Assembly (NCBI GenBank): GCA_004173235.1
Contig: SEAC01000031.1
Coordinates: forward strand, 1 to 64,000
Length of the DNA: 64,000 bases
Direction: 5' to 3'
DNA from: Chitinophagaceae bacterium
GTDB taxonomy: Bacteria; Bacteroidota; Bacteroidia; Chitinophagales; Chitinophagaceae
In this document: positions 1-64,000 of the stretch, piece by piece
Numbering within the stretch: position 1 is the first letter of the stretch
Layout of the letters: every line of letters starts with the position of its first letter
Made by a program: the position numbers and the translations under genes
Notes under the pieces: model-generated
Told to the model about the DNA's origin: nothing
Seen by the model: the letters and a program-made list of their open reading frames with translations, nothing else
Databases searched by the model: none

Positions 1-75
1 TACTGAACATCCCAAAAGCGGGAAACTACTCCGCCGCTAATAGAACACACAGCGCATATCAAACAGGTGAAAACG

Positions 76-119
76 AAAAGAGGCTGCCTCAATTTTAGTA
101 TTGAGACAGCCTCTTTTTT
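76..119. terminator. Bidirectional rho-independent terminator
   Basis: A stem of about 16 bp with one mismatch (left arm about 78-93, right arm about 100-115, loop TTTAGT) is preceded by an A-rich tract and followed by seven T. It can end leftward lspA transcription and any rightward transcript entering from the left edge. The sequence before it (1-75) holds no gene I can support. Confidence 0.85.
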
Positions 120-133
120 TCGTTTGTCAGGTG

Positions 134-826
134 TCAGGAATCGATTTCGGTGGTTGTATTTTCCGGGTATCCCGGCTCCGCATTTCGCGGTTCGCTGCGC
201 ACCACTTCCTTTTCGGTCTGCTTGTGCAGGAAGCGTTTCTGGAAGAGGATCAGCGTGATAACGCCGGCGGAGATGGCCGCATCTGCAACGTTGAAGATGG
301 GACTGAAGAAAGTAACCGTATCTCCGCCTACGAATGGTACCCACGAAGGCCAGGTGCCGTTTTCTACGAAGGGAAAATAAAGCATGTCTACAACACGGCC
401 GTGGAGGAAGCCTGCATAGCCGCCGTTGGGCGGAAAGGCCTGCGCAACCGTTCCATAATCGGATGCAGAAAAGAGCATCCCGTAAAACATGGAGTCGATC
501 AGGTTGCCCAACGCGCCTGCATAGATCAGCGCTGCGCAAACGATAAAGCCGCGCGTGTAACGCTCACGCACGATGCGCACGATGTACCAGGTGCCGAAGA
601 TGACCGCAACGAGGCGAAACAGCGTCAGGAACATCTTGCCCCAGGATCCGCCAAACTTCCAGCCCCAGGCCATGCCTTCATTTTCGATGAAATAAAGACG
701 CGCCCAGTTCATGCCGCCAAGCCGGGTGACCTCGCCGAACGAATAGTGCGTTTTGATCCAGACTTTGAGTGCCTGGTCGATGATCAATACAGCCAGGATG
801 ATCAGGAAGGGGGTTCTGAGTTTCAC
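134..826 (-). CDS. lspA: Lipoprotein signal peptidase (signal peptidase II)
   Basis: A 230-residue inner-membrane aspartyl protease that cleaves the signal peptide of prolipoproteins after lipid modification. Four hydrophobic segments are visible. The family signatures are present: the N-E-G-M-A-W-G stretch near residues 49-55, the first catalytic Asp in GNLID (about D111) and the second in FNVADA (about D182). It is longer than typical 160-170 aa enzymes because of an inserted loop between the two Asp motifs and a charged C-terminal tail, as in other Bacteroidetes LspA (family knowledge). It begins ATG-AAA with a -7-like TATCTTTG about 42 nt upstream and ends at the bidirectional terminator. 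Probably monocistronic. Confidence 0.95.
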   Translation of the reverse strand: MKLRTPFLIILAVLIIDQALKVWIKTHYSFGEVTRLGGMNWARLYFIENEGMAWGWKFGGSWGKMFLTLFRLVAVIFGTWYIVRIVRERYTRGFIVCAALIYAGALGNLIDSMFYGMLFSASDYGTVAQAFPPNGGYAGFLHGRVVDMLYFPFVENGTWPSWVPFVGGDTVTFFSPIFNVADAAISAGVITLILFQKRFLHKQTEKEVVRSEPRNAEPGYPENTTTEIDS

Positions 827-867
827 GGAGCTTTTTTAATCCCCGCGGGGCGGGGTCTTCAAGGCGC

Positions 868-875
868 CAAAGATA
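868..875 (-). promoter_or_regulatory. Putative lspA promoter -7 element
   Basis: Read leftward the sequence is TATCTTTG, a perfect match to the Bacteroidetes -7 consensus TAnnTTTG, about 42 nt before the lspA start. No convincing -33 TTTG is seen at 19 nt, so the call rests on one box. Confidence 0.45.
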
Positions 876-934
876 GGGAACGGGGCGTCAACAGCACCGC
901 TGCGGCGCAGTGCCGCCTGTTAAAACCTGCGCCG

Positions 935-1552
935 TTACTTGCAGCCGTTGTTGTAAACGTCGAAGATGCTGTTGAGGTAATTTCGGTCGGCTTTGATGGC
1001 CTTGCGCATCTTGCCATTGCTCAGCGAAGCCATTTCAACCGATAGCGGACAGTCGGCCAGCAGCTTCTGAATGTCTTTCTGACCTGCAACGCCGATCAGC
1101 TTGCCATCATTGTCTTTTTCCGCCCAATGGTCGGTGCGCGTGTAGGTGCGTGTGCGCATGGCTCCGGTGCGGCTGTCGGTTGTCGTTTGCGTTACTTGTG
1201 TGAACTGCACATACACGTTCACGCGCGGGCCATGCACGATGCGCTGGATGAAATCGTTCTTGTGACGGATATAATACGTGGAGCCCTGTCGGTAGCCGCG
1301 CGCTTCGGCGAGCTTGAACTTCTGGTCGTCGATCTTGATCTGGTCTTTCACCAGCAGCCCGGTCTTCCACGAGATCTTGGAGCCATACACTTTGCTTCCG
1401 TCATTCAGCTCCACGTAGTTGCCCTGCGGCGATGCCTCTTCCACGTTGTTGTTATACTGAAATGCGTTGATATGGATCTTGTTGACCTTAGACGACATGG
1501 CAAGGAGGCCGAAAAGCAGCACGGTAAGCAGCGAAAGCAATTGCTTTTTCAT
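935..1552 (-). CDS. Conserved hypothetical secreted or membrane-anchored protein
   Basis: A 205-residue protein starting MKKQLLSLLTVLLFGLLAMS, a hydrophobic N-terminus that could be a signal peptide or anchor. The open frame extends further upstream, but the Met at 1552 gives the export signal and overlaps the previous gene's TGA as ATGA, so I chose it. The body is polar, with a region rich in Thr/Arg (residues about 125-150) and a C-terminus ending N-N-G-C-K. No family recognised. It is translationally coupled to the small membrane protein upstream, so the two may act together at the envelope; that is inference. Confidence 0.7.
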   Translation of the reverse strand: MKKQLLSLLTVLLFGLLAMSSKVNKIHINAFQYNNNVEEASPQGNYVELNDGSKVYGSKISWKTGLLVKDQIKIDDQKFKLAEARGYRQGSTYYIRHKNDFIQRIVHGPRVNVYVQFTQVTQTTTDSRTGAMRTRTYTRTDHWAEKDNDGKLIGVAGQKDIQKLLADCPLSVEMASLSNGKMRKAIKADRNYLNSIFDVYNNGCK

Positions 1553-1911
1553 AAAGGCAGTTTTGTTTTGGGTATCTGTAAAAATTGATTGAGCAGTAAT
1601 GCCAGCCCGAAGAAAACGGCATAGGAAAACAGGTCGGCGCCGTCGGCAGTGCCGGGGAGCCAATACAGTGCCTGTGCTCCTTCGTAGGCCGCCGCGACGG
1701 CAAAGGGAGCAAACAGCCACGATCGTTGCGGGCTGCGCTCCCACACGATGAGCAGCAGCGACATGAACGCGAAAGCCCAGAGTGCATCGGCTCCATGGCT
1801 GCGCAGCAAGTCAGGAAACCAACTCTCGAAGGCAAACGCATAGCAGCCGCAACCGAGCAGAAGCGGAAGGCAAACGGTAAGACCGATGTCAAGGAGAAGC
1901 GGGAGGCGCAT
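1549..1911 (-). CDS. Small VanZ-like integral membrane protein
   Basis: A 120-residue protein with about four hydrophobic segments. The C-terminal part, an E-x-x-Q followed by P-G-T-x-D-x-x-D and a hydrophobic helix, resembles the VanZ-like pattern, but similarity is weak and the function of that family is poorly defined. I start at the ATG ending at 1911 (MRLPLLLDIG), because the longer frame adds a basic, unlikely N-terminus. Its stop overlaps the start of the next leftward gene by four bases, indicating translational coupling. The divergent caspase-like gene starts 146 bp away. Confidence 0.6.
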   Translation of the reverse strand: MRLPLLLDIGLTVCLPLLLGCGCYAFAFESWFPDLLRSHGADALWAFAFMSLLLIVWERSPQRSWLFAPFAVAAAYEGAQALYWLPGTADGADLFSYAVFFGLALLLNQFLQIPKTKLPL

Positions 1912-1991
1912 GCAGTTGTTGGCAGTTCGTTTTGGAAATCCGAAAATACTTTTTTTGGCGCAAATAGCGAAGCGTGCTGGACGGGGCGACC

Positions 1992-2001
1992 GTAGAAATA
2001 C
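1992..2001 (+). repeat. GTAGAAATAC 10-mer, intergenic copy
   Basis: One exact copy of the 10-mer that recurs throughout the window. It lies between the divergent 1549-1911 and 2058-5054 genes, followed three bases later by TTTTG. Confidence 0.8.
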
Positions 2002-2057
2002 CAATTTTGCAGTAGGCAGGCTGTTGCACCGTTATACTACCTTTATCGCAAGCCGCT

Positions 2058-5054
2058 ATGCGTATCCTATCCATTCTCATCCTTTGCCTCCTTCCCACCC
2101 TGCTCCACGCGCAGGAACGTGGCATCAAGCCCACGGCGTTCGTGCGCAGCACCCAAAGCCCGCTCAAGGGCGATTCGGGCAAGCGCAAGGCTGCACTCAT
2201 CGTCGGCATCTCCAACTATTATAGCACCAACCTGCAGCTCAAATATGCACGGCAGGATGCCGAATTGTTTTTCCGCTACCTCACCGAAGTGCGCGACTTC
2301 CCGGCACAAAATGTTTTTTCGCTTCCCGATTCCGCCGCCACCGGCAGCAAAATCTATAGTTCCATCTCCGAGCTGAAACGGTGGCTGCAACCCGGCGACG
2401 AGCTCGTGATCTACCTCGCTGGCCACGGCGACGTGCAGGGCATCGACGACGATCGCGAAGCTTTCTTTCTCGGCTGGGATGTTTCCGACACGCGCAATTA
2501 CCTCGGCAACGGCGGCACGCTCCGGTTCAAAGACCTCGAAGAGCACACACGGAAATTGTCGGAGCAAAAGAAAGTAAAGGTGACGCTCGTGATGGACGCC
2601 TGCCACTCCGGCTTCACGCAATACCAGGAAGGTTTTCAGAAGGCACAGGAAGATGCGTTGACGAACTTTGGTAAGATCTCCAAAATGCTCGGCTGCGCGG
2701 CAAATGAATTGTCGTTTGAAGCCGACTCGGTAGGCCATGGTCTTTTCACCTGGTACCTCGTGCAGGGTCTAATGGGCATGAATTCCATGAACAGCAACGA
2801 GCTAAGCGTGGAGCAACTACGCAATTTTGTAAAAGCACATGTATCGGGCGCCACGCGTGGGCGGCAAAATCCCATCATCATCGCGCCGGAAGACAGCGGA
2901 CCCATCGCTACCATTACACCGGCCATTCGCGAAAAGGCGCTGTTGCTTTTTCGCAACCGCAAATATGGGCCGCAACTCGCAGGGCGCGGCACCAGCGCTG
3001 CTCCACAGGGCCAAGTTGACTCTTTGCTGGATCAATACGTAGCGCGCTACAACGAATTTCTAAGCGAAGGCCGACTGTATGAAAGCGATTCCAGTTGCCT
3101 CGGCGTGATCCGGATCCTCTCGCAACGAAAAGAGTCGTCGGCACGCGAGCTCCAGGAAGGCCTGCAGAATCACCTGGCCGAGGTGCTCGAAACCCGCAGC
3201 CAGCTTGTGTTGAATGAATATTTGAAAGGCCAGGCGTTGCTGCCGCCAGCGCAAACATTCTACCGATCGGGAGTGGAAGCGGCCCTTGCCGACAGCCTGC
3301 TTCCTGCCGGTGATCCGCGCCACACCCCGGATGCGGTGATGGCGCTTTTTCTCAAAGCGAACAGCTATATCCGCTACGACCGTTTTGAAAAGTTCGATGA
3401 GGCCGAAGCGCTGCTCCGCAATGCCCTCGCACTCGAAGATCGAGCGGCCTACATCTATATGGCCATCGGGCAGGTGAAGGCTCACCGGCTGCAATACGAC
3501 AGCGCACTCTGGTATGCGCGAAAAGCGGAAGAACTGATTCCAACCTGGGTGCATCCTAAGAACGAGATCGGAGGGCACTATATGGACATCGGCCACTACG
3601 ACGAAGCGATGGCGTATTTTCAAAAGGCAATACAATTGGATAGCACTTACTCGTGGAGTTACAACAACATGGGACTGGTGATGTATTATGTTGGACGTCT
3701 TGCCGAAGCTGAGAAATACCTGCAACAAGGCCTTGCACTGAAGTGGATCAATGCCGACAAGCGGCTGAAGCGTGACTGGGCGATCGCTTATAACAATCTT
3801 GGGATCATTTACAACGAACGTGGACTACCGGCGCAGGCGGAGCGCTATTTCCTGCTTGCGGATTCGGTTGATGCAACGTTCCCGACCGCACAAAAAAACC
3901 TCGGCGACCTGTATGCTAAAAACGACGGCAGGAAGGCTGAGGCTTACTACAAGAGAATGATCGACGGCAGTCCTTATGCAGCGGCAGGATATGAAGCGCT
4001 CGGTGATTACTACCGGGAACGGACAACCGTATATCGGCACCAGGAGCGTGCCGACAGCCTTTACGACCTCGCGATCGCACTCAACCCATACGATCCGGAC
4101 GGCTATGCCGGCAAGGGCCTCATCCGGCTCGATCGCAAGCAACCGGATAGCGCCTATGCATGGTTCTACCGGGGAGTGCAGGCCGCACGTGGTTCGGATG
4201 GTGCATGGTACACGATGACCTCCTACTATGAACACCTCGGCAGCAAGGATAGCATCCGTGCGGTGTATGCGCGCGTGTTGCAACTGAACCCCTATCGCGC
4301 TGATGCGGCCGACGAGTTCGCGCGATTCCTTTTGAAGGAAAAAGATACCTTAGCCGCAACGCAGGTTTTGCATACCGCCATCCGATACCAGCCACTGTCC
4401 CCGCAGGTACACTACTTCCTGGGCAATTTAGAATTTCAGTCGGGGCGCGCATCGGCGGCAGTCGTATCATACCAACGATCATTACAGGTGGACAGCTCCT
4501 TTACGCCGGCGCTCGCCGCGCTTGCCTACCTGGAACTGCAACAGGGCAATACGCAGGCCGCGCTGCGTGTCATTGGGCGTCTCCGCAGGCTGTCGCCCTA
4601 CGATGATCGCGTCACTAGTTTTCTCAACGTAGCGCTCGAAAAGAGCCGGGAGATCGCCGTGCAACAACGGTATGCCTGGCTGCAGCGCCTCCTGCCGCTC
4701 GATGGGGCAAGCGTTGACCTGCACACCGCGCTTGCCGAAGCATCCTATCGCTCCGGGCGGCAGCAAAGGCCGGCCTTTAACGGCTTGCGTAGGGCGGAGG
4801 CTGCATCGCAGCTGAATTACCCGGAGGGATTGACTTATTGCTTCCTGCTTGCCGTTGAATTGAAAGATCCTTCAGCAAAAGAATACGCGCAGCGCTACCT
4901 CGAAGAAACACTGAATCCTGACCCCGCGATCTCCGCGGTAGCATTGGTAGTAACCGGTCGGCATTCGGCTGCGCGGAAGGAAAAAAGGAAAACGCACGCG
5001 GCGGCGCTGCAAAGCTTCGGAACCCGCTTCCGACAAATACTCTCGGCGCTATGA
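2058..5054 (+). CDS. Secreted caspase-like (peptidase C14) protein with TPR repeats
   Basis: A 998-residue protein. Residues 1-19 (MRILSILILCLLPTLLHAQ) form a clear signal peptide, so it acts in the periplasm or beyond. Residues about 42-290 are a caspase/metacaspase p20-like domain: K-A-A-L-I-V-G-I-S-N-Y, then the catalytic His in YLAGHG (H123) and Cys in MDACHSG (C182), both intact. A linker is followed by a long array of tetratricopeptide repeats (about 430-900), e.g. the AYNNLGIIYNERG and WSYNNMGLVMYYVG units. Specificity is unknown; prokaryotic caspase homologues cut after basic or acidic residues. The gene overlaps the following RHS/YD-type gene by four bases (ATGA), so both are probably made together. 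Confidence 0.9.
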   Translation: MRILSILILCLLPTLLHAQERGIKPTAFVRSTQSPLKGDSGKRKAALIVGISNYYSTNLQLKYARQDAELFFRYLTEVRDFPAQNVFSLPDSAATGSKIYSSISELKRWLQPGDELVIYLAGHGDVQGIDDDREAFFLGWDVSDTRNYLGNGGTLRFKDLEEHTRKLSEQKKVKVTLVMDACHSGFTQYQEGFQKAQEDALTNFGKISKMLGCAANELSFEADSVGHGLFTWYLVQGLMGMNSMNSNELSVEQLRNFVKAHVSGATRGRQNPIIIAPEDSGPIATITPAIREKALLLFRNRKYGPQLAGRGTSAAPQGQVDSLLDQYVARYNEFLSEGRLYESDSSCLGVIRILSQRKESSARELQEGLQNHLAEVLETRSQLVLNEYLKGQALLPPAQTFYRSGVEAALADSLLPAGDPRHTPDAVMALFLKANSYIRYDRFEKFDEAEALLRNALALEDRAAYIYMAIGQVKAHRLQYDSALWYARKAEELIPTWVHPKNEIGGHYMDIGHYDEAMAYFQKAIQLDSTYSWSYNNMGLVMYYVGRLAEAEKYLQQGLALKWINADKRLKRDWAIAYNNLGIIYNERGLPAQAERYFLLADSVDATFPTAQKNLGDLYAKNDGRKAEAYYKRMIDGSPYAAAGYEALGDYYRERTTVYRHQERADSLYDLAIALNPYDPDGYAGKGLIRLDRKQPDSAYAWFYRGVQAARGSDGAWYTMTSYYEHLGSKDSIRAVYARVLQLNPYRADAADEFARFLLKEKDTLAATQVLHTAIRYQPLSPQVHYFLGNLEFQSGRASAAVVSYQRSLQVDSSFTPALAALAYLELQQGNTQAALRVIGRLRRLSPYDDRVTSFLNVALEKSREIAVQQRYAWLQRLLPLDGASVDLHTALAEASYRSGRQQRPAFNGLRRAEAASQLNYPEGLTYCFLLAVELKDPSAKEYAQRYLEETLNPDPAISAVALVVTGRHSAARKEKRKTHAAALQSFGTRFRQILSAL

Positions 5055-6697
5055 AGTGGATCCCGACCATACTTGTATTACTACTTTTCGCTGCAAGGTC
5101 CGGCGCACAGGTGAATGCGCTGAATGGCAATTTCCAGATATCGTACTCGGATGTGGCAACGAACGAGGACCTGCAGGTGAGTCGCTCGTTCAACTCACTG
5201 ACGGTTACCACGGGCTACTTTGGCCTTGGGTGGAGCAGCAACCTCGAAACGCGTCTTGTGCCCCTCCCCGACGGAACGGTGGGCATTGAGTGGTGGGGCG
5301 GGGTTTCGCGCGACATCGCGCCGGCGGCACGCCTCGATAAAGACGCGCACTATGCGATGGTGCGTGCCGTAGTTGCGGCCGAGATCGCCGAAGGAAAGCT
5401 CGCCAATATTCCTGCCGAGATCCTTCGCAGAAAAGGCGAGCTCCAGACAGACGACAACCAATTGTACACGAGGTACCTGAACCAGGTTGCAAAAGGCGGG
5501 ATCAAACAGCGCGTGGCTGCACCTCGCAGCCGGCAAAGCTGGCGCATCGATACCAACCAGGAATTGGAGTGGGATGGCAAACGCTACAGGCACCGCACCT
5601 GGAACACGTATTACTATTTCGATAGCGCCGGCCGCCTCACTCAGGTGCAGGAGCCCGCAGCACACATGGAACTGCGCTACCATGGCAACGCGCTCGACCG
5701 CATCATCCTCGACAAACACGCCGTTTGCTCCGTGAAGATGGATACGGCAGGCAGGATCACCTCCATCACTATGGAAGACAGCGGGCAGGTGAAGAAAGCA
5801 GTTTACCGCTACGATACCGCCCAACGCCTGATGTACTCCTGCGACATCGACAGCAATCAGTACGTACATGCCTACGATGCGGTGACGAACATGACGGAAA
5901 TACGCTATACCGATTCCACGCGCATGCTGATCGAATACGACCCGGCAACCTTCCGCGTCACACGCCTCACCCGGCGCAATGGCACGAGCCAGCAGTTCGA
6001 ATACATTTCATTCTACAACGAGTACGGCGAAAACGACCCGAATCACTACGGCAGCCGCATCACTTCCTTCGATAGCCTCGGAAAGCGAAGCTTCGGCAAA
6101 TACCAGGAATGGCAACACCGCACGCTTCCCGATGGGAGCGACTACCTGTACCGGATCATCAACCGGTCGGACACGTCCTTCTCCGACAACATCTATGGAC
6201 CCAACGTGGGGAACGTGATCTACCGCAAGCTTAATGAAGCCGAAGCCTGGGCCGAGTACGACGCCAAACGACGCTGCGTATACCTGCGGATGAACGATTC
6301 TGTATTTCGGGTGCAGTACAGGCTGGATGAACAGCCCGGGCGCTTCTGGGCCATCGATTCGTTGCGGCGCGATACCGTTGCATACCAGTATTTCTACAAT
6401 AAGAACGGGCAGCTCGCATCGGTGCTGCGCGGAAAGGAACGCTTTGTATTGGAGGCGGCGCCTTCCGATTCCGTGAAAGTGATCCGAAGGGAGCAAACGC
6501 GCTGGCGCATCACCTACGCAAAAGGAGTGGCGGTGCGCGCAAGCTCGCCAGCATGGCCCGATCTCGATCTGAATACCGATGCTTCCGATCCGAAGCGCCG
6601 GCAGGCGCAGGAAGAAGCACGCCGATTTGCCGAAGCCGTTGAGCCCAGGCTGATCCCGCACGAGTGGATATGGGAGCGTTTAGGAAAGAAGGGATAG
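5051..6697 (+). CDS. Secreted RHS/YD-repeat-type protein coupled to the caspase-like gene
   Basis: A 548-residue protein with a signal peptide (MKWIPTILVLLLFAARSGAQ). The N-terminal part after cleavage (VNALNGNFQISYSD..., FGLGWSSNLE) resembles the start of RHS/wall-associated proteins, and several YD-like units follow, such as YYFDSAGRLTQV and YRYDTAQRLMYS. It is short for an RHS protein and shows no RHS core end motif or C-terminal toxin. Its start overlaps the stop of the caspase-like gene. The 3' end overlaps the convergent GyrI-like gene by 18 bp. One copy of the 10-mer lies inside it (6388-6397, reverse). Family call moderate; function unknown. Confidence 0.75.
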   Translation: MKWIPTILVLLLFAARSGAQVNALNGNFQISYSDVATNEDLQVSRSFNSLTVTTGYFGLGWSSNLETRLVPLPDGTVGIEWWGGVSRDIAPAARLDKDAHYAMVRAVVAAEIAEGKLANIPAEILRRKGELQTDDNQLYTRYLNQVAKGGIKQRVAAPRSRQSWRIDTNQELEWDGKRYRHRTWNTYYYFDSAGRLTQVQEPAAHMELRYHGNALDRIILDKHAVCSVKMDTAGRITSITMEDSGQVKKAVYRYDTAQRLMYSCDIDSNQYVHAYDAVTNMTEIRYTDSTRMLIEYDPATFRVTRLTRRNGTSQQFEYISFYNEYGENDPNHYGSRITSFDSLGKRSFGKYQEWQHRTLPDGSDYLYRIINRSDTSFSDNIYGPNVGNVIYRKLNEAEAWAEYDAKRRCVYLRMNDSVFRVQYRLDEQPGRFWAIDSLRRDTVAYQYFYNKNGQLASVLRGKERFVLEAAPSDSVKVIRREQTRWRITYAKGVAVRASSPAWPDLDLNTDASDPKRRQAQEEARRFAEAVEPRLIPHEWIWERLGKKG

Positions 6698-7183
6698 CGC
6701 CGGCCGGATAGGGATCCAGATCTCTTCTTCCGACTGTGCATCTTCGCGGCGGTACTTATCGCCCAGCAGCTCGAAGTGCGGCCGGTCGTCGAGCTCGTAG
6801 CGCGAGGCGGGAAGCCACACACCGTAGATATACTGGAAGGCCGCTGCTGCTTCGCTGGAGGCGCCGCGGAAGTCGAACACCGCATACGCGCCTGCAGACA
6901 AAACAAAGGGCTCCATGCCTTCGGGAAGGTTGTCGAAATCGCGAACCTCGATCAAAGCCCATTTCACGAACGTGCGGGTGGGGTCGAAATCACGGAAGAA
7001 ATTTGCATCCGGATATACCTGCAGGCTGTAAAGATGATCGCTCACGGAATTTTTGAAATGCCTTCGCCTGGGCATGAACGTGGTCCAAAGCTCGACGGTG
7101 CGGTTGCGTGCATACGACATCTCCAGCTGCCGGCCAGCCAGCAGTTTTTCTTCCATGCTTGTTATGCGTGGCCCACTGATCAT
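6680..7183 (-). CDS. GyrI-like / effector-binding-domain protein
   Basis: A 167-residue soluble protein resembling the GyrI-like (SOUL-type effector-binding) fold found alone or behind AraC/MerR regulators: the stretch F-V-K-W-A-L-I-E-V, the P-E-G-M-E-P-F hinge and the FQYIYGVWLPASRYELDDRPHFE end are typical of that family. No DNA-binding domain is attached. I start at the ATG at 7183 (MISGPRITSMEEK), which overlaps the murF-alr TGA; the upstream extension is basic and lies inside murF-alr. Small-molecule binding is inferred from family, not shown. Confidence 0.75.
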   Translation of the reverse strand: MISGPRITSMEEKLLAGRQLEMSYARNRTVELWTTFMPRRRHFKNSVSDHLYSLQVYPDANFFRDFDPTRTFVKWALIEVRDFDNLPEGMEPFVLSAGAYAVFDFRGASSEAAAAFQYIYGVWLPASRYELDDRPHFELLGDKYRREDAQSEEEIWIPIRPALSLLS

Positions 7184-9615
7184 TCCTGGAAATATACGCG
7201 CTTTACGCGCTGACTTACGCCGGTCATCACTTCGTACGGTATGGTTTCCATCCACTGCGCCAGTTGCTGCACGGGCAGCGGCTGACCAAATACAACCACC
7301 TCATCGCCTTCGCGCACACCAGGAACGTGGGTCACGTCTATCATCGTCATATCCATGCACACCGTGCCGATCACGGGAGCAAGGTGGCCGCCCACGCTCA
7401 TCTTGCCTACCCCATAACCGAGCCTGCGGCTATAGCCATCGGCATAACCGATGCGTACGGTAGCGATCAGCGATGCTTCTTTCACCACACCACGACGATT
7501 GTAGCTTACCGTATCTCCCGCTTCCAGTTGCTTCAACTGGGCGATGGTGGTGCGAAGCGTAGCCACAGCCTGTAATTCCAGCTGCTTCGTTTCGATCTCC
7601 ACTCCGTACATCCCGATGCCGAGGCGCACGAGGTCGAACTGCAGGTCGGGATGGCGGATGATGGCGGCCGAATTGGACAGGTGCCTCAGGAAACGATAAG
7701 GCAATGCTGCTTCTAGAATGCCCGACATCTCGCGAAAGCGCGCCGCCTGAGCCGCCGTGAATTCATCCTGCGCCGGGTCTTCGCTGGCAGCCAGGTGGCT
7801 GAATACAGATTGCACCCGCACCCAGCCCGTTTGTTCCAGGTGGCGGGCAAGCGCCTGTATTTCTACGGATGAAAAACCAAGACGGTTCATACCGGTCTCC
7901 AGCTCCACATGCACGGGCCATGCTTCCATTCCTTCGCGCTGCAGGTAACGCTCAAACTCCTGCAGCATGGCAAATGAGTAGAGCACGGGCTGCAGTTTCC
8001 ATTCCACAAGCGCATCAAACGATGAAGCATCGGCATTCATCACCATGATAGGAAGTGAAATGCCGGCCTGGCGCAGCGTCACGCCCTCATCGGCATAGGC
8101 AACACCCAGGTAGTCGGCGCGGTTGAATTGCAGCACCGATGCAACTTCCGAAGACCCGCTTCCATACGAAAACGCTTTGACCATCGCCATGATCTTCGTC
8201 TCGGCACGCAGCAACGAGCGGTATTGCTTCAGGTTATGTGCCAGCGCGTTGAGGTTGATCTCGAGCACCGTCTGGTGCACGCGCGTTTCGAGTGCGGCCA
8301 CGATCCGCTCGAAGCGGAAGGCACGCGCACCTTTCACCAGGATGGTCTCTTCGTGAAATTGTGCGGGATGTATCTGCTCGAGGAACGCCTCGGTGGTAGC
8401 ATAGTGCTGCACCGGTATATGTGCAGGAAGCGCCAGGTGACGCGTGATGTCGCGACCAATGAGCACAGCCTTCGTCACGCCCGCGCCGTCGATGGCTGCA
8501 GCCACCTGCGGGTAGAAGCGGTCGGGTGCCGAGCCCGATTCGGCAAAGTCGGACAGGATCACCGTTCGGGGCTGCCCGGTTTGTTGTTGCGCCATGAAGT
8601 TGAGCGCAAGCTGTAGCGACGTGAGGTCGGCACTGTAAGCATCGTTGATGATGGTGCACCCGCCGCCGCCGTGCTTCAATTGCAGGCGCATGTCTACCGG
8701 TTGCAATCCCGCCAGCCGCTCGTTGATGGTGTCCACCGAATAACCAAGATAAAGCAGCACGCAAAAGCAGGTGAGCGCATTGGATACCGAGGCCTCGTCG
8801 GCGAAGGGTATCCGTATTTCTACGGGCAGATCGCGGTAGGTTGCCTTTACGACTGTTACCGCGCCGCGCTGCACATGCAGCACCTGCAGGCTTGCACCCG
8901 ACTCGGGGCCCCAGCTGATATGATTTGACAACAAGCCAGTCCATGGCTCCGGACCAACAACGACCTGTGCGCCCTCGAAGAGCCGTCCCTTTTCGCTACG
9001 TTTTTGCTCTTTGTCCGCAAATCCTTCGTCGTGTGCCGAGCCAATGTTGGTAAGCACGCCGATCGTGGGTTGGATCATGCGTGCAAGACGGGGCATTTCG
9101 CCTGCCTGCGAGATACCCGCTTCGATGAGGGCCAGGGTGTGCTCGGCGCGCAGCTGCCACACGCTCAGCGCCACCCCGATCTGCGAATTGTAGCTGCGCG
9201 GGCTGCGCACGATACGATGTTCGGGCTCGAGCAACTGGTGCAGCCATTCCTTGACGATCGTTTTGCCATTGGAGCCCGTGATGCCGATCACCGGCAGTGT
9301 GAATTGGCTGCGGTGCCAGGCGGCAAGCGTTTGCAATGCCAGGAGCGCATCCGTTACATAAAGGAAAGAAGCGCCCGGGAATGCATCCACGGGAGGATGC
9401 TGGCTGACCACAAATGCACGTACGCCCTTTCGCCAGGCATCATCGATATACCGATGGCCATCACTGCGGGGCGTTACCAATGCAAAGAAGAGAGAGCTGT
9501 CGGGGAAAGTAACTGCGCGGCTGTCGTGCAACAGGTGCGCGATGGAGCGATCGGGGTCGCCTTCCTGCAAAACGGATGCGCCCACAACGCCGGCGATGCT
9601 GCTAATGCTGTACAC
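7180..9615 (-). CDS. murF-alr: Bifunctional MurF ligase / alanine racemase
   Basis: An 811-residue fusion common in Bacteroidetes. Residues about 1-445 are UDP-N-acetylmuramoyl-tripeptide:D-Ala-D-Ala ligase with the ATP-binding loop GITGSNGKT (111-119). Residues about 450-811 are a PLP-dependent alanine racemase with the cofactor Lys in M-V-K-A-F-S-Y-G and the catalytic Tyr region RIGYADGYSRRLG. The fusion couples D-alanine production to its use in peptidoglycan precursor synthesis in the cytoplasm. Translation starts at GTG (complement of 9613-9615). A TACCTTCA box lies only five bases upstream, so the leader may be very short. Two copies of the 10-mer lie within the gene (7857 and 8814, both sense, encoding V-E-I). 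Confidence 0.95.
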   Translation of the reverse strand: MYSISSIAGVVGASVLQEGDPDRSIAHLLHDSRAVTFPDSSLFFALVTPRSDGHRYIDDAWRKGVRAFVVSQHPPVDAFPGASFLYVTDALLALQTLAAWHRSQFTLPVIGITGSNGKTIVKEWLHQLLEPEHRIVRSPRSYNSQIGVALSVWQLRAEHTLALIEAGISQAGEMPRLARMIQPTIGVLTNIGSAHDEGFADKEQKRSEKGRLFEGAQVVVGPEPWTGLLSNHISWGPESGASLQVLHVQRGAVTVVKATYRDLPVEIRIPFADEASVSNALTCFCVLLYLGYSVDTINERLAGLQPVDMRLQLKHGGGGCTIINDAYSADLTSLQLALNFMAQQQTGQPRTVILSDFAESGSAPDRFYPQVAAAIDGAGVTKAVLIGRDITRHLALPAHIPVQHYATTEAFLEQIHPAQFHEETILVKGARAFRFERIVAALETRVHQTVLEINLNALAHNLKQYRSLLRAETKIMAMVKAFSYGSGSSEVASVLQFNRADYLGVAYADEGVTLRQAGISLPIMVMNADASSFDALVEWKLQPVLYSFAMLQEFERYLQREGMEAWPVHVELETGMNRLGFSSVEIQALARHLEQTGWVRVQSVFSHLAASEDPAQDEFTAAQAARFREMSGILEAALPYRFLRHLSNSAAIIRHPDLQFDLVRLGIGMYGVEIETKQLELQAVATLRTTIAQLKQLEAGDTVSYNRRGVVKEASLIATVRIGYADGYSRRLGYGVGKMSVGGHLAPVIGTVCMDMTMIDVTHVPGVREGDEVVVFGQPLPVQQLAQWMETIPYEVMTGVSQRVKRVYFQE

Positions 9616-9638
9616 GGGATGAAGGTACTAAAGGAGCG

Positions 9639-10601
9639 TCAGAACGAGTCGTGCTCGCGCGCACGTCGGCGCGCCATGTTGATGGAGTAGAGCACCGATC
9701 CACCCAGGCAAACAACGATAACGAGCAGCGAGATCGTAACCGGAATATGGAAGCCCGAATGAATCAGCGGTACCAGCATTTTGATCCCGATGAAAACAAG
9801 CACGATGGCAATGCCCTGCTGGAGGTACGCGAACTTGGTGACGGCGCCCTTGAGCAGGAAGAACAAGGAGCGCAGCCCCAGCACAGCGAAGATGTTGGAG
9901 GTATAGATGATCAGGTTGCGCTGCTTCGATTCAGTAACTATTGCGAACACTGCGGGAATGCTGTCGAGCGCAAAAACAATGTCGGTGGTAGCCAGCATGA
10001 CGATGACCACAAAAAGGTTCGTGAAAAAACGCTTGCCGTTTCGGCGCACGGTGAGCTTACCACCCACGTCTTCGTGCACGATGGGAAGAAAGCGGTTGAG
10101 AAATTTATATACCGGGTTGGTTGCGGGGTCGAAGCCCTCGTCGTCGTCCTTCACCATGAATATCTTGATGCCCGTATACACGAGGAAGGCGCCGAAGATG
10201 TAGAGCAGCCAGTGGAAACGTTCCACCAGTGCTACGCCCACGGTGATGAAGATGACGCGGAACAGGATGGCCATCATGATGCCCCAGAGCAGTGCGCGCG
10301 CCACGTGATCGGAAGCGATGCGGAAGAAGCTGAAGATGAGGATGAAGACGAAGATGTTGTCGATGCTCAGGCTCCACTCCATCAGGTAGGCGCTAATGTA
10401 CTCGAGCGCGGGCGCCTTTCCGTACTCATACCACAGGTAACCGAAAAAAGCAAATGCAAGCGCCACCCAGAAGAGCGTCTGGTACAGGGCTTTCTTGATG
10501 CTGATCTCGGTGGAGCGTTTGCTCAGCAGTCCCAGGTCGAGCACGAGGGCGATCACAACTACCAGTCCGAACACCAGGTAACTAAGCTGATCCAGGGTCA
10601 T
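9639..10601 (-). CDS. TerC/Alx family integral membrane protein
   Basis: A 320-residue polytopic membrane protein with about seven to nine hydrophobic segments and the TerC hallmarks: ISAYLMEWSLSIDNIFVF near residue 80 and TTDIVFALDSIPAVFAI near residue 210, whose acidic residues within membrane segments are thought to bind metal. Members include TerC and Alx (manganese export/tellurite resistance). The acidic loop K-D-D-D-E-G-F-D is visible between helices. It lies 23 bp upstream of murF-alr in the same direction and 22 bp downstream of gldG, so it may be cotranscribed. The exact substrate is not evident. Confidence 0.9.
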   Translation of the reverse strand: MTLDQLSYLVFGLVVVIALVLDLGLLSKRSTEISIKKALYQTLFWVALAFAFFGYLWYEYGKAPALEYISAYLMEWSLSIDNIFVFILIFSFFRIASDHVARALLWGIMMAILFRVIFITVGVALVERFHWLLYIFGAFLVYTGIKIFMVKDDDEGFDPATNPVYKFLNRFLPIVHEDVGGKLTVRRNGKRFFTNLFVVIVMLATTDIVFALDSIPAVFAIVTESKQRNLIIYTSNIFAVLGLRSLFFLLKGAVTKFAYLQQGIAIVLVFIGIKMLVPLIHSGFHIPVTISLLVIVVCLGGSVLYSINMARRRAREHDSF

Positions 10602-10623
10602 CTATTCGCCGAATTTTGAAGCG

Positions 10624-12333
10624 CTAAGATACGGAGGTTGCATACCGGCGGCGGCGGATTTGCTGGTAAGCCACGCCGAACAATATGAGCAGCAACACCG
10701 GCACCACGATGTTGATCGCCTGCCAGGTTGTTTTGCCATCTTTCGTGCGCCGCGGGTCGAGGAGGCGCAGCGTGAACTCCTTGCTCCGCGTTTGCAGAAT
10801 GTCGGAAGGGTTGACGAGGTACTCAAGGCTGTTCATAAAGAACTCCTTATTGGCATAGGTATACCGCGTAAAAGGGTTGACGCCCATCGGGAGCGGCCCC
10901 GTGGAAGCACTAAACTGGTTGAGGGCAAGATCGCCGTCGGCCGCCACAATGATCTTCGTTTCAGCCGTTCCCTGCGGGTAAAACTCGTAGCGCTGCGCTT
11001 TAAACGAATCGGCAACAGCGCGCGGAAGTCGTCCGGCATAGAGCGAACGGAAGGCGCCTTCCATCAGGTAGGCCACCGGCACGTTCTTCCGCTTGAAGAG
11101 CTTCTCGTCGGGAGCGATCTGGAGGAATTCGAAGTCGATCTTCGCGGGCGAACCCAGCACACGTGCGTTGGCGGATGATTGTAGTAATACGGTCTTCCGG
11201 ATGCCCGCCGCTTCCACCGTATCCATACTGGTGGGGAAGAAGGCGCGCACGCCGTCAAGGTTTTTGCTGATGGGGTGCTGCGTGCCGTCGAGCACGGGGA
11301 AGAAGGGCCAGTTGACGATGCGCCGCTGCCCGTTGTTGTTGCTCACCTGTGGCAGCTGGTCGCTCTGCATATCCTGAACAAGGTCGGGGTTGATGCGCAC
11401 GCCCCAGTTGAAAAAGAGATCTTCGAGCTGCAACCCGCGGTCGAAGGCGATGAACCCGCCGCTATTGTAAAGGCTATCGAACTCAGCATACACGTTGTCT
11501 ACAAGGAAAAAGATCTTGCCGCCATGCGTGGCGTACTGATCGAGTTTGAGCTTGTCTTCCGTAGTGAACGGACGGGTGGGTTTCATGATCACCACTGCGT
11601 TGATCTCGGTGGGAATGTAAGGAACCTCGCGGATGTTGAGCGTGTCGGCGAAATAGTTCTCGCGTAGCGACGTGAATGCGTCGTTGATGTTGTAGCCCCA
11701 TGCTTCCCCGTTGCCCAGAAGGTAGGCCACGAGCGGCTTTTCTTTCGCACTTACTTTTTCGATCGCATTCGCAAACTTGTACTCGATCGAAGCTTCAATG
11801 TTGTTGTACAATTTCTGCAGCGATTCTGCGTCCGTGCCGAACGATCGCTGCCCTTCGAGCAGATTCACAGGGTACCGACGATCGCCCTGGTACACGATCG
11901 CACCGTGAACGAGCGACACGATCTGAAGGTTGTCCCCCACCTTTTCCGGAGCCTGGATGGCAGCCGGCGCGAGCCCGTAGTTGTCTTTTAATGAATCCAG
12001 CAAAATGCGTGATTCCGTTGAATCGCCCGCGAAGGGGTCGATGAAGCGATACTGGATCTTCGGTCCGCCATTCTCACGCGCTTCGTCGAGGAAGTCTGCC
12101 AGTGTATTCTTGAATTTCCGCGCAAACGAAGGCAGGTCTTTGCCCGTAACGTACACGTCGATGTTGACGGTGCTGTCGAGGCCGTTTAGCAGGCGCTGCG
12201 TGGGCTTGCTCAAAGAATAGCGGTGTTCGGCAGTGAGGTCGAAGCGAGCGTGGAGCAGCGCAGCAACCACGTTGATGGCTACAAGGGCAACGAGCGCAAG
12301 GATGGTGGCGCCGCCTCGGTTTCGTTTGTTCAT
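10624..12333 (-). CDS. gldG: Gliding motility ABC transporter substrate-binding-like protein GldG
   Basis: A 569-residue protein with an N-terminal membrane segment (about 8-28), a large extracytoplasmic domain with the conserved S-L-S-K-P-T-Q-R-L region and a C-terminal membrane helix (VPVLLLILFGVAYQ) before a basic tail. This architecture matches GldG, which works with the GldF permease and GldA ATPase in gliding motility and envelope biogenesis. Its start overlaps the gldF stop (ATGA). gldA is not next to it; it lies elsewhere, as in many Bacteroidetes. A one-mismatch variant of the 10-mer (GTAGTAATAC, 11181) encodes V-L-L with codons GTA TTA CTA that are unusual for this gene. Confidence 0.92.
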   Translation of the reverse strand: MNKRNRGGATILALVALVAINVVAALLHARFDLTAEHRYSLSKPTQRLLNGLDSTVNIDVYVTGKDLPSFARKFKNTLADFLDEARENGGPKIQYRFIDPFAGDSTESRILLDSLKDNYGLAPAAIQAPEKVGDNLQIVSLVHGAIVYQGDRRYPVNLLEGQRSFGTDAESLQKLYNNIEASIEYKFANAIEKVSAKEKPLVAYLLGNGEAWGYNINDAFTSLRENYFADTLNIREVPYIPTEINAVVIMKPTRPFTTEDKLKLDQYATHGGKIFFLVDNVYAEFDSLYNSGGFIAFDRGLQLEDLFFNWGVRINPDLVQDMQSDQLPQVSNNNGQRRIVNWPFFPVLDGTQHPISKNLDGVRAFFPTSMDTVEAAGIRKTVLLQSSANARVLGSPAKIDFEFLQIAPDEKLFKRKNVPVAYLMEGAFRSLYAGRLPRAVADSFKAQRYEFYPQGTAETKIIVAADGDLALNQFSASTGPLPMGVNPFTRYTYANKEFFMNSLEYLVNPSDILQTRSKEFTLRLLDPRRTKDGKTTWQAINIVVPVLLLILFGVAYQQIRRRRYATSVS

Positions 12334-13055
12334 GCGCGTTGCACCAGGGTTTGACGGGTGAGAAAAAGAAAGAAAAAGGCAAGTGAAGCGAAATAGACCA
12401 GGTCGCGGGTGTCGAGCACGCCGCGGCTGATGCTGCGGTAGTGCGCGTCTATGCCGATGAGGTCGAGGTAGAAGTCGGCGCCGCCGCGAAAGGGCGCCAG
12501 GCCGCTCAGGGCGTGGAAGCCGTAATACAGAAAGAGGCAGGCGATGAGGCTCAGTATAAAGGCGATGACCGCGTTGTTGGTGCGGCTGCTGATGAAGATG
12601 CTGATGGCTGTGAAGACGGCTGCAAGAAAGAAGAGCCCGGCATACGAACCGGCTGCTGCGCCCCCATCAATGCCGGTACCCGAAGAGGCGAGGTAGTTGA
12701 TGGTGAAAAAGTAAACCACGGTAGGCAGGAGCGCAATGATCACGATGATGAGCGCACCCCAGAATTTCCCGGCAACGATCTGGCCTGCTGTAAGCGGTCG
12801 CGTGCGCAGGATCTCGAAGGTTCCGCCGCGGTATTCGTCGGCAAAGGAGCGCATGCAGATGGCAGGTATCAGAAAAAGCAGGATCCACGGTGCAAGCTCG
12901 AAATACGCGTCCAGCGTCGCGTAGCCGCTGTCGAGAATGTTGTTCGGAAACACGAAAAGCACCAACCCGTTCACCAGTAGAAATACAATAATGGCAATGA
13001 CGCCGGTAAGACTACCGAAAAACTGGCCGAGCTCCTTTTTACAGATGGACCACAT
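12330..13055 (-). CDS. gldF: Gliding motility ABC transporter permease GldF
   Basis: A 241-residue ABC-2-type permease with six hydrophobic segments and the conserved S-F-A-D-E-Y-R-G-G-T-F-E-I-L-R-T-R-P cytoplasmic motif after the second helix. It pairs with GldG. I start at the ATG at 13055 (MWSICKKELGQFFGSLTG), the usual N-terminus of the family; the longer frame is translated intergenic repeat. A copy of the 10-mer is present at 12977 (antisense; encodes V-F-L). The upstream gap to 13175 contains octamer-type repeats and the isc terminator, so gldF begins a transcription unit. Confidence 0.92.
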   Translation of the reverse strand: MWSICKKELGQFFGSLTGVIAIIVFLLVNGLVLFVFPNNILDSGYATLDAYFELAPWILLFLIPAICMRSFADEYRGGTFEILRTRPLTAGQIVAGKFWGALIIVIIALLPTVVYFFTINYLASSGTGIDGGAAAGSYAGLFFLAAVFTAISIFISSRTNNAVIAFILSLIACLFLYYGFHALSGLAPFRGGADFYLDLIGIDAHYRSISRGVLDTRDLVYFASLAFFFLFLTRQTLVQRA

Positions 13056-13077
13056 AAGCGCTAAAGTAAAGAAAAGG

Positions 13078-13115
13078 GTTTTAGGGTTTTGAGGTTTTAG
13101 GGTTTTGCCTTGCCC
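13078..13115. repeat. Degenerate octamer array
   Basis: About four units of 8 bp alternating GTTTTAGG and GTTTTGAG. It starts about 23 bp before the gldF start codon. It is one of many short-word arrays in intergenic DNA of this window. Confidence 0.7.
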
Positions 13116-13167
13116 GCTGTAGCCCTGGCGAAGGCGGGTGGGCATTACGAGTGCGGAGGTGCACCAA

Positions 13168-13200
13168 CAAAAAAGGCTCCTTCACGGAGCCTCGTATTTT
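13168..13200 (-). terminator. Terminator of the isc operon
   Basis: Stem GGCTCC (13175-13180) / GGAGCC (13186-13191) with a five-base loop; read leftward it ends in a run of T. It lies between the iscA-like stop and gldF. Confidence 0.8.
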
Positions 13201-13202
13201 TT

Positions 13203-13233
13203 CACGATTGACGATTCACGATTCACGATCACA
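13203..13233. repeat. Heptamer array touching the iscA-like stop codon
   Basis: Units of TTCACGA and TTGACGA with period 7; the last unit runs into the TGA of the iscA-like gene. Confidence 0.65.
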
Positions 13234-13579
13234 CTGCGAACGATTCCCCACACCCACAGGTGCGCGAGGCATTCGGGTTGTTGAAGAAGAAACCTTTGCC
13301 ATTGAGACCGTCCGAAAAATCGAGCATGGTATTTACGAGATACAGGAAGCTCTTGAGGTCGGTCACCACCTTCACGTCGTTGTCTTCAAACACCTGGTCC
13401 ATCGGCTTTTGCTCGTTGTCGAAATCAAGCTTGTAGCTCAGTCCCGAACAACCGCCACCCACGACGCCTACGCGCACGAAGTACGCCGGGTCGTCGGCAA
13501 CGCCGGCCTCCTGCATCAACTGGCGCACTTTGTCGCGCGCCTTGTCGGAAACATAGATTGCGTTATCTGTTGCTGTCAT
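13229..13579 (-). CDS. HesB/IscA/ErpA-type iron-sulfur carrier
   Basis: A 116-residue A-type carrier that delivers Fe-S clusters to apoproteins. The three ligand cysteines are present: GGGCSGL (C44) and T-C-G-C-G near the C-terminus (C108, C110). Length and spacing are normal. It is the last gene of an iscS-iscU-iscA order, transcribed leftward. The exact subtype (IscA, ErpA or SufA) cannot be fixed from sequence alone, so I leave the symbol empty. Confidence 0.93.
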   Translation of the reverse strand: MTATDNAIYVSDKARDKVRQLMQEAGVADDPAYFVRVGVVGGGCSGLSYKLDFDNEQKPMDQVFEDNDVKVVTDLKSFLYLVNTMLDFSDGLNGKGFFFNNPNASRTCGCGESFAV

Positions 13580-13693
13580 AAGATCGAATGTGCTGATGGG
13601 GTAATGTGCTAATGGGGTACTCCTTTAACTGGCTCAGGAAGACAACAAATTTGTCAGGCTGAGCACAGTCGATGCCCCCACTACCCCATTCGG

Positions 13694-14113
13694 TTAGTGA
13701 ACAATGGATTCGTCGAACTTGAGTTCTTCCAGACCGTTCTTCACGCGGTAGTCGTTGATAGCCGCTTTGATGGCGTCTTCGGCGAGAACGGAGCAGTGGA
13801 TCTTCACCGGTGGGAGGTTGAGCTCCTCAACGATGTCCATGTTGTCGATCTTCATTGCGTCATCGATCGACTTGCCCTTGAGCCACTCGGTGGCAACGGA
13901 CGAAGAGGCGATCGCGGAGCCGCAACCGAAGGTCTTGAATTTCGCGTCCTTGATGAGGCCCGTCGCATCGTCCACCTCGATCTGCAGGCGCATTACGTCG
14001 CCGCACTCGGGTGCACCCACGAGGCCGGTACCCACGTTCTTATTGCCCTTATCGAGCGTACCCACGTTCTTGGGGTTGTTGTAGTGATCCAGTAATTTAT
14101 CTGAGTATGCCAT
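13694..14113 (-). CDS. iscU: Iron-sulfur cluster scaffold IscU
   Basis: A 139-residue scaffold on which [2Fe-2S] clusters are built with sulfur from IscS. Ligands are visible: APECGD (C37 and D39), TFGCGSAIAS (C64) and KIHCSVLAEDAI (C107, with the adjacent His). I start at ATG 14113 (MAYSDKLLDHYNNPKNVG), the canonical family start; the upstream frame extension crosses a T-rich tract and repeat DNA. The LPPVK chaperone-binding motif (residues about 100-104) is present, which implies Hsc-type chaperone handling. Confidence 0.96.
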   Translation of the reverse strand: MAYSDKLLDHYNNPKNVGTLDKGNKNVGTGLVGAPECGDVMRLQIEVDDATGLIKDAKFKTFGCGSAIASSSVATEWLKGKSIDDAMKIDNMDIVEELNLPPVKIHCSVLAEDAIKAAINDYRVKNGLEELKFDESIVH

Positions 14114-14135
14114 GATCGTGTTTTTTTGTTTTTTA

Positions 14136-14181
14136 GAGACGCACATAGTGCGGTTTTACAGTGAGACGCACATAGTGCGTC
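14136..14181. repeat. Two direct copies of a small palindrome
   Basis: GAGACGCACATAGTGCG occurs at 14136-14152 and 14163-14179. The second copy extends to the near-palindrome GACGCACATAGTGCGTC. A relative, GACGCATTACATGCGTC, occurs at 60896-60912 between hemE and hemF. The pair fills the iscU-iscS gap and could fold in the mRNA between the two genes. Confidence 0.75.
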
Positions 14182-14187
14182 TTTACG

Positions 14188-15405
14188 CTAGTGGTGTGCC
14201 CACTCGATGCTGTTCATATCAATTCCGTCCTTGTACATCTCCCACAGCGGGCTCATTTCGCGAAGCTTGAGCACGGTGTTGCGCACCTGTTCGATCGTAT
14301 AATCGATCTGCTCTTCGGTGGTGTAGCGACCCAAACCGAAACGCAGCGAACTATGTGCCAGATCATCACCTAAACCCAGCGCCTTGAGCACATAGGAAGG
14401 CTCCAGCGAAGCCGATGTGCAGGCCGAGCCCGAGGAGAGCGCAATGTTCTTGTTGAAGCCCATCATCAGGCCTTCGCCTTCAACGTATTTGAACGAAATG
14501 TTGGTCACATGCGGGAGGCGGTGTTCCTTGCTGCCGTTCACATAAGCTTCTTCGAGGCTCATGAGGGCATTCTCGAGCTTGTCGCGCAGCTTCGAAAGAC
14601 GCTCCGCATCCTGCGCCATTTCCAAACGGGCGAGTTCGCAGGCCTTACCGAATCCAACAATGCCGGGAACGTTGAGCGTGCCCGAGCGCATACCACGCTC
14701 GTGGCCGCCACCGTCCATCTGCGCTGTCACTTTCACGCGCGGATTCTTGCGGCGTACATAGAGGGCGCCGATGCCTTTCGGACCGTACATCTTGTGCGCG
14801 GTCATGGCCAGCAGGTCGATGTGATCGGCGTTGACGTCAACAGGGATCTTGCCCACCGCCTGCGTGGCATCGGTGAACAGAAGCACTCCGTGCTTGCGCG
14901 CGATGGCACCGATTTCGCGGATAGGCATCACCGTTCCGATCTCATTGTTGCCATACATAAGGGCAATGAGGATCGTATTGGGACGGATCGCTGCTTCCAC
15001 TTCTTCGGGCGTAACGATGCCTTCGTTGTTCACCTGGAGGTAGGTCACTTCGGCACCCAGCTTTTCAACGTGCTTGCACGTGTCGAGCACTGCTTTATGC
15101 TCGATGTTGCAGGTGATGATGTGATTGCCCTTGCTGGCATACATTTCAAACACGCCTTTGATGGCGAGGTTATCAGCCTCGGTGGCACCCGAAGTGAAGA
15201 TCACTTCTTTCGGGTCGGCGCCAATGAGCTGGGCCACCTGCTCGCGGGCATAGTCAACGGCCTCTTCGGCCTGCCATCCAAACGGGTGGTTGCGGCTCGC
15301 GGCGTTGCCATAGCTTTCGGTGAAGTAAGGTATCATGGCCTCTACCACCCGCGGATCGCAGGGAGTAGTGGCATTATGGTCGAGATATACGGGTAGTTTC
15401 AACAT
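14188..15405 (-). CDS. iscS: Cysteine desulfurase IscS
   Basis: A 405-residue PLP enzyme that takes sulfur from L-cysteine for Fe-S assembly. Visible features: N-terminal [15 protein letters not shown], the PLP lysine in [17 protein letters not shown], and the catalytic Cys in [10 protein letters not shown], a long-loop group I (IscS/NifS) signature. I choose ATG 15405 (MLKLPVYLD); Mets at 15420 and 15432 are in frame, but a TAAATTTG -7 box at 15430-15437 overlaps the longest start, which argues for a downstream one. First gene of the isc operon. Confidence 0.95.
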
Positions 15406-15429
15406 ATGCGTAGGTTCCATTTCAGCACA

Positions 15430-15437
15430 CAAATTTA
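15430..15437 (-). promoter_or_regulatory. Putative isc operon promoter -7 element
   Basis: Read leftward: TAAATTTG, matching TAnnTTTG exactly, about 24 nt before the chosen iscS start. The -33 box is not clear. No IscR-like operator was recognised. Confidence 0.55.
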
Positions 15438-15512
15438 CTCTAAAAACAGCCCCGACCTGAGGAAAATCAGGTTAAGGAAAGCTAATTTTACCCATTTCGC
15501 AAACAAGCAGCC

Positions 15513-15914
15513 ATGGAAAAAGTTGAACACATCGGAATCGCCGTAAAGTCGCTCGCAGCCTCCGTTCCCCTCTTTGAGAAGCTCCTGAACACCCCCTGCT
15601 ACAAAACCGAGGCGGTGGCTTCCGAAGCCGTTCGCACCGCCTTTTTCCAGTCGGGGCCCAACAAGATCGAACTGCTGGAATCGGCTACGGAGGATGGCGT
15701 GATCGCGAAATTCATAGAAAAAAAGGGGGAAGGCATCCACCATATCGCCTTCGACGTCACCGATATCCGGGCAGAAATGGCCCGGCTAAAGTCCGAGGGG
15801 TTCACGCTGCTCAACGAGCAGCCAAAAGCGGGCGCCGACGACAAGCTCGTGTGTTTTCTCCACCCGAAGGGCACCAACGGCGTACTCATCGAGCTGTGCC
15901 AGCCGAAGCCTTAG
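15513..15914 (+). CDS. mce: Methylmalonyl-CoA epimerase
   Basis: A 133-residue glyoxalase/VOC-fold metalloenzyme interconverting (2R)- and (2S)-methylmalonyl-CoA in propionate/succinate metabolism. The protein has the family's paired beta-alpha-beta-beta-beta modules, with metal-ligand candidates in E-H-I-G-I-A-V (H7 region), the GIHHIAFDV motif (His 76 region) and the terminal VLIELCQP (Glu). Length is normal. It stands alone, divergent from iscS and convergent with the secreted protein gene, with a terminator 38 bp after the stop. Confidence 0.93.
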   Translation: MEKVEHIGIAVKSLAASVPLFEKLLNTPCYKTEAVASEAVRTAFFQSGPNKIELLESATEDGVIAKFIEKKGEGIHHIAFDVTDIRAEMARLKSEGFTLLNEQPKAGADDKLVCFLHPKGTNGVLIELCQPKP

Positions 15915-15951
15915 GCGTGCCGGCACCGGGTTTCCGGCCGGTGGTCAAACA

Positions 15952-15978
15952 AAAACGGATGCCGCTGGCATCCGTTTT
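15952..15978. terminator. Bidirectional terminator
   Basis: Perfect 12-bp stem AAAACGGATGCC / GGCATCCGTTTT with loop GCT, between the convergent mce and 16005-17006 genes; A- and T-rich arms allow use in both directions. Confidence 0.88.
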
Positions 15979-16004
15979 CTATTTCGATTCGGTCAAGACC
16001 TAAA

Positions 16005-17006
16005 TCAGAGGATTACTTTCTGACTGGCTGCAACCCCACTCTCCGTTACAACGGCAACGATGCAAAGGCCTTTGTAATTGGTGGGTACGAGCACCTGGCC
16101 GATGGCGGAGCCCATTTTCTGCTCCTGAAGCACCTGGCCGGCGAGGTTCATGATGCGGATGCTGGCGTCTTTCACTTCGCTTCCGAAGTTCAGTACGAGC
16201 CGGCCGGTTGTTGCCGTCATTTTGATGGAAGCGTCGGCAGTGGCGCGGAGGCTGCGTACGGCGGTGTACATGAAACGGCCGCCAAAATCAAGCTGCTTTA
16301 CACGCACCTGAAGCGAACCACCGAGGTTGCGGGCTGTGTAGCTGTACTCTTTAATGGTAGAGGTTGTGCCTGCTGCTGCGAGCGTGCCTACCGTTTCCCA
16401 GGCGCGGCCGTCGCGGCTGATTTCTACTTCAAAGCGGTCAGCGTTCACTTCGCCGGCTGTAGACCACTGAACGAGCACGTCGTTGCCGGTGCGGGTGGCG
16501 GTGAAGGCGATGAACTCAACGGGGAGTGCAGAGGGGCTATAGGGGAGGAAGCCTGAAGGCGTGTTGCTTGATGCGAGGTTGTTGGTGCTGTTTCCGGCGA
16601 TGGCCGCGGAAGGTCCGGTGATCAATGTGCCGTTGTTGCTTGCGTTGAGCACCGTAGTGCCACCAAGAATGATCACCTGGGAGTTCTGGTTGGCGTAAAT
16701 CTCGCCTGCAGGGTAAACGAATACGATGCTTTGGCTGCTGAGGCGCAGCTTCGCACCACCACCCACGAAGTTCAGGCGGCCGCCTACACGAATGTCCATC
16801 GTGTAAGACGTTTGGTTAATGTTCGTTGTGATGGTCACAATGCGATCGTTGGGTATGTACACCATATCCTTATCAGTGGGTACGGATGCGGGGCTCCAGG
16901 TTGCCGGATTGGTCCAGTTGCCGTCAGCGACTGCCTTCAGCGTGCGGGCATTGGCAAAGGAAGAAAAAACAACAAGGGCGAGGAGGGTAGCGAAGAACTG
17001 TTTCAT
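16005..17006 (-). CDS. Secreted protein with G8-like start and type IX-like C-terminal domain
   Basis: A 333-residue protein. Residues 1-20 (MKQFFATLLALVVFSSFANA) are a signal peptide, and this fixes the start at 17006 rather than the upstream Met. Residues about 28-100 (GNWTNPATWSPASVPTDKDMVYIP...) resemble G8-type or other beta-helical modules in Bacteroidetes surface proteins. The middle (PVEFIAFTATRTGNDVLVQWSTAGEVNADRFEVEIS) is a fibronectin-like stretch commonly seen before type IX secretion domains, and the last 80 residues (LNFGSEVKDASIRIMNLAGQVL...SQKVIL) look like a type IX sorting domain. It likely reaches the cell surface. It has an exceptionally clear promoter and about a 95-nt leader. 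Confidence 0.8.
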   Translation of the reverse strand: MKQFFATLLALVVFSSFANARTLKAVADGNWTNPATWSPASVPTDKDMVYIPNDRIVTITTNINQTSYTMDIRVGGRLNFVGGGAKLRLSSQSIVFVYPAGEIYANQNSQVIILGGTTVLNASNNGTLITGPSAAIAGNSTNNLASSNTPSGFLPYSPSALPVEFIAFTATRTGNDVLVQWSTAGEVNADRFEVEISRDGRAWETVGTLAAAGTTSTIKEYSYTARNLGGSLQVRVKQLDFGGRFMYTAVRSLRATADASIKMTATTGRLVLNFGSEVKDASIRIMNLAGQVLQEQKMGSAIGQVLVPTNYKGLCIVAVVTESGVAASQKVIL

Positions 17007-17108
17007 AAGTGTGATTGGGTACGGAGTTAATGATTTCAACTATTATCTCTAAACGAAATCGTTAGTTTTCTCTAGGGGTTTGGGGGTACCGCTTTCGTTT
17101 TGAGAATG

Positions 17109-17139
17109 CAAATATAGCAGGGCTTCTTAGCAAAAACAA
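17109..17139 (-). promoter_or_regulatory. Bacteroidetes-type promoter of the secreted protein gene
   Basis: Read leftward: TTG (17137-17139), 20 nt, then TATATTTG (17109-17116), close to the housekeeping consensus. The inverted pair of 10-mers (17139-17171) lies directly upstream of the -33 box. Confidence 0.75.
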
Positions 17140-17171
17140 GTATTTCTACTACTTTTTATGGTAGAAATACT
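17139..17171. repeat. Inverted pair of the GTAGAAATAC 10-mer
   Basis: AGTATTTCTAC (17139-17149) and GTAGAAATACT (17161-17171) form perfect 11-bp arms around an 11-base T-rich spacer, in an AT-rich island (about 17100-17270) that contrasts with the GC-rich surroundings. This is the only place in the window where two copies of the 10-mer face each other. Confidence 0.9.
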
Positions 17172-17345
17172 GCATCCAAATACATCATTACACTTAGTTG
17201 ATGTCCTAATTATCTGGTTATCAACCAAATAGCAAACTTGTTGCTGAGTAGTTTTTACGGTCGCTACCGTCAATTTCATCGGGTACTTTGTACACATTAA
17301 CCCCCGGAAACAGGCCAAAAAGGGCACCGCAGAGCGCCTGCGCCC
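17172..17345. other. AT-rich intergenic stretch, no gene supported
   Basis: Between the promoter of the secreted protein and the rnc terminator. A 66-codon leftward frame (17127-17327) exists but overlaps the promoter, and its cysteine-rich, low-complexity translation does not look like a protein. No RNA gene was recognised. Confidence 0.5.
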
Positions 17346-17349
17346 GACG

Positions 17350-17383
17350 TCGGAAATAAAAAAACACTTAGTAAACTAAGTGT
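17350..17383 (-). terminator. Terminator of the acpP-fabF-rnc operon
   Basis: ACACTTAGT (17364-17372) and ACTAAGTGT (17375-17383) form a 9-bp stem; read leftward it is followed by a run of seven T. Confidence 0.85.
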
Positions 17384-17410
17384 CGCGGTAAAGGTTTAGG
17401 AGTTGCAACA

Positions 17411-18235
17411 TCAATACCCGTTGCCGGTAGAATCGGAATTCTCGATCCCGAGCTTCTCCACAGCATTTTGTGCGGCTATCTGGGAGGCGTCTTTCTTATT
17501 AAAGGCCTTGCCCTCGGCAATGACCTTTCCGTTGAGCACCGCCCCTACCGTAAACAGGCGGCGGCCGTTTTCCAGCTTCTCCCCGATCGTTTCAAATTCG
17601 AGGGTCTTACCGTGCTTATTTGCCCAGCCGTAGAGCTTGTTCTTCTGGTTGATGTCGCGGGTTTCCAGCTCATCCATATGCATATGGGGTTGCACGATAT
17701 GGTGCAGCACCCAGCGCACGGTCTTCTTATACCCGAGGTCGAGGTACACGGCGCCCACGAGTGCCTCGAGGGTGTTGCCGAAGATCTGGCTGGTTTTCAG
17801 GGAGGCATCCGACTTGTTGAAAAGGGTCACTTTCTTGAGACCCATGCGGATGGCGATGTCGTTGAGCTGGGCTCGGTTCACCATTTTACTCCGCATTTCG
17901 GTGAGGAAGCCTTCGTCTTTGTAAGGATAACGCTTGAAAAGGTATTCGGCTACCAGCGCGCTGAGGATCGCATCGCCCAGGTATTCCAGGCGCTCGTTGT
18001 TCTCGTCGCTGGTTTCCTTGATGGAGCGATGGGTGAGCGCGGTCTTGTACAAGCCGACGTTGCCCGGTGAATAGCCGAGCAGGCCTTTCAGCAGCTTTTT
18101 AAAGGAGGTATCGCCGTCTTTCTTCTTATAAAGGGATTTCCAGAAACTCACGCGTTGGGTCGACGGGTTTGGCGCCGGATTCGGGCTTAAGTTACGCCGA
18201 ATATTTCTTAAAGATGACACAGGCGTTGTGGCCAC
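17411..18235 (-). CDS. rnc: Ribonuclease III
   Basis: A 274-residue (from the first ATG) double-strand-specific RNase that processes rRNA precursors and some mRNAs. The catalytic signature N-E-R-L-E-Y-L-G-D-A-I-L lies near residue 80, the second acidic site in FGNTLEALVGAVYLD near residue 155, and a dsRNA-binding domain (NKKDASQIAAQNAVEKL) ends the protein. The ATG at 18235 overlaps the fabF 3' end by 44 bp and gives an unusual basic N-terminal extension; a GTG at 18151 would give 246 aa with no overlap. I report the ATG but the GTG is a real alternative. Cotranscribed with acpP-fabF, a common arrangement in bacteria. Confidence 0.93.
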   Translation of the reverse strand: MATTPVSSLRNIRRNLSPNPAPNPSTQRVSFWKSLYKKKDGDTSFKKLLKGLLGYSPGNVGLYKTALTHRSIKETSDENNERLEYLGDAILSALVAEYLFKRYPYKDEGFLTEMRSKMVNRAQLNDIAIRMGLKKVTLFNKSDASLKTSQIFGNTLEALVGAVYLDLGYKKTVRWVLHHIVQPHMHMDELETRDINQKNKLYGWANKHGKTLEFETIGEKLENGRRLFTVGAVLNGKVIAEGKAFNKKDASQIAAQNAVEKLGIENSDSTGNGY

Positions 18236-19448
18236 CGAAGCCGAACGTGTTGCTCAGCGCTGCGCGCACCTCGCGCTTCTGGGCTTCCCCGAAGGTGAAG
18301 TTGAGGCGCTGGTCGAGCTCGGGGTCGTCGGTGAAGTGGTTGATCGTGGGAGGGCAGATGTCGTTCTGCACGGCCATGATGCACGCGATCGCCTCAATTA
18401 CGCCGGCTGCGCCGAGGCAGTGGCCGGTCATCGATTTGGTAGACGAAATGTTGAGCTTGTACGCATCTTCTCCAAACACGGCCTGGATGGCCTTCACCTC
18501 GGCAATGTCGCCGAGCGGAGTGGAAGTGCCGTGGGTGTTGATGTAGTCGATGTCGCCGGGGATCATATCGGCATCGTCCAGCGCCTGCAGCATCACGTTG
18601 CGGGCACCGAGGCCTTCGGGGTGGGGCGCGGTGATGTGGTGCGCATCGGCGGTAGCGCCGGCGCCTGCCACTTCGCAATAGATCTTGGCACCGCGGGCAA
18701 GGGCATGCTCGAGTTCTTCAAAAACAACGACGCCGGCGCCTTCGCCCATAACGAAACCGTCGCGGTCTTTGTCGTAGGGCCGCGATGCCGTCTTCGGGTC
18801 TTCGTTGCGCTCGCTCAGCGCCTTCATGGCGTTGAAGCCACCGATGCCTGCTTCGGAGATCACGTTTTCGGCACCGCCGGTAATGATGATGTCGCTCTTG
18901 CCGAGGCGTATCAGGTTGAGGGCTTCCATCATCGCGTTGGTGCTGGAGGCGCAGGCCGACGTGACGGAGAAGTTGGGTCCGCGAAAGCCGTGGCGCATCG
19001 AAATGTGGCCGGCGGCGATGTCGGAGATCATCTTCGGGATGAAGAACGGGTTGAAGCGCGGAGTGCCGTCGCCCTTGGCGAAGTTCATCACTTCTTCCTG
19101 GAAGGTGATGAGTCCGCCGATGCCCGAAGCGAACACCACGCCGATGCGGTCGGGGTTCATCGTTGCCTTGTCGATGCCGGCATCGTGCACGGCCTGGTCG
19201 GAAGCTACAAGCGCGGTTTGTGTAAACCGATCGAGCTTGCGCGCCTCCTTCCGGTCGAGGAAGGCGGTGGGATCGAAGTTCTTGATCTCACAGGCAAAGC
19301 GGGTTTTAAACTTGGAGGCGTCAAACTGGGTGATGAAATCACAGCCCGACACACCGTTGCGCAGGTTATTCCAATACTCGGTAATGGTATTGCCCAGCGG
19401 AGTCAGCGCGCCCATCCCGGTTACGACTACACGTTTAAAACCCTTCAT
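18192..19448 (-). CDS. fabF: Beta-ketoacyl-ACP synthase II
   Basis: A 418-residue condensing enzyme of fatty-acid elongation, using malonyl-ACP to extend acyl-ACP. The Cys-His-His triad is intact: TSACASS (C166), NTHGTSTPLGD, and KSMTGHCLGAAG. The N-terminus MKGFKRVVVTGMGALTPLG is canonical. It follows acpP by 105 bp in the same direction; a GC-rich hairpin sits in that gap. The 3' end overlaps the 5' end of rnc, suggesting coupled expression. Confidence 0.97.
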   Translation of the reverse strand: MKGFKRVVVTGMGALTPLGNTITEYWNNLRNGVSGCDFITQFDASKFKTRFACEIKNFDPTAFLDRKEARKLDRFTQTALVASDQAVHDAGIDKATMNPDRIGVVFASGIGGLITFQEEVMNFAKGDGTPRFNPFFIPKMISDIAAGHISMRHGFRGPNFSVTSACASSTNAMMEALNLIRLGKSDIIITGGAENVISEAGIGGFNAMKALSERNEDPKTASRPYDKDRDGFVMGEGAGVVVFEELEHALARGAKIYCEVAGAGATADAHHITAPHPEGLGARNVMLQALDDADMIPGDIDYINTHGTSTPLGDIAEVKAIQAVFGEDAYKLNISSTKSMTGHCLGAAGVIEAIACIMAVQNDICPPTINHFTDDPELDQRLNFTFGEAQKREVRAALSNTFGFGGHNACVIFKKYSA

Positions 19449-19484
19449 AAAGCCTGGTGAATTGCGATCTGTTGTAAGATAAAA

Positions 19485-19515
19485 CCGCCTTCGCTGCGGG
19501 TAGCATGGAAGGCGG
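19485..19515 (-). promoter_or_regulatory. Hairpin between acpP and fabF
   Basis: CCGCCTTC (19485-19492) pairs with GAAGGCGG (19508-19515). In the leftward transcript it lies between the acpP stop and the fabF start and is followed by an A/T-poor tract rather than a U run. It could be a partial terminator or processing/stability hairpin, which would explain higher ACP than FabF output. Inference. Confidence 0.45.
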
Positions 19516-19553
19516 AATAAAAAGTAGACCGTATTTGCTACGGGGTGTTCGTC

Positions 19554-19790
19554 TTATTTAGCGTGCTCTTCCAGGTAGGAAACAGCCTGGCCTACCGTGG
19601 TGATCGTCTCAGCCTGCTCATCGGGGATCGAGATGTTGAACTCCTTCTCGAACTCCATGATCAGCTCGACGGTGTCCAGCGAATCGGCACCGAGGTCGTT
19701 GGTAAAAGAAGCCTCATTGGTAACTTCTGCTTCGTCCACGCCTAGCTTATCAACGATGATCTTTTTTACTCTTGCTGCGATGTCTGACAT
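19554..19790 (-). CDS. acpP: Acyl carrier protein
   Basis: A 78-residue acidic carrier for acyl chains in fatty-acid synthesis. The phosphopantetheine attachment Ser is in GADSLD (S37), followed by [12 protein letters not shown], the helix II recognised by partner enzymes. Size and charge are typical. First gene of acpP-fabF-rnc; a TATTTTTG promoter box lies about 27 nt upstream. Confidence 0.97.
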
Positions 19791-19816
19791 TTTGTAAAGA
19801 TTTGGTTATAGAGTTG

Positions 19817-19824
19817 CAAAAATA
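19817..19824 (-). promoter_or_regulatory. acpP promoter -7 element
   Basis: Read leftward: TATTTTTG, an exact TAnnTTTG match, giving a leader of about 20 nt. The upstream region is AT-rich, as for a strong promoter, but no clean -33 TTTG is seen. Confidence 0.6.
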
Positions 19825-19973
19825 GAAGTTTTTGAAATAAATACACCGGCTGTGCATTTCTTTCGGTCGCGCCTATGCGGGCTCAAATATAGGGGGGAAA
19901 CGGATTGCGCAACAAAGTCCATTTGTACGCAAAATCAGATCGTTGTATATTGAGGCACCTTGAAGCGGCAGCT

Positions 19974-20402
19974 ATGGCTCTGAAAATTATCGACCACGGA
20001 ACTCCCGAATACCAACAAATGATCCAACTGCGCGAGGAGATCCTTCGCCGCCCGCTCGGGATGCAGTTCGACACGGAAGAGCTGGAATCGGAACGGCAGA
20101 ACATCCTGATGGCTGCCTACGAAGAAGACCAGATGCTGGGATGCTGCATGCTAGTAGAGGAAGCGCCCGACACCGTGCGCCTGCGCCAGATGGCGGTTCT
20201 CGATGACCTCCAGGGCAAGGGCATCGGCAAAGCGCTGATGAATTTCGCCGAAAACATCGCCCGCGACCGTGGCTACAAAAAGATCACGATGCATGCCCGC
20301 AGAAATGCCCAGGGCTTCTACGAAAAAATGGGCTATCGCAAAAAAGGCGAAGAATTTCACGAGATCACTATCCCGCATTATGTGATGGAAAAGCAACTCT
20401 GA
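19974..20402 (+). CDS. GNAT family N-acetyltransferase
   Basis: A 142-residue single-domain acetyltransferase. The acetyl-CoA-binding motif A is visible as VRLRQMAVLDDLQGKGIGKALM (Q-x-x-G-x-G/A), followed by motif B in GFYEKMGYRKKGEEF. I start at ATG 19974 (MALKIIDHGTPEYQQM), where the fold begins. The arrangement resembles ElaA-type proteins, but the substrate cannot be told. It stands alone between acpP (divergent) and a convergent hairpin. Confidence 0.88.
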   Translation: MALKIIDHGTPEYQQMIQLREEILRRPLGMQFDTEELESERQNILMAAYEEDQMLGCCMLVEEAPDTVRLRQMAVLDDLQGKGIGKALMNFAENIARDRGYKKITMHARRNAQGFYEKMGYRKKGEEFHEITIPHYVMEKQL

Positions 20403-20480
20403 CGGGAAGGGCAAAGAAGAAAAAGATTCGGAACCGCGAAGAGAAGAAGAAAAGAAGCTGTTACGCTAAGTAGTACAATA

Positions 20481-20509
20481 AATACGGCTCGTCCTTGGCG
20501 AGCCGTATT
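20481..20509. terminator. Bidirectional hairpin terminator
   Basis: AATACGGCTCG (20481-20491) and CGAGCCGTATT (20499-20509), a perfect 11-bp stem between the convergent GNAT and YcxB-like genes. It lacks a long T run, so its efficiency is uncertain. Confidence 0.65.
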
Positions 20510-20563
20510 CGTATTCTTTGCGAATACCTTATTTACTCATTTCCTTAGCGGTAAATACTTCGT

Positions 20564-21052
20564 CTACTTATTCTTCTTCCGCCCCACTTGCTCGTTGAGA
20601 AGCATACGTATCTCGTGCAGATCGTCGCTGCTGGCGAAACCTTTCTTGGGTACGAGAAAAAAAGAACGGGGATCGAAGTAGAAATACAGGAATCCGGGAG
20701 TTTCCGAAAAAGAGCTCAGTTTTTTCCATGCGAAGAAACGCTCCCCGCGCGGGTTGGCGAGGCGAAAGCCATCTTCGAAGAACTCCATCGTGAACGCGTC
20801 GCGGAAGGTTTCGTTGCGCCGGTATACAATGAACGGCAGCAGCCACCAGAAGACCAGCATCAGCGAAAACCAGAGAAAGGAGCCCAGCAAAAATGCAAGC
20901 GGAAGCACTTTGTTGAAGTAAGACAGCACCGCCGATGTCAGCGCTAATACATTCACGAGGATGATCATCAGGCGGATCTCGCGGCGGCTGAGAAAATGAT
21001 AGCGCAGGCCCTGTATGACGGCGCTGCGTTCATAAATGATCGGAATCTTCAT
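20564..21052 (-). CDS. YcxB-like membrane protein
   Basis: A 162-residue protein with two transmembrane segments (about 29-45 and 48-72) followed by a soluble domain matching the YcxB-like C-terminal pattern: FEDGFRLANPRGERFFAWKKLSSFSETPGFLYFYF...FFLVPKKGF. This domain has a PH-like fold; its role is unknown. The start overlaps the phosphatase stop (ATGA), so it is translated after it from one mRNA. A copy of the 10-mer (20678) lies in the part encoding L-Y-F-Y-F. Confidence 0.8.
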   Translation of the reverse strand: MKIPIIYERSAVIQGLRYHFLSRREIRLMIILVNVLALTSAVLSYFNKVLPLAFLLGSFLWFSLMLVFWWLLPFIVYRRNETFRDAFTMEFFEDGFRLANPRGERFFAWKKLSSFSETPGFLYFYFDPRSFFLVPKKGFASSDDLHEIRMLLNEQVGRKKNK

Positions 21053-22413
21053 CGGGCTTTCAGTTCGGTTTCACTAACGCTCCACGTGGCCAGCACCTTG
21101 CCTGAAATGTCGAGGAACTCGGTCTGCAGCCGGCGTGCACCCTTTGGCCCTGCAACAGTAACACGCGTGTAATTCTGCACTTCCACCAATGTGCCGCTTA
21201 CGCGTGCGGCATTGTCTTTCTCATCGCCCGACACACGGGAGATACCCGATGTCAGCGGCGAATTGGTTACATCGAACAACGGGTACGTGCCTGCGCGCTC
21301 GTAGCGGATCACTTCGCTGTGGTGGCGGTCTCCGGTGAACAACAGCAGGCCCGTAATCTTTTCCGCAGCGAGGAACTGCATCAATTCATTAAACTCGATC
21401 GGATAATCCTGCAGGCACTCCGCGCGCGCCTTCGGGTTGAGCGTTTGGTTGCCGGTGGCAATGATCTTGAAGGTGGCGGTGCTGTTCACCAACGCGTTCT
21501 TGAGCCATTCCATCTGCTGCGGTCCCCACATGCGCTTGGCAGCATTGGGAGTGCCATCCACGAGTTCGTCCATGTTGTTGGCACTGCGAAACCAGCGGTC
21601 GTCCATCATAAAGATGTCCACGTCGCCATACGACATTTTCGTGTAGATGCCCTGCTCGTTTTCCCCGGCCGAATGATTGGGCCAGTAGTCCAGGAAGATG
21701 CGGCGGCTCTCTTCTTTGAGTACAAAGCTTTTGTCGCCGTCGTTGGGGCCGAAGTCGTGATCGTCCCAGATGGCATAGTGCGGCATTGCTTTGAGCAGTG
21801 GTTGCAGCACGGGTTGCGCGCGGTCGCGGCGGGCGCGGTAACGGAGACCAGTAGCCGAAAAGAAATCCACTTCGCGGTAATACCAGTTGTCGCCCAGCCA
21901 GAGCATGAACGAAGCCTTCTCTTTTGCCATCGCCAGAAAGATGGACGAATCGCCGCCGTAAGGTGTGCCCGGACGATCGTACACCGGCTCATTGAAATAG
22001 GCGCAGGAGCCCGTGAGGAAAGAGAAGTCGGGCGCGGGCTTGCGCCATTGCCAGAGGTCTTTGGTGGTGAAGGTGCCGATCGCCGCTTCTTTGCCATCAA
22101 GCAGGATGCGGTAATGGTACGTCTTTGCGGGTTGAAGATCAGGGATGCGCAGGGCAATTGGATTGGAAGCGTTCCCCAGCGGGCCTTTGTAGGAGATCCA
22201 TCCCATGTTGTTGTGCACCACCCTGGCCGGCGGCTTCGGGATGCCGATCGTGGGATCGAACAATTGCAGTCGGACGGATTTCGTCCGCGGCCCCACTTCC
22301 ACCCAGATCACGGCGTCCCGTAGTTCTACGGGACCGAGCATGGGGCCGGAAACGAGTTGGGATTGGGCCGAAAGACCAACGAAGGCAAGCAAAAAAAGAA
22401 GAAGGCGCTTCAT
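21049..22413 (-). CDS. PhoD-like alkaline phosphatase / metallophosphatase, exported
   Basis: A 454-residue protein with a signal peptide (MKRLLLFLLAFVGLSAQSQ). Metal-binding motifs of the PhoD-like family are present: GSCAYFNEP, MLWLGDNWYYRE, YAIWDDHDFGPNDGD and FTGDRHHSE. These enzymes hydrolyse phosphomonoesters or diesters using Ca/Fe or related metals outside the cytoplasm. It begins a two-gene operon with the YcxB-like gene, driven by a textbook promoter. A GTAGTTCTAC copy of the 10-mer variant (22320) encodes V-E-L near the N-terminus. Confidence 0.92.
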   Translation of the reverse strand: MKRLLLFLLAFVGLSAQSQLVSGPMLGPVELRDAVIWVEVGPRTKSVRLQLFDPTIGIPKPPARVVHNNMGWISYKGPLGNASNPIALRIPDLQPAKTYHYRILLDGKEAAIGTFTTKDLWQWRKPAPDFSFLTGSCAYFNEPVYDRPGTPYGGDSSIFLAMAKEKASFMLWLGDNWYYREVDFFSATGLRYRARRDRAQPVLQPLLKAMPHYAIWDDHDFGPNDGDKSFVLKEESRRIFLDYWPNHSAGENEQGIYTKMSYGDVDIFMMDDRWFRSANNMDELVDGTPNAAKRMWGPQQMEWLKNALVNSTATFKIIATGNQTLNPKARAECLQDYPIEFNELMQFLAAEKITGLLLFTGDRHHSEVIRYERAGTYPLFDVTNSPLTSGISRVSGDEKDNAARVSGTLVEVQNYTRVTVAGPKGARRLQTEFLDISGKVLATWSVSETELKAR

Positions 22414-22429
22414 GAGAACGGTTGAGTGC

Positions 22430-22460
22430 CAAAGATAGGCGCTGCAGGGGCGGGCACAAA
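22430..22460 (-). promoter_or_regulatory. Consensus promoter of the phosphatase operon
   Basis: Read leftward: TTTG (22457-22460), exactly 19 nt, then TATCTTTG (22430-22437). Both boxes and the spacing match the Bacteroidetes consensus. The transcript would start about 10 nt before the ATG. Confidence 0.85.
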
Positions 22461-22565
22461 GGGCTGAAGCCCTATCGTTGAGGTGGCGGCGCTAAGCGCT
22501 GCGAAAACTCCCTGAATCTCTGAACCTCGGGCTAAAGCCCGAGGCAAACACATAGCGGCGCTACG
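22461..22565. repeat. Cluster of REP-like small palindromes
   Basis: Successive imperfect palindromes: GGGCTGAAGCCCT, GCGGCGCTAAGCGCTGC, CCTCGGGCTAAAGCCCGAGG and AGCGGCGCTACGCGCC. The last three are spaced like dispersed extragenic palindromes. The cluster sits upstream of the phosphatase promoter and downstream of the DksA-like gene. Confidence 0.75.
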
Positions 22566-22643
22566 CGCCGGAAGATCCTTCGACTTCTCATTGCCGCTCA
22601 ACCGGTAGGTCCGGGTACCATTGAACCAATGAACTAATAAACA

Positions 22644-22664
22644 AAAAAGCCCCGAAGGGCTTTT
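22644..22664 (-). terminator. Terminator of the ileS operon
   Basis: AAAAGCCC(C) GAA GGGCTTTT just beyond the DksA-like stop codon at 22666; functional leftward and possibly both ways. Confidence 0.8.
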
Positions 22665-22665
22665 A

Positions 22666-23664
22666 TTACTTATTCATCATTTGTTTCGCTTCGATGCTGA
22701 GCGTCGCGTGGGGCACGGCCCGAAGGCGCGCCTTGTCGATGAGTTTCCCCGTGACGCGGCAGATGCCGTACGTTTTGTTTTCAATCCGCATGATCGCCTT
22801 TTCGAGGTGATCGATGAACTGGATCTGGCGGGAGGCCATCTGGCTCAGCTGCTCGCGCTCCATGCTCATCGAACCGTCTTCGAGGGTCATGTAGCGGCCT
22901 TCGTCCAGGTCGCCGCCCTCGTCTTTACGGGTAATGAGGCCCTGCAGGTAGAGCAATTCTTTCTTCGCGGTGTCGAGCTTGCGGTTGATCAGCTCGCGGA
23001 ACTCGGTCAGGTCGGCATCCGAATAGCGCTGCGCGAGGCGCTGCGTTTCGATCGGCTGTCCCTTGCTGTCGAGGACGGATTTAGTAAACTCAGGATCGTA
23101 CTTCACAGATTTCGTTGTTGTGGTTTTGGGTATGACAAAGGGTTTCTTTGGCTCATTTTTCTTTGCCGGCGCGGGCAGCGGCTTGATCGCGGGCTTCACC
23201 TGCGGGGCCGACGGTGCGGATACGGCGGGCTTCTTTACCGGATCGGCGGCTTTTTTAGCTGCGGGTGCAGGAGGCTTCGGCGCCGCTTTGGGAGCCGGCT
23301 TAGGCGCTACCTTCGGAGGTGCAGGGGCAGCCTTCTTAGGGGCAACTTTGGGAGCAGCCTTCGGAGGAGCCGATTTCACAGCAGCCTTCGGAGCTGCTTT
23401 AGGGGCCGCCTTGGGTGCTCCTTTCACAGGTGCCGGGGCAGCCTTCTTCGGCGCAGCCTTTACGGGAGCCGCCTTGGAGGACGATTTCACCGGAACGGCC
23501 TTTTTGGCTGTCTTGGTGGGCACTGCTTTCTTGGGGGCTGCCTTTACGGCAGCTTTGCTGTTGGATGGCTTGGCGGGTGCCTTCACGGCGGTGCGTGCCG
23601 GCTTGGCGGGAGACTTAACCGCTTTCGGCGCGGCTTTCTTCGGTGCTGCTTTCTTTGTTGCCAT
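22666..23664 (-). CDS. DksA/TraR-like protein with histone H1-like Lys/Ala/Pro tail
   Basis: A 332-residue two-part protein. Residues about 1-190 are a low-complexity basic tail of K-K-A-A-P, K-A-A-P-K and S-A-P-P-K repeats, as in histone H1-like proteins. Residues about 195-332 resemble the coiled-coil/zinc-finger TraR/DksA family (FRELINRKLDTAKKELLYLQGLI..., YGICRVTGKLIDKARLRAVPHATLSIEAK). The zinc finger keeps only one Cys (YGICR), so it is a zinc-free variant as often seen in Bacteroidetes. The DksA part would act at the RNA polymerase secondary channel, the tail would bind DNA; both are inferred. It follows ileS by six bases in the same operon. Confidence 0.82.
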   Translation of the reverse strand: MATKKAAPKKAAPKAVKSPAKPARTAVKAPAKPSNSKAAVKAAPKKAVPTKTAKKAVPVKSSSKAAPVKAAPKKAAPAPVKGAPKAAPKAAPKAAVKSAPPKAAPKVAPKKAAPAPPKVAPKPAPKAAPKPPAPAAKKAADPVKKPAVSAPSAPQVKPAIKPLPAPAKKNEPKKPFVIPKTTTTKSVKYDPEFTKSVLDSKGQPIETQRLAQRYSDADLTEFRELINRKLDTAKKELLYLQGLITRKDEGGDLDEGRYMTLEDGSMSMEREQLSQMASRQIQFIDHLEKAIMRIENKTYGICRVTGKLIDKARLRAVPHATLSIEAKQMMNK

Positions 23665-23670
23665 GTTGGT

Positions 23671-26600
23671 TTACCCCTTTTTTAAAACGTTGACGGAGAG
23701 CGTCATATCATGGACTTCTATCTCCGTTCCGCCGCTGATACCGGGTCGGAGCTCTAGTTTATCAGCCCCGGTTTCGGCGCAAATATAATCATTAAAACGG
23801 GTCAGCGATTCAGCCAGCCGTCCGGTTGCGGCGGCTTGCAGCTCGATGCGGTCCGTCACCTCCAACCCGCTGTCTTTGCGGATCTTCTGGATCTTGTTTA
23901 CAAATTCGCGGGCATCTCCCTCTTGCTCCAGTTCCGGCGTCACATTGATGTCGAGGGCCACCGTAAGCGCTCCCTTGCTGGCCACGGACCAGCCCGGGAT
24001 ATCTTCCGATGTGATGTCTACTTCGCTGAGCAACAGTTCGACAGGCTCACTATTACCAGGCGCGCCATCCGTTTCAAGCAGCAGCAGGTAGCGCCCTTCT
24101 TTTTCAAAAAGGGTGATGGCGTGCTGGTCGAGCGCTGCCAGTGCATTTGCAACCGCTTTCATCCTGGGGCCGAGCTTTTTACCCAGCGCGATATAGTTGG
24201 GCTTGATCTTCTTCTTGATAAACCCTTCCGTGTCGGTAAGGTATATGATTTCCTTGATATTGACCTCATTCTTGATGAGATCCTCCACTTTTTGTAACTG
24301 CTGCTGCATCAGTGGGTTGAAAACAGGCACAAGCGCTTTTTTGAGCGGCTGACGCACTTTGATGTTCACCTTTTTGCGCAATGAAAGGATGAGCGAGGAG
24401 GTCTCCTGGGCAGCGGTCATCCGCTCTTCCAGCAGCGTGTCGATGAGCGCCACGTCGGCCTGCGGAAAGCGCGCGTGGTGTACCGACGCTTCCGAAAAAC
24501 GACCCGTTACCGCATTCAGGTTTCGGAACAGCTCATCCGCAAAGAACGGCGAGATGGGCGCCATGAGCCGCACCACGGTCTCAAGGCACTCGTAAAGCGT
24601 CTGGTACGCGGCGATCTTGTCGGTTTCGTACTCTCCGCGCCAGAACCGGCGGCGGCAAAGACGCACATACCAGTTGCTAAGATGTTCATCCACAAAGTCT
24701 TCGATCAGGCGGCCGGCCTGGGTAGGCTCGTAGTCGTCGTAGGCGGCCGTTACTTTCTGCACCAGCGTTTGCAGGCTCGAAAGGATCCAGCGGTCGATCT
24801 CCGGGCGGTCGGCGAGCGCAACCGTAGCTTCCTTATAACTAAAGCCGTCCACGTTGGCGTAGAGAGCGAAGAATTGATAAGTATTATATAGTGTGCCGAA
24901 AAACTTGCGCTGCACTTCCTTGATGCCGTCGAGGTCGAACTTGAGGTTGTCCCAGGGCGAAGCATTGGTGATAAGGTACCAGCGCGTGGCGTCGGCGCCA
25001 AAATCGGCGATGGTCTTGAACGGATCCACCACGTTGCCCAGGCGCTTCGACATCTTCTGGCCGCTCTTGTCGAGCACCAGGCCGTTGGAAACCACCGATT
25101 TATAGGCCACCGAATCAAAAAGCATCACGCCCAGCGCGTGCAGGGTGTAAAACCAGCCGCGGGTCTGGTCCACGCCTTCGGCAATGAAGTCGGCGGGGAA
25201 GTTGCGCTGAAACTGCTCCTTGTTTTCGAAGGGGAAGTGCCACTGCGCATACGGCATTGCGCCCGAGTCGAACCAAACGTCGATCAGGTCGGGCTCGCGG
25301 CGCATCGGTTTGCCGGTGCTCGAAACGAGGATGACTTCGTCTACGAACGGCTTGTGGAGATCGAGCACCGGTTCCGCAGACCCATCCCCCGACCCCTTCC
25401 CAAAGGAAATGGGAGCGGCTACGCCCGCTGATTGAGCTTTAGCCATTTCCGCCTTCAACTCCTCGATAGAGCCGATGCATTTTTCTTCGGAGCCGTCCTC
25501 CGTGCGCCAGATGGGAAGCGGCGTGCCCCAGTAGCGCGAGCGGCTGAGATTCCAGTCCACCATGTTCTCCAGCCACGCGCCAAAGCGGCCCGTACCGGTC
25601 GATTCTGGTTTCCAGCGGATGGTTTTGTTGAGCTCCACCATCCGGTCGCGGAGGGCGGTGGTTTTGATGAACCAGGCATCGAGCGGGTAGTAGATCACCG
25701 GCTTGTCGGTGCGCCAGCAGTGCGGGTAGCTATGCTCGTATTTTTCTACTTTGAAGGCGCGTCCTTCTTTCTTGAGGTGCACCGAAATGTCGACGTTGAC
25801 GTCGCTATAATCTTTCGCGTCCTTGTAATCTTTGATGTAGCGGCCCGAATACTCGCCGAGGCCATCTACGAACTTGCCCTCGCGGTCTACCAGCGTAAGG
25901 ATGCCGATACCGTACTTTTTGCCCACCTTATAGTCATCGGCCCCAAATGCAGGAGCGGTGTGCACGATGCCGGTGCCGTCTTCGGTGGTCACGAAATCGC
26001 CGAGGAGCACGCGCCAGGGCTGCGCATCGGGCGTTCCCGCGCGCACGGCCTCAAGCGAGTTGGCCTCGAACGAAATCAGCGGCTCATATTCTGCACCTTC
26101 GAGTGCAGATCCTTTTACTTCGCCGCGGATGGCCCAGGGCATCACCTTTTGCTCCACGCCAACAGCGCTCAGGTCGGCATTTTCGCCTTCCGGCTTGAAA
26201 AATTTGTGCAGCAGCGCTTTCGCAAGCACCACTTTTTGCGGCTCGTGGGTGTAGGGATTGAAGGTTTCCACCAGCACGTAGTCGATGTTGGGTCCTACCG
26301 TGAGGCCGAGGTTGGAAGGAAGCGTCCAGGGCGTGGTGGTCCAGGCGAGGTAGTAGTAGGTGCCGTGGCCGCCGCCAAAGCGATCATCCTTAGCCTTGAA
26401 GAGCACGGTCGCCGACGTATCCTTTACATCACGGTAGGTGCCGGGCTGGTTCAGTTCGTGCGAACTGAGGCCCGTGCCCGCGGCGGGCGAATAGGGCTGG
26501 ATCGATACGCTTTTATACAGCAGTCCTTTATTATAGAGCTCCTTCAGGCACCACCACAGCGATTCGATATAATCGTTGGTAAAGGTCACGTAGGGGCGCT

Positions 26601-27039
26601 CGAGGTCCACCCAATAGCCCATCTGCGTGGTGAGGTCGTCCCACTTGTCTTTGTAGCGGAGCACCGCCTCGCGGCACTTCTGGTTGTATTCGGCGATGGA
26701 TATCTTCTTCCCGATGTCTTCCTTGGTGATGCCCAGTTCTTTTTCCACGCCCAGCTCCACCGGGAGGCCGTGCGTATCCCAGCCGCCCTTGCGTTGCACC
26801 TGGAAGCCCTGCATCGTTTTGTAGCGGCACACGAGGTCCTTCAGCGTGCGCGACATCACGTGGTGGATGCCGGGCATGCCGTTTGCGCTGGGCGGGCCTT
26901 CGTAGAACACGAAAGGCTCGGCTCCTTCGCGGAGGGCAACGCTTTTCTGGAAGGCTTCCTCGGCCTGCCAGCGGGCGAGCACCTGTTTTTCGATGCCCGG
27001 CAGGTCGAGCTGCGGGAAGACGGTATAGCGATTTTCCAT
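23671..27039 (-). CDS. ileS: Isoleucyl-tRNA synthetase
   Basis: A 1122-residue class I synthetase charging tRNA-Ile. The HIGH-type motif is PSANGMPGIHHVMSRT (near residue 55), the WTTTPWTLPSN editing-domain signature follows, and the second catalytic motif is DKSGQKMSKRLGNVVDP. C-terminal anticodon-binding and accessory domains are present. A glycine-rich segment (SAGVAAPISFGKGSGDGSAE) between E-E-L-K-A-E-M-A-K-A-Q and DLHKPFVDEVIL corresponds to an intergenic-type repeat at 25374-25436 (see findings). A TACCTTTG box lies 23 nt before the ATG. Upstream of the DksA-like gene in one operon. Confidence 0.97.
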   Translation of the reverse strand: MENRYTVFPQLDLPGIEKQVLARWQAEEAFQKSVALREGAEPFVFYEGPPSANGMPGIHHVMSRTLKDLVCRYKTMQGFQVQRKGGWDTHGLPVELGVEKELGITKEDIGKKISIAEYNQKCREAVLRYKDKWDDLTTQMGYWVDLERPYVTFTNDYIESLWWCLKELYNKGLLYKSVSIQPYSPAAGTGLSSHELNQPGTYRDVKDTSATVLFKAKDDRFGGGHGTYYYLAWTTTPWTLPSNLGLTVGPNIDYVLVETFNPYTHEPQKVVLAKALLHKFFKPEGENADLSAVGVEQKVMPWAIRGEVKGSALEGAEYEPLISFEANSLEAVRAGTPDAQPWRVLLGDFVTTEDGTGIVHTAPAFGADDYKVGKKYGIGILTLVDREGKFVDGLGEYSGRYIKDYKDAKDYSDVNVDISVHLKKEGRAFKVEKYEHSYPHCWRTDKPVIYYPLDAWFIKTTALRDRMVELNKTIRWKPESTGTGRFGAWLENMVDWNLSRSRYWGTPLPIWRTEDGSEEKCIGSIEELKAEMAKAQSAGVAAPISFGKGSGDGSAEPVLDLHKPFVDEVILVSSTGKPMRREPDLIDVWFDSGAMPYAQWHFPFENKEQFQRNFPADFIAEGVDQTRGWFYTLHALGVMLFDSVAYKSVVSNGLVLDKSGQKMSKRLGNVVDPFKTIADFGADATRWYLITNASPWDNLKFDLDGIKEVQRKFFGTLYNTYQFFALYANVDGFSYKEATVALADRPEIDRWILSSLQTLVQKVTAAYDDYEPTQAGRLIEDFVDEHLSNWYVRLCRRRFWRGEYETDKIAAYQTLYECLETVVRLMAPISPFFADELFRNLNAVTGRFSEASVHHARFPQADVALIDTLLEERMTAAQETSSLILSLRKKVNIKVRQPLKKALVPVFNPLMQQQLQKVEDLIKNEVNIKEIIYLTDTEGFIKKKIKPNYIALGKKLGPRMKAVANALAALDQHAITLFEKEGRYLLLLETDGAPGNSEPVELLLSEVDITSEDIPGWSVASKGALTVALDINVTPELEQEGDAREFVNKIQKIRKDSGLEVTDRIELQAAATGRLAESLTRFNDYICAETGADKLELRPGISGGTEIEVHDMTLSVNVLKKG
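25374..25436 (-). repeat. Intergenic-type repeat read in frame inside ileS
   Basis: The stretch contains an imperfect palindrome (CCCATTTCC TTT GGGAAGGGG, read leftward) followed by a G-run-rich arm, a composition typical of spacers, not of this gene. It encodes a Gly/Ala/Ser-rich loop in ileS at a place where relatives have a variable loop. Confidence 0.5.
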
Positions 27040-27061
27040 TAAATGCTCTTGAAAATGTGGG

Positions 27062-27069
27062 CAAAGGTA
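27062..27069 (-). promoter_or_regulatory. ileS promoter -7 element
   Basis: Read leftward: TACCTTTG, exact TAnnTTTG match, 23 nt before the ATG. The -33 region is occupied by a heptamer array. Confidence 0.6.
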
Positions 27070-27074
27070 GCGAG

Positions 27075-27150
27075 GAGATGGCAGATGTTAGATGGCAGAT
27101 GTTAGATGTTTGATGGTTGATGTTTGATGTCAGATGTTAGATGTGGATGG
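27075..27150. repeat. Heptamer array (GATGTTA family)
   Basis: About ten units of period 7 with variants GATGTTA, GATGGCA, GATGTTT, GATGGTT and GATGTCA, directly upstream of the ileS promoter. Confidence 0.85.
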
Positions 27151-27203
27151 TATTCGGCACCTGGAATCTTTCGGTTGCTGGCCGGCAAACGCCTGTAAAA
27201 GAG

Positions 27204-27227
27204 AAAAGCCCCAGGAAAAGGGCTTTG
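27204..27227 (-). terminator. Terminator of the 27295-29733 receptor gene
   Basis: AAAGCCC and GGGCTTT arms around CAGGAAAA, about 70 bp after the receptor stop; read leftward it ends in T-rich sequence. Confidence 0.7.
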
Positions 27228-27294
27228 TACTTAAGGCTTTATAACACTTAAAAAACTCGCAAAAGAATAGTTGATCCCGATTCTGGCTCCAGGA

Positions 27295-29733
27295 TCAGCG
27301 GCTGCTGCTTCCACCCACGAGGTCGTCGTTGCTGACGCCTTTCTTCTTCGACACGTTCTCGGTCATCTTACCGAAGTTCCAGGTAAGCCCGAGCGAGAAC
27401 GCACGGTTCGGCAGCGTGGAAACGGTGCGCACCTGGAAAGCCGGGTCTTCCGTGGTAGTGATGTAGTCGCGGTCTTTCTGGAAGAAGTTCGCGATACCTA
27501 CCGAGAGATTGACCTTGTCGTTCCAGAGTTTCACTCCAGTACCAATTCCGTACCACAGGTTTAACGCGTAGTTGGTCTGGAAGGTTACAGCGTTCTTATA
27601 ATAGCCGGCATAGGCATAGCTGTAGAAACGCTTGCTCCAGTTGATGTTACTGTTGAGGTTGGCATTCCCCCCAAACCCACTCCGCTTTGTGGAGGCGTCG
27701 AGCTTGTTCTGCACCTGTGCCCAGCGCACGTTTCCGTTGACGCTCACGTTCCACTTTTCGCTGATCCGGGCGTTTACGTTGCCACTGAGGTTGAAGCCGA
27801 TCTCTTTGCCCAGGTTGCCCGAGGTAGTGGTGGCCTTGCCGCTGCCCTGTTCCACGGTGGTGTATTGCACGATCATGTTGTCGCTGTAGGTGCCAATGAG
27901 GGTAAGTCCAAAAAAGGTGCTGCCCTTGCTCATGCGTCCGCCCAGCGAGAGGCTGTGAATGAGCTGCGGCTGCAGGTCGGGGTTGCCCCTCGACACGTTG
28001 AGCGCATCGCTGTTGTTCTCAAAGGGGTTGAGGTTCCAGATGAACGGGCGCTGCAGGCGCTGGCTGAAGCTGAGGGTGGTATTCACCGCCCCGATCTTGC
28101 TGCTCAACTGGATGTTGGGCAGCAGGTTGCTGTACGATTGGCCCACCACTTTCGTTTCTCCCGAAGTGAAATTGCCGTTCACGTCGGTATGCTCAAAGCG
28201 GGCACCGAGGCGGAAGGTGGTTTTGTTGAGTTTGAAGCTGTAGGTGCCATAGGCGCTGTACACTTCCTGGTTGTAGGCAAACTGGTTGGTGTTGAACGGA
28301 TTCACTTTGTATTCTTCCGTTGAAGTGGCGCGGGTAAGGCTTTCGAAATCGGAGGTCGCCCGGCGCAGGATCGCCTTGAGGCCGCCTTCGAATTTGCGGT
28401 TGTTGTTCATCGGGTGCACATAGTCGCTCTGGATGGTGTATTGACGGTTGAGCGCCTCGCTGTTGTTGATCACATAACGGTCGGCAACGGGGTCGGCATA
28501 GTCGGTAAGGGCATCGTTGAAGGAGTTGCTGTTGCCGAATTCGCCATTGAAGCGCAGGCTGAACTCCCGCTCTTTATTGCTGGAGAATTTCCGGATATAG
28601 TCGGCACCCACGCTCTTCGTAGGGTATTCGTTGCGGGTATCCACGTGGTAGTAGCTGACGTCGTCGGGCTGGCCGGCCTTGCTGCCGGTGATTACCTGGT
28701 TGAAGCTGTTACTGCTCTGGCCGCCGCTCACGTTTCCATACACCGAAACAGTGTTGAGCGAGTCGATCTCGTAGTTCAGTTCGGCATTGCCGAAGTTCCA
28801 GAAGTTGGTCATCACGCGCTTGCCTACCAGCTCACGGCGGTCGAACCGGGGGTTGCTGCCATAGTAACTATAGGTGTTGCGGGTGATGCCCGGCACTTTG
28901 TTGGCCCCGTTCACGCCATAATACAACGTGAAACCAAGCTTGCCATACTTGGCGGAAAAGTTGGCGTTCGCATTCGACCAACCGGTGCTCGTGTAATAGG
29001 TATTGAGCGAGCCGTTGTAGCCCACCACTTTCTTAGCGGTCACGATGTTGATGATGCCGCCCACACCTTCTGCGTCATACTTCGCCGACGGCGTGGTGAT
29101 CACTTCGATCTTCACGATCAGTGCGCCGGGAAAGCCTTTGAGTGCTTCCTTCACGTTCTGCGCAAACATCGCGGTTTCGCGCCCGTTGAGCAGCACCTTG
29201 AAGTTGCTCTGGCCATTTACGGTGATGTTGCCATCGCCGTCAACACTCACGAACGGCGTGCGCCGGAGGATGTCGATCGCGGTCTCGGTTTTTGCCACGG
29301 GGTCCTGCGCCACGTTGTAGGCGATCTTGTCGTCGCTCGATTCGATCAGCGGCTTGCGGGCCCGCACCACTACGCCGGCCATTTCTTTTGGCGCGGCGCT
29401 CAGTTGCAGCGCGTCGAGCTCGCGCTTCTCCCCTTTGCCCAGCGTGATCTCCTGCTGGCGCTCGAGGAACCCGGTGTGCGAAACGATCAGGATGTAGCGT
29501 CCGCTATCCAGCCCGCTGATGGTAAAGCGGCCTTTGTCGTTGGTATAAGCACTCTTGATGGCCGTTGATGGATTGGCCGCAGCGTACAATTCAGCGGTGG
29601 CATACTGCAACGCCTTGCGGGCGGCACTGTCTTGCAGCGTACCCGTGATGCTTCCTTGCTGCGCGAATACGGAGCATCCTGCGATAAGGAATACGAGGAG
29701 AAACAGGCTGCGGAGGTTGGTTGTTTGCTTCAT
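27295..29733 (-). CDS. TonB-dependent outer-membrane receptor (OMP beta-barrel 3 type)
   Basis: An 812-residue protein: signal peptide (about 1-24), an N-terminal carboxypeptidase-regulatory-like fold (GSITGTLQDSAARKALQYATAEL...), a plug region (DDKIAYNVAQDPVAKTETAIDILRRTPFVSVDGDGNITVNGQSNFKVLLNGRE) and a C-terminal barrel ending in SLGLTWNFGKMTE. This is the Bacteroidetes outer-membrane receptor type lacking an obvious SusD partner, so the ligand is unknown. The extra 20 residues after the last barrel strand (KKKGVSNDDLVGGSSSR) are unusual, since most barrels end at a terminal aromatic. Palindromes upstream may be operators. Confidence 0.88.
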   Translation of the reverse strand: MKQTTNLRSLFLLVFLIAGCSVFAQQGSITGTLQDSAARKALQYATAELYAAANPSTAIKSAYTNDKGRFTISGLDSGRYILIVSHTGFLERQQEITLGKGEKRELDALQLSAAPKEMAGVVVRARKPLIESSDDKIAYNVAQDPVAKTETAIDILRRTPFVSVDGDGNITVNGQSNFKVLLNGRETAMFAQNVKEALKGFPGALIVKIEVITTPSAKYDAEGVGGIINIVTAKKVVGYNGSLNTYYTSTGWSNANANFSAKYGKLGFTLYYGVNGANKVPGITRNTYSYYGSNPRFDRRELVGKRVMTNFWNFGNAELNYEIDSLNTVSVYGNVSGGQSSNSFNQVITGSKAGQPDDVSYYHVDTRNEYPTKSVGADYIRKFSSNKEREFSLRFNGEFGNSNSFNDALTDYADPVADRYVINNSEALNRQYTIQSDYVHPMNNNRKFEGGLKAILRRATSDFESLTRATSTEEYKVNPFNTNQFAYNQEVYSAYGTYSFKLNKTTFRLGARFEHTDVNGNFTSGETKVVGQSYSNLLPNIQLSSKIGAVNTTLSFSQRLQRPFIWNLNPFENNSDALNVSRGNPDLQPQLIHSLSLGGRMSKGSTFFGLTLIGTYSDNMIVQYTTVEQGSGKATTTSGNLGKEIGFNLSGNVNARISEKWNVSVNGNVRWAQVQNKLDASTKRSGFGGNANLNSNINWSKRFYSYAYAGYYKNAVTFQTNYALNLWYGIGTGVKLWNDKVNLSVGIANFFQKDRDYITTTEDPAFQVRTVSTLPNRAFSLGLTWNFGKMTENVSKKKGVSNDDLVGGSSSR

Positions 29734-29756
29734 AACCAGGGTTGGGTTGGTCTTGT

Positions 29757-29776
29757 TTTACGAAATCTGTCGTAAA
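29757..29776. promoter_or_regulatory. Palindrome upstream of the receptor, possible operator
   Basis: TTTACGA (29757-29763) and TCGTAAA (29770-29776) around AATCTG, 24 bp before the receptor ATG. A second palindrome, TCCCAAT / ATTGGGA (29803-29809, 29818-29824), follows. No T run, so they are not obvious terminators. The regulator is unknown. Confidence 0.4.
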
Positions 29777-29900
29777 CCTGGCGAAAAGCGATTGAGCCTC
29801 CATCCCAATTGTGTATGATTGGGAAGATTAGGTGATGAATTGACGGATACCTATGACGAACGTTTTCGTAGATCGGTTCTGCCGGTGGTCGCACTGCTCC

Positions 29901-30695
29901 TTACAGTGCTGCCGGTGCGGAAACTGAAGGCCAGGGCAATTCCAAATCACCGGTAACCACCACAGGCATCTCATCAAACCCCGGACGCACGAACGAAGTC
30001 GCAGCCGGGAAGCGTGCATCGGTCGCACGTTCCAACGCGGCAAGCGGAGAAAACAGGGGCAGGATGCGGTCTTCGTCGGGGAATATATCGAACAGCCCGG
30101 CCAGCGCCGAGCGCGCCTCCCGAAGACAATGGAGGGCAGACTTTGCGAGGCCGTCGCCGGAGGTGGTGTCAGGCCCTTCCCCATCCGCGTTTATCACCGC
30201 TTCGCGCAACCGCATATCCGCAGTCTCGGTGAAGCGCCGAAGGCGGTGCAGGCAGTCGGTCACGCACTCCGCTTCGCCCATCGCATCCTGCACACTGCGC
30301 AACCCCATTGCCGCTTCCGAAGCAGATGCGCGCGCTTTGGCGCGCCAGAAGGATACGTCTTCCAACAGGCACAACACCGTTTCCTGCCACCCCACCGAGA
30401 GACAGATCAATTGGTCCTGCGCGAGCCTTGCTTCTAAGAGCGCAGCTTCGTATTCCGCAAATGCAATTTCTTCATCCGTTGGCTTCCGCACTTCTATTTC
30501 CCAGTCGTCAGGACCGGTTTCGAGACCATGGCTTTGCGCAAACTGCTCCAGCAGCTTCTGCCAGAAGCCCGGGTCGTCGGGGTCGCTGTCGGCGAGGGCG
30601 GCCGAGCCGGCAAAAACGGCGCAGCGCGCGGTAAACCGGCAACGCTCGCAAAAGTGGTCGCAGTAGCAATAGATCGAAGAGATGTAGGAGCTCAT
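29901..30695 (-). CDS. Unknown protein A with N-terminal C-x3-C-x2-C-x5-C motif
   Basis: A 264-residue protein starting MSSYISSIYCYCDHFCERCRFTARCAVF. The four cysteines of C-D-H-F-C-E-R-C-R-F-T-A-R-C suggest a metal or Fe-S site. The rest is helical and acidic, ending F-V-R-P-G-F-D-E before a short tail. The next gene encodes a paralogue with the same start and end motifs. The start at 30695 lies one base after the upstream gene's stop codon in the leftward reading (TGA-T-ATG), so the two genes are cotranscribed. No family recognised; likely a tandem duplication. Confidence 0.75.
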   Translation of the reverse strand: MSSYISSIYCYCDHFCERCRFTARCAVFAGSAALADSDPDDPGFWQKLLEQFAQSHGLETGPDDWEIEVRKPTDEEIAFAEYEAALLEARLAQDQLICLSVGWQETVLCLLEDVSFWRAKARASASEAAMGLRSVQDAMGEAECVTDCLHRLRRFTETADMRLREAVINADGEGPDTTSGDGLAKSALHCLREARSALAGLFDIFPDEDRILPLFSPLAALERATDARFPAATSFVRPGFDEMPVVVTGDLELPWPSVSAPAAL

Positions 30696-30696
30696 A

Positions 30697-31476
30697 TCAG
30701 GAGTTTTGGTTTTCATCGAAGCCGGGGCGCACAAATCCGAGGGCGCCGGGGAAGGTTGCGCGCCCCTCGCGCTCGATGCGTTCGAGCTGCGCGAGGAGAT
30801 CGAGCAAGCCATCATCATCGCCAACAAGGTGCAACAGCGAGGTAAGCGCCACCCGTGACCGTTCCACTGCCAACAGCGCGATCTTGGCCGAGCCGTGCAC
30901 ACCGCTTTGCTGCTCCAGCGCATCGTCGCGGTCGGTGTACAGTCCATGCAGGGCGCGCCGGAATTTCACTTCGATAAAGTATTGGTACCAGCCAAGCACG
31001 TGCCGGCAGTCGGCCAGCAGGTCTACCTCGCTCAGTCCCTGCTCCACGCTGCGGATGCCGAGCGTGGTGGCCTGTGCCAGCTCCTTCCCCTTGCGCTCCC
31101 ATACCGGGCTTTGGGTAAGCAGTAGTTCTACGGATCGGGCATAGGAGCGCGCGCTGCGGATCAATTCGGTTTCTTCCATGCGGGCTTCCAATGCTTTATC
31201 GTTTGCGCGCATTTCTTCCCACTCGGTCTCCGTAGGTTCCTGCAGCTCGATGCCGCACTCGGCGCAGCCTTCCTGGAGCGCCTGGTAGGCCTCGGAAAGC
31301 CGCGTTGATATCAGCTCCACGAAGGCGCCACTCTCCACATCGGTCGATTCCGGCGGCAGGTCTTCGTTCATCTCGAACACCGCACACTGATTTGTAAACG
31401 AACACCGCTCGCACCAGCGGTCGCAGTAGTTATGTATTAAGGGAATATTGCTTCTGGCCACGTTGTTTGCTTTCAC
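30697..31476 (-). CDS. Unknown protein B, tandem paralogue with the same Cys motif
   Basis: About 259 residues. It shares with protein A the N-terminal YCDRWCERCSFTNQCAVF motif and the C-terminal F-V-R-P-G-F-D-E. No ATG lies close before the motif; GTG codons at 31476 (VKANNVARSN) and 31461 are the plausible starts and I give the first. The long upstream in-frame extension is Arg/Ser-rich and overlaps the histidine kinase 3' end, so it was discarded. A GTAGTTCTAC copy (31122) lies inside and encodes V-E-L. It is 136 bp downstream of the histidine kinase and in the same direction. Confidence 0.65.
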   Translation of the reverse strand: MKANNVARSNIPLIHNYCDRWCERCSFTNQCAVFEMNEDLPPESTDVESGAFVELISTRLSEAYQALQEGCAECGIELQEPTETEWEEMRANDKALEARMEETELIRSARSYARSVELLLTQSPVWERKGKELAQATTLGIRSVEQGLSEVDLLADCRHVLGWYQYFIEVKFRRALHGLYTDRDDALEQQSGVHGSAKIALLAVERSRVALTSLLHLVGDDDGLLDLLAQLERIEREGRATFPGALGFVRPGFDENQNS

Positions 31477-31612
31477 GCAAGCTAGAAAGCGCAACTGGCG
31501 CCGCCATGGGAAAATCCTCAGAATTTTCTGGGATTTTTCCGGCGGTGGCTCACCTGGTTGTTGGAAGAAAGCAGCGCAGCTCGAATGAACTAAAATCGCG
31601 GTGGGGGAGCAA

Positions 31613-34342
31613 TCATTCCGGCTTCGCCAAGGGCAACGTAATGTAAAACGAAGCGCCTTCTCCCTCATTGCCTTCCGCACGGATGCTGCCTCCATGCCGG
31701 TCCACGATCTTCTGGCAAAGCGCGAGGCCAAGGCCGGTGCCTTCGAAGCGGTCTTTGGGATTAAGCCTCGTAAAGGTTTTGAAAATGCGATCCGCCTGTT
31801 TGGGATCGAAGCCGATGCCATTGTCGGCAACGCGGACACAGGTAAATCCTTCCGGAGCAGTTACCGTAGAAATACGGATCACCGGCGTTCGCTGCGTATC
31901 GGCAAACTTCAGTGCGTTGTTCAGTATGTTATAGAAAAGCTGGTACAGCAGCGTAGGCAGTCCGTCCACTACCGGCAGCTGGCCAGCCTCGATGTGCGCA
32001 CCCTGCTGCTCAATGAGCACTTCTAGATCCGAGCGGATGTTGGCGAGCACGATGTTGAGGTCAACGGGCTCGAAGTCGCGATGGTCGCCTTCGTTGAGTG
32101 AAGAGTAGCGCAGCACGCCTTCGATCATCGTATACATCCGCTTGGCTGCGTTGCGGATCTTTTCAAGATACAGCTGTGCGCGGTCGGGCAGCTGCGCCCC
32201 GAAGTCGTGGCTGAGGCGGCTTTCGAAGGTGGCGATCTTGCGTACGGGTTCCTTGAGATCGTGCGAGGCTACGTGTGCAAACTGCATCAGGTCTTCATTG
32301 GAACGTTGCAGGTCGCGCGTGCGCTCGGCTACGATGCGCTCCAGGGTTTCCGCCGATGTTTTCTGATCGTGAATATCGGTGCAGGTTCCAAACCAGCGCA
32401 CAATGATGCCGGCATCGTTGCGGATAGCAGTAGCCCGTGCGAGCAGCCATCGGTATTGGCCGTCTGCACGGCGCATGCGGTATTCAATTTCGTAGGAAGC
32501 GCCTGTGTCGAGTGAGTGTTGCCACACCTGCCATGCACGCGGCGCATCGTCGGGGTGCAGCACGGTAGACCAGCCTTCGCCCTTGGTTTGAGCGTAGCTG
32601 AGGCCGGTGTATTCGTACCAGCGCTTGTTGAAGAAGTCGTGGTAACCAGCAGCATCCGTAGCCCAAACGATCTGCGGCATGAAATCGGCGAGCAAACCCA
32701 GCTGCGCTTCGCTGCGGCGCTGCTCGGTGATATCGGTGTGCACACCCACCCATTCGGCAATGCTGCCATCGGGTTTCAGGATGGGTATGGCCTGAATATG
32801 AAAGTTCCGGTACTCGCCGTCGGCGCGGCGCACGCGGTGCTCGAAAATGAATTTCTTGCGCTCAAGCACGGCTTCATTCCATGCATCCAGCGACGGTTGC
32901 GCATCATCGGGATGAACGGCCTGCGCCCACCCGTAGTTCTCGTATTCGCTGCGCGTCTGGCCCGTGAGTCCGGCCCAGCCGGGTTGCTCGCCGAGCATTC
33001 TACCATCAGGACTGTTCGTCCACAAAATGCCCTGCACCGCCTGGATGGCAGCGCTGAAGCGTTGCTCCGATGCACGGAGCGCCTCTTCGGCCTCCTTCTT
33101 CGAAGTAATATCCTGGATGGTGCCACTGAAGCGGTAGGCCACCGGCTCGTCGTCGAAGTACGATTTACCCGTTGCACGCACATAGCGCAACACTCCGGTA
33201 ACGGGTTGCACCACGCGGTATTCGATCTCGTAATCGGAAAACGCCGGATCGGTAACGGTGCGCTGGATGGTAGACACCACGCGCTCGCGGTCATCGTCAT
33301 GAATGGCCTGGATGGCGAGGTCGAGGTCGGCTGCTTCTTCTTCGGCCGGAAGTCCAAAAAGCTGGCGTGTGCGCTGATTGGAGCGCAGCTCGTTGTTGCG
33401 CGGATCCACGTGCCAGTAGCCCATGTCGGCTGCCGCCACCGCGGTGCGCACTTCTTCCTCGGCGATCGCCTGTGCGCGCTTCGCCAGCACTTCGTCGGTC
33501 ACGTCGTGGGCGATGGCCATCACGCCCGTGAGCTCGCCCGATGCATCGCGGAAGGGCGCATATTCAAAGTTGCAGTAGAACTGTTCCACCGAACCACCGG
33601 CGCGCTGAAAGGAAACCGGCACTTCGAAGCCCCGAACCGGTTCGCCGGTGCGGTACACATCCTGGAGCATCTGGAGGAAGTTGCCCAACGTGGCCGTGCG
33701 CACTTCGGCGAGTGGCCTTCCAATGACTTCGGAGGTAAGCCCCCAGATGCGCAGCATTGCGGGATTGGCTTCTTCGATGAGCATATCGGGCCCATTGAAA
33801 ACCGCAACGCCCGCGGCTACCTGGTTGATCAGGTTGCGGCTGCGCGCCAGCTTGCCCGATGCTTCCTTGCATACCACAAGCACACCCGCTACTTTGCCTT
33901 CATCGTCGAATACCGGGCTGAGGCTGGAGGTCCAATAGAGTTCTTCCACGCGGCCGTTGCGGATGCTCGGTGCAGGCATGTCCTCGTAATAGATGGTTTC
34001 GCCAGCGCTCACTACGCGTTCGAGCATCGCAGCCACGAGTTTCCAGGAAGCGCCATAAGCTTCGGCGCCCGGGCGGCCCAGCATCTTTTCATGATCGATG
34101 TTGTCGCCCAGCGAAGGCCCGTAAGCTTCATTGTAAAACACGTGGAACTTAGGTCCCCAGAGCAGCACCATCGGAAAAGCGCTGCGGAGCAGGTTGCGAA
34201 GGGTGATCCGGAATTCTGCAGGCCATTCTTCGGGGGTTCCTACGGGGCTGTTCTGCCATGGAAATGCGGCGAGGTAGCCGGCGAAGGGGCCGCTGCCAAA
34301 CAGGTTGTTTTGCGAAGGAAATGCAGTAGCGTCTTGCGGCAT
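31613..34342 (-). CDS. Multi-PAS sensor histidine kinase
   Basis: A 909-residue soluble kinase with no transmembrane segment. About five PAS/PAC modules are readable (roughly 20-165, 165-295, 295-425, 425-550 and 550-670), the later ones ending in the typical W-V-G-V-H-T-D-I-T-E-Q and W-F-G-T-C-T-D-I-H-D-Q. The DHp helix carries the phospho-acceptor His in QFAHVASHDLKEPVRK (about residue 683). The ATPase domain follows, with YNILNNALKFA, VRVADNGIGFD, FEGTGLGLALC and GASFYITLPL. No response regulator is adjacent, so its partner lies elsewhere. A 10-mer copy (31866) sits in the ATPase-coding part, encoding I-S-T. Confidence 0.93.
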   Translation of the reverse strand: MPQDATAFPSQNNLFGSGPFAGYLAAFPWQNSPVGTPEEWPAEFRITLRNLLRSAFPMVLLWGPKFHVFYNEAYGPSLGDNIDHEKMLGRPGAEAYGASWKLVAAMLERVVSAGETIYYEDMPAPSIRNGRVEELYWTSSLSPVFDDEGKVAGVLVVCKEASGKLARSRNLINQVAAGVAVFNGPDMLIEEANPAMLRIWGLTSEVIGRPLAEVRTATLGNFLQMLQDVYRTGEPVRGFEVPVSFQRAGGSVEQFYCNFEYAPFRDASGELTGVMAIAHDVTDEVLAKRAQAIAEEEVRTAVAAADMGYWHVDPRNNELRSNQRTRQLFGLPAEEEAADLDLAIQAIHDDDRERVVSTIQRTVTDPAFSDYEIEYRVVQPVTGVLRYVRATGKSYFDDEPVAYRFSGTIQDITSKKEAEEALRASEQRFSAAIQAVQGILWTNSPDGRMLGEQPGWAGLTGQTRSEYENYGWAQAVHPDDAQPSLDAWNEAVLERKKFIFEHRVRRADGEYRNFHIQAIPILKPDGSIAEWVGVHTDITEQRRSEAQLGLLADFMPQIVWATDAAGYHDFFNKRWYEYTGLSYAQTKGEGWSTVLHPDDAPRAWQVWQHSLDTGASYEIEYRMRRADGQYRWLLARATAIRNDAGIIVRWFGTCTDIHDQKTSAETLERIVAERTRDLQRSNEDLMQFAHVASHDLKEPVRKIATFESRLSHDFGAQLPDRAQLYLEKIRNAAKRMYTMIEGVLRYSSLNEGDHRDFEPVDLNIVLANIRSDLEVLIEQQGAHIEAGQLPVVDGLPTLLYQLFYNILNNALKFADTQRTPVIRISTVTAPEGFTCVRVADNGIGFDPKQADRIFKTFTRLNPKDRFEGTGLGLALCQKIVDRHGGSIRAEGNEGEGASFYITLPLAKPE

Positions 34343-34469
34343 GGAGAAGGGCGGGCCTGCGGTTGGCCAACCCGAAAGTACGGCCGGGCCGCTCAGGTTG
34401 CGCCAACAACCAGGGCCGGGCAGTTCCGATTAGGATTTCGTATCTTGTTAATCTACCAAAACCGACATT

Positions 34470-35201
34470 ATGGAACCCGAGCTCCAGGAACGGCTCGACA
34501 AGCTTGAGCGCCACCTCGCGGGCAAAAAGAAAGACCTGTGGGACAAACTTGCCGTGGTGGCCCCATTGCTGATCCCCGTAGCGCTCACGCTCGTGGGCTG
34601 GCACTTCACCAATGCGCACAACAGCAACCAGATGGAACTGCAGCGCAAGGAGCACGAGGCACAACTACAGGTGGCTTACATCAACAGCTCGGTAGGACAA
34701 AGCGAGCTGATCAAAGACTTCATGCAGCAACTCACGAACGCCGACACCTCGGTGCGCAACATTGCCATCGAGGCGGTGCTGTATGCCGCACCAACGCCGG
34801 GCAAGCGCATCGTGGAGATCATCGCGCGCAATGACGGCGGGGCCGGCGCCAGCACGGCACGCAACGCGCTCCGCGCCAAGCGCAGCGACCTCGTGGAGGC
34901 GCTCTTCGACGTGCAGAACGGCATTCGCGTGCAGGCCGCTGCCGAGATCATGCAGAACTGGAGCACCGACGAGGAACTGCTGCACCTGCTGCTCGAACGC
35001 ACCAACCGCTGCCTCGGCAACCACACGCAGGAGCCCGATTGCTCCGATGGCATTTATCAAAGCATCTCCGTGCTTCCTTCATTTTCCCGCAAGCTGCTGA
35101 CCGCGCACAAACCGGAGTTGCAGGTGCTGCTTGCGAAGCTGCCGCACAACAGTCCGCTCACGATGGGCCAGGGTGCAGTGCTGGCGAAACGCATCGAATA
35201 A
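34470..35201 (+). CDS. Membrane-anchored protein with HEAT-like helical repeats
   Basis: A 243-residue protein: N-terminal amphipathic/charged helix (MEPELQERLDKLERHLAGKKKDLWDK), one transmembrane segment (about 27-46, LAVVAPLLIPVALTLVGWHF), then a coiled segment and a helical domain with HEAT-like alternation (SVRNIAIEAVLYAA..., STARNALRAKRSDLVEALFD..., IRVQAAAEIMQNW). No catalytic motif recognised. It is divergent from the histidine kinase with a 127-bp shared upstream region, and close to the following NTF2-like gene in the same direction (38 bp). Function unknown. Confidence 0.75.
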   Translation: MEPELQERLDKLERHLAGKKKDLWDKLAVVAPLLIPVALTLVGWHFTNAHNSNQMELQRKEHEAQLQVAYINSSVGQSELIKDFMQQLTNADTSVRNIAIEAVLYAAPTPGKRIVEIIARNDGGAGASTARNALRAKRSDLVEALFDVQNGIRVQAAAEIMQNWSTDEELLHLLLERTNRCLGNHTQEPDCSDGIYQSISVLPSFSRKLLTAHKPELQVLLAKLPHNSPLTMGQGAVLAKRIE

Positions 35202-35239
35202 GGAATGGCCCATCGCTACCTTCCCGTCAAACAGCACCG

Positions 35240-35605
35240 ATGATACCCAACGAACAATTGCTCCATGCTGCGTATCAATATTTCAACAGCCGCGCGGTAG
35301 ACAAGCTGCTGGCTCTGATGACGCCCGACGTGCACTGGCCCAATGGCTGGGAAGGCGGCTCTGTGCAAGGGCATCGCGAAGTGCAGGAATATTGGACGCG
35401 CCAGTGGAAGGATGTGGATCCGGTAGTGACGCCCGAAGCATTTGAGCAGCGGGCCGACGGATCGGTGGCCGTGCGCGTGCACCAGCTGGTGAAAGATCAG
35501 GGTGGCGCCATGCTTTCCGATGGGATGGTGCGCCACGTCTATACCTTCCGCGACGGCCTCATCGAAGCGATGCACATCGAGGCCATCCAGACATCGATGG
35601 AATGA
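35240..35605 (+). CDS. NTF2/SnoaL-like small protein
   Basis: A 121-residue protein with the cone-shaped NTF2/SnoaL pattern: N-terminal helices (LLHAAYQYFNSRAVDKLLALMTPDVHWPNGWEGG), GHREVQEYWTRQWKDVDPVVTPEAFEQ, and a curved sheet ending VRHVYTFRDGLIEAMHIEA. Such proteins are either small enzymes or steroid-like ligand binders; the active-site residues cannot be assigned. I start at ATG 35240 (MIPNEQLLHAAYQ), where the fold begins, instead of a longer frame inside the upstream gene. Confidence 0.82.
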   Translation: MIPNEQLLHAAYQYFNSRAVDKLLALMTPDVHWPNGWEGGSVQGHREVQEYWTRQWKDVDPVVTPEAFEQRADGSVAVRVHQLVKDQGGAMLSDGMVRHVYTFRDGLIEAMHIEAIQTSME

Positions 35606-35627
35606 TTACGCCTGTTATCTTTATTCA

Positions 35628-36059
35628 ATGACGGTACATCTGAATGGCACACGCGTGGAGCAGGACCTCAACCTGCTGGTGCAATACCTCGTGGGCTTCG
35701 GCTCCGACCTGCTGGAGCGCTTCGGCGAATTCTTCCCCGTGGGTGCCTACCTCGATCTCACGGGCGAGATCGTGCCGCTTGCCGTGCAGGGAGACAACGA
35801 GCGCCCCGATAGCGAGGAAGTGATCGGGCAGCTGAAAGAAGAATTTTATCGCCTCGTGCAAAGTGGCCATGCGCGGGCCTGGGCCATCGCATTCGATGCC
35901 CGCATACAAAGCGCCGAATACCCCGACGGTAACGACGCCGTGGTGGCGCAAACCTTTCACAGTCTCGCCGAGAAGCAATTGCAATACACCTTTCCCTATA
36001 TTCTCGTGGAAGGCAGCGCCGACTTTGCCGAAAACTGGTGGGCGACGTACGTAGACTGA
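35628..36059 (+). CDS. Conserved hypothetical protein
   Basis: A 143-residue acidic protein (MTVHLNGTRVEQDLNLLVQYLVGF...). The W-A-T-Y-V-D end and the segments EFFPVGAYLDLTGEIVPLAV and GDNERPDSEEVIGQLKEEFY look like a globular domain; no family recognised. It starts 22 bp after the NTF2-like gene with TTATCTTTATTC just upstream, which could be a promoter box. Convergent with the SafE-type gene 11 bp away. Confidence 0.72.
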   Translation: MTVHLNGTRVEQDLNLLVQYLVGFGSDLLERFGEFFPVGAYLDLTGEIVPLAVQGDNERPDSEEVIGQLKEEFYRLVQSGHARAWAIAFDARIQSAEYPDGNDAVVAQTFHSLAEKQLQYTFPYILVEGSADFAENWWATYVD

Positions 36060-36070
36060 TTGACAGGAGA

Positions 36071-36775
36071 TCAATGGCATTCAACCGCGCCGGCTGGTGC
36101 GGTGCTGAAATGCGGACTCACGAAAGGTATTCCCAGGTTCATCCCGCGCAGCAGGAGCAGCACACCCATGAGGCCAAGCGCAAAAGGCGCGAGCTTTCGG
36201 AAGCGGGTACGCATCGAACTGCCAAGCGATGCACCCCAGAACACCATCAGCAACATCGCGGGCAGCGTGCCCATGCCGAAAAAAGCCATGAACAATGCGC
36301 CTTTTAGTGCGCTCCCGGTGAGAAACGACGTGAGCAGCGCGAGGTAGACCGTACCGCAGGGAAGGAGGCCGTTGAGCAGGCCGATGCTGAACACCGACGC
36401 ATAGTGGTGTTTCTGAAACAACCCCGACAGCGCGGCACGGAGCCGGAGAAAAGGCTTTGCAGATGATCCGGCCCGATCGAGGCGCTTTTGACCTCCCAAC
36501 AGATAAAGCAGCAACAGCGCACCGATGCCGATCGAAAGCCCCCGTTGCCATTGGGGTTGGAGCAGCACCTCTCCCATCGTGCCCAGCACCAGCCCGAGCA
36601 GCGCGTACGTAGAAATACGGCCAGCGTTGTACAGCAACCCGCCCTTCGCTCTTCCTGCCATCGTTGTTTGCGGGAGCGGCAGTGACAATGCCAGCGGTCC
36701 GCACATGCCCAGGCAATGCAGCGATCCGGCAGCGCCGATGAGGAAGGAGGTGGATATGAGTTCGGGGAGGGTCAA
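36071..36775 (-). CDS. SafE/UreH-type membrane protein linked to cbb3 oxidase assembly
   Basis: A 234-residue protein with about six membrane segments and the family pattern GAAGSLHCLGMCGPLALSLP, with His-Cys and Met-Cys pairs in the first segment, and LNGLLPCGTVYLALL in the fourth. Relatives at cco loci are thought to move copper or to help cytochrome assembly. It lies downstream of ccoH, separated by repeat arrays. A 10-mer copy is at 36609 (antisense; encodes I-S-T). Confidence 0.85.
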   Translation of the reverse strand: MTLPELISTSFLIGAAGSLHCLGMCGPLALSLPLPQTTMAGRAKGGLLYNAGRISTYALLGLVLGTMGEVLLQPQWQRGLSIGIGALLLLYLLGGQKRLDRAGSSAKPFLRLRAALSGLFQKHHYASVFSIGLLNGLLPCGTVYLALLTSFLTGSALKGALFMAFFGMGTLPAMLLMVFWGASLGSSMRTRFRKLAPFALGLMGVLLLLRGMNLGIPFVSPHFSTAPAGAVECH

Positions 36776-36935
36776 TGGAGGAGTTGAGGGGTTAAAGAGT
36801 TGAGGGGTTAAAGAGTTAAGGGGTTGAAGAGTTGAGGGGTTGAGGGGTTGAAGATTTGAGGGGTTGGAGATTTGAGGAGTTGATGAGTTGATGAGTTAAA
36901 GAGTTGAAGAGTTGAGGGGTTCAGGCAAAACCTTC
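36776..36935. repeat. Octamer array (GAGGGGTT/GAAGAGTT family)
   Basis: About 19 units of period 8 alternating GAGGGGTT, AAAGAGTT, GAAGAGTT and GATGAGTT. It begins at the SafE-type start codon and separates that gene from ccoH. Confidence 0.9.
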
Positions 36936-36966
36936 AGGAACTTTCAGGAACCCTCAGGAATCTTCT
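36936..36966. repeat. Decamer array (TTCAGGAACC family)
   Basis: Three units of about 10 bp (CTTCAGGAAC, TTTCAGGAAC, CCTCAGGAAT) immediately before the ccoH stop codon. Confidence 0.75.
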
Positions 36967-36967
36967 C

Positions 36968-37405
36968 CTAGAAATAAAGAATTTTCTCATCAAAATATTT
37001 CTTCCCGTTCATCTCCCAGGAAAACTTGAGTTTGTAGCTGCCCTTCAGGGTTTTGGGAAGCACCCACACGTATGCGCGGCCGGAGCCGTCGGCTTCTTTG
37101 CGGAGGTCGAGGCGGGCGTCGGAGGGACGGTATAAATACAGTTCGCCTTTCCAGGCTTGCGTTTCGAACTCGGCGGGGAGCAAGACCTGCAGCGTGCCGG
37201 GCGTAGCATTGTAACGCGGCGCTTCCGACAGCGAGGACACGTTGTTCTGCTGATCGATCACGTTCTGAAACTTGAGCTCCTGCTCGTAGTAGTCTTCGGT
37301 CACCAGGTCGAAATGCTGGCTGCTGGCCTTGAATACAAGGGCGAGGATGCCGGCCACAAAAAGCAGGTACACGGCCGCGATTTTATAACCCCAGGAAATA
37401 CGCAT
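36968..37405 (-). CDS. ccoH: CcoH/FixH family cbb3 oxidase assembly protein
   Basis: A 145-residue single-pass membrane protein: N-terminal membrane segment (MRISWGYKIAAVYLLFVAGILALVF), then the conserved D-L-V-T-E-D-Y-Y-E-Q-E-L-K-F-Q-N-V-I-D motif and a periplasmic beta domain. FixH/CcoH stabilises cbb3 assembly intermediates. It is downstream of ccoG in the leftward cco locus. Confidence 0.9.
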   Translation of the reverse strand: MRISWGYKIAAVYLLFVAGILALVFKASSQHFDLVTEDYYEQELKFQNVIDQQNNVSSLSEAPRYNATPGTLQVLLPAEFETQAWKGELYLYRPSDARLDLRKEADGSGRAYVWVLPKTLKGSYKLKFSWEMNGKKYFDEKILYF

Positions 37406-37419
37406 AGAGAGAAAAGTTT

Positions 37420-37525
37420 AGGTTGGTTTATTGGTCTATTAGTTTATTGGTAAGGACATACCAGCTTTTTGTTTGCAGCTCCATTGACGCTTTCAACTCA
37501 TTACTCATTACTCATTGCTCATTCC
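37420..37525. repeat. Octamer and heptamer arrays between ccoG and ccoH
   Basis: TTTATTGG/TCTATTAG/TTTATTGG (37424-37452, period 8) and CTCATTA x2, CTCATTG (about 37498-37522, period 7), close to the ccoH start and the ccoG stop. Confidence 0.75.
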
Positions 37526-37526
37526 G

Positions 37527-38954
37527 CTAATAGCCCGGCCCGAAAAAGGTCGTTTCTACGGTTTTGATGCGCTTCTTTCCCTGGTACACGCCTATTACGA
37601 TGGGCGTCTTGCGGCGCTCGATCTGTTTGCGTTTCAGCTTCACAAAGAAGGGTGACTGCGCGTACGATTCGCGGGGTGCAACGAGAGCATTGCCTACGAC
37701 CTGGATCTCGCCGCTCATGTTTTCCAGCTTCAGCGTCATCGGCAGATCCTTACGTGTTTTATTGGCAAACTTGATGGTGTAGATATTACTCAGACGGCCG
37801 TCGGGCTGCGTCTGGAAGATCTGCCCGGGCGTGCGCAGCACCGTAGCATCTACGTCGGTGCGCGTAACGAGCAGCGTGACGAGCACACCGATGAGCACAC
37901 CCAGGAGCGCTGTGTATCCTTTCGTGCGGCTGTTCCAGAGTTTCTTTTGTCCCCGCGCGATGTTCTCTTCCGAGTCGATTCGAATCAGTCCTTCCATGCG
38001 CTGCAGCGAAACCATGATGGCGTCGCAGGCATCGATGCAGGCGGTGCAGTTGGTGCACTCCAGTTGCGTGCCATTGCGGATGTCGATGCCGGTGGGGCAC
38101 ACGCGCACGCAGGCCGCGCAGTCGATGCAATCGCCGAGGTCTTCGGCAGCAGTTCCTTTTTGCACTTTACCACGTGGTTCGCCACGCACATAGTCGTAGG
38201 CCACCACCATGCTCTTGCGATCGAGCAGCACGCCCTGTAGGCGGCCGTAGGGACATACAACGAGGCAAGCCTGCTCGCGGAACCAATAAAATACAAAGAA
38301 GAAGACCGTAGTGAAGCCGATGAGGGCAGAAAAGGTTACGGGGTGTGCGCCCACGCCGTCGTGGATCATCAACAGCACGTTGTCCATACCGATGATGTAC
38401 GAAAGCGCGAAGTTGCCAATAAGAAAAGAGAGCGCATAGAACACGGTGATCTTGACGGCACGCTTGCGGATCTTGAAGCCGTTCCAGGGCATTTCATGGA
38501 GGCGCTTCTGGGCCGACGAATCACCATCGAGCCAGTACTCGATCTTTCGGAACACCATCTCCATAAACACCGTTTGCGGACAGGCCCAGCCGCAGAACAC
38601 GCGGCCGAACACCACGGTGAACAGGATCACGAACACGATGAATGTAAGAAAGCCGATGGCGAAGATGAAGAAGTCCTGCGGCCAGAAGATCTGCCCGAAG
38701 AAGATGAACTTCCGTTCGATGACGTTGAACAGGAACAGCGGTTCGCCCTCCACCTTGATGAAAGGCATGGAGAAGAATACGACGAGGTAGATGATCGATG
38801 CGATCGTGCGCTTGTTGTACAACTTGCCCTTCGGCTTCTTGGGGAAGAGGAAGTTGCGGCGGCCCTGCTGGTCCACTGTAGAAATGGAATCGCGGAACGA
38901 TTCATCGCCGGGAATGCGCTGGTAGGTTTTCATTGCAGGTTTACGTGTCTCCAT
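37527..38954 (-). CDS. ccoG: CcoG/FixG cytochrome oxidase accessory protein
   Basis: A 475-residue membrane protein with about five membrane segments, a ferredoxin-like double cluster domain (CIDCAACVRVCPTGIDIRNG... CTNCTACIDACDAI) binding two [4Fe-4S] clusters, and the C-W-A-C-P-Q and CLVVCPYGR motifs. CcoG reduces Cu(II) to Cu(I) for insertion in the cbb3 active site. I start at ATG 38954 (METRKPAMKTYQ); 38933 is possible. A GC-rich hairpin (38966-39003) separates it from ccoP. Confidence 0.95.
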   Translation of the reverse strand: METRKPAMKTYQRIPGDESFRDSISTVDQQGRRNFLFPKKPKGKLYNKRTIASIIYLVVFFSMPFIKVEGEPLFLFNVIERKFIFFGQIFWPQDFFIFAIGFLTFIVFVILFTVVFGRVFCGWACPQTVFMEMVFRKIEYWLDGDSSAQKRLHEMPWNGFKIRKRAVKITVFYALSFLIGNFALSYIIGMDNVLLMIHDGVGAHPVTFSALIGFTTVFFFVFYWFREQACLVVCPYGRLQGVLLDRKSMVVAYDYVRGEPRGKVQKGTAAEDLGDCIDCAACVRVCPTGIDIRNGTQLECTNCTACIDACDAIMVSLQRMEGLIRIDSEENIARGQKKLWNSRTKGYTALLGVLIGVLVTLLVTRTDVDATVLRTPGQIFQTQPDGRLSNIYTIKFANKTRKDLPMTLKLENMSGEIQVVGNALVAPRESYAQSPFFVKLKRKQIERRKTPIVIGVYQGKKRIKTVETTFFGPGY

Positions 38955-38965
38955 GGTTGAAGCAC

Positions 38966-39003
38966 AAAGGTCAGGCACCCCGCCGGGGGATGTCCTGACC
39001 TTT
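38966..39003. repeat. Hairpin between ccoP and ccoG
   Basis: AAAGGTCAGG (38966-38975) pairs with CCTGACCTTT (38994-39003) with an inner GC stem. No T run: more likely mRNA processing/stability than termination. Confidence 0.6.
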
Positions 39004-39055
39004 GAGGGAACAAAAACTAACAATCGTCACCCTTCGGCAACCTTCCGGAACCTTC

Positions 39056-40006
39056 TCACTTCGCCGCCACCGGCGCAGCCGAATCCTTCTTCGCAGCACC
39101 ATTGTCTACATAGATATCACCCTGCGGTGCTTTTCCGTTGGGCGGTTTGGTGCCGTTGAGCGACATCACAAAGGAAGAGAGCTCGCGGATCTGTACGGGC
39201 GAGAACATCTTTTCCCAGGCTTGCATGCCTTTGTCGGGATAACCATACTTGATGGTATGAAACACGTCGTTGATAGAGCCGCCGTGCAGCCAGAATTCGT
39301 CGGTGAGGTTGGGGCCTACGCCCCCTTCGCCTGCAGCGCCGTGGCACATAAAGCAGTTCTTCTGGTAGATGACCTTGCCTGCTTCCACACCGGCCGCGTC
39401 GGCCATGGTAACGGATTTTTCATCCACGTTGTCCTTCGCGGCGAGGCGGTACGCTTCCACTTCGGCGGCGGCGACCTTCATTTCGGCAGTGTACTCCTGC
39501 TCGGGGTTGGGACCGCTGCCAAACTGGTAGTGATACATGTAGATGAAAGCAGCGATCACGGAGATGTAAAAGCCCCACTTCCACCAGGGCGGCAGCGCGT
39601 TGTCGAGTTCGCGGATGCCGTCGTACTCGTGGTCGAGCACACGGTCTTGCTCCTCGTGCACGGGGATGGCGCGCGTGAGGTATTTGGCGTCGATGCGGGC
39701 CCACCATGCTTTAAGGCTGCCGGGCTGGCCGGGCGCTTTTGCAGGCTTCGCCTTGGGCACCTTGCCTAAGCGCTCGAGCACCATCTGGTTGACGCGCCAC
39801 AGGATGTGCACGATCATGATGCCCACGAGCAGGAACAGGGTGAGGAAGATATAGATGAAGATCTTGTCGGAGTTGAACCAGGTGGATGGTGCGGGAGCGG
39901 CGGCATCGGTGGCGGCCCCGGCAGCTTCCTGCGCAAACGCGGCGCTCCCCATTCCCAGCGCCAGCAGCGCGAGGAGACCGGAGCGAAGTAAGTGCGTACG
40001 TTTCAT
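39056..40006 (-). CDS. ccoP: cbb3 cytochrome c oxidase subunit CcoP
   Basis: A 316-residue subunit with a signal-like N-terminus (MKRTHLLRSGLLALLALGMGSAAFAQ), two membrane segments, the hallmark LDHEYDGIRELDNALPPWWKWGFY, and one heme c site NCFMCH with the distal Met in KGMQAW. Proteobacterial CcoP carries two hemes; this Bacteroidetes type has one. It passes electrons to the CcoN-CcoO part. Confidence 0.95.
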   Translation of the reverse strand: MKRTHLLRSGLLALLALGMGSAAFAQEAAGAATDAAAPAPSTWFNSDKIFIYIFLTLFLLVGIMIVHILWRVNQMVLERLGKVPKAKPAKAPGQPGSLKAWWARIDAKYLTRAIPVHEEQDRVLDHEYDGIRELDNALPPWWKWGFYISVIAAFIYMYHYQFGSGPNPEQEYTAEMKVAAAEVEAYRLAAKDNVDEKSVTMADAAGVEAGKVIYQKNCFMCHGAAGEGGVGPNLTDEFWLHGGSINDVFHTIKYGYPDKGMQAWEKMFSPVQIRELSSFVMSLNGTKPPNGKAPQGDIYVDNGAAKKDSAAPVAAK

Positions 40007-40020
40007 AGTCAGTCTGATTT

Positions 40021-40212
40021 TTAGGAGTGGAGAACGGACGGTGTGGAATCTTCGAGCGGCAGTTGTCCCATGTGCTGAACGGCGTCTTTGCGCATGCGCT
40101 TCACAAACCAGAGCACGCCTACGAAAAAGCAGAAGAACAGCAGCAGCGAGATGATGGGATAGATGTCGATGTGATCGATCGTCTCCGCGTATTTCTTGAT
40201 GAATTTGAACAT
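40021..40212 (-). CDS. ccoQ: CcoQ-like small cbb3 subunit
   Basis: A 63-residue protein with one membrane segment (about 18-40, IYPIISLLLFFCFFVGVLWFV) and a basic turn K-R-M-R-K, between ccoNO and ccoP as usual for CcoQ/FixQ. Spacing is three bases from ccoNO and 14 from ccoP, so translation is tightly coupled. Confidence 0.88.
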   Translation of the reverse strand: MFKFIKKYAETIDHIDIYPIISLLLFFCFFVGVLWFVKRMRKDAVQHMGQLPLEDSTPSVLHS

Positions 40213-40215
40213 GGC

Positions 40216-42429
40216 TTATTTGTTTTGGGCTGTGGTGCCTGCGGCGGGTGTCTTTGGCTCTTTGCCGATGTCGGTGCCGAGGCGTTGGAGGTAAGCAATG
40301 AGGGCAATGATCTCACGTCCCGAAGGCACGTTGATGCTGTCTTTGGCAAGATTCGCTGCGATGCCTTCTGCCTGCTTTTGCAGGTCGGCATTGGCCTGGC
40401 GCTCGTAACCCTCTGGGTACGGAACACCCAACTTGCGCATCGCTTTGATCTTGACCGGCGTTGTGGTGATGTCGAGCGACTTGCTGATGAGGAACGAGTA
40501 AGAAGGCATCACTGAGCCCGTAGAGATCGACTGCGGATCGTCGAGGTGGTTGAAGTGCCAGGTGTCGCTCTTCTTGTTGTTGCCAACGCCTTCGCGGGCA
40601 AGGTCGGGACCGATGCGCTTGGAGCCCCACTGGAAGGGGTGGTCGTACACAAACTCACCTGCCTTGGAGTATTCGCCATAACGCTCCGTTTCGGCACGGA
40701 AGGGACGAACCATCTGCGAGTGGCAAACGTAGCAGCCTTCGCGGATGTAGAGGTCGCGGCCCTGGAGCTCGAGCGGCGTGTAGGGTTTGACGGAAGATAT
40801 CGTTGGGATGTTGCTTTTGATGAGGAAGGTCGGGATCATTTCCACCGCGCCACCAATGAGGATGGTGATGAGCGTGAACACGAGCAGCGGCGTGGGACGG
40901 CGCTCGATCCAGCGGTGCCAGTGTTCGCCTTCGTGCTTCTTGTATTCCTTTTCGAGCGCGGGAGCTTCGGCCGCTTCGTTGGCGAGCAGCGATCCCTGCT
41001 TCACGGTCTTAATCAGGTTGTATACCATCACCAGCGCACCGGCGATGAAGAGCGCTCCACCCATGCCGCGTACGGCATAGAAAGGCTTCATGTACGTAAC
41101 CGTTTCGAGGAAGGTGTATTTCAACTGACCGCTCGGGGTGAACTGCTGCCACATCGAAGCCTGCATGAAGCCCGCCCAATACATGGGTATGGCCCAGAAG
41201 AGGATGCCGAGCGTGCCCAGCCAGAAGTGCAGGTTGGCGAGTTTTTTCGAATACAGCTCTGTGCGGAAGATGCGCGGGAGCAGCCAGTACAGCACACCGA
41301 ACGTGAGCATGCCGTTCCAGCCGAGGCCACCAACGTGTACGTGCGCTACGGTCCAGTCGGTAAAGTGCGAGATGGCGTTGACGGATTTCAGCGACAGCAT
41401 CGGTCCTTCGAACGTAGCCATGCCGTAGGCAGTGATCGCAACTACCATGAACTTCAGCACCACGTCTTCGCGCACCTTATCCCAGGCACCGCGCAACGTA
41501 AGCAGTCCGTTGATCATGCCGCCCCAGCTGGGAAACAGCAGGGTGAACGAGAACACCACGCCAAGCGATTGTGCCCAGTTGGGCAGCGCCGAGTAGAGCA
41601 GGTGGTGCGGGCCCGCCCAGATGTAGAGGAAGATGAGCGCCCAGAAGTGAATGATGGAAAGCTTGTAGGAGAACACCGGGCGGTTGGCCGCCTTCGGAAG
41701 GAAGTAATACATCAGCCCCAGGTAAGGCGTGGTGAGGAAGAACGCGACGGCGTTGTGTCCGTACCACCACTGCACGAGTGCATCCTGCACGCCGGCATAC
41801 ACCGGGTAGCTTTTGAGGATCGACACCGGTAGTTCTACGGAGTTGACGATGTGGAGCACTGCAACCGTGATGAACGTGGCGATGTAGAACCAGATGGCTA
41901 CATAGAGGTGCCGCTCGCGGCGCTTGAGGATGGTGATGAACATGTTGAGGCCGAACACTACCCAGATCACCGTGATGGCGATGTCGATAGGCCACTCGAG
42001 CTCGGCGTATTCCTTACCGGTTGTGTAACCGAGCGGAAGGGTGCAGGCTGCGGCCACGATGATCAGCTGCCAGCCCCAGAAGTGGATCTTCGACAGCCTG
42101 TCGCTCCACATGCGCGTTTTGAGGAGGCGCTGGATGGAATAATAGTAGCCCATGAAAATGCCGTTGCCTACGAAGGCGAAGATGACGGCGTTGGTGTGCA
42201 GCGGGCGGAGGCGGCCGAAGCTAAACCAGGGACCAAAAGTGAGCGCCTTGGGAAATACAAGCTGCAGTGCTACGAAAAGCCCGGCGAGCATGCCCACCAC
42301 GCCCCAGAGGGCGGTGGCATAAGCAAAGTTGCGCACCGTTTTGTTGTCGTAAAAAAACTGCTCTCGCTTCACGGCGGCCTGCGGCCCGGAGGGAATGTGC
42401 ACCGCTTGTTCGTGTTGGATCGTTTCCAT
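40216..42429 (-). CDS. ccoNO: cbb3 cytochrome c oxidase CcoN-CcoO fusion
   Basis: A 737-residue fusion of the catalytic subunit (CcoN, about 1-480, twelve or so membrane segments with heme/copper-binding His residues, e.g. ALVQWWYGHNAVAF and AHVHVGGLGWNG) and the monoheme cytochrome CcoO (about 530-737, REGCYVCHSQMVRPFR). The fusion is typical of Bacteroidetes. The enzyme reduces O2 at low concentration while pumping protons. A GTAGTTCTAC copy (41829) encodes V-E-L-P. A nonamer array lies between its start and ccoS. Confidence 0.96.
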   Translation of the reverse strand: METIQHEQAVHIPSGPQAAVKREQFFYDNKTVRNFAYATALWGVVGMLAGLFVALQLVFPKALTFGPWFSFGRLRPLHTNAVIFAFVGNGIFMGYYYSIQRLLKTRMWSDRLSKIHFWGWQLIIVAAACTLPLGYTTGKEYAELEWPIDIAITVIWVVFGLNMFITILKRRERHLYVAIWFYIATFITVAVLHIVNSVELPVSILKSYPVYAGVQDALVQWWYGHNAVAFFLTTPYLGLMYYFLPKAANRPVFSYKLSIIHFWALIFLYIWAGPHHLLYSALPNWAQSLGVVFSFTLLFPSWGGMINGLLTLRGAWDKVREDVVLKFMVVAITAYGMATFEGPMLSLKSVNAISHFTDWTVAHVHVGGLGWNGMLTFGVLYWLLPRIFRTELYSKKLANLHFWLGTLGILFWAIPMYWAGFMQASMWQQFTPSGQLKYTFLETVTYMKPFYAVRGMGGALFIAGALVMVYNLIKTVKQGSLLANEAAEAPALEKEYKKHEGEHWHRWIERRPTPLLVFTLITILIGGAVEMIPTFLIKSNIPTISSVKPYTPLELQGRDLYIREGCYVCHSQMVRPFRAETERYGEYSKAGEFVYDHPFQWGSKRIGPDLAREGVGNNKKSDTWHFNHLDDPQSISTGSVMPSYSFLISKSLDITTTPVKIKAMRKLGVPYPEGYERQANADLQKQAEGIAANLAKDSINVPSGREIIALIAYLQRLGTDIGKEPKTPAAGTTAQNK

Positions 42430-42442
42430 TTATCGGATGGGA

Positions 42443-42505
42443 GTTTTAGAAGGTTCTGAGGGGGTTCTTGAGGTTCTTGAGGTTCTGGAGGTTCTGGAGG
42501 TTCTA
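42443..42505. repeat. Nonamer array (GAGGTTCTT family)
   Basis: About five units of 9 bp (GAGGTTCTT, GAGGTTCTG, GAGGTTCTA) filling the gap between ccoS and ccoNO and reaching the ccoS stop. Confidence 0.85.
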
Positions 42506-42655
42506 AGGTTTGGTGGGCGTGTCGTCGAAGAGCATGCGCACGGAGGGTGTGTAGTCGTCGTCGTATTGTCCCTTCTTCACGCTGAGCACAAAGAGGTAGA
42601 GAAAGGTGCCGGCAACCAGCACAGACACAACGATCAGGATGATAAGTACACTCAT
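42503..42655 (-). CDS. ccoS: CcoS family cbb3 oxidase maturation protein
   Basis: A 50-residue single-pass protein (MSVLIILIVVSVLVAGTFLYLFVLSVKKGQYDDDYTPSVRMLFDD), matching the CcoS/FixS pattern of an N-terminal membrane helix and a short G-Q-Y/F-D-D tail. It is needed for cofactor insertion. The longer frame was rejected since its start lies in repeats. Confidence 0.9.
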   Translation of the reverse strand: MSVLIILIVVSVLVAGTFLYLFVLSVKKGQYDDDYTPSVRMLFDDTPTKP

Positions 42656-43050
42656 AGCGGCGATTGAGAGGCAAAACTCGCTTTTACGTTCGCTTGACAC
42701 GGTGAGGGCACTCACGGGAAAAGATGATGCTCGTCATGTTGAGGGAAGAGGGGGACGCGGAAATGCGGCCTGCGGCCGGTGTGGCGCACGGAATACACGG
42801 AATGCACGGAAAAGAAAGACACTACACCGCGTCATTGCGAGGAGGCAAGCGGAGCGCGACGACAAAGCCCTTCCGACCCGGAGCCGGAGCGGGAGCAACA
42901 GACGCATACTCGGGCAGATTGCTTCGGCCCATCGGCTTCGCCTCAGGCCTCGCAATGACGGGCCCAATGGGGCGGATCGCAGTGACGGGCGGAATGGGGT
43001 GCCCTCGCAATGATGAGGCGGATTAGGCGCTTCGCAATGATGGGACTTCG
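42656..43050. repeat. Gene-free region with a MITE/BIME-like element
   Basis: The 395 bp between ccoS and ccoI hold no gene. A 131-bp element (42830-42960) has perfect 13-bp inverted ends, CGTCATTGCGAGG and CCTCGCAATGACG, and GC-rich inner sequence. Two further partial copies of the CGCAATGA word follow at about 43005 and 43034. A short CGGAATACA/GGAATGCA array precedes it. Such ends are known in dispersed repeats of many bacteria. Confidence 0.8.
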
Positions 43051-45507
43051 CTACCGCGCGGCCTTCCCGAACAGCCTCCGCGCCACCACACCACTTACTA
43101 TCGTAACTAGTGCGACGATGGAAATAGAAGAAGCAGGCATCAGGATGGCCGCCACCATCGGTTTCATGGCGGCCTGCACGGCGATGGAAACGCCCACGAT
43201 GTTGTAGCAAATGGAGAGCACGAACGAGGCGGTTACAACGGCTTTTCCGCGGCGGGCATACACGAGGAAGCGGTCGAGGAGGGAGACGCCGGAGGCATCG
43301 AGGATGGCATCGCAGGCGGGCGTAAACTGGCTCGTGTTTTCGGTGACGGCAATGCCGGCGTCCGCCTGCAGCAGCGCACCCGCGTCGTTGAGGCCATCAC
43401 CCAGCATCAGCACACGGGCACCGCCCAATTGAAGGTTTTTGATGTATTCAAGCTTGCCCTGCGGCGTTTGGTTGAAGCACAGCGCAACGTCGGGGCCGAG
43501 AAGGGTGCGAAGGTTGTCGCGCTCGGCGTCGTTGTCGCCCGAAAGCAGGTGGAGCGCATAGCCGCGCGCCTGCAGGCCTTTGAGCATTTCGGCCAGACCC
43601 GCGCGGTAGCGGTTGCGCACCCCGTAGCATCCGCGCACAACGCCTTCAACCGAAACCCACACTTCCGTAGCCGTGTTCGCCTCTTCCGCATCGCGGCCAT
43701 GCACAAAGGAGAAAGAGCCGATGCGCATCCGGCGCAGCGATACGATGGCTTCCAACCCTTTGCCGCTATGCTCCGTAAAACCCGCGAGCGGCAATGGCTG
43801 CGCATCCTGCCGAAGCAGCTCCTTTTGCAGCAGCCGGCTCAGTGGGTGCGCGGATTCTTTCACGACGCTATACACCGCGTTGCGCTCGGCGTTGCCCAGC
43901 GGCGTGCCAATGAATTCAATGGCGGCCTCTTCGGTGTACGTGAGCGTGCCGGTCTTGTCGAGCACTACCGTATTAATACGGGCCATCGCTTCGATCACCG
44001 ACGCATTCTTCAGGTAAAGCCTGCGCTGCCCGAAGTGGCGCAGCATGTTGCCGAAGGTGAAGGTGGCCGACAGCAGCAGCGAGCAGGGACAGGCTACGAT
44101 GAGTGCTGCCGACACGGCGGGGAGTATGTTGGCTGGATTGACGATGGCCCAGTAGATGCCTGCGGTTGCAGCCACGGTAAAGAGCGCCAGCGTGAAGTAA
44201 CGACTCCACGGATGAATGAAGCTTTGCACGGCATTCTTGCGGCCCGCCGTGGCGTTGTTGTTCCAAAGCTGCGTGATGTAGCTCTGCGAAACGGTCTTCA
44301 CCACTTCGAGTTCGATGCGGCCGCCGGTTTGCCTTGCGCCAGCATACACCAGCTCGCCGGAACGCTTGTGCAGCGGCGTGTTTTCGCCCGAAACGAAGCT
44401 GTAATCAATATAGCCTTCGCCCTTTTTCAGCACTGCATCGGCAGGCACCATCTCGTTGTGGCGCACAATGATTCGGTGGCCGGGAAGGAGTTGCGCAATG
44501 GTGGTGGGCTGCTCTGCGCCGCCTTCGGAAAGACGCGTAACACCGAGGGGGAAGTAGGCTTTGTAGTCGCGGTCGAAAGAGAAGGAGTCGTAGGTCTTGT
44601 TTTGAAACCACCGCCCGATGAGCATGAAGAACACGATACCGCTCATGGAATCGAAATACCCCGAGCCGGTGCCGCTCACCACTTCGTACACACTGCGCGA
44701 AAAGGTGATAAGGATGGACAGTGCGATGGGTGCGTCTATGTTGAGCCAGCGCTGGCGCAGGCCCTTGTATGCCGATACGAAGAACTCATTGGCACTATAG
44801 AAGAATACCGGAAGCGCGAGTAGTAGTCCTGCCCACGAAAAAACCTGCCTGAGGGTTTCCTGCTCAATGTGGCCGCCCGCGAAGTAGTCGGGGAAGGCGA
44901 GCATCATGATGTTGGAAAAGCAGAAGCCTGCAACGCCGATCTTGTACCACTGGCGGCGGTCGGCCTTCTTGCCTCTTTTCGTTTCTGCGTCGGTGAGGCG
45001 GATCTCGGGCTCATAGCCCACGAACGACAGTAGTTCTACAACCTGACGAAGCGAAACCAGCGCGGGATCGAAAGCGAGGAAGACCTCTTTGCGGCCGAAG
45101 TTGGTTTTGCTTTGCAAGATGCCGGGGCGGATGGCGTGGAGGTTTTCGAGGAGCCAGATGCAGGAAGCGCAGTGCATGGTGGGCAGGTGAAAGAGCACGT
45201 GGCTTTGCCGGCCGTCGGTGAAGCGAAGGAGCTTTTGCTGCACATCGGCGTTGTCGAGGTAGGCGAAGCGGTCGGAGGCGAACTGGCCGCGCACCTTGAT
45301 GCCGGGCATTTTTTCGAGCTCGTAGTAATTGCAAAGGCCGTTCTCCTGCAGCAGGCTGTACACGAAGCGGCATCCCTCGCAGCAAAACGCGTGGTCGTGC
45401 TGCACGATGCTGCCGTCGCAGCTTTCGCCGCAGTGGTAGCATTGCGCGGCCACCGGGGGTGCGGCCGGGGTGCGGGGCTTTTTGGGAGGAGCTTCGGTGA
45501 GGGACAT
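43051..45507 (-). CDS. ccoI: Copper-type P1B ATPase CcoI/FixI
   Basis: An 818-residue heavy-metal ATPase. N-terminal Cys-rich domain (CYHCGESCDG..., CCEGC), heavy-metal-associated domain with HCASCIW, eight membrane segments, the copper-site motif CPCS in VACPCSLLLSA, the phosphorylation Asp in DKTGTLT, and the ATP-binding motif LSGDNDAERD, then MLGDGLNDAGAL. It supplies copper for cbb3 oxidase. First gene of the leftward cco set. A GTAGTTCTAC copy (45030) encodes V-V-E-L-L. Confidence 0.95.
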   Translation of the reverse strand: MSLTEAPPKKPRTPAAPPVAAQCYHCGESCDGSIVQHDHAFCCEGCRFVYSLLQENGLCNYYELEKMPGIKVRGQFASDRFAYLDNADVQQKLLRFTDGRQSHVLFHLPTMHCASCIWLLENLHAIRPGILQSKTNFGRKEVFLAFDPALVSLRQVVELLSFVGYEPEIRLTDAETKRGKKADRRQWYKIGVAGFCFSNIMMLAFPDYFAGGHIEQETLRQVFSWAGLLLALPVFFYSANEFFVSAYKGLRQRWLNIDAPIALSILITFSRSVYEVVSGTGSGYFDSMSGIVFFMLIGRWFQNKTYDSFSFDRDYKAYFPLGVTRLSEGGAEQPTTIAQLLPGHRIIVRHNEMVPADAVLKKGEGYIDYSFVSGENTPLHKRSGELVYAGARQTGGRIELEVVKTVSQSYITQLWNNNATAGRKNAVQSFIHPWSRYFTLALFTVAATAGIYWAIVNPANILPAVSAALIVACPCSLLLSATFTFGNMLRHFGQRRLYLKNASVIEAMARINTVVLDKTGTLTYTEEAAIEFIGTPLGNAERNAVYSVVKESAHPLSRLLQKELLRQDAQPLPLAGFTEHSGKGLEAIVSLRRMRIGSFSFVHGRDAEEANTATEVWVSVEGVVRGCYGVRNRYRAGLAEMLKGLQARGYALHLLSGDNDAERDNLRTLLGPDVALCFNQTPQGKLEYIKNLQLGGARVLMLGDGLNDAGALLQADAGIAVTENTSQFTPACDAILDASGVSLLDRFLVYARRGKAVVTASFVLSICYNIVGVSIAVQAAMKPMVAAILMPASSISIVALVTIVSGVVARRLFGKAAR

Positions 45508-45735
45508 AAGGATTCCGGTTGAAAGAGGGCAAAGTTGCGCCAGCCCGGGCCGGAATGGGGTGAGAGGGGTTACGGGAGGATATGACAGAAGTCAGCCCCG
45601 GCGCAGCCGGCGGTGGGAACTTTGCAGAACGGTCTGTAGTGCCAGCGAGTTCAGCATCGGCGCGTGTACAAGGGTGGCGGCTGGCACTCGCTGCGCAACA
45701 AACTGCAATCCTGAATCATTCATAAAAAAGAGATC
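45508..45735. other. Intergenic region between ccoI and osmC
   Basis: 228 bp with no supported gene. A CAACTTTG box (reverse, near 45522) is a one-base-off -7 element that could serve ccoI. AAAAAAGAG precedes the osmC-like start. Confidence 0.4.
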
Positions 45736-46185
45736 ATGAGTACCCCTGTACATTTTTACGATGTGACCGTAGCCTGGGATGCAGGCCGCCATGGAACCCT
45801 CAGCTCGCCTGTGCTTACCGACAAGATAATAGTGGCCACGCCGCCCGAGTTTGCCAGGGGCGAGCCCTCCATCTGGTCGCCGGAGCACCTGCTGGTGGCC
45901 GCGGTGAACAGCTGCCTGATGACCACTTTCCTAGCCATCGCCGAAAATTCGAAGCTTTCGTTCGTTTCGTTTCATTGCGATGCAAAAGGCAAACTGGAGG
46001 TGGTGGACGGCAAGTTCCTGCTCAGCGAGATTTTGCTGGCGCCGGTGGTGGAGGTGGGTGAAGAAGGCTTGCGCGAGAAGACGCTGTCGGTGCTCCGGAA
46101 GTCGGAAGCAGCATGCCTGATCAGCAACTCCATCAAAGCGCGGATCGTGTTTGAGCCGGAGGTGCGGGTGCTGGCGGAGGCGTGA
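45736..46185 (+). CDS. OsmC/Ohr family protein
   Basis: A 149-residue protein with the OsmC fold: an N-terminal sheet (VHFYDVTVAWDAGRHGTLSSP), and the two redox cysteines in VAAVNSCLMTTFLAIAE (about C56) and SEAACLISNSIKARI (about C132). Members reduce organic hydroperoxides or act on thiol conjugates. The spacing fits the OsmC-like, not strictly Ohr, subtype. Its TGA overlaps a GTG (46182) that opens a repeat-encoded frame. Confidence 0.9.
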   Translation: MSTPVHFYDVTVAWDAGRHGTLSSPVLTDKIIVATPPEFARGEPSIWSPEHLLVAAVNSCLMTTFLAIAENSKLSFVSFHCDAKGKLEVVDGKFLLSEILLAPVVEVGEEGLREKTLSVLRKSEAACLISNSIKARIVFEPEVRVLAEA

Positions 46186-46427
46186 GGGTTGTTTCTCCCT
46201 GCGCAGGCTCAGATAACCGTGCGGATATTCGTGGTGTCCGTGCGGACGGTCGTGGTAACCGTGCGGATGGTCGTGGTAACCGTGCGGACGGTCGTGGTAA
46301 CCGTGCGGATGGTCGTGGTAACCGTGCGGATGGCCGTGGTAACCGTGCGGATGGCCGTGGTAACCGTGCGTATCGCCCTGCTATTCGTGCGGGGCGTTCT
46401 GCGCGCATTGGGTCATTCTGCATATAA
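46182..46427 (+). repeat. 21-bp minisatellite after the OsmC gene
   Basis: About eight tandem units of 21 bp (46216 to about 46395), beginning CGTGCGGA, differing at a few positions. The unit length is divisible by three, so several frames stay open. In the frame from GTG 46182 each unit reads N-R-A-D-G-R-G, and changes between the central copies (GAC/GAT, GGT/GGC) are synonymous in that frame and in one antisense frame. The edge copies differ. I do not claim it is translated. Confidence 0.85.
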
Positions 46428-46432
46428 GAAAA

Positions 46433-46449
46433 GCCCCGGCATACGGGGC
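46433..46449. terminator. Terminator between the minisatellite and the 46476-47234 gene
   Basis: GCCCCG (46433-46438) and CGGGGC (46444-46449) with loop GCATA, with AAAA before (T run leftward). Confidence 0.75.
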
Positions 46450-46475
46450 TTGCGTATTTGACCTGTCCGGGTCAT

Positions 46476-47234
46476 TCAGGCCAGGCCGGCCTGCTCGAGG
46501 CGTTCTCGGATGTTGCGGAAGCGAAATTTCCGGGCTTCTGTAGCGACGGGCACTTTGCTGCGGTCGAGGGAGCCAATGTATTCCTTGACGGCGAGGGCGG
46601 TATCCACAAGGCCGGTGGTGGGTGCATAAAAAGCGATATCGCGGCGGAGGAGCGCCTCGGTGAGCGCTGCCTCGAGGGGCACCACTGCCGTATTCAATTC
46701 TTTCATGCGGGCTGCGCGCGCCTTGAGCTCGGCAACCGACAATTCCTCTTCGGAAGGGTTATAGGCCGGCGTGGCTGCGAGTTGCTCTATTAACTTGTTG
46801 AAGTTAGCATGAGTCATATCGAAGCTTCGCTGCGACACGGAGCGTGCACGGGCGGCTTCTGCGCCGTCGACCGCTTTGGGTGGAGGCGTGGCACGTTCGC
46901 CTTGAACTTTTTTGTTGATGGTTTCCGCATCGGCCACTGCGCGGGCGGAGGCGCCGGAGCTGCGGAGGCTCTTCATCATGCGCGTGCTGAGTAAACTACA
47001 TCCTTTGAAGCAGTCGGCGCGCTCGTTGACGGCGTTGTTGAATGCGCGTCGGGCGCTTTCGGCTTCCTCGAAGGCGATGCCGCACTCGGTGGCCTTTGCT
47101 TTGAGGCTGGAGCGTTTGAAAGCCGCGTTTGCGGGTTTGTAAGCGGTGCCGATGACACCGGTGAGTTCATAGAGGCCATCGAAGTTGGCGCGGTTTACGC
47201 CATGGCCTGTTTCGGACGTGGAACGGGAGGGCAT
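46476..47234 (-). CDS. Conserved hypothetical protein
   Basis: A 252-residue hydrophilic, Ala/Arg-rich protein without signal peptide or membrane segment. It has a helical N-terminus with two close cysteines (ADCFKGCSLL), a Pro-rich linker near residue 120 (ERATPPPKAVDG) and a helical C-terminal half with NPSEEELSVAELKARAARMKELN. The pattern suggests a helical bundle, perhaps related to small uncharacterised Bacteroidetes families. No function can be assigned. Confidence 0.65.
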   Translation of the reverse strand: MPSRSTSETGHGVNRANFDGLYELTGVIGTAYKPANAAFKRSSLKAKATECGIAFEEAESARRAFNNAVNERADCFKGCSLLSTRMMKSLRSSGASARAVADAETINKKVQGERATPPPKAVDGAEAARARSVSQRSFDMTHANFNKLIEQLAATPAYNPSEEELSVAELKARAARMKELNTAVVPLEAALTEALLRRDIAFYAPTTGLVDTALAVKEYIGSLDRSKVPVATEARKFRFRNIRERLEQAGLA

Positions 47235-47487
47235 AATCAGTAAGTTTTGGGTTATTGAATGCGATGCCCTATAAAGTTATACGAAGGAATTGGGGAAAAC
47301 AATAGTGGAAATACGGTGTTTTCTTTGGGGGGGCAGGAAGACAAAGCGTGGAAAAAGTGCTAGATTCAAAAAAATCAACGCACTTAACGATGCTGAATGA
47401 ATCTGGTATCTGAACGCACAGAATTGAGGAAGCCCCGCTGCATTGTCGGTGCGTATTCTGCAGCAAATAGTGAGTATTTTGAGCGGA
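47235..47487. other. Intergenic region, AT-richer than flanks
   Basis: 253 bp with no supported gene. A TTG-started extension of the following frame (47443) is possible but unlikely. Confidence 0.4.
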
Positions 47488-48030
47488 ATGACCTACCCCA
47501 AAGCCTTCCAACCAACGTCCTTCGAAGCATCCGCTTTTGATCAACAAATACTGTCCATTCCAAAATGCGTTGTACGATTTCGAAAATGGACGGGGGCACC
47601 GGTTAAAGAAACATTTGGAGGCAAACCGATCGTGGATTACAACGGTCAGCCCCTATTCGCCGAGTTGGCGATCATGAAAACGTTCCAGGATGATGGTTGG
47701 CAAACGCGCTGGGTGGAAACCTACGGCAAGAAGACACCCATCTGCCTGCTGGACTGGAAAGACGATAAATACGCAAATCAGATCCATGAACCATTCGAAG
47801 ATGCGACGATCACGGAATTGCTTGCTGCCATCGCGCATGTGAACAATGATCGTTATGCGGGATGCTGGGACGTAGTGTCGAAAAAAGGAGAGCAGATCCT
47901 GTTTGCAGAGTCGAAACGCACAAAAAAGGATAGCGTTCGACAAAGCCAGCAAACTTGGCTGGCGGCTGCGTTGCGGCTTGGATTGAAGGAGGAGAACTTC
48001 CTGATGGTGGAATGGGATTTCCTACCCTGA
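47488..48030 (+). CDS. Solitary VRR-NUC/PD-(D/E)XK-like nuclease candidate
   Basis: A 180-residue protein. The C-terminal part A-G-C-W-D-V-V-S-K-K-G-E-Q, I-L-F-A-E-S-K-R-T-K-K-D-S-V-R-Q-S-Q-Q-T-W-L-A-A-A-L-R-L-G resembles the D...E-x-K...Q-x-x-W order of VRR-NUC-type nucleases: a D, then E-S-K, then S-Q-Q-T-W-L. The N-terminal half is aromatic/basic. I start at ATG 47488 (MTYPKAFQPTSF). Composition is AT-richer than neighbours. It is followed by REP-like palindromes, so it could be a mobile or defence-related stray gene. Family call tentative. Confidence 0.6.
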   Translation: MTYPKAFQPTSFEASAFDQQILSIPKCVVRFRKWTGAPVKETFGGKPIVDYNGQPLFAELAIMKTFQDDGWQTRWVETYGKKTPICLLDWKDDKYANQIHEPFEDATITELLAAIAHVNNDRYAGCWDVVSKKGEQILFAESKRTKKDSVRQSQQTWLAAALRLGLKEENFLMVEWDFLP

Positions 48031-48295
48031 TGTGCCCCCGGACTACGTCCGGGGTTACCGATATGGCGCCCCGCTGGGGCGATCATTGGCAGGCGTCATA
48101 CTATCTGCATTGGATGTGGACCTGTACTCATAACCCGGTATTTGCCCAACGCCCCATCCGCGCGAGCTTCGAACCATGCCCCTTCGCTCGCTGCGCCTGG
48201 GCTTCCGACTTGTGAAATCGCGTGCGTCAGCAAATCATAAAAAATCATGACAATCTGCGAGCCGCTTGCGGCATCTGCGTTCTTTCTCTCCATCC
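48031..48295. repeat. REP-like palindromes and a dispersed 36-bp repeat
   Basis: CCCCGGACTACGTCCGGGG (48036-48054), GCCCC-GCT-GGGGC (48068-48080), and at about 48253-48290 a block whose reverse complement matches 56600-56635 over about 36 bp, centred on GCCGCAAGCGGC. No gene is supported between 48031 and 48320. Confidence 0.75.
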
Positions 48296-48320
48296 GCGCA
48301 GCGCTTCGTAATTTCACAGC

Positions 48321-49004
48321 ATGAAACGCGTCCTTACCCTGCTGTCCATCCTATTTTCCATTACCGCATTTGCGCAGGCACCCGGACTGCTCACGGCAAA
48401 CGATTTTGCAAAGAAGCTGTTTGAAACACCGGCCGCCGTGCTGCTCGACGTGCGCACACCCGAGGAGTTTGGCAAGGGCCACCTGAAGAATGCAAGAAAT
48501 GTAAATTGGAACGCGCAGGGCTTTGACCAGGCAGTGGCACCCGTGGCCAAGGACGCGCCCCTGTTCGTATACTGCCTCGGCGGCGGCCGCAGCGCTTCCG
48601 CCTCCGCACGCCTCAAAGCACTCGGCTACACGCAGGTGTACGAACTCGATGGCGGCATCCTCAGCTGGCGCAAGGCCGGCTACGTGGAAGAAGGATCCGT
48701 TGCCCGCGGCATGACGATGGAGCAATACAACGCACTCCTCAAAAGCGACAAACAGGTGCTCGTGGATTTCTACGCCGAATGGTGTGGCCCCTGCAAGCTG
48801 ATGGCCCCCTACCTCGAAGAGATCAGCCGCGAGCAGGCCGCCAAAGTGCAGGTGATCCGCATCGACGTAGACCAGAACCCCGAGCTCGCCAATGCCCTCC
48901 AGATACAGGCGCTGCCCACGCTCGTGCTCTACAAAGCCAGGAAGGTGAAGTGGTGGAACGTGGGCTACGTAGCAAAGAAGCAGGTGCTGAAGCAGATAAA
49001 GTAG
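48321..49004 (+). CDS. Exported rhodanese-thioredoxin fusion
   Basis: A 227-residue protein with a signal peptide (MKRVLTLLSILFSITAFAQA), a rhodanese domain (about 25-125) with the loop Cys in FVYCLGGGRS (C85), and a thioredoxin domain (about 130-227) with DFYAEWCGPCKLM (C155, C158). Both active sites look intact. In the periplasm it could combine sulfur-transfer with thiol reduction; a role in cytochrome c or metal-site maturation is speculative. Ends before a strong terminator. Confidence 0.9.
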   Translation: MKRVLTLLSILFSITAFAQAPGLLTANDFAKKLFETPAAVLLDVRTPEEFGKGHLKNARNVNWNAQGFDQAVAPVAKDAPLFVYCLGGGRSASASARLKALGYTQVYELDGGILSWRKAGYVEEGSVARGMTMEQYNALLKSDKQVLVDFYAEWCGPCKLMAPYLEEISREQAAKVQVIRIDVDQNPELANALQIQALPTLVLYKARKVKWWNVGYVAKKQVLKQIK

Positions 49005-49007
49005 CGG

Positions 49008-49057
49008 GAAACAGTTTATTGGTTTATTAGTAAGGCCGCTCCAGGGTGAGCGGCCTT
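49008..49057 (+). terminator. Terminator after the rhodanese-thioredoxin gene, preceded by octamer repeats
   Basis: TTTATTGG/TTTATTAG units (49012-49030, same family as at 37424), then GGCCGCTC (49034-49041) / GAGCGGCC (49048-49055) with a loop of six and TTCTT after. Confidence 0.75.
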
Positions 49058-49070
49058 CTTGTGTGATACT

Positions 49071-49130
49071 GTATTTCTACTGTAAAGTAAATGCGTTCAC
49101 GATTCACGGCTCACGATTCACGGCTCACTT
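49071..49130. repeat. 10-mer copy followed by a heptamer array
   Basis: GTATTTCTAC at 49071-49080 (intergenic, between convergent genes), then TCACGAT/TCACGGC units of period 7 (49097-49128) that end at the stop codon region of the 49132 gene. Confidence 0.8.
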
Positions 49131-49131
49131 G

Positions 49132-49629
49132 CTACCGCCGTGCCAGCAGCAGCTTTGCATACGTGCGCAGCGACTCGTGGAAATTGGCGGAAGAAACCTT
49201 ATCGCCCGTTTGCCGGAAGAGGCGGCCGCGGTCGTAATAGAAGCGGCTGCAGGTGCCCGATGCAAAGCGTGTGGGGTCGATACCGTCGCCGCTGGCACTG
49301 AGGGCGTAGCGGTTTTCGCACGCATAAACGAAAAGCAGCTTGCCATTCTGGAGGTAGTATTCCGTTTGCCGCACGCGGTCGGAAAGACCGATCCACTCCA
49401 CGATCTTGAGCAGCGTGTCGCCGCGGAAGTAGCCTTTGAGCGAGGCACCGTTGTCGGGGTTGTTCGAAAGAAAGTCTTCGGCATCGAGGCTCACCACGCG
49501 CAGGTCGCGGAGCGATTGTATGCGGTTGTATTGCTGTCGTACGGCGGATAAGAGAAGATCCGGCTTTTGTGCGGGCGCGGCGGATGCACACAGCAGGCAC
49601 ACGCCCACGAACATTGCTTTCAGGGACAT
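49132..49629 (-). CDS. Small exported hypothetical protein
   Basis: A 165-residue protein starting MSLKAMFVGVCLLCASAAPAQ, a signal peptide (a lipobox reading is weak). The rest (SLRDLRVVSLDAEDFLSNNPDNGASLKGYFRGDTLLKIVEWIGLSDRVRQTEYYLQNGKLLFVYACENRYAL...) looks like a beta-rich domain. No family recognised. The longer frame upstream was rejected since it runs antisense to repeats and through the YdeI-like gene. Confidence 0.7.
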   Translation of the reverse strand: MSLKAMFVGVCLLCASAAPAQKPDLLLSAVRQQYNRIQSLRDLRVVSLDAEDFLSNNPDNGASLKGYFRGDTLLKIVEWIGLSDRVRQTEYYLQNGKLLFVYACENRYALSASGDGIDPTRFASGTCSRFYYDRGRLFRQTGDKVSSANFHESLRTYAKLLLARR

Positions 49630-49688
49630 CGGGTCAGGTTTGGCTGCATTAAACATACAAAATTTGCAGCGCTTTATATGCCCCGCGC

Positions 49689-50345
49689 TCAGAGATTGCG
49701 CGGGTTCTTCCAGCCCTGTGCAAGGCGCTCGATAGTGCCTTCCACGCGGCTTGCTCGGGTCTCTTCGCGCTTCGCCTCCACGATCCACTCCACGTATTCC
49801 TTGCGGTGGCTGAAGGCAAGACTGTGAAAATAGTCCGCAGCTTCGGGGTGTTTTTCGAAGGCGTCCGCAAGATCCTGTGGGATGCGCACTTCCTTTTTCG
49901 CTACGTCGATATAATCGAAGATGGGCCGCTTCTTCAAGCCCGCCGCTGGTGCTTCTGCGGCAGCGCTTTTCCTGCGCAACGCAAATGCCGACCACGTATC
50001 GTCGAAAGAAATGAGCGCCAGCCATTGCAGGCCGGGCTCCGCGTTGAGCGCGTCCCAGCCTTTGTCGCGCGTGAGGTCGGTCTGCATCTTCGAAGATCCT
50101 TTCGGGTAGTAGATCCAGCAGGTCACCGACTCTTTGAGCAGCGCCAGCACCTGGGGCAGGTCGGCTTCGAGTTCGGCCTGGCTCGTTACAAACCAATGGA
50201 GCTGGTCGAAGCGGTTGGAGCGCACGCTGATGTGCACGCCTTCGGGCAAGGGGTCGAGGGTCTTTTCAAAATGCGGCGGCGCATGGAGGGTGCGGAGCAC
50301 ATAGTCTTCCTTGATCTTCAGCTTTTGCGCGAGGTTCTGGGCCAT
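49689..50345 (-). CDS. YdeI/OmdA family protein
   Basis: A 218-residue protein with an N-terminal DUF3052-like part (LAQKLKIKEDYVLRTLHAPPHFEKTL..., LLKESVTCWIYYPKGSSKMQTDL) and a C-terminal OmdA-type domain (FDYIDVAKKEVRIPQDLADAFEKHPEAADYFHSLAFSHRKEYVEWIVEAKREETRASRVEGTIERLAQG). This combination is frequent; the molecular role is unclear. Start at ATG 50345 (MAQNLAQKLK). Confidence 0.85.
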   Translation of the reverse strand: MAQNLAQKLKIKEDYVLRTLHAPPHFEKTLDPLPEGVHISVRSNRFDQLHWFVTSQAELEADLPQVLALLKESVTCWIYYPKGSSKMQTDLTRDKGWDALNAEPGLQWLALISFDDTWSAFALRRKSAAAEAPAAGLKKRPIFDYIDVAKKEVRIPQDLADAFEKHPEAADYFHSLAFSHRKEYVEWIVEAKREETRASRVEGTIERLAQGWKNPRNL

Positions 50346-50533
50346 GGGGCTAAAGGTAATGATCCGCTCAAAACAGGTCGCTGATCGTGTTGCAGCGTGG
50401 GCCGGACAAACACCTTTCAACGGTAGTGAGCAGGCGGAGTGGTCGGTTTTTCCGTCTTCCGTAACCCGTTTTTCCCGATCCGGCACCGTTGCGGGCGCCG
50501 GCTTTCTTCTCTTTGCGCTCAAATTTCGAATCA

Positions 50534-53035
50534 GTGAAAGGCATTTATACTCTTGTTCTCGCGATGGCTTCCCTGGGCGCAGTGGCGCAAAGCGGCCCGC
50601 AGGCACACCTTACTACCGGCACCGTTGCAACCGATGAAATCGCCATTACCGGCACCGTGCACACCAGCGACGGGCAGCCCGCGCCCTACGTGACCATCCA
50701 GATCAGCGGCACGCGGCAGTACACCACTTCCGACGAAAACGGAAACTTCACGTTCCGCTCGCTTCCTTCGGGCCATTATACGCTGCTCATTTCGATGACG
50801 GGAAGCACGCCCATCGAGAAGACCGTAGAAGTACGGAAGGATGCGCCCGCTTCGCTCGACGTGATCCTCGCCATCAACGAAAAGCAACTTACCGAGGTGA
50901 TCATCAGCAGCGGCCGCTCGCTCAACGATCGTACGCCCATCATCGGCAAGGCGCCTATTCATCCCATGGATCTGCCACAGGCCGTGACGGTGCTCGGTGC
51001 GCCCGTGCTCCGCGAGCAGCAGGTGCAGCGACTTTCCGATGCCATCCGCAACGTGAACGGCGTATATATGACCACGGCGCGCGGCAACGTGCAGGAAAGC
51101 TTCGCGGCACGCGGCTATGCGTTTGGTGCACAGAATCTGTTCAAGAACGGCGCACGCATCAACAGCGGGGCGATGCCCGAGATGGGGTCGCTGGAACGTG
51201 TGGAAGTGCTCAAGGGATCTTCGGCCATCCTGTTTGGACAGGTAGCGCCTGGTGGCGTGGTCAATCTCGTAACGAAGCAGCCCAAGTTCAGCAACGGCGG
51301 CGAGGTATCGTTCCGCGCGGGATCGTACAACCTGTACAAACCTGCCTTCGATGTATACGGACCGCTTTCGAAACGCGTAGCCTACCGCGTGAACGGCTCG
51401 TTTGAAAGCACGGACTCGTATCGCGAGACGGTGCACTCCGATCGCTACTATATCAATCCTTCGTTCCTGTTCAAGTTGGGCACGAAGTCCGAACTGCTGT
51501 TCGAGGCCGACTACCTCAAGCACGACTTCACGCCCGACTTCGGCATCGGCACCATCGGTGCAGCGGGCACTGCAACGGGAACTACCATCACACCTACTGG
51601 CCGGGGAACGTTCTTCGGAACGCCCTGGCAATTCAACCATACGCAGCAAAGCACCGCGGGCATCACGCTGAAGCATCGCTTCAACGAAAGCTGGAGCATC
51701 AACAGCTCGGTGAGCTACCAGTTTTACAAGCGCGATTATTTTTCTGTTGAACGTGTGCAGGCCGACACCGCCGCCAACTGGGGCCGCACCCTGGGCCGCG
51801 TGCTTACCGAGGAGCAGTACTACACCGGCCAGGTGAATCTCACCGGAAAGGTGAAGACGGGCAGCGTGGAGCATACGATCCTCGCAGGCATCGATGCGGA
51901 TCATTATACCACCGACGCCTTCACCTATACCTTCCAGCGCCGCACGGTAAATGGCCGCCTGCTCGCTGCCGGCGTATACGACAGCATCAACCTGATTAAC
52001 CCCGGCAAGTTTGCACCATCTACGGATATGCCGCTGTATACCAAGGCAACGAAGACCACCGCGCCCATCGACCGCTTTGGCGTGTATGTGCAGGACCTCC
52101 TGCAACTTTCCGACAAGTTGAATCTCCTCGCCGGCGTGCGCGTTTCATACGTAGTGACGGAAGGCGTGCGCACGCGAACGCTCGCGAAAGATTCGCTTTC
52201 GGTTGCAGCCACGCGTGTAGATCGCGCGTTCTCGCCGCGACTCGGGGTCGTTTACAAACCCACTTCGGGCACATCGCTGTTTGCTTCGTATGCCAACTCG
52301 TTTACCGTGAACACCGGCCAGGATGTGAATGGCGAAGCGCTGAAGCCTTCCAACATCGACCAGTTTGAAGTGGGCATCAAGAATGAGCTTTTTGGCGGAC
52401 GTCTTTCTGCAAATGTTACCGGCTACCGCATCATCAACAACAATCTCGCGCAAACCGCGCCCTACCTGCGTGACGGCGTTACACCGAACAACAACAGCAA
52501 CATCAAGCTGCTTTCCGGCCAAACGATCTCCGACGGCGTGGAAGTGGATCTTTCCGCATCGCCCGTTGCCGGACTCGACCTGCGCGCCGGATACAGCTAC
52601 AACTACATGCGTTATACGCAAAACGATACAACCGCAGGTGCGTTCAAAACCGGTGAGCGGCTGGTGAACAACCCTTCGCATACTGCGAATGCCAGCGCCT
52701 TCTTTACATTCCGCAGCGGCCGCATTAAAGGTTTGAAAGTAGGTGCTACCTACGTGTACATCGGCGAGCGCAATGCCGGCTGGAACAGCGATGTGGTGAA
52801 AGTGACCGATAACAACGGTGTGCCGAAGGCGCCCTTCATCTGGCGGGAAAGAATGTTCACTGTGCGCGGCTACAGCACGCTCGATCTTTCTGCCGGCTAC
52901 AGCTGGAATCACTTCTCGGTTATGGGCAAAGTGAGCAACGTCACCAACACTCTGAACTGGTACGTGCACGAGAACTACAGCGTCAACCCGATTCCGCCGA
53001 CGCAGTTTTTGGCGACGGTGGCGTATAAATTCTAA
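50534..53035 (+). CDS. TonB-dependent siderophore receptor
   Basis: About 833 residues from a GTG start (MKGIYTLVLAMASLGAVAQ, a signal peptide), which I prefer to a TTG at 50489. Domains: carboxypeptidase-regulatory-like fold (about 40-120), TonB box/plug (about 125-260) with DLPQAVTVLGAPVLREQQVQRLSDAIRNVNGVY and the ferric-siderophore signature ERVEVLKGSSAILFGQVAPGGVVNLVTKQP, and a C-terminal barrel ending FLATVAYKF. The plug pattern places it in the siderophore (FhuA/FpvA-like) group. Followed by a PepSY membrane protein that often pairs with such receptors. Confidence 0.93.
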   Translation: MKGIYTLVLAMASLGAVAQSGPQAHLTTGTVATDEIAITGTVHTSDGQPAPYVTIQISGTRQYTTSDENGNFTFRSLPSGHYTLLISMTGSTPIEKTVEVRKDAPASLDVILAINEKQLTEVIISSGRSLNDRTPIIGKAPIHPMDLPQAVTVLGAPVLREQQVQRLSDAIRNVNGVYMTTARGNVQESFAARGYAFGAQNLFKNGARINSGAMPEMGSLERVEVLKGSSAILFGQVAPGGVVNLVTKQPKFSNGGEVSFRAGSYNLYKPAFDVYGPLSKRVAYRVNGSFESTDSYRETVHSDRYYINPSFLFKLGTKSELLFEADYLKHDFTPDFGIGTIGAAGTATGTTITPTGRGTFFGTPWQFNHTQQSTAGITLKHRFNESWSINSSVSYQFYKRDYFSVERVQADTAANWGRTLGRVLTEEQYYTGQVNLTGKVKTGSVEHTILAGIDADHYTTDAFTYTFQRRTVNGRLLAAGVYDSINLINPGKFAPSTDMPLYTKATKTTAPIDRFGVYVQDLLQLSDKLNLLAGVRVSYVVTEGVRTRTLAKDSLSVAATRVDRAFSPRLGVVYKPTSGTSLFASYANSFTVNTGQDVNGEALKPSNIDQFEVGIKNELFGGRLSANVTGYRIINNNLAQTAPYLRDGVTPNNNSNIKLLSGQTISDGVEVDLSASPVAGLDLRAGYSYNYMRYTQNDTTAGAFKTGERLVNNPSHTANASAFFTFRSGRIKGLKVGATYVYIGERNAGWNSDVVKVTDNNGVPKAPFIWRERMFTVRGYSTLDLSAGYSWNHFSVMGKVSNVTNTLNWYVHENYSVNPIPPTQFLATVAYKF

Positions 53036-53044
53036 TTTCAACTA

Positions 53045-53113
53045 CAAGGTCAATGGTCAATGGTGAATGGTCAATTTTGACACGCCATTCTCCATTGACC
53101 ATTCACCATTCGC
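53045..53113. repeat. Inverted heptamer arrays (TCAATGG/TGAATGG)
   Basis: Left arm of about three to four units TCAATGG/TGAATGG and right arm of CCATTGA/CCATTCA units with a spacer of about 17 bp, able to form a long hairpin. The right arm reaches the start codon of the PepSY gene. Confidence 0.88.
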
Positions 53114-53114
53114 C

Positions 53115-54290
53115 ATGAAAGTGTTCTTCCGCCGCATCCATCTTTATCTCTCTTTCGCCGCAGGTCTGGTGATCCTCATCGCATGCCTTACGGGTGCGCT
53201 GCTGGTATTTGAGAAAGACCTGCAGATGGCGTTCAGGAAAGAGCGTTATTACACGAACGCTGCGGCTAACGCACTCCCGGCCGACAGCATCATCAACCGG
53301 GTGAAGACTGCTTACGGCGGAAAGGTGACGGGCATCAAGTGGTACAGCGATCCCGCCCGCACCGTGGAAGTGGCGGTAACGATGCCCAAGAAAAAAGAAG
53401 AAGGTGCAAAGCCAAAGCCGGAAGGACGCGCTCCAGGCTTCACCATTTTTGTTGATCCTTATACCGGGGAAATACGGGACAAATACAGCTACCGTGAAAC
53501 GGGCTGGTACACCGTGTTCGCCCTGCATCGTTGGCTGCTCGGAAGCGACGGATCGGTGGGCAAGTACATCGTGGGCGTCAGCACCCTGCTCTTTCTTTTC
53601 ATCCTCATCACCGGTGTCATTCTCTGGTGGCCGCGCACGCGCAAGGTGCTGCAGCAGCGGCTTAGCATCAAATGGGGCGCATCGTGGAAGCGCCTCAACC
53701 ACGACCTCCACATCGTACTGGGTTTCTACAGTGCCATCCTCCTCTTCATCGTTGCTTTTACAGGTCTCGCCTGGAGCTTCGAGTGGATGGACAAAGGCAT
53801 CTATAAAGTAACGGGCTCAAAGAAAGAAGCGCCAAAACCACCGAAGTCTGCATTTGCCGAAGGTGCGAAAGCAGTGCCTTTCGGCACCGTGCTGGCGGCT
53901 GCCCGTGGTGCACAACCGGGGGCGCAGTTTTACAATGTGCAGGCTCCCAAAGATTCAACCGGAGTGTTCACTGTGCAAGTCCTTCCGCAGCATCCAGTGC
54001 ACGAGTCGGCCACCGACGCCTTGTATTTCGACCAATACACTGCTGCACCAATGGGCGGACTGAGCTACGCGCAGCGCAGCCGCGGCGCGCGTGTGCGGAG
54101 CACCTTCAAGCCGGTGCACACGGGTTCCATCGGCGGCTGGCCCACGAAGGTCATTGCCTTTATCATCTGCTTGTTTGGTGTATCGTTTCCCATCACCGGC
54201 ACGGTCATGTGGTGGAATCGTACACGCAAGCGCAGGAAGGATGGGAAGAAGGTTTTGATGACGGAGGAGATGGAAGACGAATTAGCGTAA
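53115..54290 (+). CDS. PepSY-associated membrane protein (siderophore-iron reductase-like)
   Basis: A 391-residue protein with about four membrane segments and PepSY-like domains: N-terminal FRRIHLYLSFAAGLVILIACLTGALLVFEKDL, the GWYTVFALHRWLLG and NHDLHIVLGFYSAILLF helices with conserved His pairs, and PVHTGSIGGWPTKVIAFIICLFGVSFPITGTVMWW at the end. Such proteins sit beside siderophore receptors and are thought to reduce or release ferric iron at the inner membrane. Start at ATG 53115, just after the repeat hairpin. Confidence 0.9.
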   Translation: MKVFFRRIHLYLSFAAGLVILIACLTGALLVFEKDLQMAFRKERYYTNAAANALPADSIINRVKTAYGGKVTGIKWYSDPARTVEVAVTMPKKKEEGAKPKPEGRAPGFTIFVDPYTGEIRDKYSYRETGWYTVFALHRWLLGSDGSVGKYIVGVSTLLFLFILITGVILWWPRTRKVLQQRLSIKWGASWKRLNHDLHIVLGFYSAILLFIVAFTGLAWSFEWMDKGIYKVTGSKKEAPKPPKSAFAEGAKAVPFGTVLAAARGAQPGAQFYNVQAPKDSTGVFTVQVLPQHPVHESATDALYFDQYTAAPMGGLSYAQRSRGARVRSTFKPVHTGSIGGWPTKVIAFIICLFGVSFPITGTVMWWNRTRKRRKDGKKVLMTEEMEDELA

Positions 54291-54446
54291 CGTCGCAAGC
54301 GACGAATCACGCAAAGACGCAAAGACGCGACAGCAGACAGAATACTATGGCGATGGAAGCATTACTTTCATTGTTGCCATGCAAACTCGATAGATGAACG
54401 TCGTGTCGCTGTGTCCTCGGTCGTTGTGTAAAATGCGGCTTGCCGC
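54291..54446. other. Intergenic region between the PepSY gene and hemJ
   Basis: 156 bp between convergent genes. It contains a small array with units CGCAAAGA (about 54311-54330) and a CGTCGCAAGCGACG palindrome (54293-54306). No gene supported. Confidence 0.5.
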
Positions 54447-55001
54447 CTAGCCTTTCCGTATTCCTTTATAAATCCTGACCGCGCTCATCAGCACGACGAT
54501 AAAACCGAAAAGTCCGAGGAGGCCCCAGAGCCAGGAAAAAGTGCCTTTTGTTGTAACGACCAGCACGATGGCGACAAGGAAGATAGTGGCCACTTCATTC
54601 CACACGCGCAGCTTTTGCGCGCTCCAGGTGAACACGCCTGCGCGTTGTTGCTTGTAGATGCGGTGCAGCGAAAAGAAGTATGCATAAAGCCCGAGCACGA
54701 AGGCCAGCTTGATATCGAGCCAGTGCGTACCCTTGCCGATGGATTGATACCACTGCCGATCGGGGTGGAACAATACGACGGGGCCGAGCATCAGTGTGAG
54801 GATCGCCGAAGGCCAGGTGATACCGAGCCACAGCCGTTTGATCATGATGGCGAACTGCCTTTGCAGGATGCTGCGCTCGGGCTCGGCTTTGTCTTGAGCC
54901 TCGCGGTTGTAGATGAACAGGCGCACGATGTAGAACATCCCGGCAAACCAGGTGACGATGAAGATGATGTGGAGGCCTTTCCAGTAGTCGTACATGTGCA
55001 A
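54447..55001 (-). CDS. hemJ: Protoporphyrinogen IX oxidase HemJ
   Basis: A 184-residue four- to five-segment membrane protein matching HemJ: WKGLHIIFIVTWFAGMFYIVRLFIYNREAQ contains the conserved His and W-F-A-G-M-F-Y, and the IKLAFVLGLYAYFFSLHRIYK and RVWNEVATIFLVAIV segments follow. HemJ oxidises protoporphyrinogen IX to protoporphyrin IX. Position near hemH and the rest of the pathway supports the call. Start at 55001 or 54995. A heptamer array touches the start. Confidence 0.92.
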   Translation of the reverse strand: MHMYDYWKGLHIIFIVTWFAGMFYIVRLFIYNREAQDKAEPERSILQRQFAIMIKRLWLGITWPSAILTLMLGPVVLFHPDRQWYQSIGKGTHWLDIKLAFVLGLYAYFFSLHRIYKQQRAGVFTWSAQKLRVWNEVATIFLVAIVLVVTTKGTFSWLWGLLGLFGFIVVLMSAVRIYKGIRKG

Positions 55002-55024
55002 TGGTGAATGGTCAATGGTGAATA
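54998..55024. repeat. Left arm of heptamer repeat
   Basis: GCAATGG TGAATGG TCAATGG TGAATAA, period 7. It forms an inverted pair with the array at 55436-55463 that brackets the broken four-helix-bundle gene. Confidence 0.85.
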
Positions 55025-55026
55025 AT

Positions 55027-55390
55027 CAGCTTGGATTAATTGGATTGATCATAGCAGACAATATCTTGAACGTTCTAACCATATGCTCCTGCAGTTTCGC
55101 GAAGTCAAAATCTCCCAAATAATCGAGGTCACTGGCTATGTCCAACGCGGCGTCTATCTCGATAATTGAACCCCGCGCGATCTCATAGTAGCGCTTTCGC
55201 TCCGCATCCGACTTTCGCGACGCGCCTTCCGCATGTTCAGATGTACCGATAGAGCAGCCCTGCGTATCTGCGTCACCATGCCAAAGCGCTCTTCAGGCGG
55301 CAACGTCTTGCTGAAACGGTAACACTCCAACACAAACTTCCGCGAGAAACCATAGAGATCGAGTTTTTGATGATTCAAGGTCAAAAACAT
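55027..55390 (-). pseudogene. Frameshifted four-helix-bundle (S23/Avd-like) protein
   Basis: The intact frame covers 55390 to about 55234 (MFLTLNHQKLDLYGFSRKFVLECYRFSKTLPPEERFGMVTQIRRAALSVHLNM), and the family continues in another frame: EGASRKSDAERKRYYEIARGSIIEIDAALDIASDLDYLGDFD, ending at TGA 55027-55029. One lost base near 55230 after A-A-C-A-T-G separates them. The parts together give a full-length (about 121 aa) four-helix-bundle protein of the 23S intervening-sequence/Avd type. It may be a real pseudogene or a sequencing error. Bracketed by inverted heptamer arrays. Confidence 0.88.
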
Positions 55391-55435
55391 GTCGCGATTA
55401 TTTTAAGAAGAAAGATACGCGATCGGCGCGCCTTT

Positions 55436-55463
55436 GCATTGACCATTGACCTTTCACCATTCA
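55436..55463. repeat. Right arm of heptamer repeat
   Basis: CATTGAC CATTGAC CTTTCAC CATTCAC, period 7, inverted relative to the arm at 54998-55024. It ends next to the hemH stop codon. Confidence 0.85.
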
Positions 55464-55465
55464 CC

Positions 55466-56557
55466 CTACACCAAGTCAATGAACTTCGTCTTCGGCAGCA
55501 GCTCGTGCGCCGAATCGTACTGGAGCATTTCCGTTTTGCCGGCTGCATAATCCCCGATCCACTTCACCATCGCCCTGATCCATAGCGGGTGCAGGTTCAG
55601 GCAGGGAACCATGTCGAAGTGTTCGCCGCCGGCGTGGAGAAAACTTTCCTTTCCTTCTACGGCAATTTCTTCGAGGGTCTCCAGACAGTCGCTCACAAAT
55701 GCCGGGCACGCAACCACCACCTTCTTCACGCCTTCGCCAGGAAGTTCCGCGAGGCGCTTAGCGGTGTAGGGCTGCAGCCAGGGATCGCGCCCCAGACGGC
55801 TTTGAAAAGAAAAGCCCCACTTGCCCTCAGGGATGTTCAGGCGCCGCACCACTTCTTTTGTGGTGGACCAGCATTGGTGGCGGTAGCAATACTGATGCGC
55901 TGCAGTAGGCACGTCGCAGCAGCTACCGCTCTTCAGGCAGTGCTGCCCGGTGATGTCGCCTTTCTGAATATGCCGCTCGGGCACACCGTGGTAGGAAAAC
56001 AGGATCTGGTCGTACTCTTTATCAAGGTGCGGCCGGATGCTTTCGCAAAGTGCTTCGAGGTATTCTTCGTTGTTGTAATACGGCTTGATGTAATCGAGCC
56101 GAAATGAATAGCGGCCTTCTTTGTGTTGCTCCTTCGCATACTCCACCGCCGTTTCGTAAGAGCTCATGGCGTAGTGCGGGTACATCGGCACCAGCAGCAC
56201 CTGCGCGAGGTTGGGGTTTTCGGCAAGGAGGCGATCGAAGGCCTGCTTCGGCGAGGGCGTTCCATAGCGCATCGCAATAACTACGGGCTCGTCCACCTCC
56301 TCGTTGAGGCGTCCCGCCAGCTGGCTGGATAGCACGATCAGCGGGGATCCTTCAGGCGTCCACACGCTCTTGTAAGCTTCGGCCGACTTGGGCGCGCGAA
56401 ACGGAACGATAATGCCGCGCACCAGTAGGTTGCGGATCAGCCACGGCTTGTCGATCACCCGCGCATCCATCAGGAACTCGTCGAGGTAACGCTTCACGTC
56501 CTTCACCTCGGTGGAGTCGGGTGAGCCCAGGTTCATCAGGATGATCGCACGTTTCAT
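55466..56557 (-). CDS. hemH: Ferrochelatase
   Basis: A 364-residue enzyme inserting Fe2+ into protoporphyrin IX, the last step of protoheme synthesis. Visible: MKRAIILMNLGSPDS, the catalytic His in ILFSYHGVPERH, GFSFQSRLGRDPWLQPYT, and VVACPAFVSDCLETLEEI with acidic residues near the metal site. A Cys-rich insertion (CLKSGSCCDVPTAAHQYCYRHQCW) contains six cysteines; similar clusters occur in relatives and could bind a [2Fe-2S] centre, which I cannot confirm. I start at ATG 56557. Confidence 0.95.
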   Translation of the reverse strand: MKRAIILMNLGSPDSTEVKDVKRYLDEFLMDARVIDKPWLIRNLLVRGIIVPFRAPKSAEAYKSVWTPEGSPLIVLSSQLAGRLNEEVDEPVVIAMRYGTPSPKQAFDRLLAENPNLAQVLLVPMYPHYAMSSYETAVEYAKEQHKEGRYSFRLDYIKPYYNNEEYLEALCESIRPHLDKEYDQILFSYHGVPERHIQKGDITGQHCLKSGSCCDVPTAAHQYCYRHQCWSTTKEVVRRLNIPEGKWGFSFQSRLGRDPWLQPYTAKRLAELPGEGVKKVVVACPAFVSDCLETLEEIAVEGKESFLHAGGEHFDMVPCLNLHPLWIRAMVKWIGDYAAGKTEMLQYDSAHELLPKTKFIDLV

Positions 56558-56884
56558 GGCTGCAAATATCGGGAGAGAAAGAACGCAGATGCCAGCTGGA
56601 GAAAGAACGCAGATGCCGCAAGCGGCTCGCAGATCAATATGATTCGTTATGATTTTGGTTTCCGTTGCGCAAGCGAACAACCAGAAATCTGCGCTAATCA
56701 CAAAAATCGTAATAAATCTGGAGCCTGCCCCGCCGCAGCGGGGTTCATTCCCTGGCCGCTTGCCGCGCTCAAATCATCCCCGCACTTCCCCAACTGATCT
56801 CCCGCATGCAGCATCCTGAGCAAGATCACCCCTCCAAATGACAGATCAATGACACAAGTTTTAGGCTGTCGAGGCCACCCCGGG
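56558..56884. repeat. Divergent hemH-hemA intergenic region with dispersed repeats
   Basis: About 330 bp without a gene. Two direct copies of GAGAAAGAACGCAGATGCC (about 56574 and 56600); the second extends into a 36-bp match to the reverse complement of 48253-48290, including GCCGCAAGCGGC. The hemA promoter lies at the right end. Confidence 0.75.
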
Positions 56885-56892
56885 TACCTTTG
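56885..56892 (+). promoter_or_regulatory. hemA promoter -7 element
   Basis: TACCTTTG, exact TAnnTTTG match, 25 nt before the hemA ATG. A GTTTTAG at 56858-56864 could be a weak -33 box. Confidence 0.6.
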
Positions 56893-56917
56893 CCGCGTGT
56901 TATTGGAACACCGTGCC

Positions 56918-58144
56918 ATGAACAACCACTACTTTAAGAATATCGATAACTTTTTTGTTGCCGGCATCAATTACAAGAAGTCCGACGCCTCCGTGCGCGG
57001 CCTTTTTGCCATCGGCAGCGAGCAATACAACCGGATCCTCGAAACGGCCGCCCGCGAAGGCGTAGGCGAACTATTCGTACTTTCCACCTGCAACCGCACC
57101 GAGATCTACGGTGTTGCATATTGTCCCCACCAGCTGGTGCGCCTGCTTTGCCGCGAAACGGCAGGCTCCATCGAAACCTTTCTGAGCTCGGCTTACATTA
57201 AGCAGGGGCTCGAAGCCGTGGAGCACGTTTACAGCGTTGCATCGGGCCTCGATTCGCAAATCCTCGGCGACTACGAGATCGTGGGCCAGCTGAAAACCGC
57301 GGTGAAATTTGCAAAAGAAGGCGGCTTCGTAGGCGCGTTCACCGAGCGTCTCATCAACAGCGTGCTGCAGGCTTCCAAGAACGTAAAGAACAATACCGAA
57401 CTGAGCGGGGGCACCGTATCTACCGCTTTCGCCGCCGTACAGTACATCCGCACACACGTGCCGCAGGTGAGCGAAAAGAAAATACTCCTCGTAGGCACCG
57501 GAAAGATCGGGCGCAATACCTGTAAGAACCTCGTTGACTACCTCTGCACGAAAAACATCACGCTCATCAACCGCACTTCCGAAAAAGCACAGGAGCTGGC
57601 TTCCGAGCTGGGCCTGCGCTGGGCTCCTGTAGAAATACTGGAATCCGAACTGCGCTCCGCCGATGTGATCATCGTGGCCACCAACGCGCAGCAAAAGACC
57701 ATCCTTCGCGAGCACCTCGAAGGGGCGGGCGAGAAACTGATCATCGACCTGTCGATTCCTTATAATGTTGCCGACGATGCACAAACGCTTCCCAATGTGC
57801 GGATGGTGAACGTAGACGAGCTTTCGAAGTTGAAAGACGAAACGTTCCGCATGCGCCAGGCCGAAGTGCCCAAGGCTCGCGCCATCATCGCCGAAGGAAT
57901 GCAGGAATTTGAAGAATGGTGCGATATGCGCCGCCATGTGCCGCTGTTAAAAGACCTCAAGGCGAAGCTCCGTACGCTATACGAACACCCCGAGTGTCCG
58001 CACATGCGCGAGCAACACAACAAACTGCTCGACGTGCAGATTCAGCGCGTGCTCAACGAAACCGCCGGCCGTATCAAAGAGCGCAACGAGCGCGGTTGCC
58101 AGTATATTGCCGCATTGAATGAATTTATAAGCGTACGTAATTAA
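56918..58144 (+). CDS. hemA: Glutamyl-tRNA reductase
   Basis: A 408-residue NADPH enzyme making glutamate-1-semialdehyde from Glu-tRNA, first step of the C5 heme pathway. The nucleophilic Cys is in VLSTCNRTE (C58), the NADPH fold in ILLVGTGKIGRNTCKNL, and the C-terminal dimer helix is present. ATG 56918 (MNNHYFKNIDNFFVAG) is chosen since the promoter box precedes it. Its TAA overlaps the hemC ATG by one base. A 10-mer copy (57629) encodes V-E-I. Confidence 0.97.
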   Translation: MNNHYFKNIDNFFVAGINYKKSDASVRGLFAIGSEQYNRILETAAREGVGELFVLSTCNRTEIYGVAYCPHQLVRLLCRETAGSIETFLSSAYIKQGLEAVEHVYSVASGLDSQILGDYEIVGQLKTAVKFAKEGGFVGAFTERLINSVLQASKNVKNNTELSGGTVSTAFAAVQYIRTHVPQVSEKKILLVGTGKIGRNTCKNLVDYLCTKNITLINRTSEKAQELASELGLRWAPVEILESELRSADVIIVATNAQQKTILREHLEGAGEKLIIDLSIPYNVADDAQTLPNVRMVNVDELSKLKDETFRMRQAEVPKARAIIAEGMQEFEEWCDMRRHVPLLKDLKAKLRTLYEHPECPHMREQHNKLLDVQIQRVLNETAGRIKERNERGCQYIAALNEFISVRN

Positions 58145-59133
58145 TGTCCCGCACACTCCGCATCGGCACCCGCGACAGCCAGCTTGCCGTTTGGCAGGCT
58201 ACCCTCGTTCAAGACCTGCTTCAAACAGAAGGCATAGCCTCCGAACTCGTATACATCAAGAGTGAAGGCGACATCGATACCGTCACGCCGCTGTATGCGC
58301 TGGGCGTACAGGGCGTCTTCACGCGCAGCCTCGATGCTGCTTTGCTCAGCAACCGCATCGACATCGCCGTGCACTCGATGAAAGACGTACCTACGCAACT
58401 CGCGCAGGGTATCATTGAAAACGCCGTGCTCGAGCGCGCTTCCACAAAAGATATCCTGGTTTACAAAGACCTGGCCGCGCTTGAACAACTTGGATGGGTC
58501 AATGGTCAATGGTCACTGGTCAATAATGACAGAGCAGCAAATGCATCGCCCGTTCACCATTCACCATTGACGATAGGCACCAGCTCGATTCGGCGTAACG
58601 CGCAGTGGAAGCGGCGCTACCCGAATAGCGTAGTGGAAAACCTGCGCGGCAACGTCAACACGCGGCTGCGCAAGCTTGCTGAAAGCAGCTGGACGGGCGC
58701 CATATTTGCGGCTGCCGGCCTGGAGCGGATCAACCTGCGGCCCGAAACTTCGGTGGAACTGGACTGGATGCTTCCCGCACCGGCACAGGGAGCCATCATG
58801 ATCGTATGCCGTGAAGACGACCAGGAAGCATACGACATGGTGCGCCCGCTCAATCATCCCGAAACGGCACTCTGCGCACGCATCGAGCGACAGTTTCTGC
58901 GTGCACTGATGGGCGGCTGCTCTACACCGATCTCGGCCCTTGCCCGCATGGAATTTGCGCAGGTGGTGTTTGAAGGACATGTGTGCGCACCCGATGGATC
59001 GGACATTGTAGAAATACGGAATACCGTAGATATCGTCGCAGCCGGCAACCTCGGCACCGAAGCCGGTGAGGAACTGCTGAAAGATCCCAAAGCACAACAA
59101 ATCATCCAGTCGATTCGCAATGCCAAAGGCTGA
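58144..59133 (+). CDS. hemC: Hydroxymethylbilane synthase with repeat-derived insert
   Basis: A 329-residue porphobilinogen deaminase joining four porphobilinogens to hydroxymethylbilane. Conserved parts: RIGTRDSQLAVWQA, DIAVHSMKDVPT, GTSSIRRNAQW, NLRGNVNTRLRKL, and the cofactor Cys in LMGGCSTPISA. Between EQLGW and GTSSIRR lies an insert of about 26 residues (VNGQWSLVNNDRAANASPVHHS...) encoded by an inverted heptamer array. Known enzymes have a short loop there. Frame is kept, so the enzyme is probably functional. A 10-mer copy is at 59008. Confidence 0.95.
   Translation: MSRTLRIGTRDSQLAVWQATLVQDLLQTEGIASELVYIKSEGDIDTVTPLYALGVQGVFTRSLDAALLSNRIDIAVHSMKDVPTQLAQGIIENAVLERASTKDILVYKDLAALEQLGWVNGQWSLVNNDRAANASPVHHSPLTIGTSSIRRNAQWKRRYPNSVVENLRGNVNTRLRKLAESSWTGAIFAAAGLERINLRPETSVELDWMLPAPAQGAIMIVCREDDQEAYDMVRPLNHPETALCARIERQFLRALMGGCSTPISALARMEFAQVVFEGHVCAPDGSDIVEIRNTVDIVAAGNLGTEAGEELLKDPKAQQIIQSIRNAKG
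58496..58572. repeat. Inverted heptamer array inside hemC
   Basis: Left arm GTCAATGG, TCAATGG, TCACTGG, TCAATAA (58498-58526); right arm GTTCACC ATTCACC ATTGACG (58552-58572). Same family as the intergenic arrays at 53045 and 55000/55436. The total length keeps the hemC frame open. Confidence 0.9.
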
Positions 59134-59830
59134 GCGGACCATATTGAGCACACGGCCGCTACCGGCCACGCTGATCCTCGAAGCCGCTGCAGAGGGGTTT
59201 GCAGTCAACTGTCTTTCCTTCATTGAAACCGAAGCGATAGCCGATGCGTCGCTGATGCAGCGCGTGCGCTTCCTGGCAACAGAGCCGCATAGCGTCATCT
59301 TCACCTCTATGAACGCGGTGGATGCCGTGAGCAGCTGGCTCAAAGACCGCCCGCAATGGTCTGTTTACTGCATCGGCCACAGCACGCGCGAGCGGGTAGA
59401 AGAAGAACTGCAGGCGCCTGTGGCAGGCACTGCCGACGATGCTTCCGCGCTTGCAGACCGCATCATCGCTGCGGGTGAGCAGTCACTCCTTTTCTTTTGC
59501 GGCGATCAACGGCGCGACGTCCTTCCCTTAAAACTACGGGAGGCCGGCATTACCCTCGACGAGCTAACCGTATACCGCACCATCGCCACGCCGCATGCAC
59601 TGGGCCGCGACTATAGCGCGGTGCTTTTTTTCAGTCCAAGCGCCGTGCAGAGCTATGCATCGGCGAACCAATTCTCTCCTTCAACTGTTTCTTTTGCAAT
59701 TGGCAGCAGCACGGCGGAAGCTTTGCTCCAGGCCGGTGCCGATCATATCGTAACTGCGAAGCAGCCCGGCAAGGAAACTTTGCTGCGGCTGGCCATCGAA
59801 CATTTCCGGAACTTTACAACTACCGAATAA
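59120..59830 (+). CDS. hemD: Uroporphyrinogen-III synthase
   Basis: A 236-residue two-lobed enzyme that closes and inverts ring D. The family is poorly conserved; supporting segments are [63 protein letters not shown] and [12 protein letters not shown]-like [14 protein letters not shown], plus position. Overlaps hemC by 14 bp and is followed four bases later by hemE. Confidence 0.93.
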
Positions 59831-59834
59831 ACGT

Positions 59835-60872
59835 ATGAGCGAACTGAAGAACGACCTGCTGTTGCGCGCCCTCCGTGGCGAAAGCGTTGAACGCCCGCCC
59901 GTGTGGATGATGCGCCAGGCCGGCCGCTACCTCCCCGACTACCTGAAGCTGAAAGCCAAATTTGATTTCTTCACCCGCGTGCAAACGCCGGAGCTGGCAA
60001 CGGAGATCACACTGCAGCCGATCGACCAGGTGGGCGTGGATGCAGCCATTATATTCTCCGACATCCTCGTGATTCCACAGGCGATGGGCGTAGAAGTGCT
60101 GATGGAAGAAGGCAAGGGACCTTCGCTTCCGAAGACGATCCAAACGCAGGCCGACATCGATGCACTGGTAACGGAAGGCGCCGAAGAAAGCCTGAAGTAT
60201 GTGCTCGATGCACTTACACTCACGAAGAAAGAACTGAATGGCCGCACACCGCTGATCGGCTTTGCCGGAGCACCGTGGACCATCCTTTGTTATATGGTGG
60301 AAGGCAAGGGTTCGAAAACCTGGGACAAGGCCAAGCAGTTTGCTTACACGCAACCGAAGCTGGCGCATGCCCTGCTGCAAAAGATCACCGACATCACGAT
60401 CGATTACCTGCGGGCGCAGGTGAAGGCCGGTGCCGACACGGTGCAGGTGTTCGACTCCTGGGCCGGCTCGCTGAGCCCGGAAGACTTCCGCACCTACGCA
60501 CAACCTTACCTCCTGCAGATCTGCAACGCCGTAAAGGACCTCGCACCGGTGATCCTGTTTCCCAAAGGCACCTGGTATGCGATCGAAGAATTGTCGAAGA
60601 GCGGTGCTTCGGGCATCGGCATCGATTGGACCGTATCGCCGCAAAAGGCGCGCGAGCTGACCGGCAACCGCATCACCATCCAGGGCAACTTCGATCCGGC
60701 AAAACTGCTGGCCCCTATCCCGCAGATCAAAACCTGGGTGAAGGAAATGATCGACGGCTTCGGCACGCAGCGCTACATTGCCAACCTCGGTCATGGCATC
60801 ACGCCGAATGTACCGGTTGATCATGCAAAGGCATTTGTGGAGGCGGTGAAGGAATACCGTCGTGAATCGTGA
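59835..60872 (+). CDS. hemE: Uroporphyrinogen decarboxylase
   Basis: A 345-residue enzyme making coproporphyrinogen III. Signatures: [20 protein letters not shown] near the N-terminus, the catalytic Asp in [16 protein letters not shown], the [24 protein letters not shown] segment and [23 protein letters not shown]. The last codons (R-R-E-S and the TGA) are provided by a heptamer array (CGTGAAT units) at 60857-60892. Confidence 0.97.
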
Positions 60873-60915
60873 ATCGTCAATCGCCAATCGGTAAAGACGC
60901 ATTACATGCGTCTCC
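60857..60915. repeat. Heptamer array and palindrome between hemE and hemF
   Basis: CGTGAAT CGTGAAT CGTCAAT CGCCAAT, period 7, supplies the hemE stop. Then GACGCATTACATGCGTC (60896-60912), a relative of the repeats at 14136-14181. Confidence 0.85.
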
Positions 60916-60921
60916 TGCAAT

Positions 60922-61866
60922 ATGAACATCAACGACCTCCCCCATTCCGAAGTGCGTTCCCGCTGGATCGACTACATCCACGACCTGCAGGACCGTATTT
61001 GTACGGGACTGGAAACCGTGGATGGCACCGAACGGTTCCGCGAGGACCGATGGCAACGGGCTGAGGGCGGCGGTGGACGCACACGCGTGATCGCCAACGG
61101 TGCCGTATTCGAAAAGGGAGGTGTCAACACATCGATCGTTTTCGGAGAAGTGACGGATACGATGCGCAATGCATTGAAGATCGACGGCCAGCATTGGTTT
61201 GCCTGCGGCCTGAGCCTCGTGCTGCACCCATTCAACCCAATGGTTCCAACCGTGCATTGCAACTACCGGATGTTTGAGTTGTACAGCAACGGCGCTGTGC
61301 AGGACCGCTGGTTCGGCGGTGGAACCGACCTCACTCCGTATTATCTTTTTGACGAAGACGCACTACATTTTCACGGCACCTACAAAGAAGTGTGCGACCG
61401 CTTCGATACTACTTTCTACCGGCGCTTCAAGAAAACCTGCGACGACTATTTCGTAAACACGCACCGCAACAACGAGCGACGCGGCATCGGCGGCATCTTC
61501 TACGATCACCAGCGACCAAGTGCAACGCAGGACCTCGACTTCTGGGTTCGCTTCGGACAGGCTTGCGGCGACGCGTTTCTTCGGGCCTATGTACCCATCG
61601 TGGAAAAACATAAGAACGATCGCTTCACGGAAGCACAGAAGCACTGGCAGGAGATTCGCCGGGGACGCTACACCGAGTTCAACCTCGTGCACGACCGCGG
61701 GACGATCTTTGGCCTCAAGACCAACGGCCGCACCGAGAGCATTCTCATGAGCCTGCCGCCTACCGTGCGTTTCGAGTATGACCACCAACCAGCTCCTGGT
61801 TCCGACGAAGACAACCTGCTGCAGGCATGTCTCCACCCAAGAGAATGGCTGGAGAACGATCGCTGA
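60922..61866 (+). CDS. hemF: Oxygen-dependent coproporphyrinogen III oxidase
   Basis: A 314-residue aerobic enzyme converting coproporphyrinogen III to protoporphyrinogen IX with O2. Family hallmarks: FEKGGVNTSIVFGEV near residue 55, NPMVPTVHCNYRMFEL, WFGGGTDLTPYYLFDED, RGIGGIFYDH, and RYTEFNLVHDRGTIFGLKTNGRTESILMSLPP. It implies an oxic lifestyle. It is followed by a heptamer-array gap before hemB. Confidence 0.97.
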   Translation: MNINDLPHSEVRSRWIDYIHDLQDRICTGLETVDGTERFREDRWQRAEGGGGRTRVIANGAVFEKGGVNTSIVFGEVTDTMRNALKIDGQHWFACGLSLVLHPFNPMVPTVHCNYRMFELYSNGAVQDRWFGGGTDLTPYYLFDEDALHFHGTYKEVCDRFDTTFYRRFKKTCDDYFVNTHRNNERRGIGGIFYDHQRPSATQDLDFWVRFGQACGDAFLRAYVPIVEKHKNDRFTEAQKHWQEIRRGRYTEFNLVHDRGTIFGLKTNGRTESILMSLPPTVRFEYDHQPAPGSDEDNLLQACLHPREWLENDR

Positions 61867-62012
61867 TGTAGGATGTCGGATGTCTGATGTATTTTAACAG
61901 CAGACAAAAGGCTCTGCATCACGACCTCAAACGGGTCTTGATTACTTTTGCATTTCAAATCAGATATCAGACGTCCCACATCAGACATCCTACATCAGAC
62001 ATCCTACATCAA
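61866..62012. repeat. hemF-hemB spacer with inverted heptamer arrays and a promoter-like box
   Basis: Left array GATGTAG GATGTCG GATGTCT GATGTAT (61866-61893) and right array CAGACAT CCTACAT CAGACAT CCTACAT (61972-62010), period 7, in opposite orientation. The middle contains TACTTTTG at 61943-61950, an exact TAnnTTTG. A hemB promoter inside a repeat spacer is likely but has no clear -33 box. Confidence 0.8.
61943..61950 (+). promoter_or_regulatory. Possible hemB promoter -7 element
   Basis: TACTTTTG matches TAnnTTTG, 64 nt before hemB. The expected -33 position does not show TTTG. Confidence 0.4.
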
Positions 62013-62014
62013 CT

Positions 62015-62989
62015 ATGTATCTCCAACGAAGAAACCGCATCCTCCGCGCCACGCCCTCTATCCGTGCGATGGTGGCCGAGACGAAATTGAGCCCCACTGA
62101 CTTCATTGCGCCGCTCTTCATCGACGAAGGCGAAGGCGTGGTTACCGAGATCGCTTCGATGCCCGGCTACTATCGCCGCTCGCTCGATGGAACGGTGCGC
62201 GAAGTGGAAGAACTGTGGGGACTTGGCATCCGCAGCGTGCTGCTGTTCATCAAGTGTAAAGACGAACTGAAGGACAATACCGGCCTCGAAGCCTTGAACA
62301 GTGAAGGGCTGATGCAGCGCGCCATCCGCGCCATCAAGAAGGCGGTACCCGGCATGTATGTGATGACCGACGTAGCGCTCGATCCGTATTCGTCGTATGG
62401 CCACGACGGCATCGTGGAAGACGGCGAGATCGTGAACGACCCGACGGTTGAAGCACTGGTGCAAATGAGCTTGTCGCACGCTGCCGCGGGTGCCGACATG
62501 GTTGCGCCCTCCGACATGATGGACGGCCGCATCGGTGCTATCCGCGAAGGCCTCGAGCATCATGGCTACACCCGCACGGGCATTATGGCCTACAGCGCGA
62601 AGTACGCGTCGTGCTTCTACGGCCCCTTCCGCGATGCGCTTGACAGCGCCCCCGGGTTTGGCGATAAAAAGACCTACCAGATGGACCCGGCCAACCGCAC
62701 CGAAGCCGTGAAGGAAGCGTTGATGGATGAAGAAGAAGGAGCCGACATCGTGATGGTGAAACCTGGCCTCCCTTACCTCGACATCGTGCGCGATGTGAAG
62801 AACGCCGTGCAGGTTCCGGTGAGCGTTTACAATATTTCCGGCGAGTATGCCATGATCAAGGCGGCCGCCAAAATGGGCTGGATCGATGAAAACAAGGCCA
62901 TTCTCGAAACACTCACTTCAATCCGGCGCGCCGGAGGCGATCTCATTGCCACGTACTTTGCGAAGGATGCGGCCAAATTAATAGGGTGA
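62015..62989 (+). CDS. hemB: Delta-aminolevulinic acid dehydratase (porphobilinogen synthase)
   Basis: A 324-residue enzyme condensing two aminolevulinates. The Schiff-base lysines lie in [17 protein letters not shown] and [14 protein letters not shown]. The metal-binding region [19 protein letters not shown] has Asp, not Cys, residues, so it belongs to the Mg/K-dependent, zinc-independent class. The [12 protein letters not shown] motif is present. Starts after the repeat spacer, followed by another repeat gap and hemL. Confidence 0.97.
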
Positions 62990-62999
62990 AACCCCTCCG

Positions 63000-63095
63000 T
63001 CATGGTTCGACTGCGCTCACCATGACAGAAGAGATAAGGCCCTTGTCCAGAGCGCAAGCGAACGATTACCCCATTCCCCCATCACCCCATTCGTT
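63000..63095. repeat. hemB-hemL spacer repeats
   Basis: GTCATGGT (63000-63007 region) and ACCATGAC flank a TCGACTGCGCTC core, as in dispersed repeats; TACCCCAT/TCCCCCAT/CACCCCAT (63067-63091) is a period-8 array ending at the hemL start. A variant of the first type lies near 13647 (GTCAGGCTGAGCACAGTCGA). Confidence 0.7.
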
Positions 63096-63098
63096 TAT

Positions 63099-64000
<902 letters not shown>

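Follow-up and report, generated by a model that had tools for sequence, protein, structure and literature searches.

A dispersed 14-bp palindromic DNA word in four related Chitinophagaceae genomes, a candidate site for a homodimeric chromosome-wide protein

The window analysed here (the whole 64,000-nucleotide stretch of DNA presented above) is rich in the 10-mer GTAGAAATAC, which the initial annotation took as the full unit and which is one reading of a longer, 14-bp dyad, YYGTA-N4-TACRR, with an A/T-biased centre. The counts show a dyad with a defined core, an A/T rule for its centre, independent flanks, enrichment independent of codons, origin by substitution, turnover, and confinement to four genomes, namely the window's own genome (G000) and its relatives G294, G296 and G305 (completeness 92, 95, 85 and 84%). 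The dyad is quite possibly, though by no means certainly, a dispersed operator-like site of a homodimeric protein of the nucleoid type that acts genome-wide.

Counts and architecture of the dyad

All 13 copies of GTAGAAATAC and all four of GTAGAACTAC first noted in the window are present at exactly the positions and on the strands reported, and none of 100 dinucleotide shuffles of the window reached either count (shuffle means 0.03 and 0.01, respectively). The near variants at 5075, 11181 and 50825 are also present. While the exact 10-mers stand as listed, the size of the family in the window had been put too low, since counting GTA-N4-TAC with the ten commonest centres gives 25 sites:

1992..2001, + strand: GTAGAAATAC site (ccGTAGAAATACca), intergenic
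5075..5084, - strand: GTAGTAATAC site, intergenic
6388..6397, - strand: GTAGAAATAC site, within a gene
6824..6833, + strand: GTAGATATAC site, genic, conserved in G294
7857..7866, - strand: GTAGAAATAC site, genic, conserved in G294
8814..8823, - strand: GTAGAAATAC site, CC/GG flanks, genic, conserved in G294 and G296
11181..11190, + strand: GTAGTAATAC site, genic, conserved in neither G294 nor G296
12977..12986, + strand: GTAGAAATAC site, genic, missing at the same place in 12 of 12 aligned congeners
17140..17149, - strand: GTAGAAATAC site, intergenic, inverted pair with 17161
17161..17170, + strand: GTAGAAATAC site, intergenic, inverted pair with 17140
20678..20687, + strand: GTAGAAATAC site, genic, one base different in G294
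22320..22329, - strand: GTAGAACTAC site, CC/GG flanks, genic, not conserved in G294
31122..31131, - strand: GTAGAACTAC site, genic, conserved in G294
31866..31875, + strand: GTAGAAATAC site, CC/GG flanks, genic, not conserved in G294
36609..36618, + strand: GTAGAAATAC site, genic, GTAGTAATAC there in G296, lost in G294
37130..37139, + strand: GTATAAATAC site, genic, conserved in G294
41829..41838, - strand: GTAGAACTAC site, genic, conserved in G294 and G296
43970..43979, no strand: GTATTAATAC perfect palindrome, CC/GG flanks, genic, not conserved in G294
45030..45039, - strand: GTAGAACTAC site, genic, conserved in neither G294 nor G296
49071..49080, - strand: GTAGAAATAC site, intergenic between convergent genes
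50825..50834, + strand: GTAGAAGTAC site, CC/GG flanks, genic
57629..57638, + strand: GTAGAAATAC site, genic, conserved in neither G294 nor G296
59008..59017, + strand: GTAGAAATAC site, genic, conserved in G294
60995..61004, - strand: GTACAAATAC site, CC/GG flanks, genic, conserved in G294
63778..63787, - strand: GTACAAATAC site, CC/GG flanks, genic, conserved in G294

Many of the statistics below use these ten centres, which are the commonest in the first 464 kb, the window included, and were chosen post hoc after inspection of those 464 kb; the counts of GTAGAAATAC and of CCGTA-N4-TACGG are independent of this set. With 41 copies of GTAGAAATAC against 1.36 expected in 464 kb, the word lies far above a Markov background. 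In the whole 3.76-Mb genome it occurs 323 times (161 forward and 162 reverse), against three (2 and 1) for a reversed control word, a strong over-representation on both strands as in uptake words. Sites number 436 in the 1.97 Mb of G000 that were fetched and read, or about one per 4.5 kb. The commonest form of the dyad is CCGTA-GAAA-TACGG.

When inverted repeats of the form 5+N0-12+5 are ranked, CCGTA-N4-TACGG comes first in G000 (42 vs 0.44 expected) and is also the top-ranked repeat in G294 (27 vs 0.43) and G296 (8 vs 0.08). It is absent from the top lists of G306 and G004; the list of G227 is filled by runs of N and is hence uninformative. The GTA/TAC core is nearly all-or-none, its one-mismatch forms being seen 0-5 times where 0.1-4.2 are expected. 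The observed/expected ratio of GTAN4TAC is 0.82, 1.06, 2.68, 5.9 and 6.39 for centres with 0, 1, 2, 3 and 4 A/T, so that centres with 0 or 1 A/T show no enrichment; for comparison, ten other NNN-N4-NNN dyads range from 0.65 to 1.18. The conserved unit reaches two bases beyond GTA-N4-TAC on each side. Among the flank pairs CC/GG is commonest (26/114), followed by TT/GG (11) and CA/GG (10), and because these last two are non-complementary, the half-sites vary separately. Information beyond the two flanking bases per side is almost nil (0.19 and 0.16 bit at the next two positions of one side), and sharing of the word as homologous coding sequence was rejected on this ground. A core, a centre and independent flanks of this kind would be anticipated for an operator to which a homodimer binds with indirect readout, as for nucleoid-type sites, and not for a hairpin, a plain methylase site or a polar Chi/KOPS signal.

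A plain restriction or methylation site, as had been proposed, thus does not fit the strong compositional bias of N4. A bipartite methylase should likewise ignore the N4 centre, yet centres with 0-1 A/T are unenriched, and it is improbable that the word is a HIP-like by-product of a DNA methyltransferase gained by the clade, in which biased repair or selection would act at a methylated palindrome without a dedicated binder. In favour of such an origin, new iterated palindromes came with new methyltransferases in three cyanobacteria, and HIP1-type palindromes are dispersed at high density in lineage-specific forms with no agreed function, according to PMC4390886. The present word is likewise a dispersed palindrome over-represented beyond codon usage. 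However, HIP1 has no gap, is 8 bp long and is tied to methylases of GATC/CGATCG, whereas the word spans 14 bp as a dyad around a 4-bp A/T-biased centre, and no such methylase link was found in the 1.97 of 3.76 Mb scanned. A methylase motif regex over this part gave five matches, of which, judged by eye, not every one is a DNA methylase; they include a type I gene at C10. The match at C12, which was followed across the genus, adjoins a recombinase and has no match in the word-bearing G294 or G296; beyond G000 it has only weak matches, in G004, G297, G305 and G227. It was set aside as the source of the word.

Placement, origin and turnover of the copies

Copies lie in genes on both strands and in all three codon phases, as first noted, and additionally between genes. 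In G000, 244 sites are genic and 35 intergenic (37.4 expected), roughly in proportion to coding length; the sites are roughly flat along genes with no intergenic or promoter preference seen, and their spread is near-Poisson (88 bins of 20 kb, mean 4.49, variance 5.22) with no regular spacing seen. This placement argues against operators through which a transcription factor would regulate many genes, a highly improbable reading even though operators are typically dyads with an A/T centre. A Chi-like polar signal had also been suggested; Chi and KOPS motifs are non-palindromic and strand-biased, whereas the word is a dyad with symmetric strand counts genome-wide, and this possibility was rejected.

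Could the palindrome act as an RNA or single-strand hairpin, with a CCGUA stem and a GAAA tetraloop? It is foldable, and the fold is used by two terminator-like copies in G294 and by an A/T-rich phage contig. Some centres also show sense-strand skews, with TATC 9 vs GATA 0 and TAAC 8 vs GTTA 2 in G000 genes, and TTTC 18 vs GAAA 10 and TTTA 11 vs TAAA 4 in G294 genes; part of this skew arises because GTAG yields a TAG stop in one phase. However, GAAA and TTTC are balanced in G000 (14 vs 15), common flank pairs are non-complementary, and stems extend past CC..GG in genes at only 9 of 161 sites (G000 and G294 pooled). The hairpin is therefore barely credible and was largely rejected on the flanks and on the balance in G000, while the skews of other centres remain. 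A terminator role was also rejected: 2 of 34 intergenic sites (20 in G000, 14 in G294) lie within a 9-bp stem that a T-run follows, both in G294. In G000, the loop of a terminator-like hairpin contains one site (C10:190691). Among the 80 viral matches listed (at least 120 stretches), 79 carry one exact 14-mer and a phage source was rejected; the A/T-rich phage contig among them carries three, used as terminators.

When synonymous codons were shuffled (977 genes, 60 shuffles), 94 copies were observed against a mean of 3.1 (sd 1.9), and codon bias was rejected as the source of the word. Copies arise mostly via ungapped substitution (49 aligned orthologous places, several with small gaps in or near the site), which likewise rejects insertion of a small mobile element. 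Together with the rare codons kept, these results bear out the proposal that selection acts on the DNA word itself and not on protein or codon usage. Of 50 aligned sites, 21 keep GTAN4TAC in G294, compared with 202 of 961 phase-matched windows (P = 0.0013, Fisher's exact test), but this dyad ranks only 8th of 64 NNN-N4-NNN dyads in retention; against G296, retention is 4 of 14 aligned sites vs 49 of 276 windows. Codons inside sites are retained in 66 of 123 cases (42.5 expected). Turnover of the copies is thus rapid, but rare codons within them are kept more often than in the background; conservation is modest, and the copies are apparently protected by selection.

A putative reader and the self-DNA alternative

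Beyond the counts, we infer a protein reader that acts on the whole chromosome. The homodimer would contact the two GTA/TAC half-sites, bind the dyad YYGTA-N4-TACRR as a unit, and sense its A/T-biased centre by shape (indirect readout). A reader of this kind, a sequence-specific nucleoid or chromosome-organising factor, would act chromosome-wide, and selection would therefore favour site density and not particular positions. Lrp/AsnC operators (for example TTGYA-W5-TRCAA) resemble the word in their five-base half-sites, A/T-rich centre and nucleoid-type reader, but their spacer is 5 and not 4, and PF01037 has no match in G000, G294, G296 or G305, which rejects Lrp/AsnC as the reader. The sites of MatP (matS), SlmA and Noc are also short dyads, and the homodimers that read them act on the chromosome, but such sites number in the tens with ori/ter bias, whereas the present sites number several hundred and are near-Poisson. 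No reader gene was found within the 1.97 of 3.76 Mb read. An autoregulated reader was sought in 1.23 Mb among genes whose start lies at most 200 bp from an intergenic site. Of the 17 genes (18 rows) obtained, none resembles a DNA-binding regulator when its first 130 residues are judged by eye.

The main rival of a nucleoid-type site, itself rather unlikely, is a self-DNA tag: competence or recombination independent of type IV pili (T4P) would prefer word-bearing DNA, and repeated replacement by tagged kin DNA would drive accumulation, as with DUS/USS. The population signature resembles that of known uptake words in its strand symmetry (161/162), genic and intergenic copies, nearly all-or-none core, point-mutation origin and fast turnover. 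DUS (Neisseriaceae) and USS (Pasteurellaceae) similarly have hundreds of copies on both strands, a clade-restricted form and occasional terminators, but they are read through the T4P system and are denser than the present word; to our knowledge, no known uptake word is a dyad with a free centre. ComEC scores above the cut-off in all 18 genus genomes, equally in those that lack the word. A full-length type IV pilus/secretion ATPase, however, was found in none of the 18, and because of this the word does not qualify as a classical uptake word. PF00437 has matches in 15 of them, all short (at most 82 of 370 positions), and none in 3; short stretches of this kind bring it over the cut-off in two (G227 and G301). 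Of 14 control genomes, 13 are over the cut-off. The two G294 sites in terminator-like hairpins with T-runs recall a habit of uptake words, which sometimes form terminators (PMC1852404), but G000 has no intergenic enrichment. No report of competence in the clade was found in open-licence PubMed Central.

Distribution among relatives and significance

CCGTA-N4-TACGG is enriched only in the four relatives (254 sites in G000, the window's source, and 240, 129 and 32 in the others), and among 294 genomes drawn from the family and 395 from the phylum no other exceeds 16 sites. They belong to a small set of soil bacteria that includes the named isolate Flaviaesturariibacter aridisoli 17J68-15. In a one-region tree the four group together (94/98), and the unusual base make-up that they share may contribute to this grouping. 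Counts are near zero in the outgroups and graded in the ingroups, and the word seems to have been gained inside one genus. The initial annotation knew of no such word for this group, and no report of it as a motif was found in open-licence PubMed Central. Its letters occur in 187 papers, and the 20 of these that were listed are human, viral or similar work, as seen from titles and abstract starts.

It is possible, as a tentative account, that a new palindromic address arose within one genus, spread by point mutation to hundreds of sites and is read by a newly specialised homodimer, either a nucleoid scaffold replacing the lost Lrp/AsnC or the first self-DNA tag of a competence without pili. 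Dispersed DNA words have mostly been studied where they are ancient and saturated. How such words (uptake tags, HIP1, chromosome-organisation motifs) are acquired is an old question for which a gain within a genus offers a case, and the graded genomes would, if this is true, catch the evolution of a word in progress. Several hundred sites each under selection would be costly, and drive would account for the accumulation more cheaply. Identifying the reader would let selection and drive be separated, and would give a new class of nucleoid protein or a new system of self-recognition.

Abundance and anatomy of the word

The initial annotation placed 13 copies of the 10-mer GTAGAAATAC and four of its variant GTAGAACTAC in the window, and every position is exact, compared with 0.03 and 0.01 copies expected from dinucleotide shuffles. 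The suspected over-representation is also borne out in the whole genome (3,761,548 bases in 41 contigs, 92% complete), which holds 161 forward and 162 reverse copies, where the reversed control has 2 and 1. For a 464 kb sample that includes the window, an order-4 Markov model predicts 1.36 copies of GTAGAAATAC, and 41 are seen. About 52% of the genome was read base by base and the remainder was covered through whole-genome counts only; expected values come from Markov models, shuffles and our own gene caller.

When inverted repeats (arms of 5 bases, spacers of 0 to 12) were ranked, the longer dyad CCGTA-N4-TACGG came first in this genome (42 seen vs 0.44 expected) and in two congeners, G294 (27 vs 0.43) and G296 (8 vs 0.08). 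Forms with a single mismatch in GTA or TAC number 0 to 5 versus 0.1 to 4.2 expected, close to background, whereas several alternatives to the four central bases (GAAC, TAAA, GATA and others) are enriched. Sites with the ten commonest centres, a list picked after viewing the 464 kb, number 436 in 1.97 Mb, a density of 2.2 per 10 kb; over the same 1.97 Mb, the centre of CCGTA-N4-TACGG sites is 73% A/T. In 1.23 Mb, the ratio of seen to expected GTAN4TAC (order-5 expectation) is 0.82, 1.06, 2.68, 5.9 and 6.39 for 0, 1, 2, 3 and 4 A/T in the centre; for comparison, ten other dyads with this layout range from 0.65 to 1.18 times expectation. This centre rule weakens the reading of the word as the by-product of a methylase, of the kind that PMC4390886 reports for cyanobacterial HIPs, as does the one methylase checked across the genus (on contig C12), for which neither G294 nor G296, both word-bearing, gives a match. 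Two modification loci were observed in the window's own genome:

C12:36729-39269, the methyltransferase just mentioned, adjoining a recombinase-like gene
C10:115346-122241, a lower-GC region bearing a type I modification gene

The preferred flanks are CC on the upstream side and GG after the word. Flank information lies mainly in two bases per side (0.66, 0.41, 0.41 and 0.98 bits), the next two positions on one side giving 0.19 and 0.16 bit. CC/GG is the top flank pair (26 of 114 sites), followed by TT/GG (11) and CA/GG (10). Because these second and third pairs are non-complementary, the GTA/TAC dyad looks like two half-sites for protein contact rather than a hairpin stem.

Terminator-like copies and other repeats

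Some copies of the word, and a 14-mer on a viral contig piece (L295), lie in terminator-like contexts:

G294 C1, 45495 and 230150: word stems lengthened to 9 bp, then T-runs, resembling intrinsic terminators
own genome, C10 190691: terminator-like hairpin with the word in its loop
L295, 1350, 1820 and 2024: A/T-rich phage contig with three copies of the word's 14-mer within terminator-like hairpins, a use that seems to have no relation to the bacterial word

Other repeats were also observed. AGAACGCAGAT recurs over the fetched part of the genome, often as inverted pairs about 100 bp apart, and is like a small MITE-type element:

C10:46952 (+) / 47058 (-), AGAACGCAGAT pair
C10:57836/57937, AGAACGCAGAT pair
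C14:53571/53675, AGAACGCAGAT pair
window 48273, 56580 and 56604, AGAACGCAGAT copies

Short repeated units form clusters at window 36784-36912, 46254-46359 and 53052-53094 and at C14:224565-224645, the units being AACCCCTCAA at multiples of 8 bp, GCACGGTTACC every 21 bp, AATGGTCAAT, and GAGAACATGAG at multiples of 8 bp. Window 1-119 has copies of 98-100% identity at or near contig ends on C34, C24 (123 bases) and C4, and is probably a repeat at which the assembly broke. The 60 bp at window 14131-14190, with copies of about 90% identity in C14 and, twice with overlap, in G294 C29, are a small dispersed repeat.

Placement, turnover and retention of sites

Ten-centre sites show no preference for intergenic DNA: 244 are genic and 35 intergenic in 1.23 Mb (37.4 intergenic expected), and 96 and 20 in the first 464 kb (16.5 expected), where the genic sites fall in codon phases 0, 1 and 2 in numbers of 44, 24 and 28. 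Their location along genes is approximately flat. GAAA and TTTC centres on the sense strand number 14 vs 15 in this genome and 10 vs 18 in G294; some other centres are skewed here (TATC 9 vs GATA 0; TAAC 8 vs GTTA 2), part of which arises, as read from the sequence, because GTAG creates a TAG stop in one phase. Over 60 shuffles of synonymous codons within each of 977 genes from our own simple gene caller, GTAGAAATAC averaged 3.1 copies (sd 1.9) where the real genes have 94, and CCGTAN4TACGG averaged 2.4 where they have 84. The spread is near-Poisson (88 bins of 20 kb, mean 4.49, variance 5.22); four gaps below 1 kb occur in the first 80 kb of C14 versus 1.2 expected, and larger samples show no excess of close pairs. 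GC skew tracked gene strand by eye and yielded no replichore map.

Alignments with congeners show that sites differ mostly by ungapped substitution, and the site at window 12977 is absent at the corresponding place in 12 of 12 aligned relatives. Turnover is high, since the DNA aligned with G294 has 20 ten-centre sites common to both genomes, 26 in the window's genome only and 9 in G294 only. GTAN4TAC is nevertheless kept in G294 at 21 of 50 aligned sites versus 202 of 961 phase-matched nearby windows (P = 0.0013, Fisher's exact test), and in G296 at 4 of 14 versus 49 of 276. Among codons entirely within sites, 66 of 123 are kept versus 42.5 predicted from identical codons elsewhere (z = 5.0), including GTA (10/22 vs 96/498) and CTA (4/9 vs 5/76); TAC (11/16 vs 0.72) and GAA (6/12 vs 0.53) show no excess retention. 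Against such protection, however, GTAN4TAC retention ranks only 8th of 64 dyads of equal shape. Sites present only in the window's genome carry more synonymous differences per codon than their flanks (0.49 vs 0.33), with no such excess of non-synonymous ones (0.21 vs 0.22); this is suggestive only, as these sites were chosen for containing a difference.

Distribution among genomes and a putative reader

Among 18 genomes of the genus, CCGTAN4TACGG (reversed control in parentheses) occurs 254 (7) times in the window's own genome, 240 (10) in G294, 129 (16) in G296 and 32 (3) in G305, whose sites have mixed centres; G306 has 14 (6), G301 has 10 (11) and the other 12 have 0 to 6. GTAGAAATAC numbers 323, 278 and 140 in the first three; the remaining 15 range from 2 to 23, G305 having 7. 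The four enriched genomes cluster, G305 branching first (support 94/98; 96% of 200 bootstrap trees), in a tree built from a single gene region (1245 columns) in which these four and four other rows deviate from the common base make-up, for which the model does not allow. Apart from the window's genome, CCGTAN4TACGG exceeds 16 in no family genome in a draw of 294 and 11 in no phylum genome in a draw of 395, and GTAGAAATAC exceeds 42 in no other family genome of 294 drawn; G294, G296 and G305 are absent from all three draws.

The word could also be a self-DNA mark for DNA uptake, a reading weakened by the type IV pilus/secretion ATPase, which is found at full length in none of the 18 genus genomes and as short stretches in 15, two of these over the cut-off; ComEC is present in all 18, so uptake might use a pilus-less system.

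The anatomy of the word fits a site for a homodimeric DNA-binding protein. Established operator biology includes homodimers that sense an A/T centre by indirect readout, and a putative protein of this kind would read the dyad in that way. Lrp/AsnC, the lead considered for this role, is excluded as the reader, as PF01037 has no match in any of the four word-bearing genomes; it has 1 to 3 matches in 11 of the 14 genus genomes without enrichment, the other zeros being G300, G303 and G304 (92%, 79% and 62% complete). The absence from the four may be a single loss, possibly on the same branch where the word arose, and its coinciding with the word may be chance.

Given that the sites are evenly spread without favouring promoters, and that they turn over, it is their density, rather than particular positions, that seems to be the selected quantity, and such selection would suit a chromosome-wide role, or a drive.
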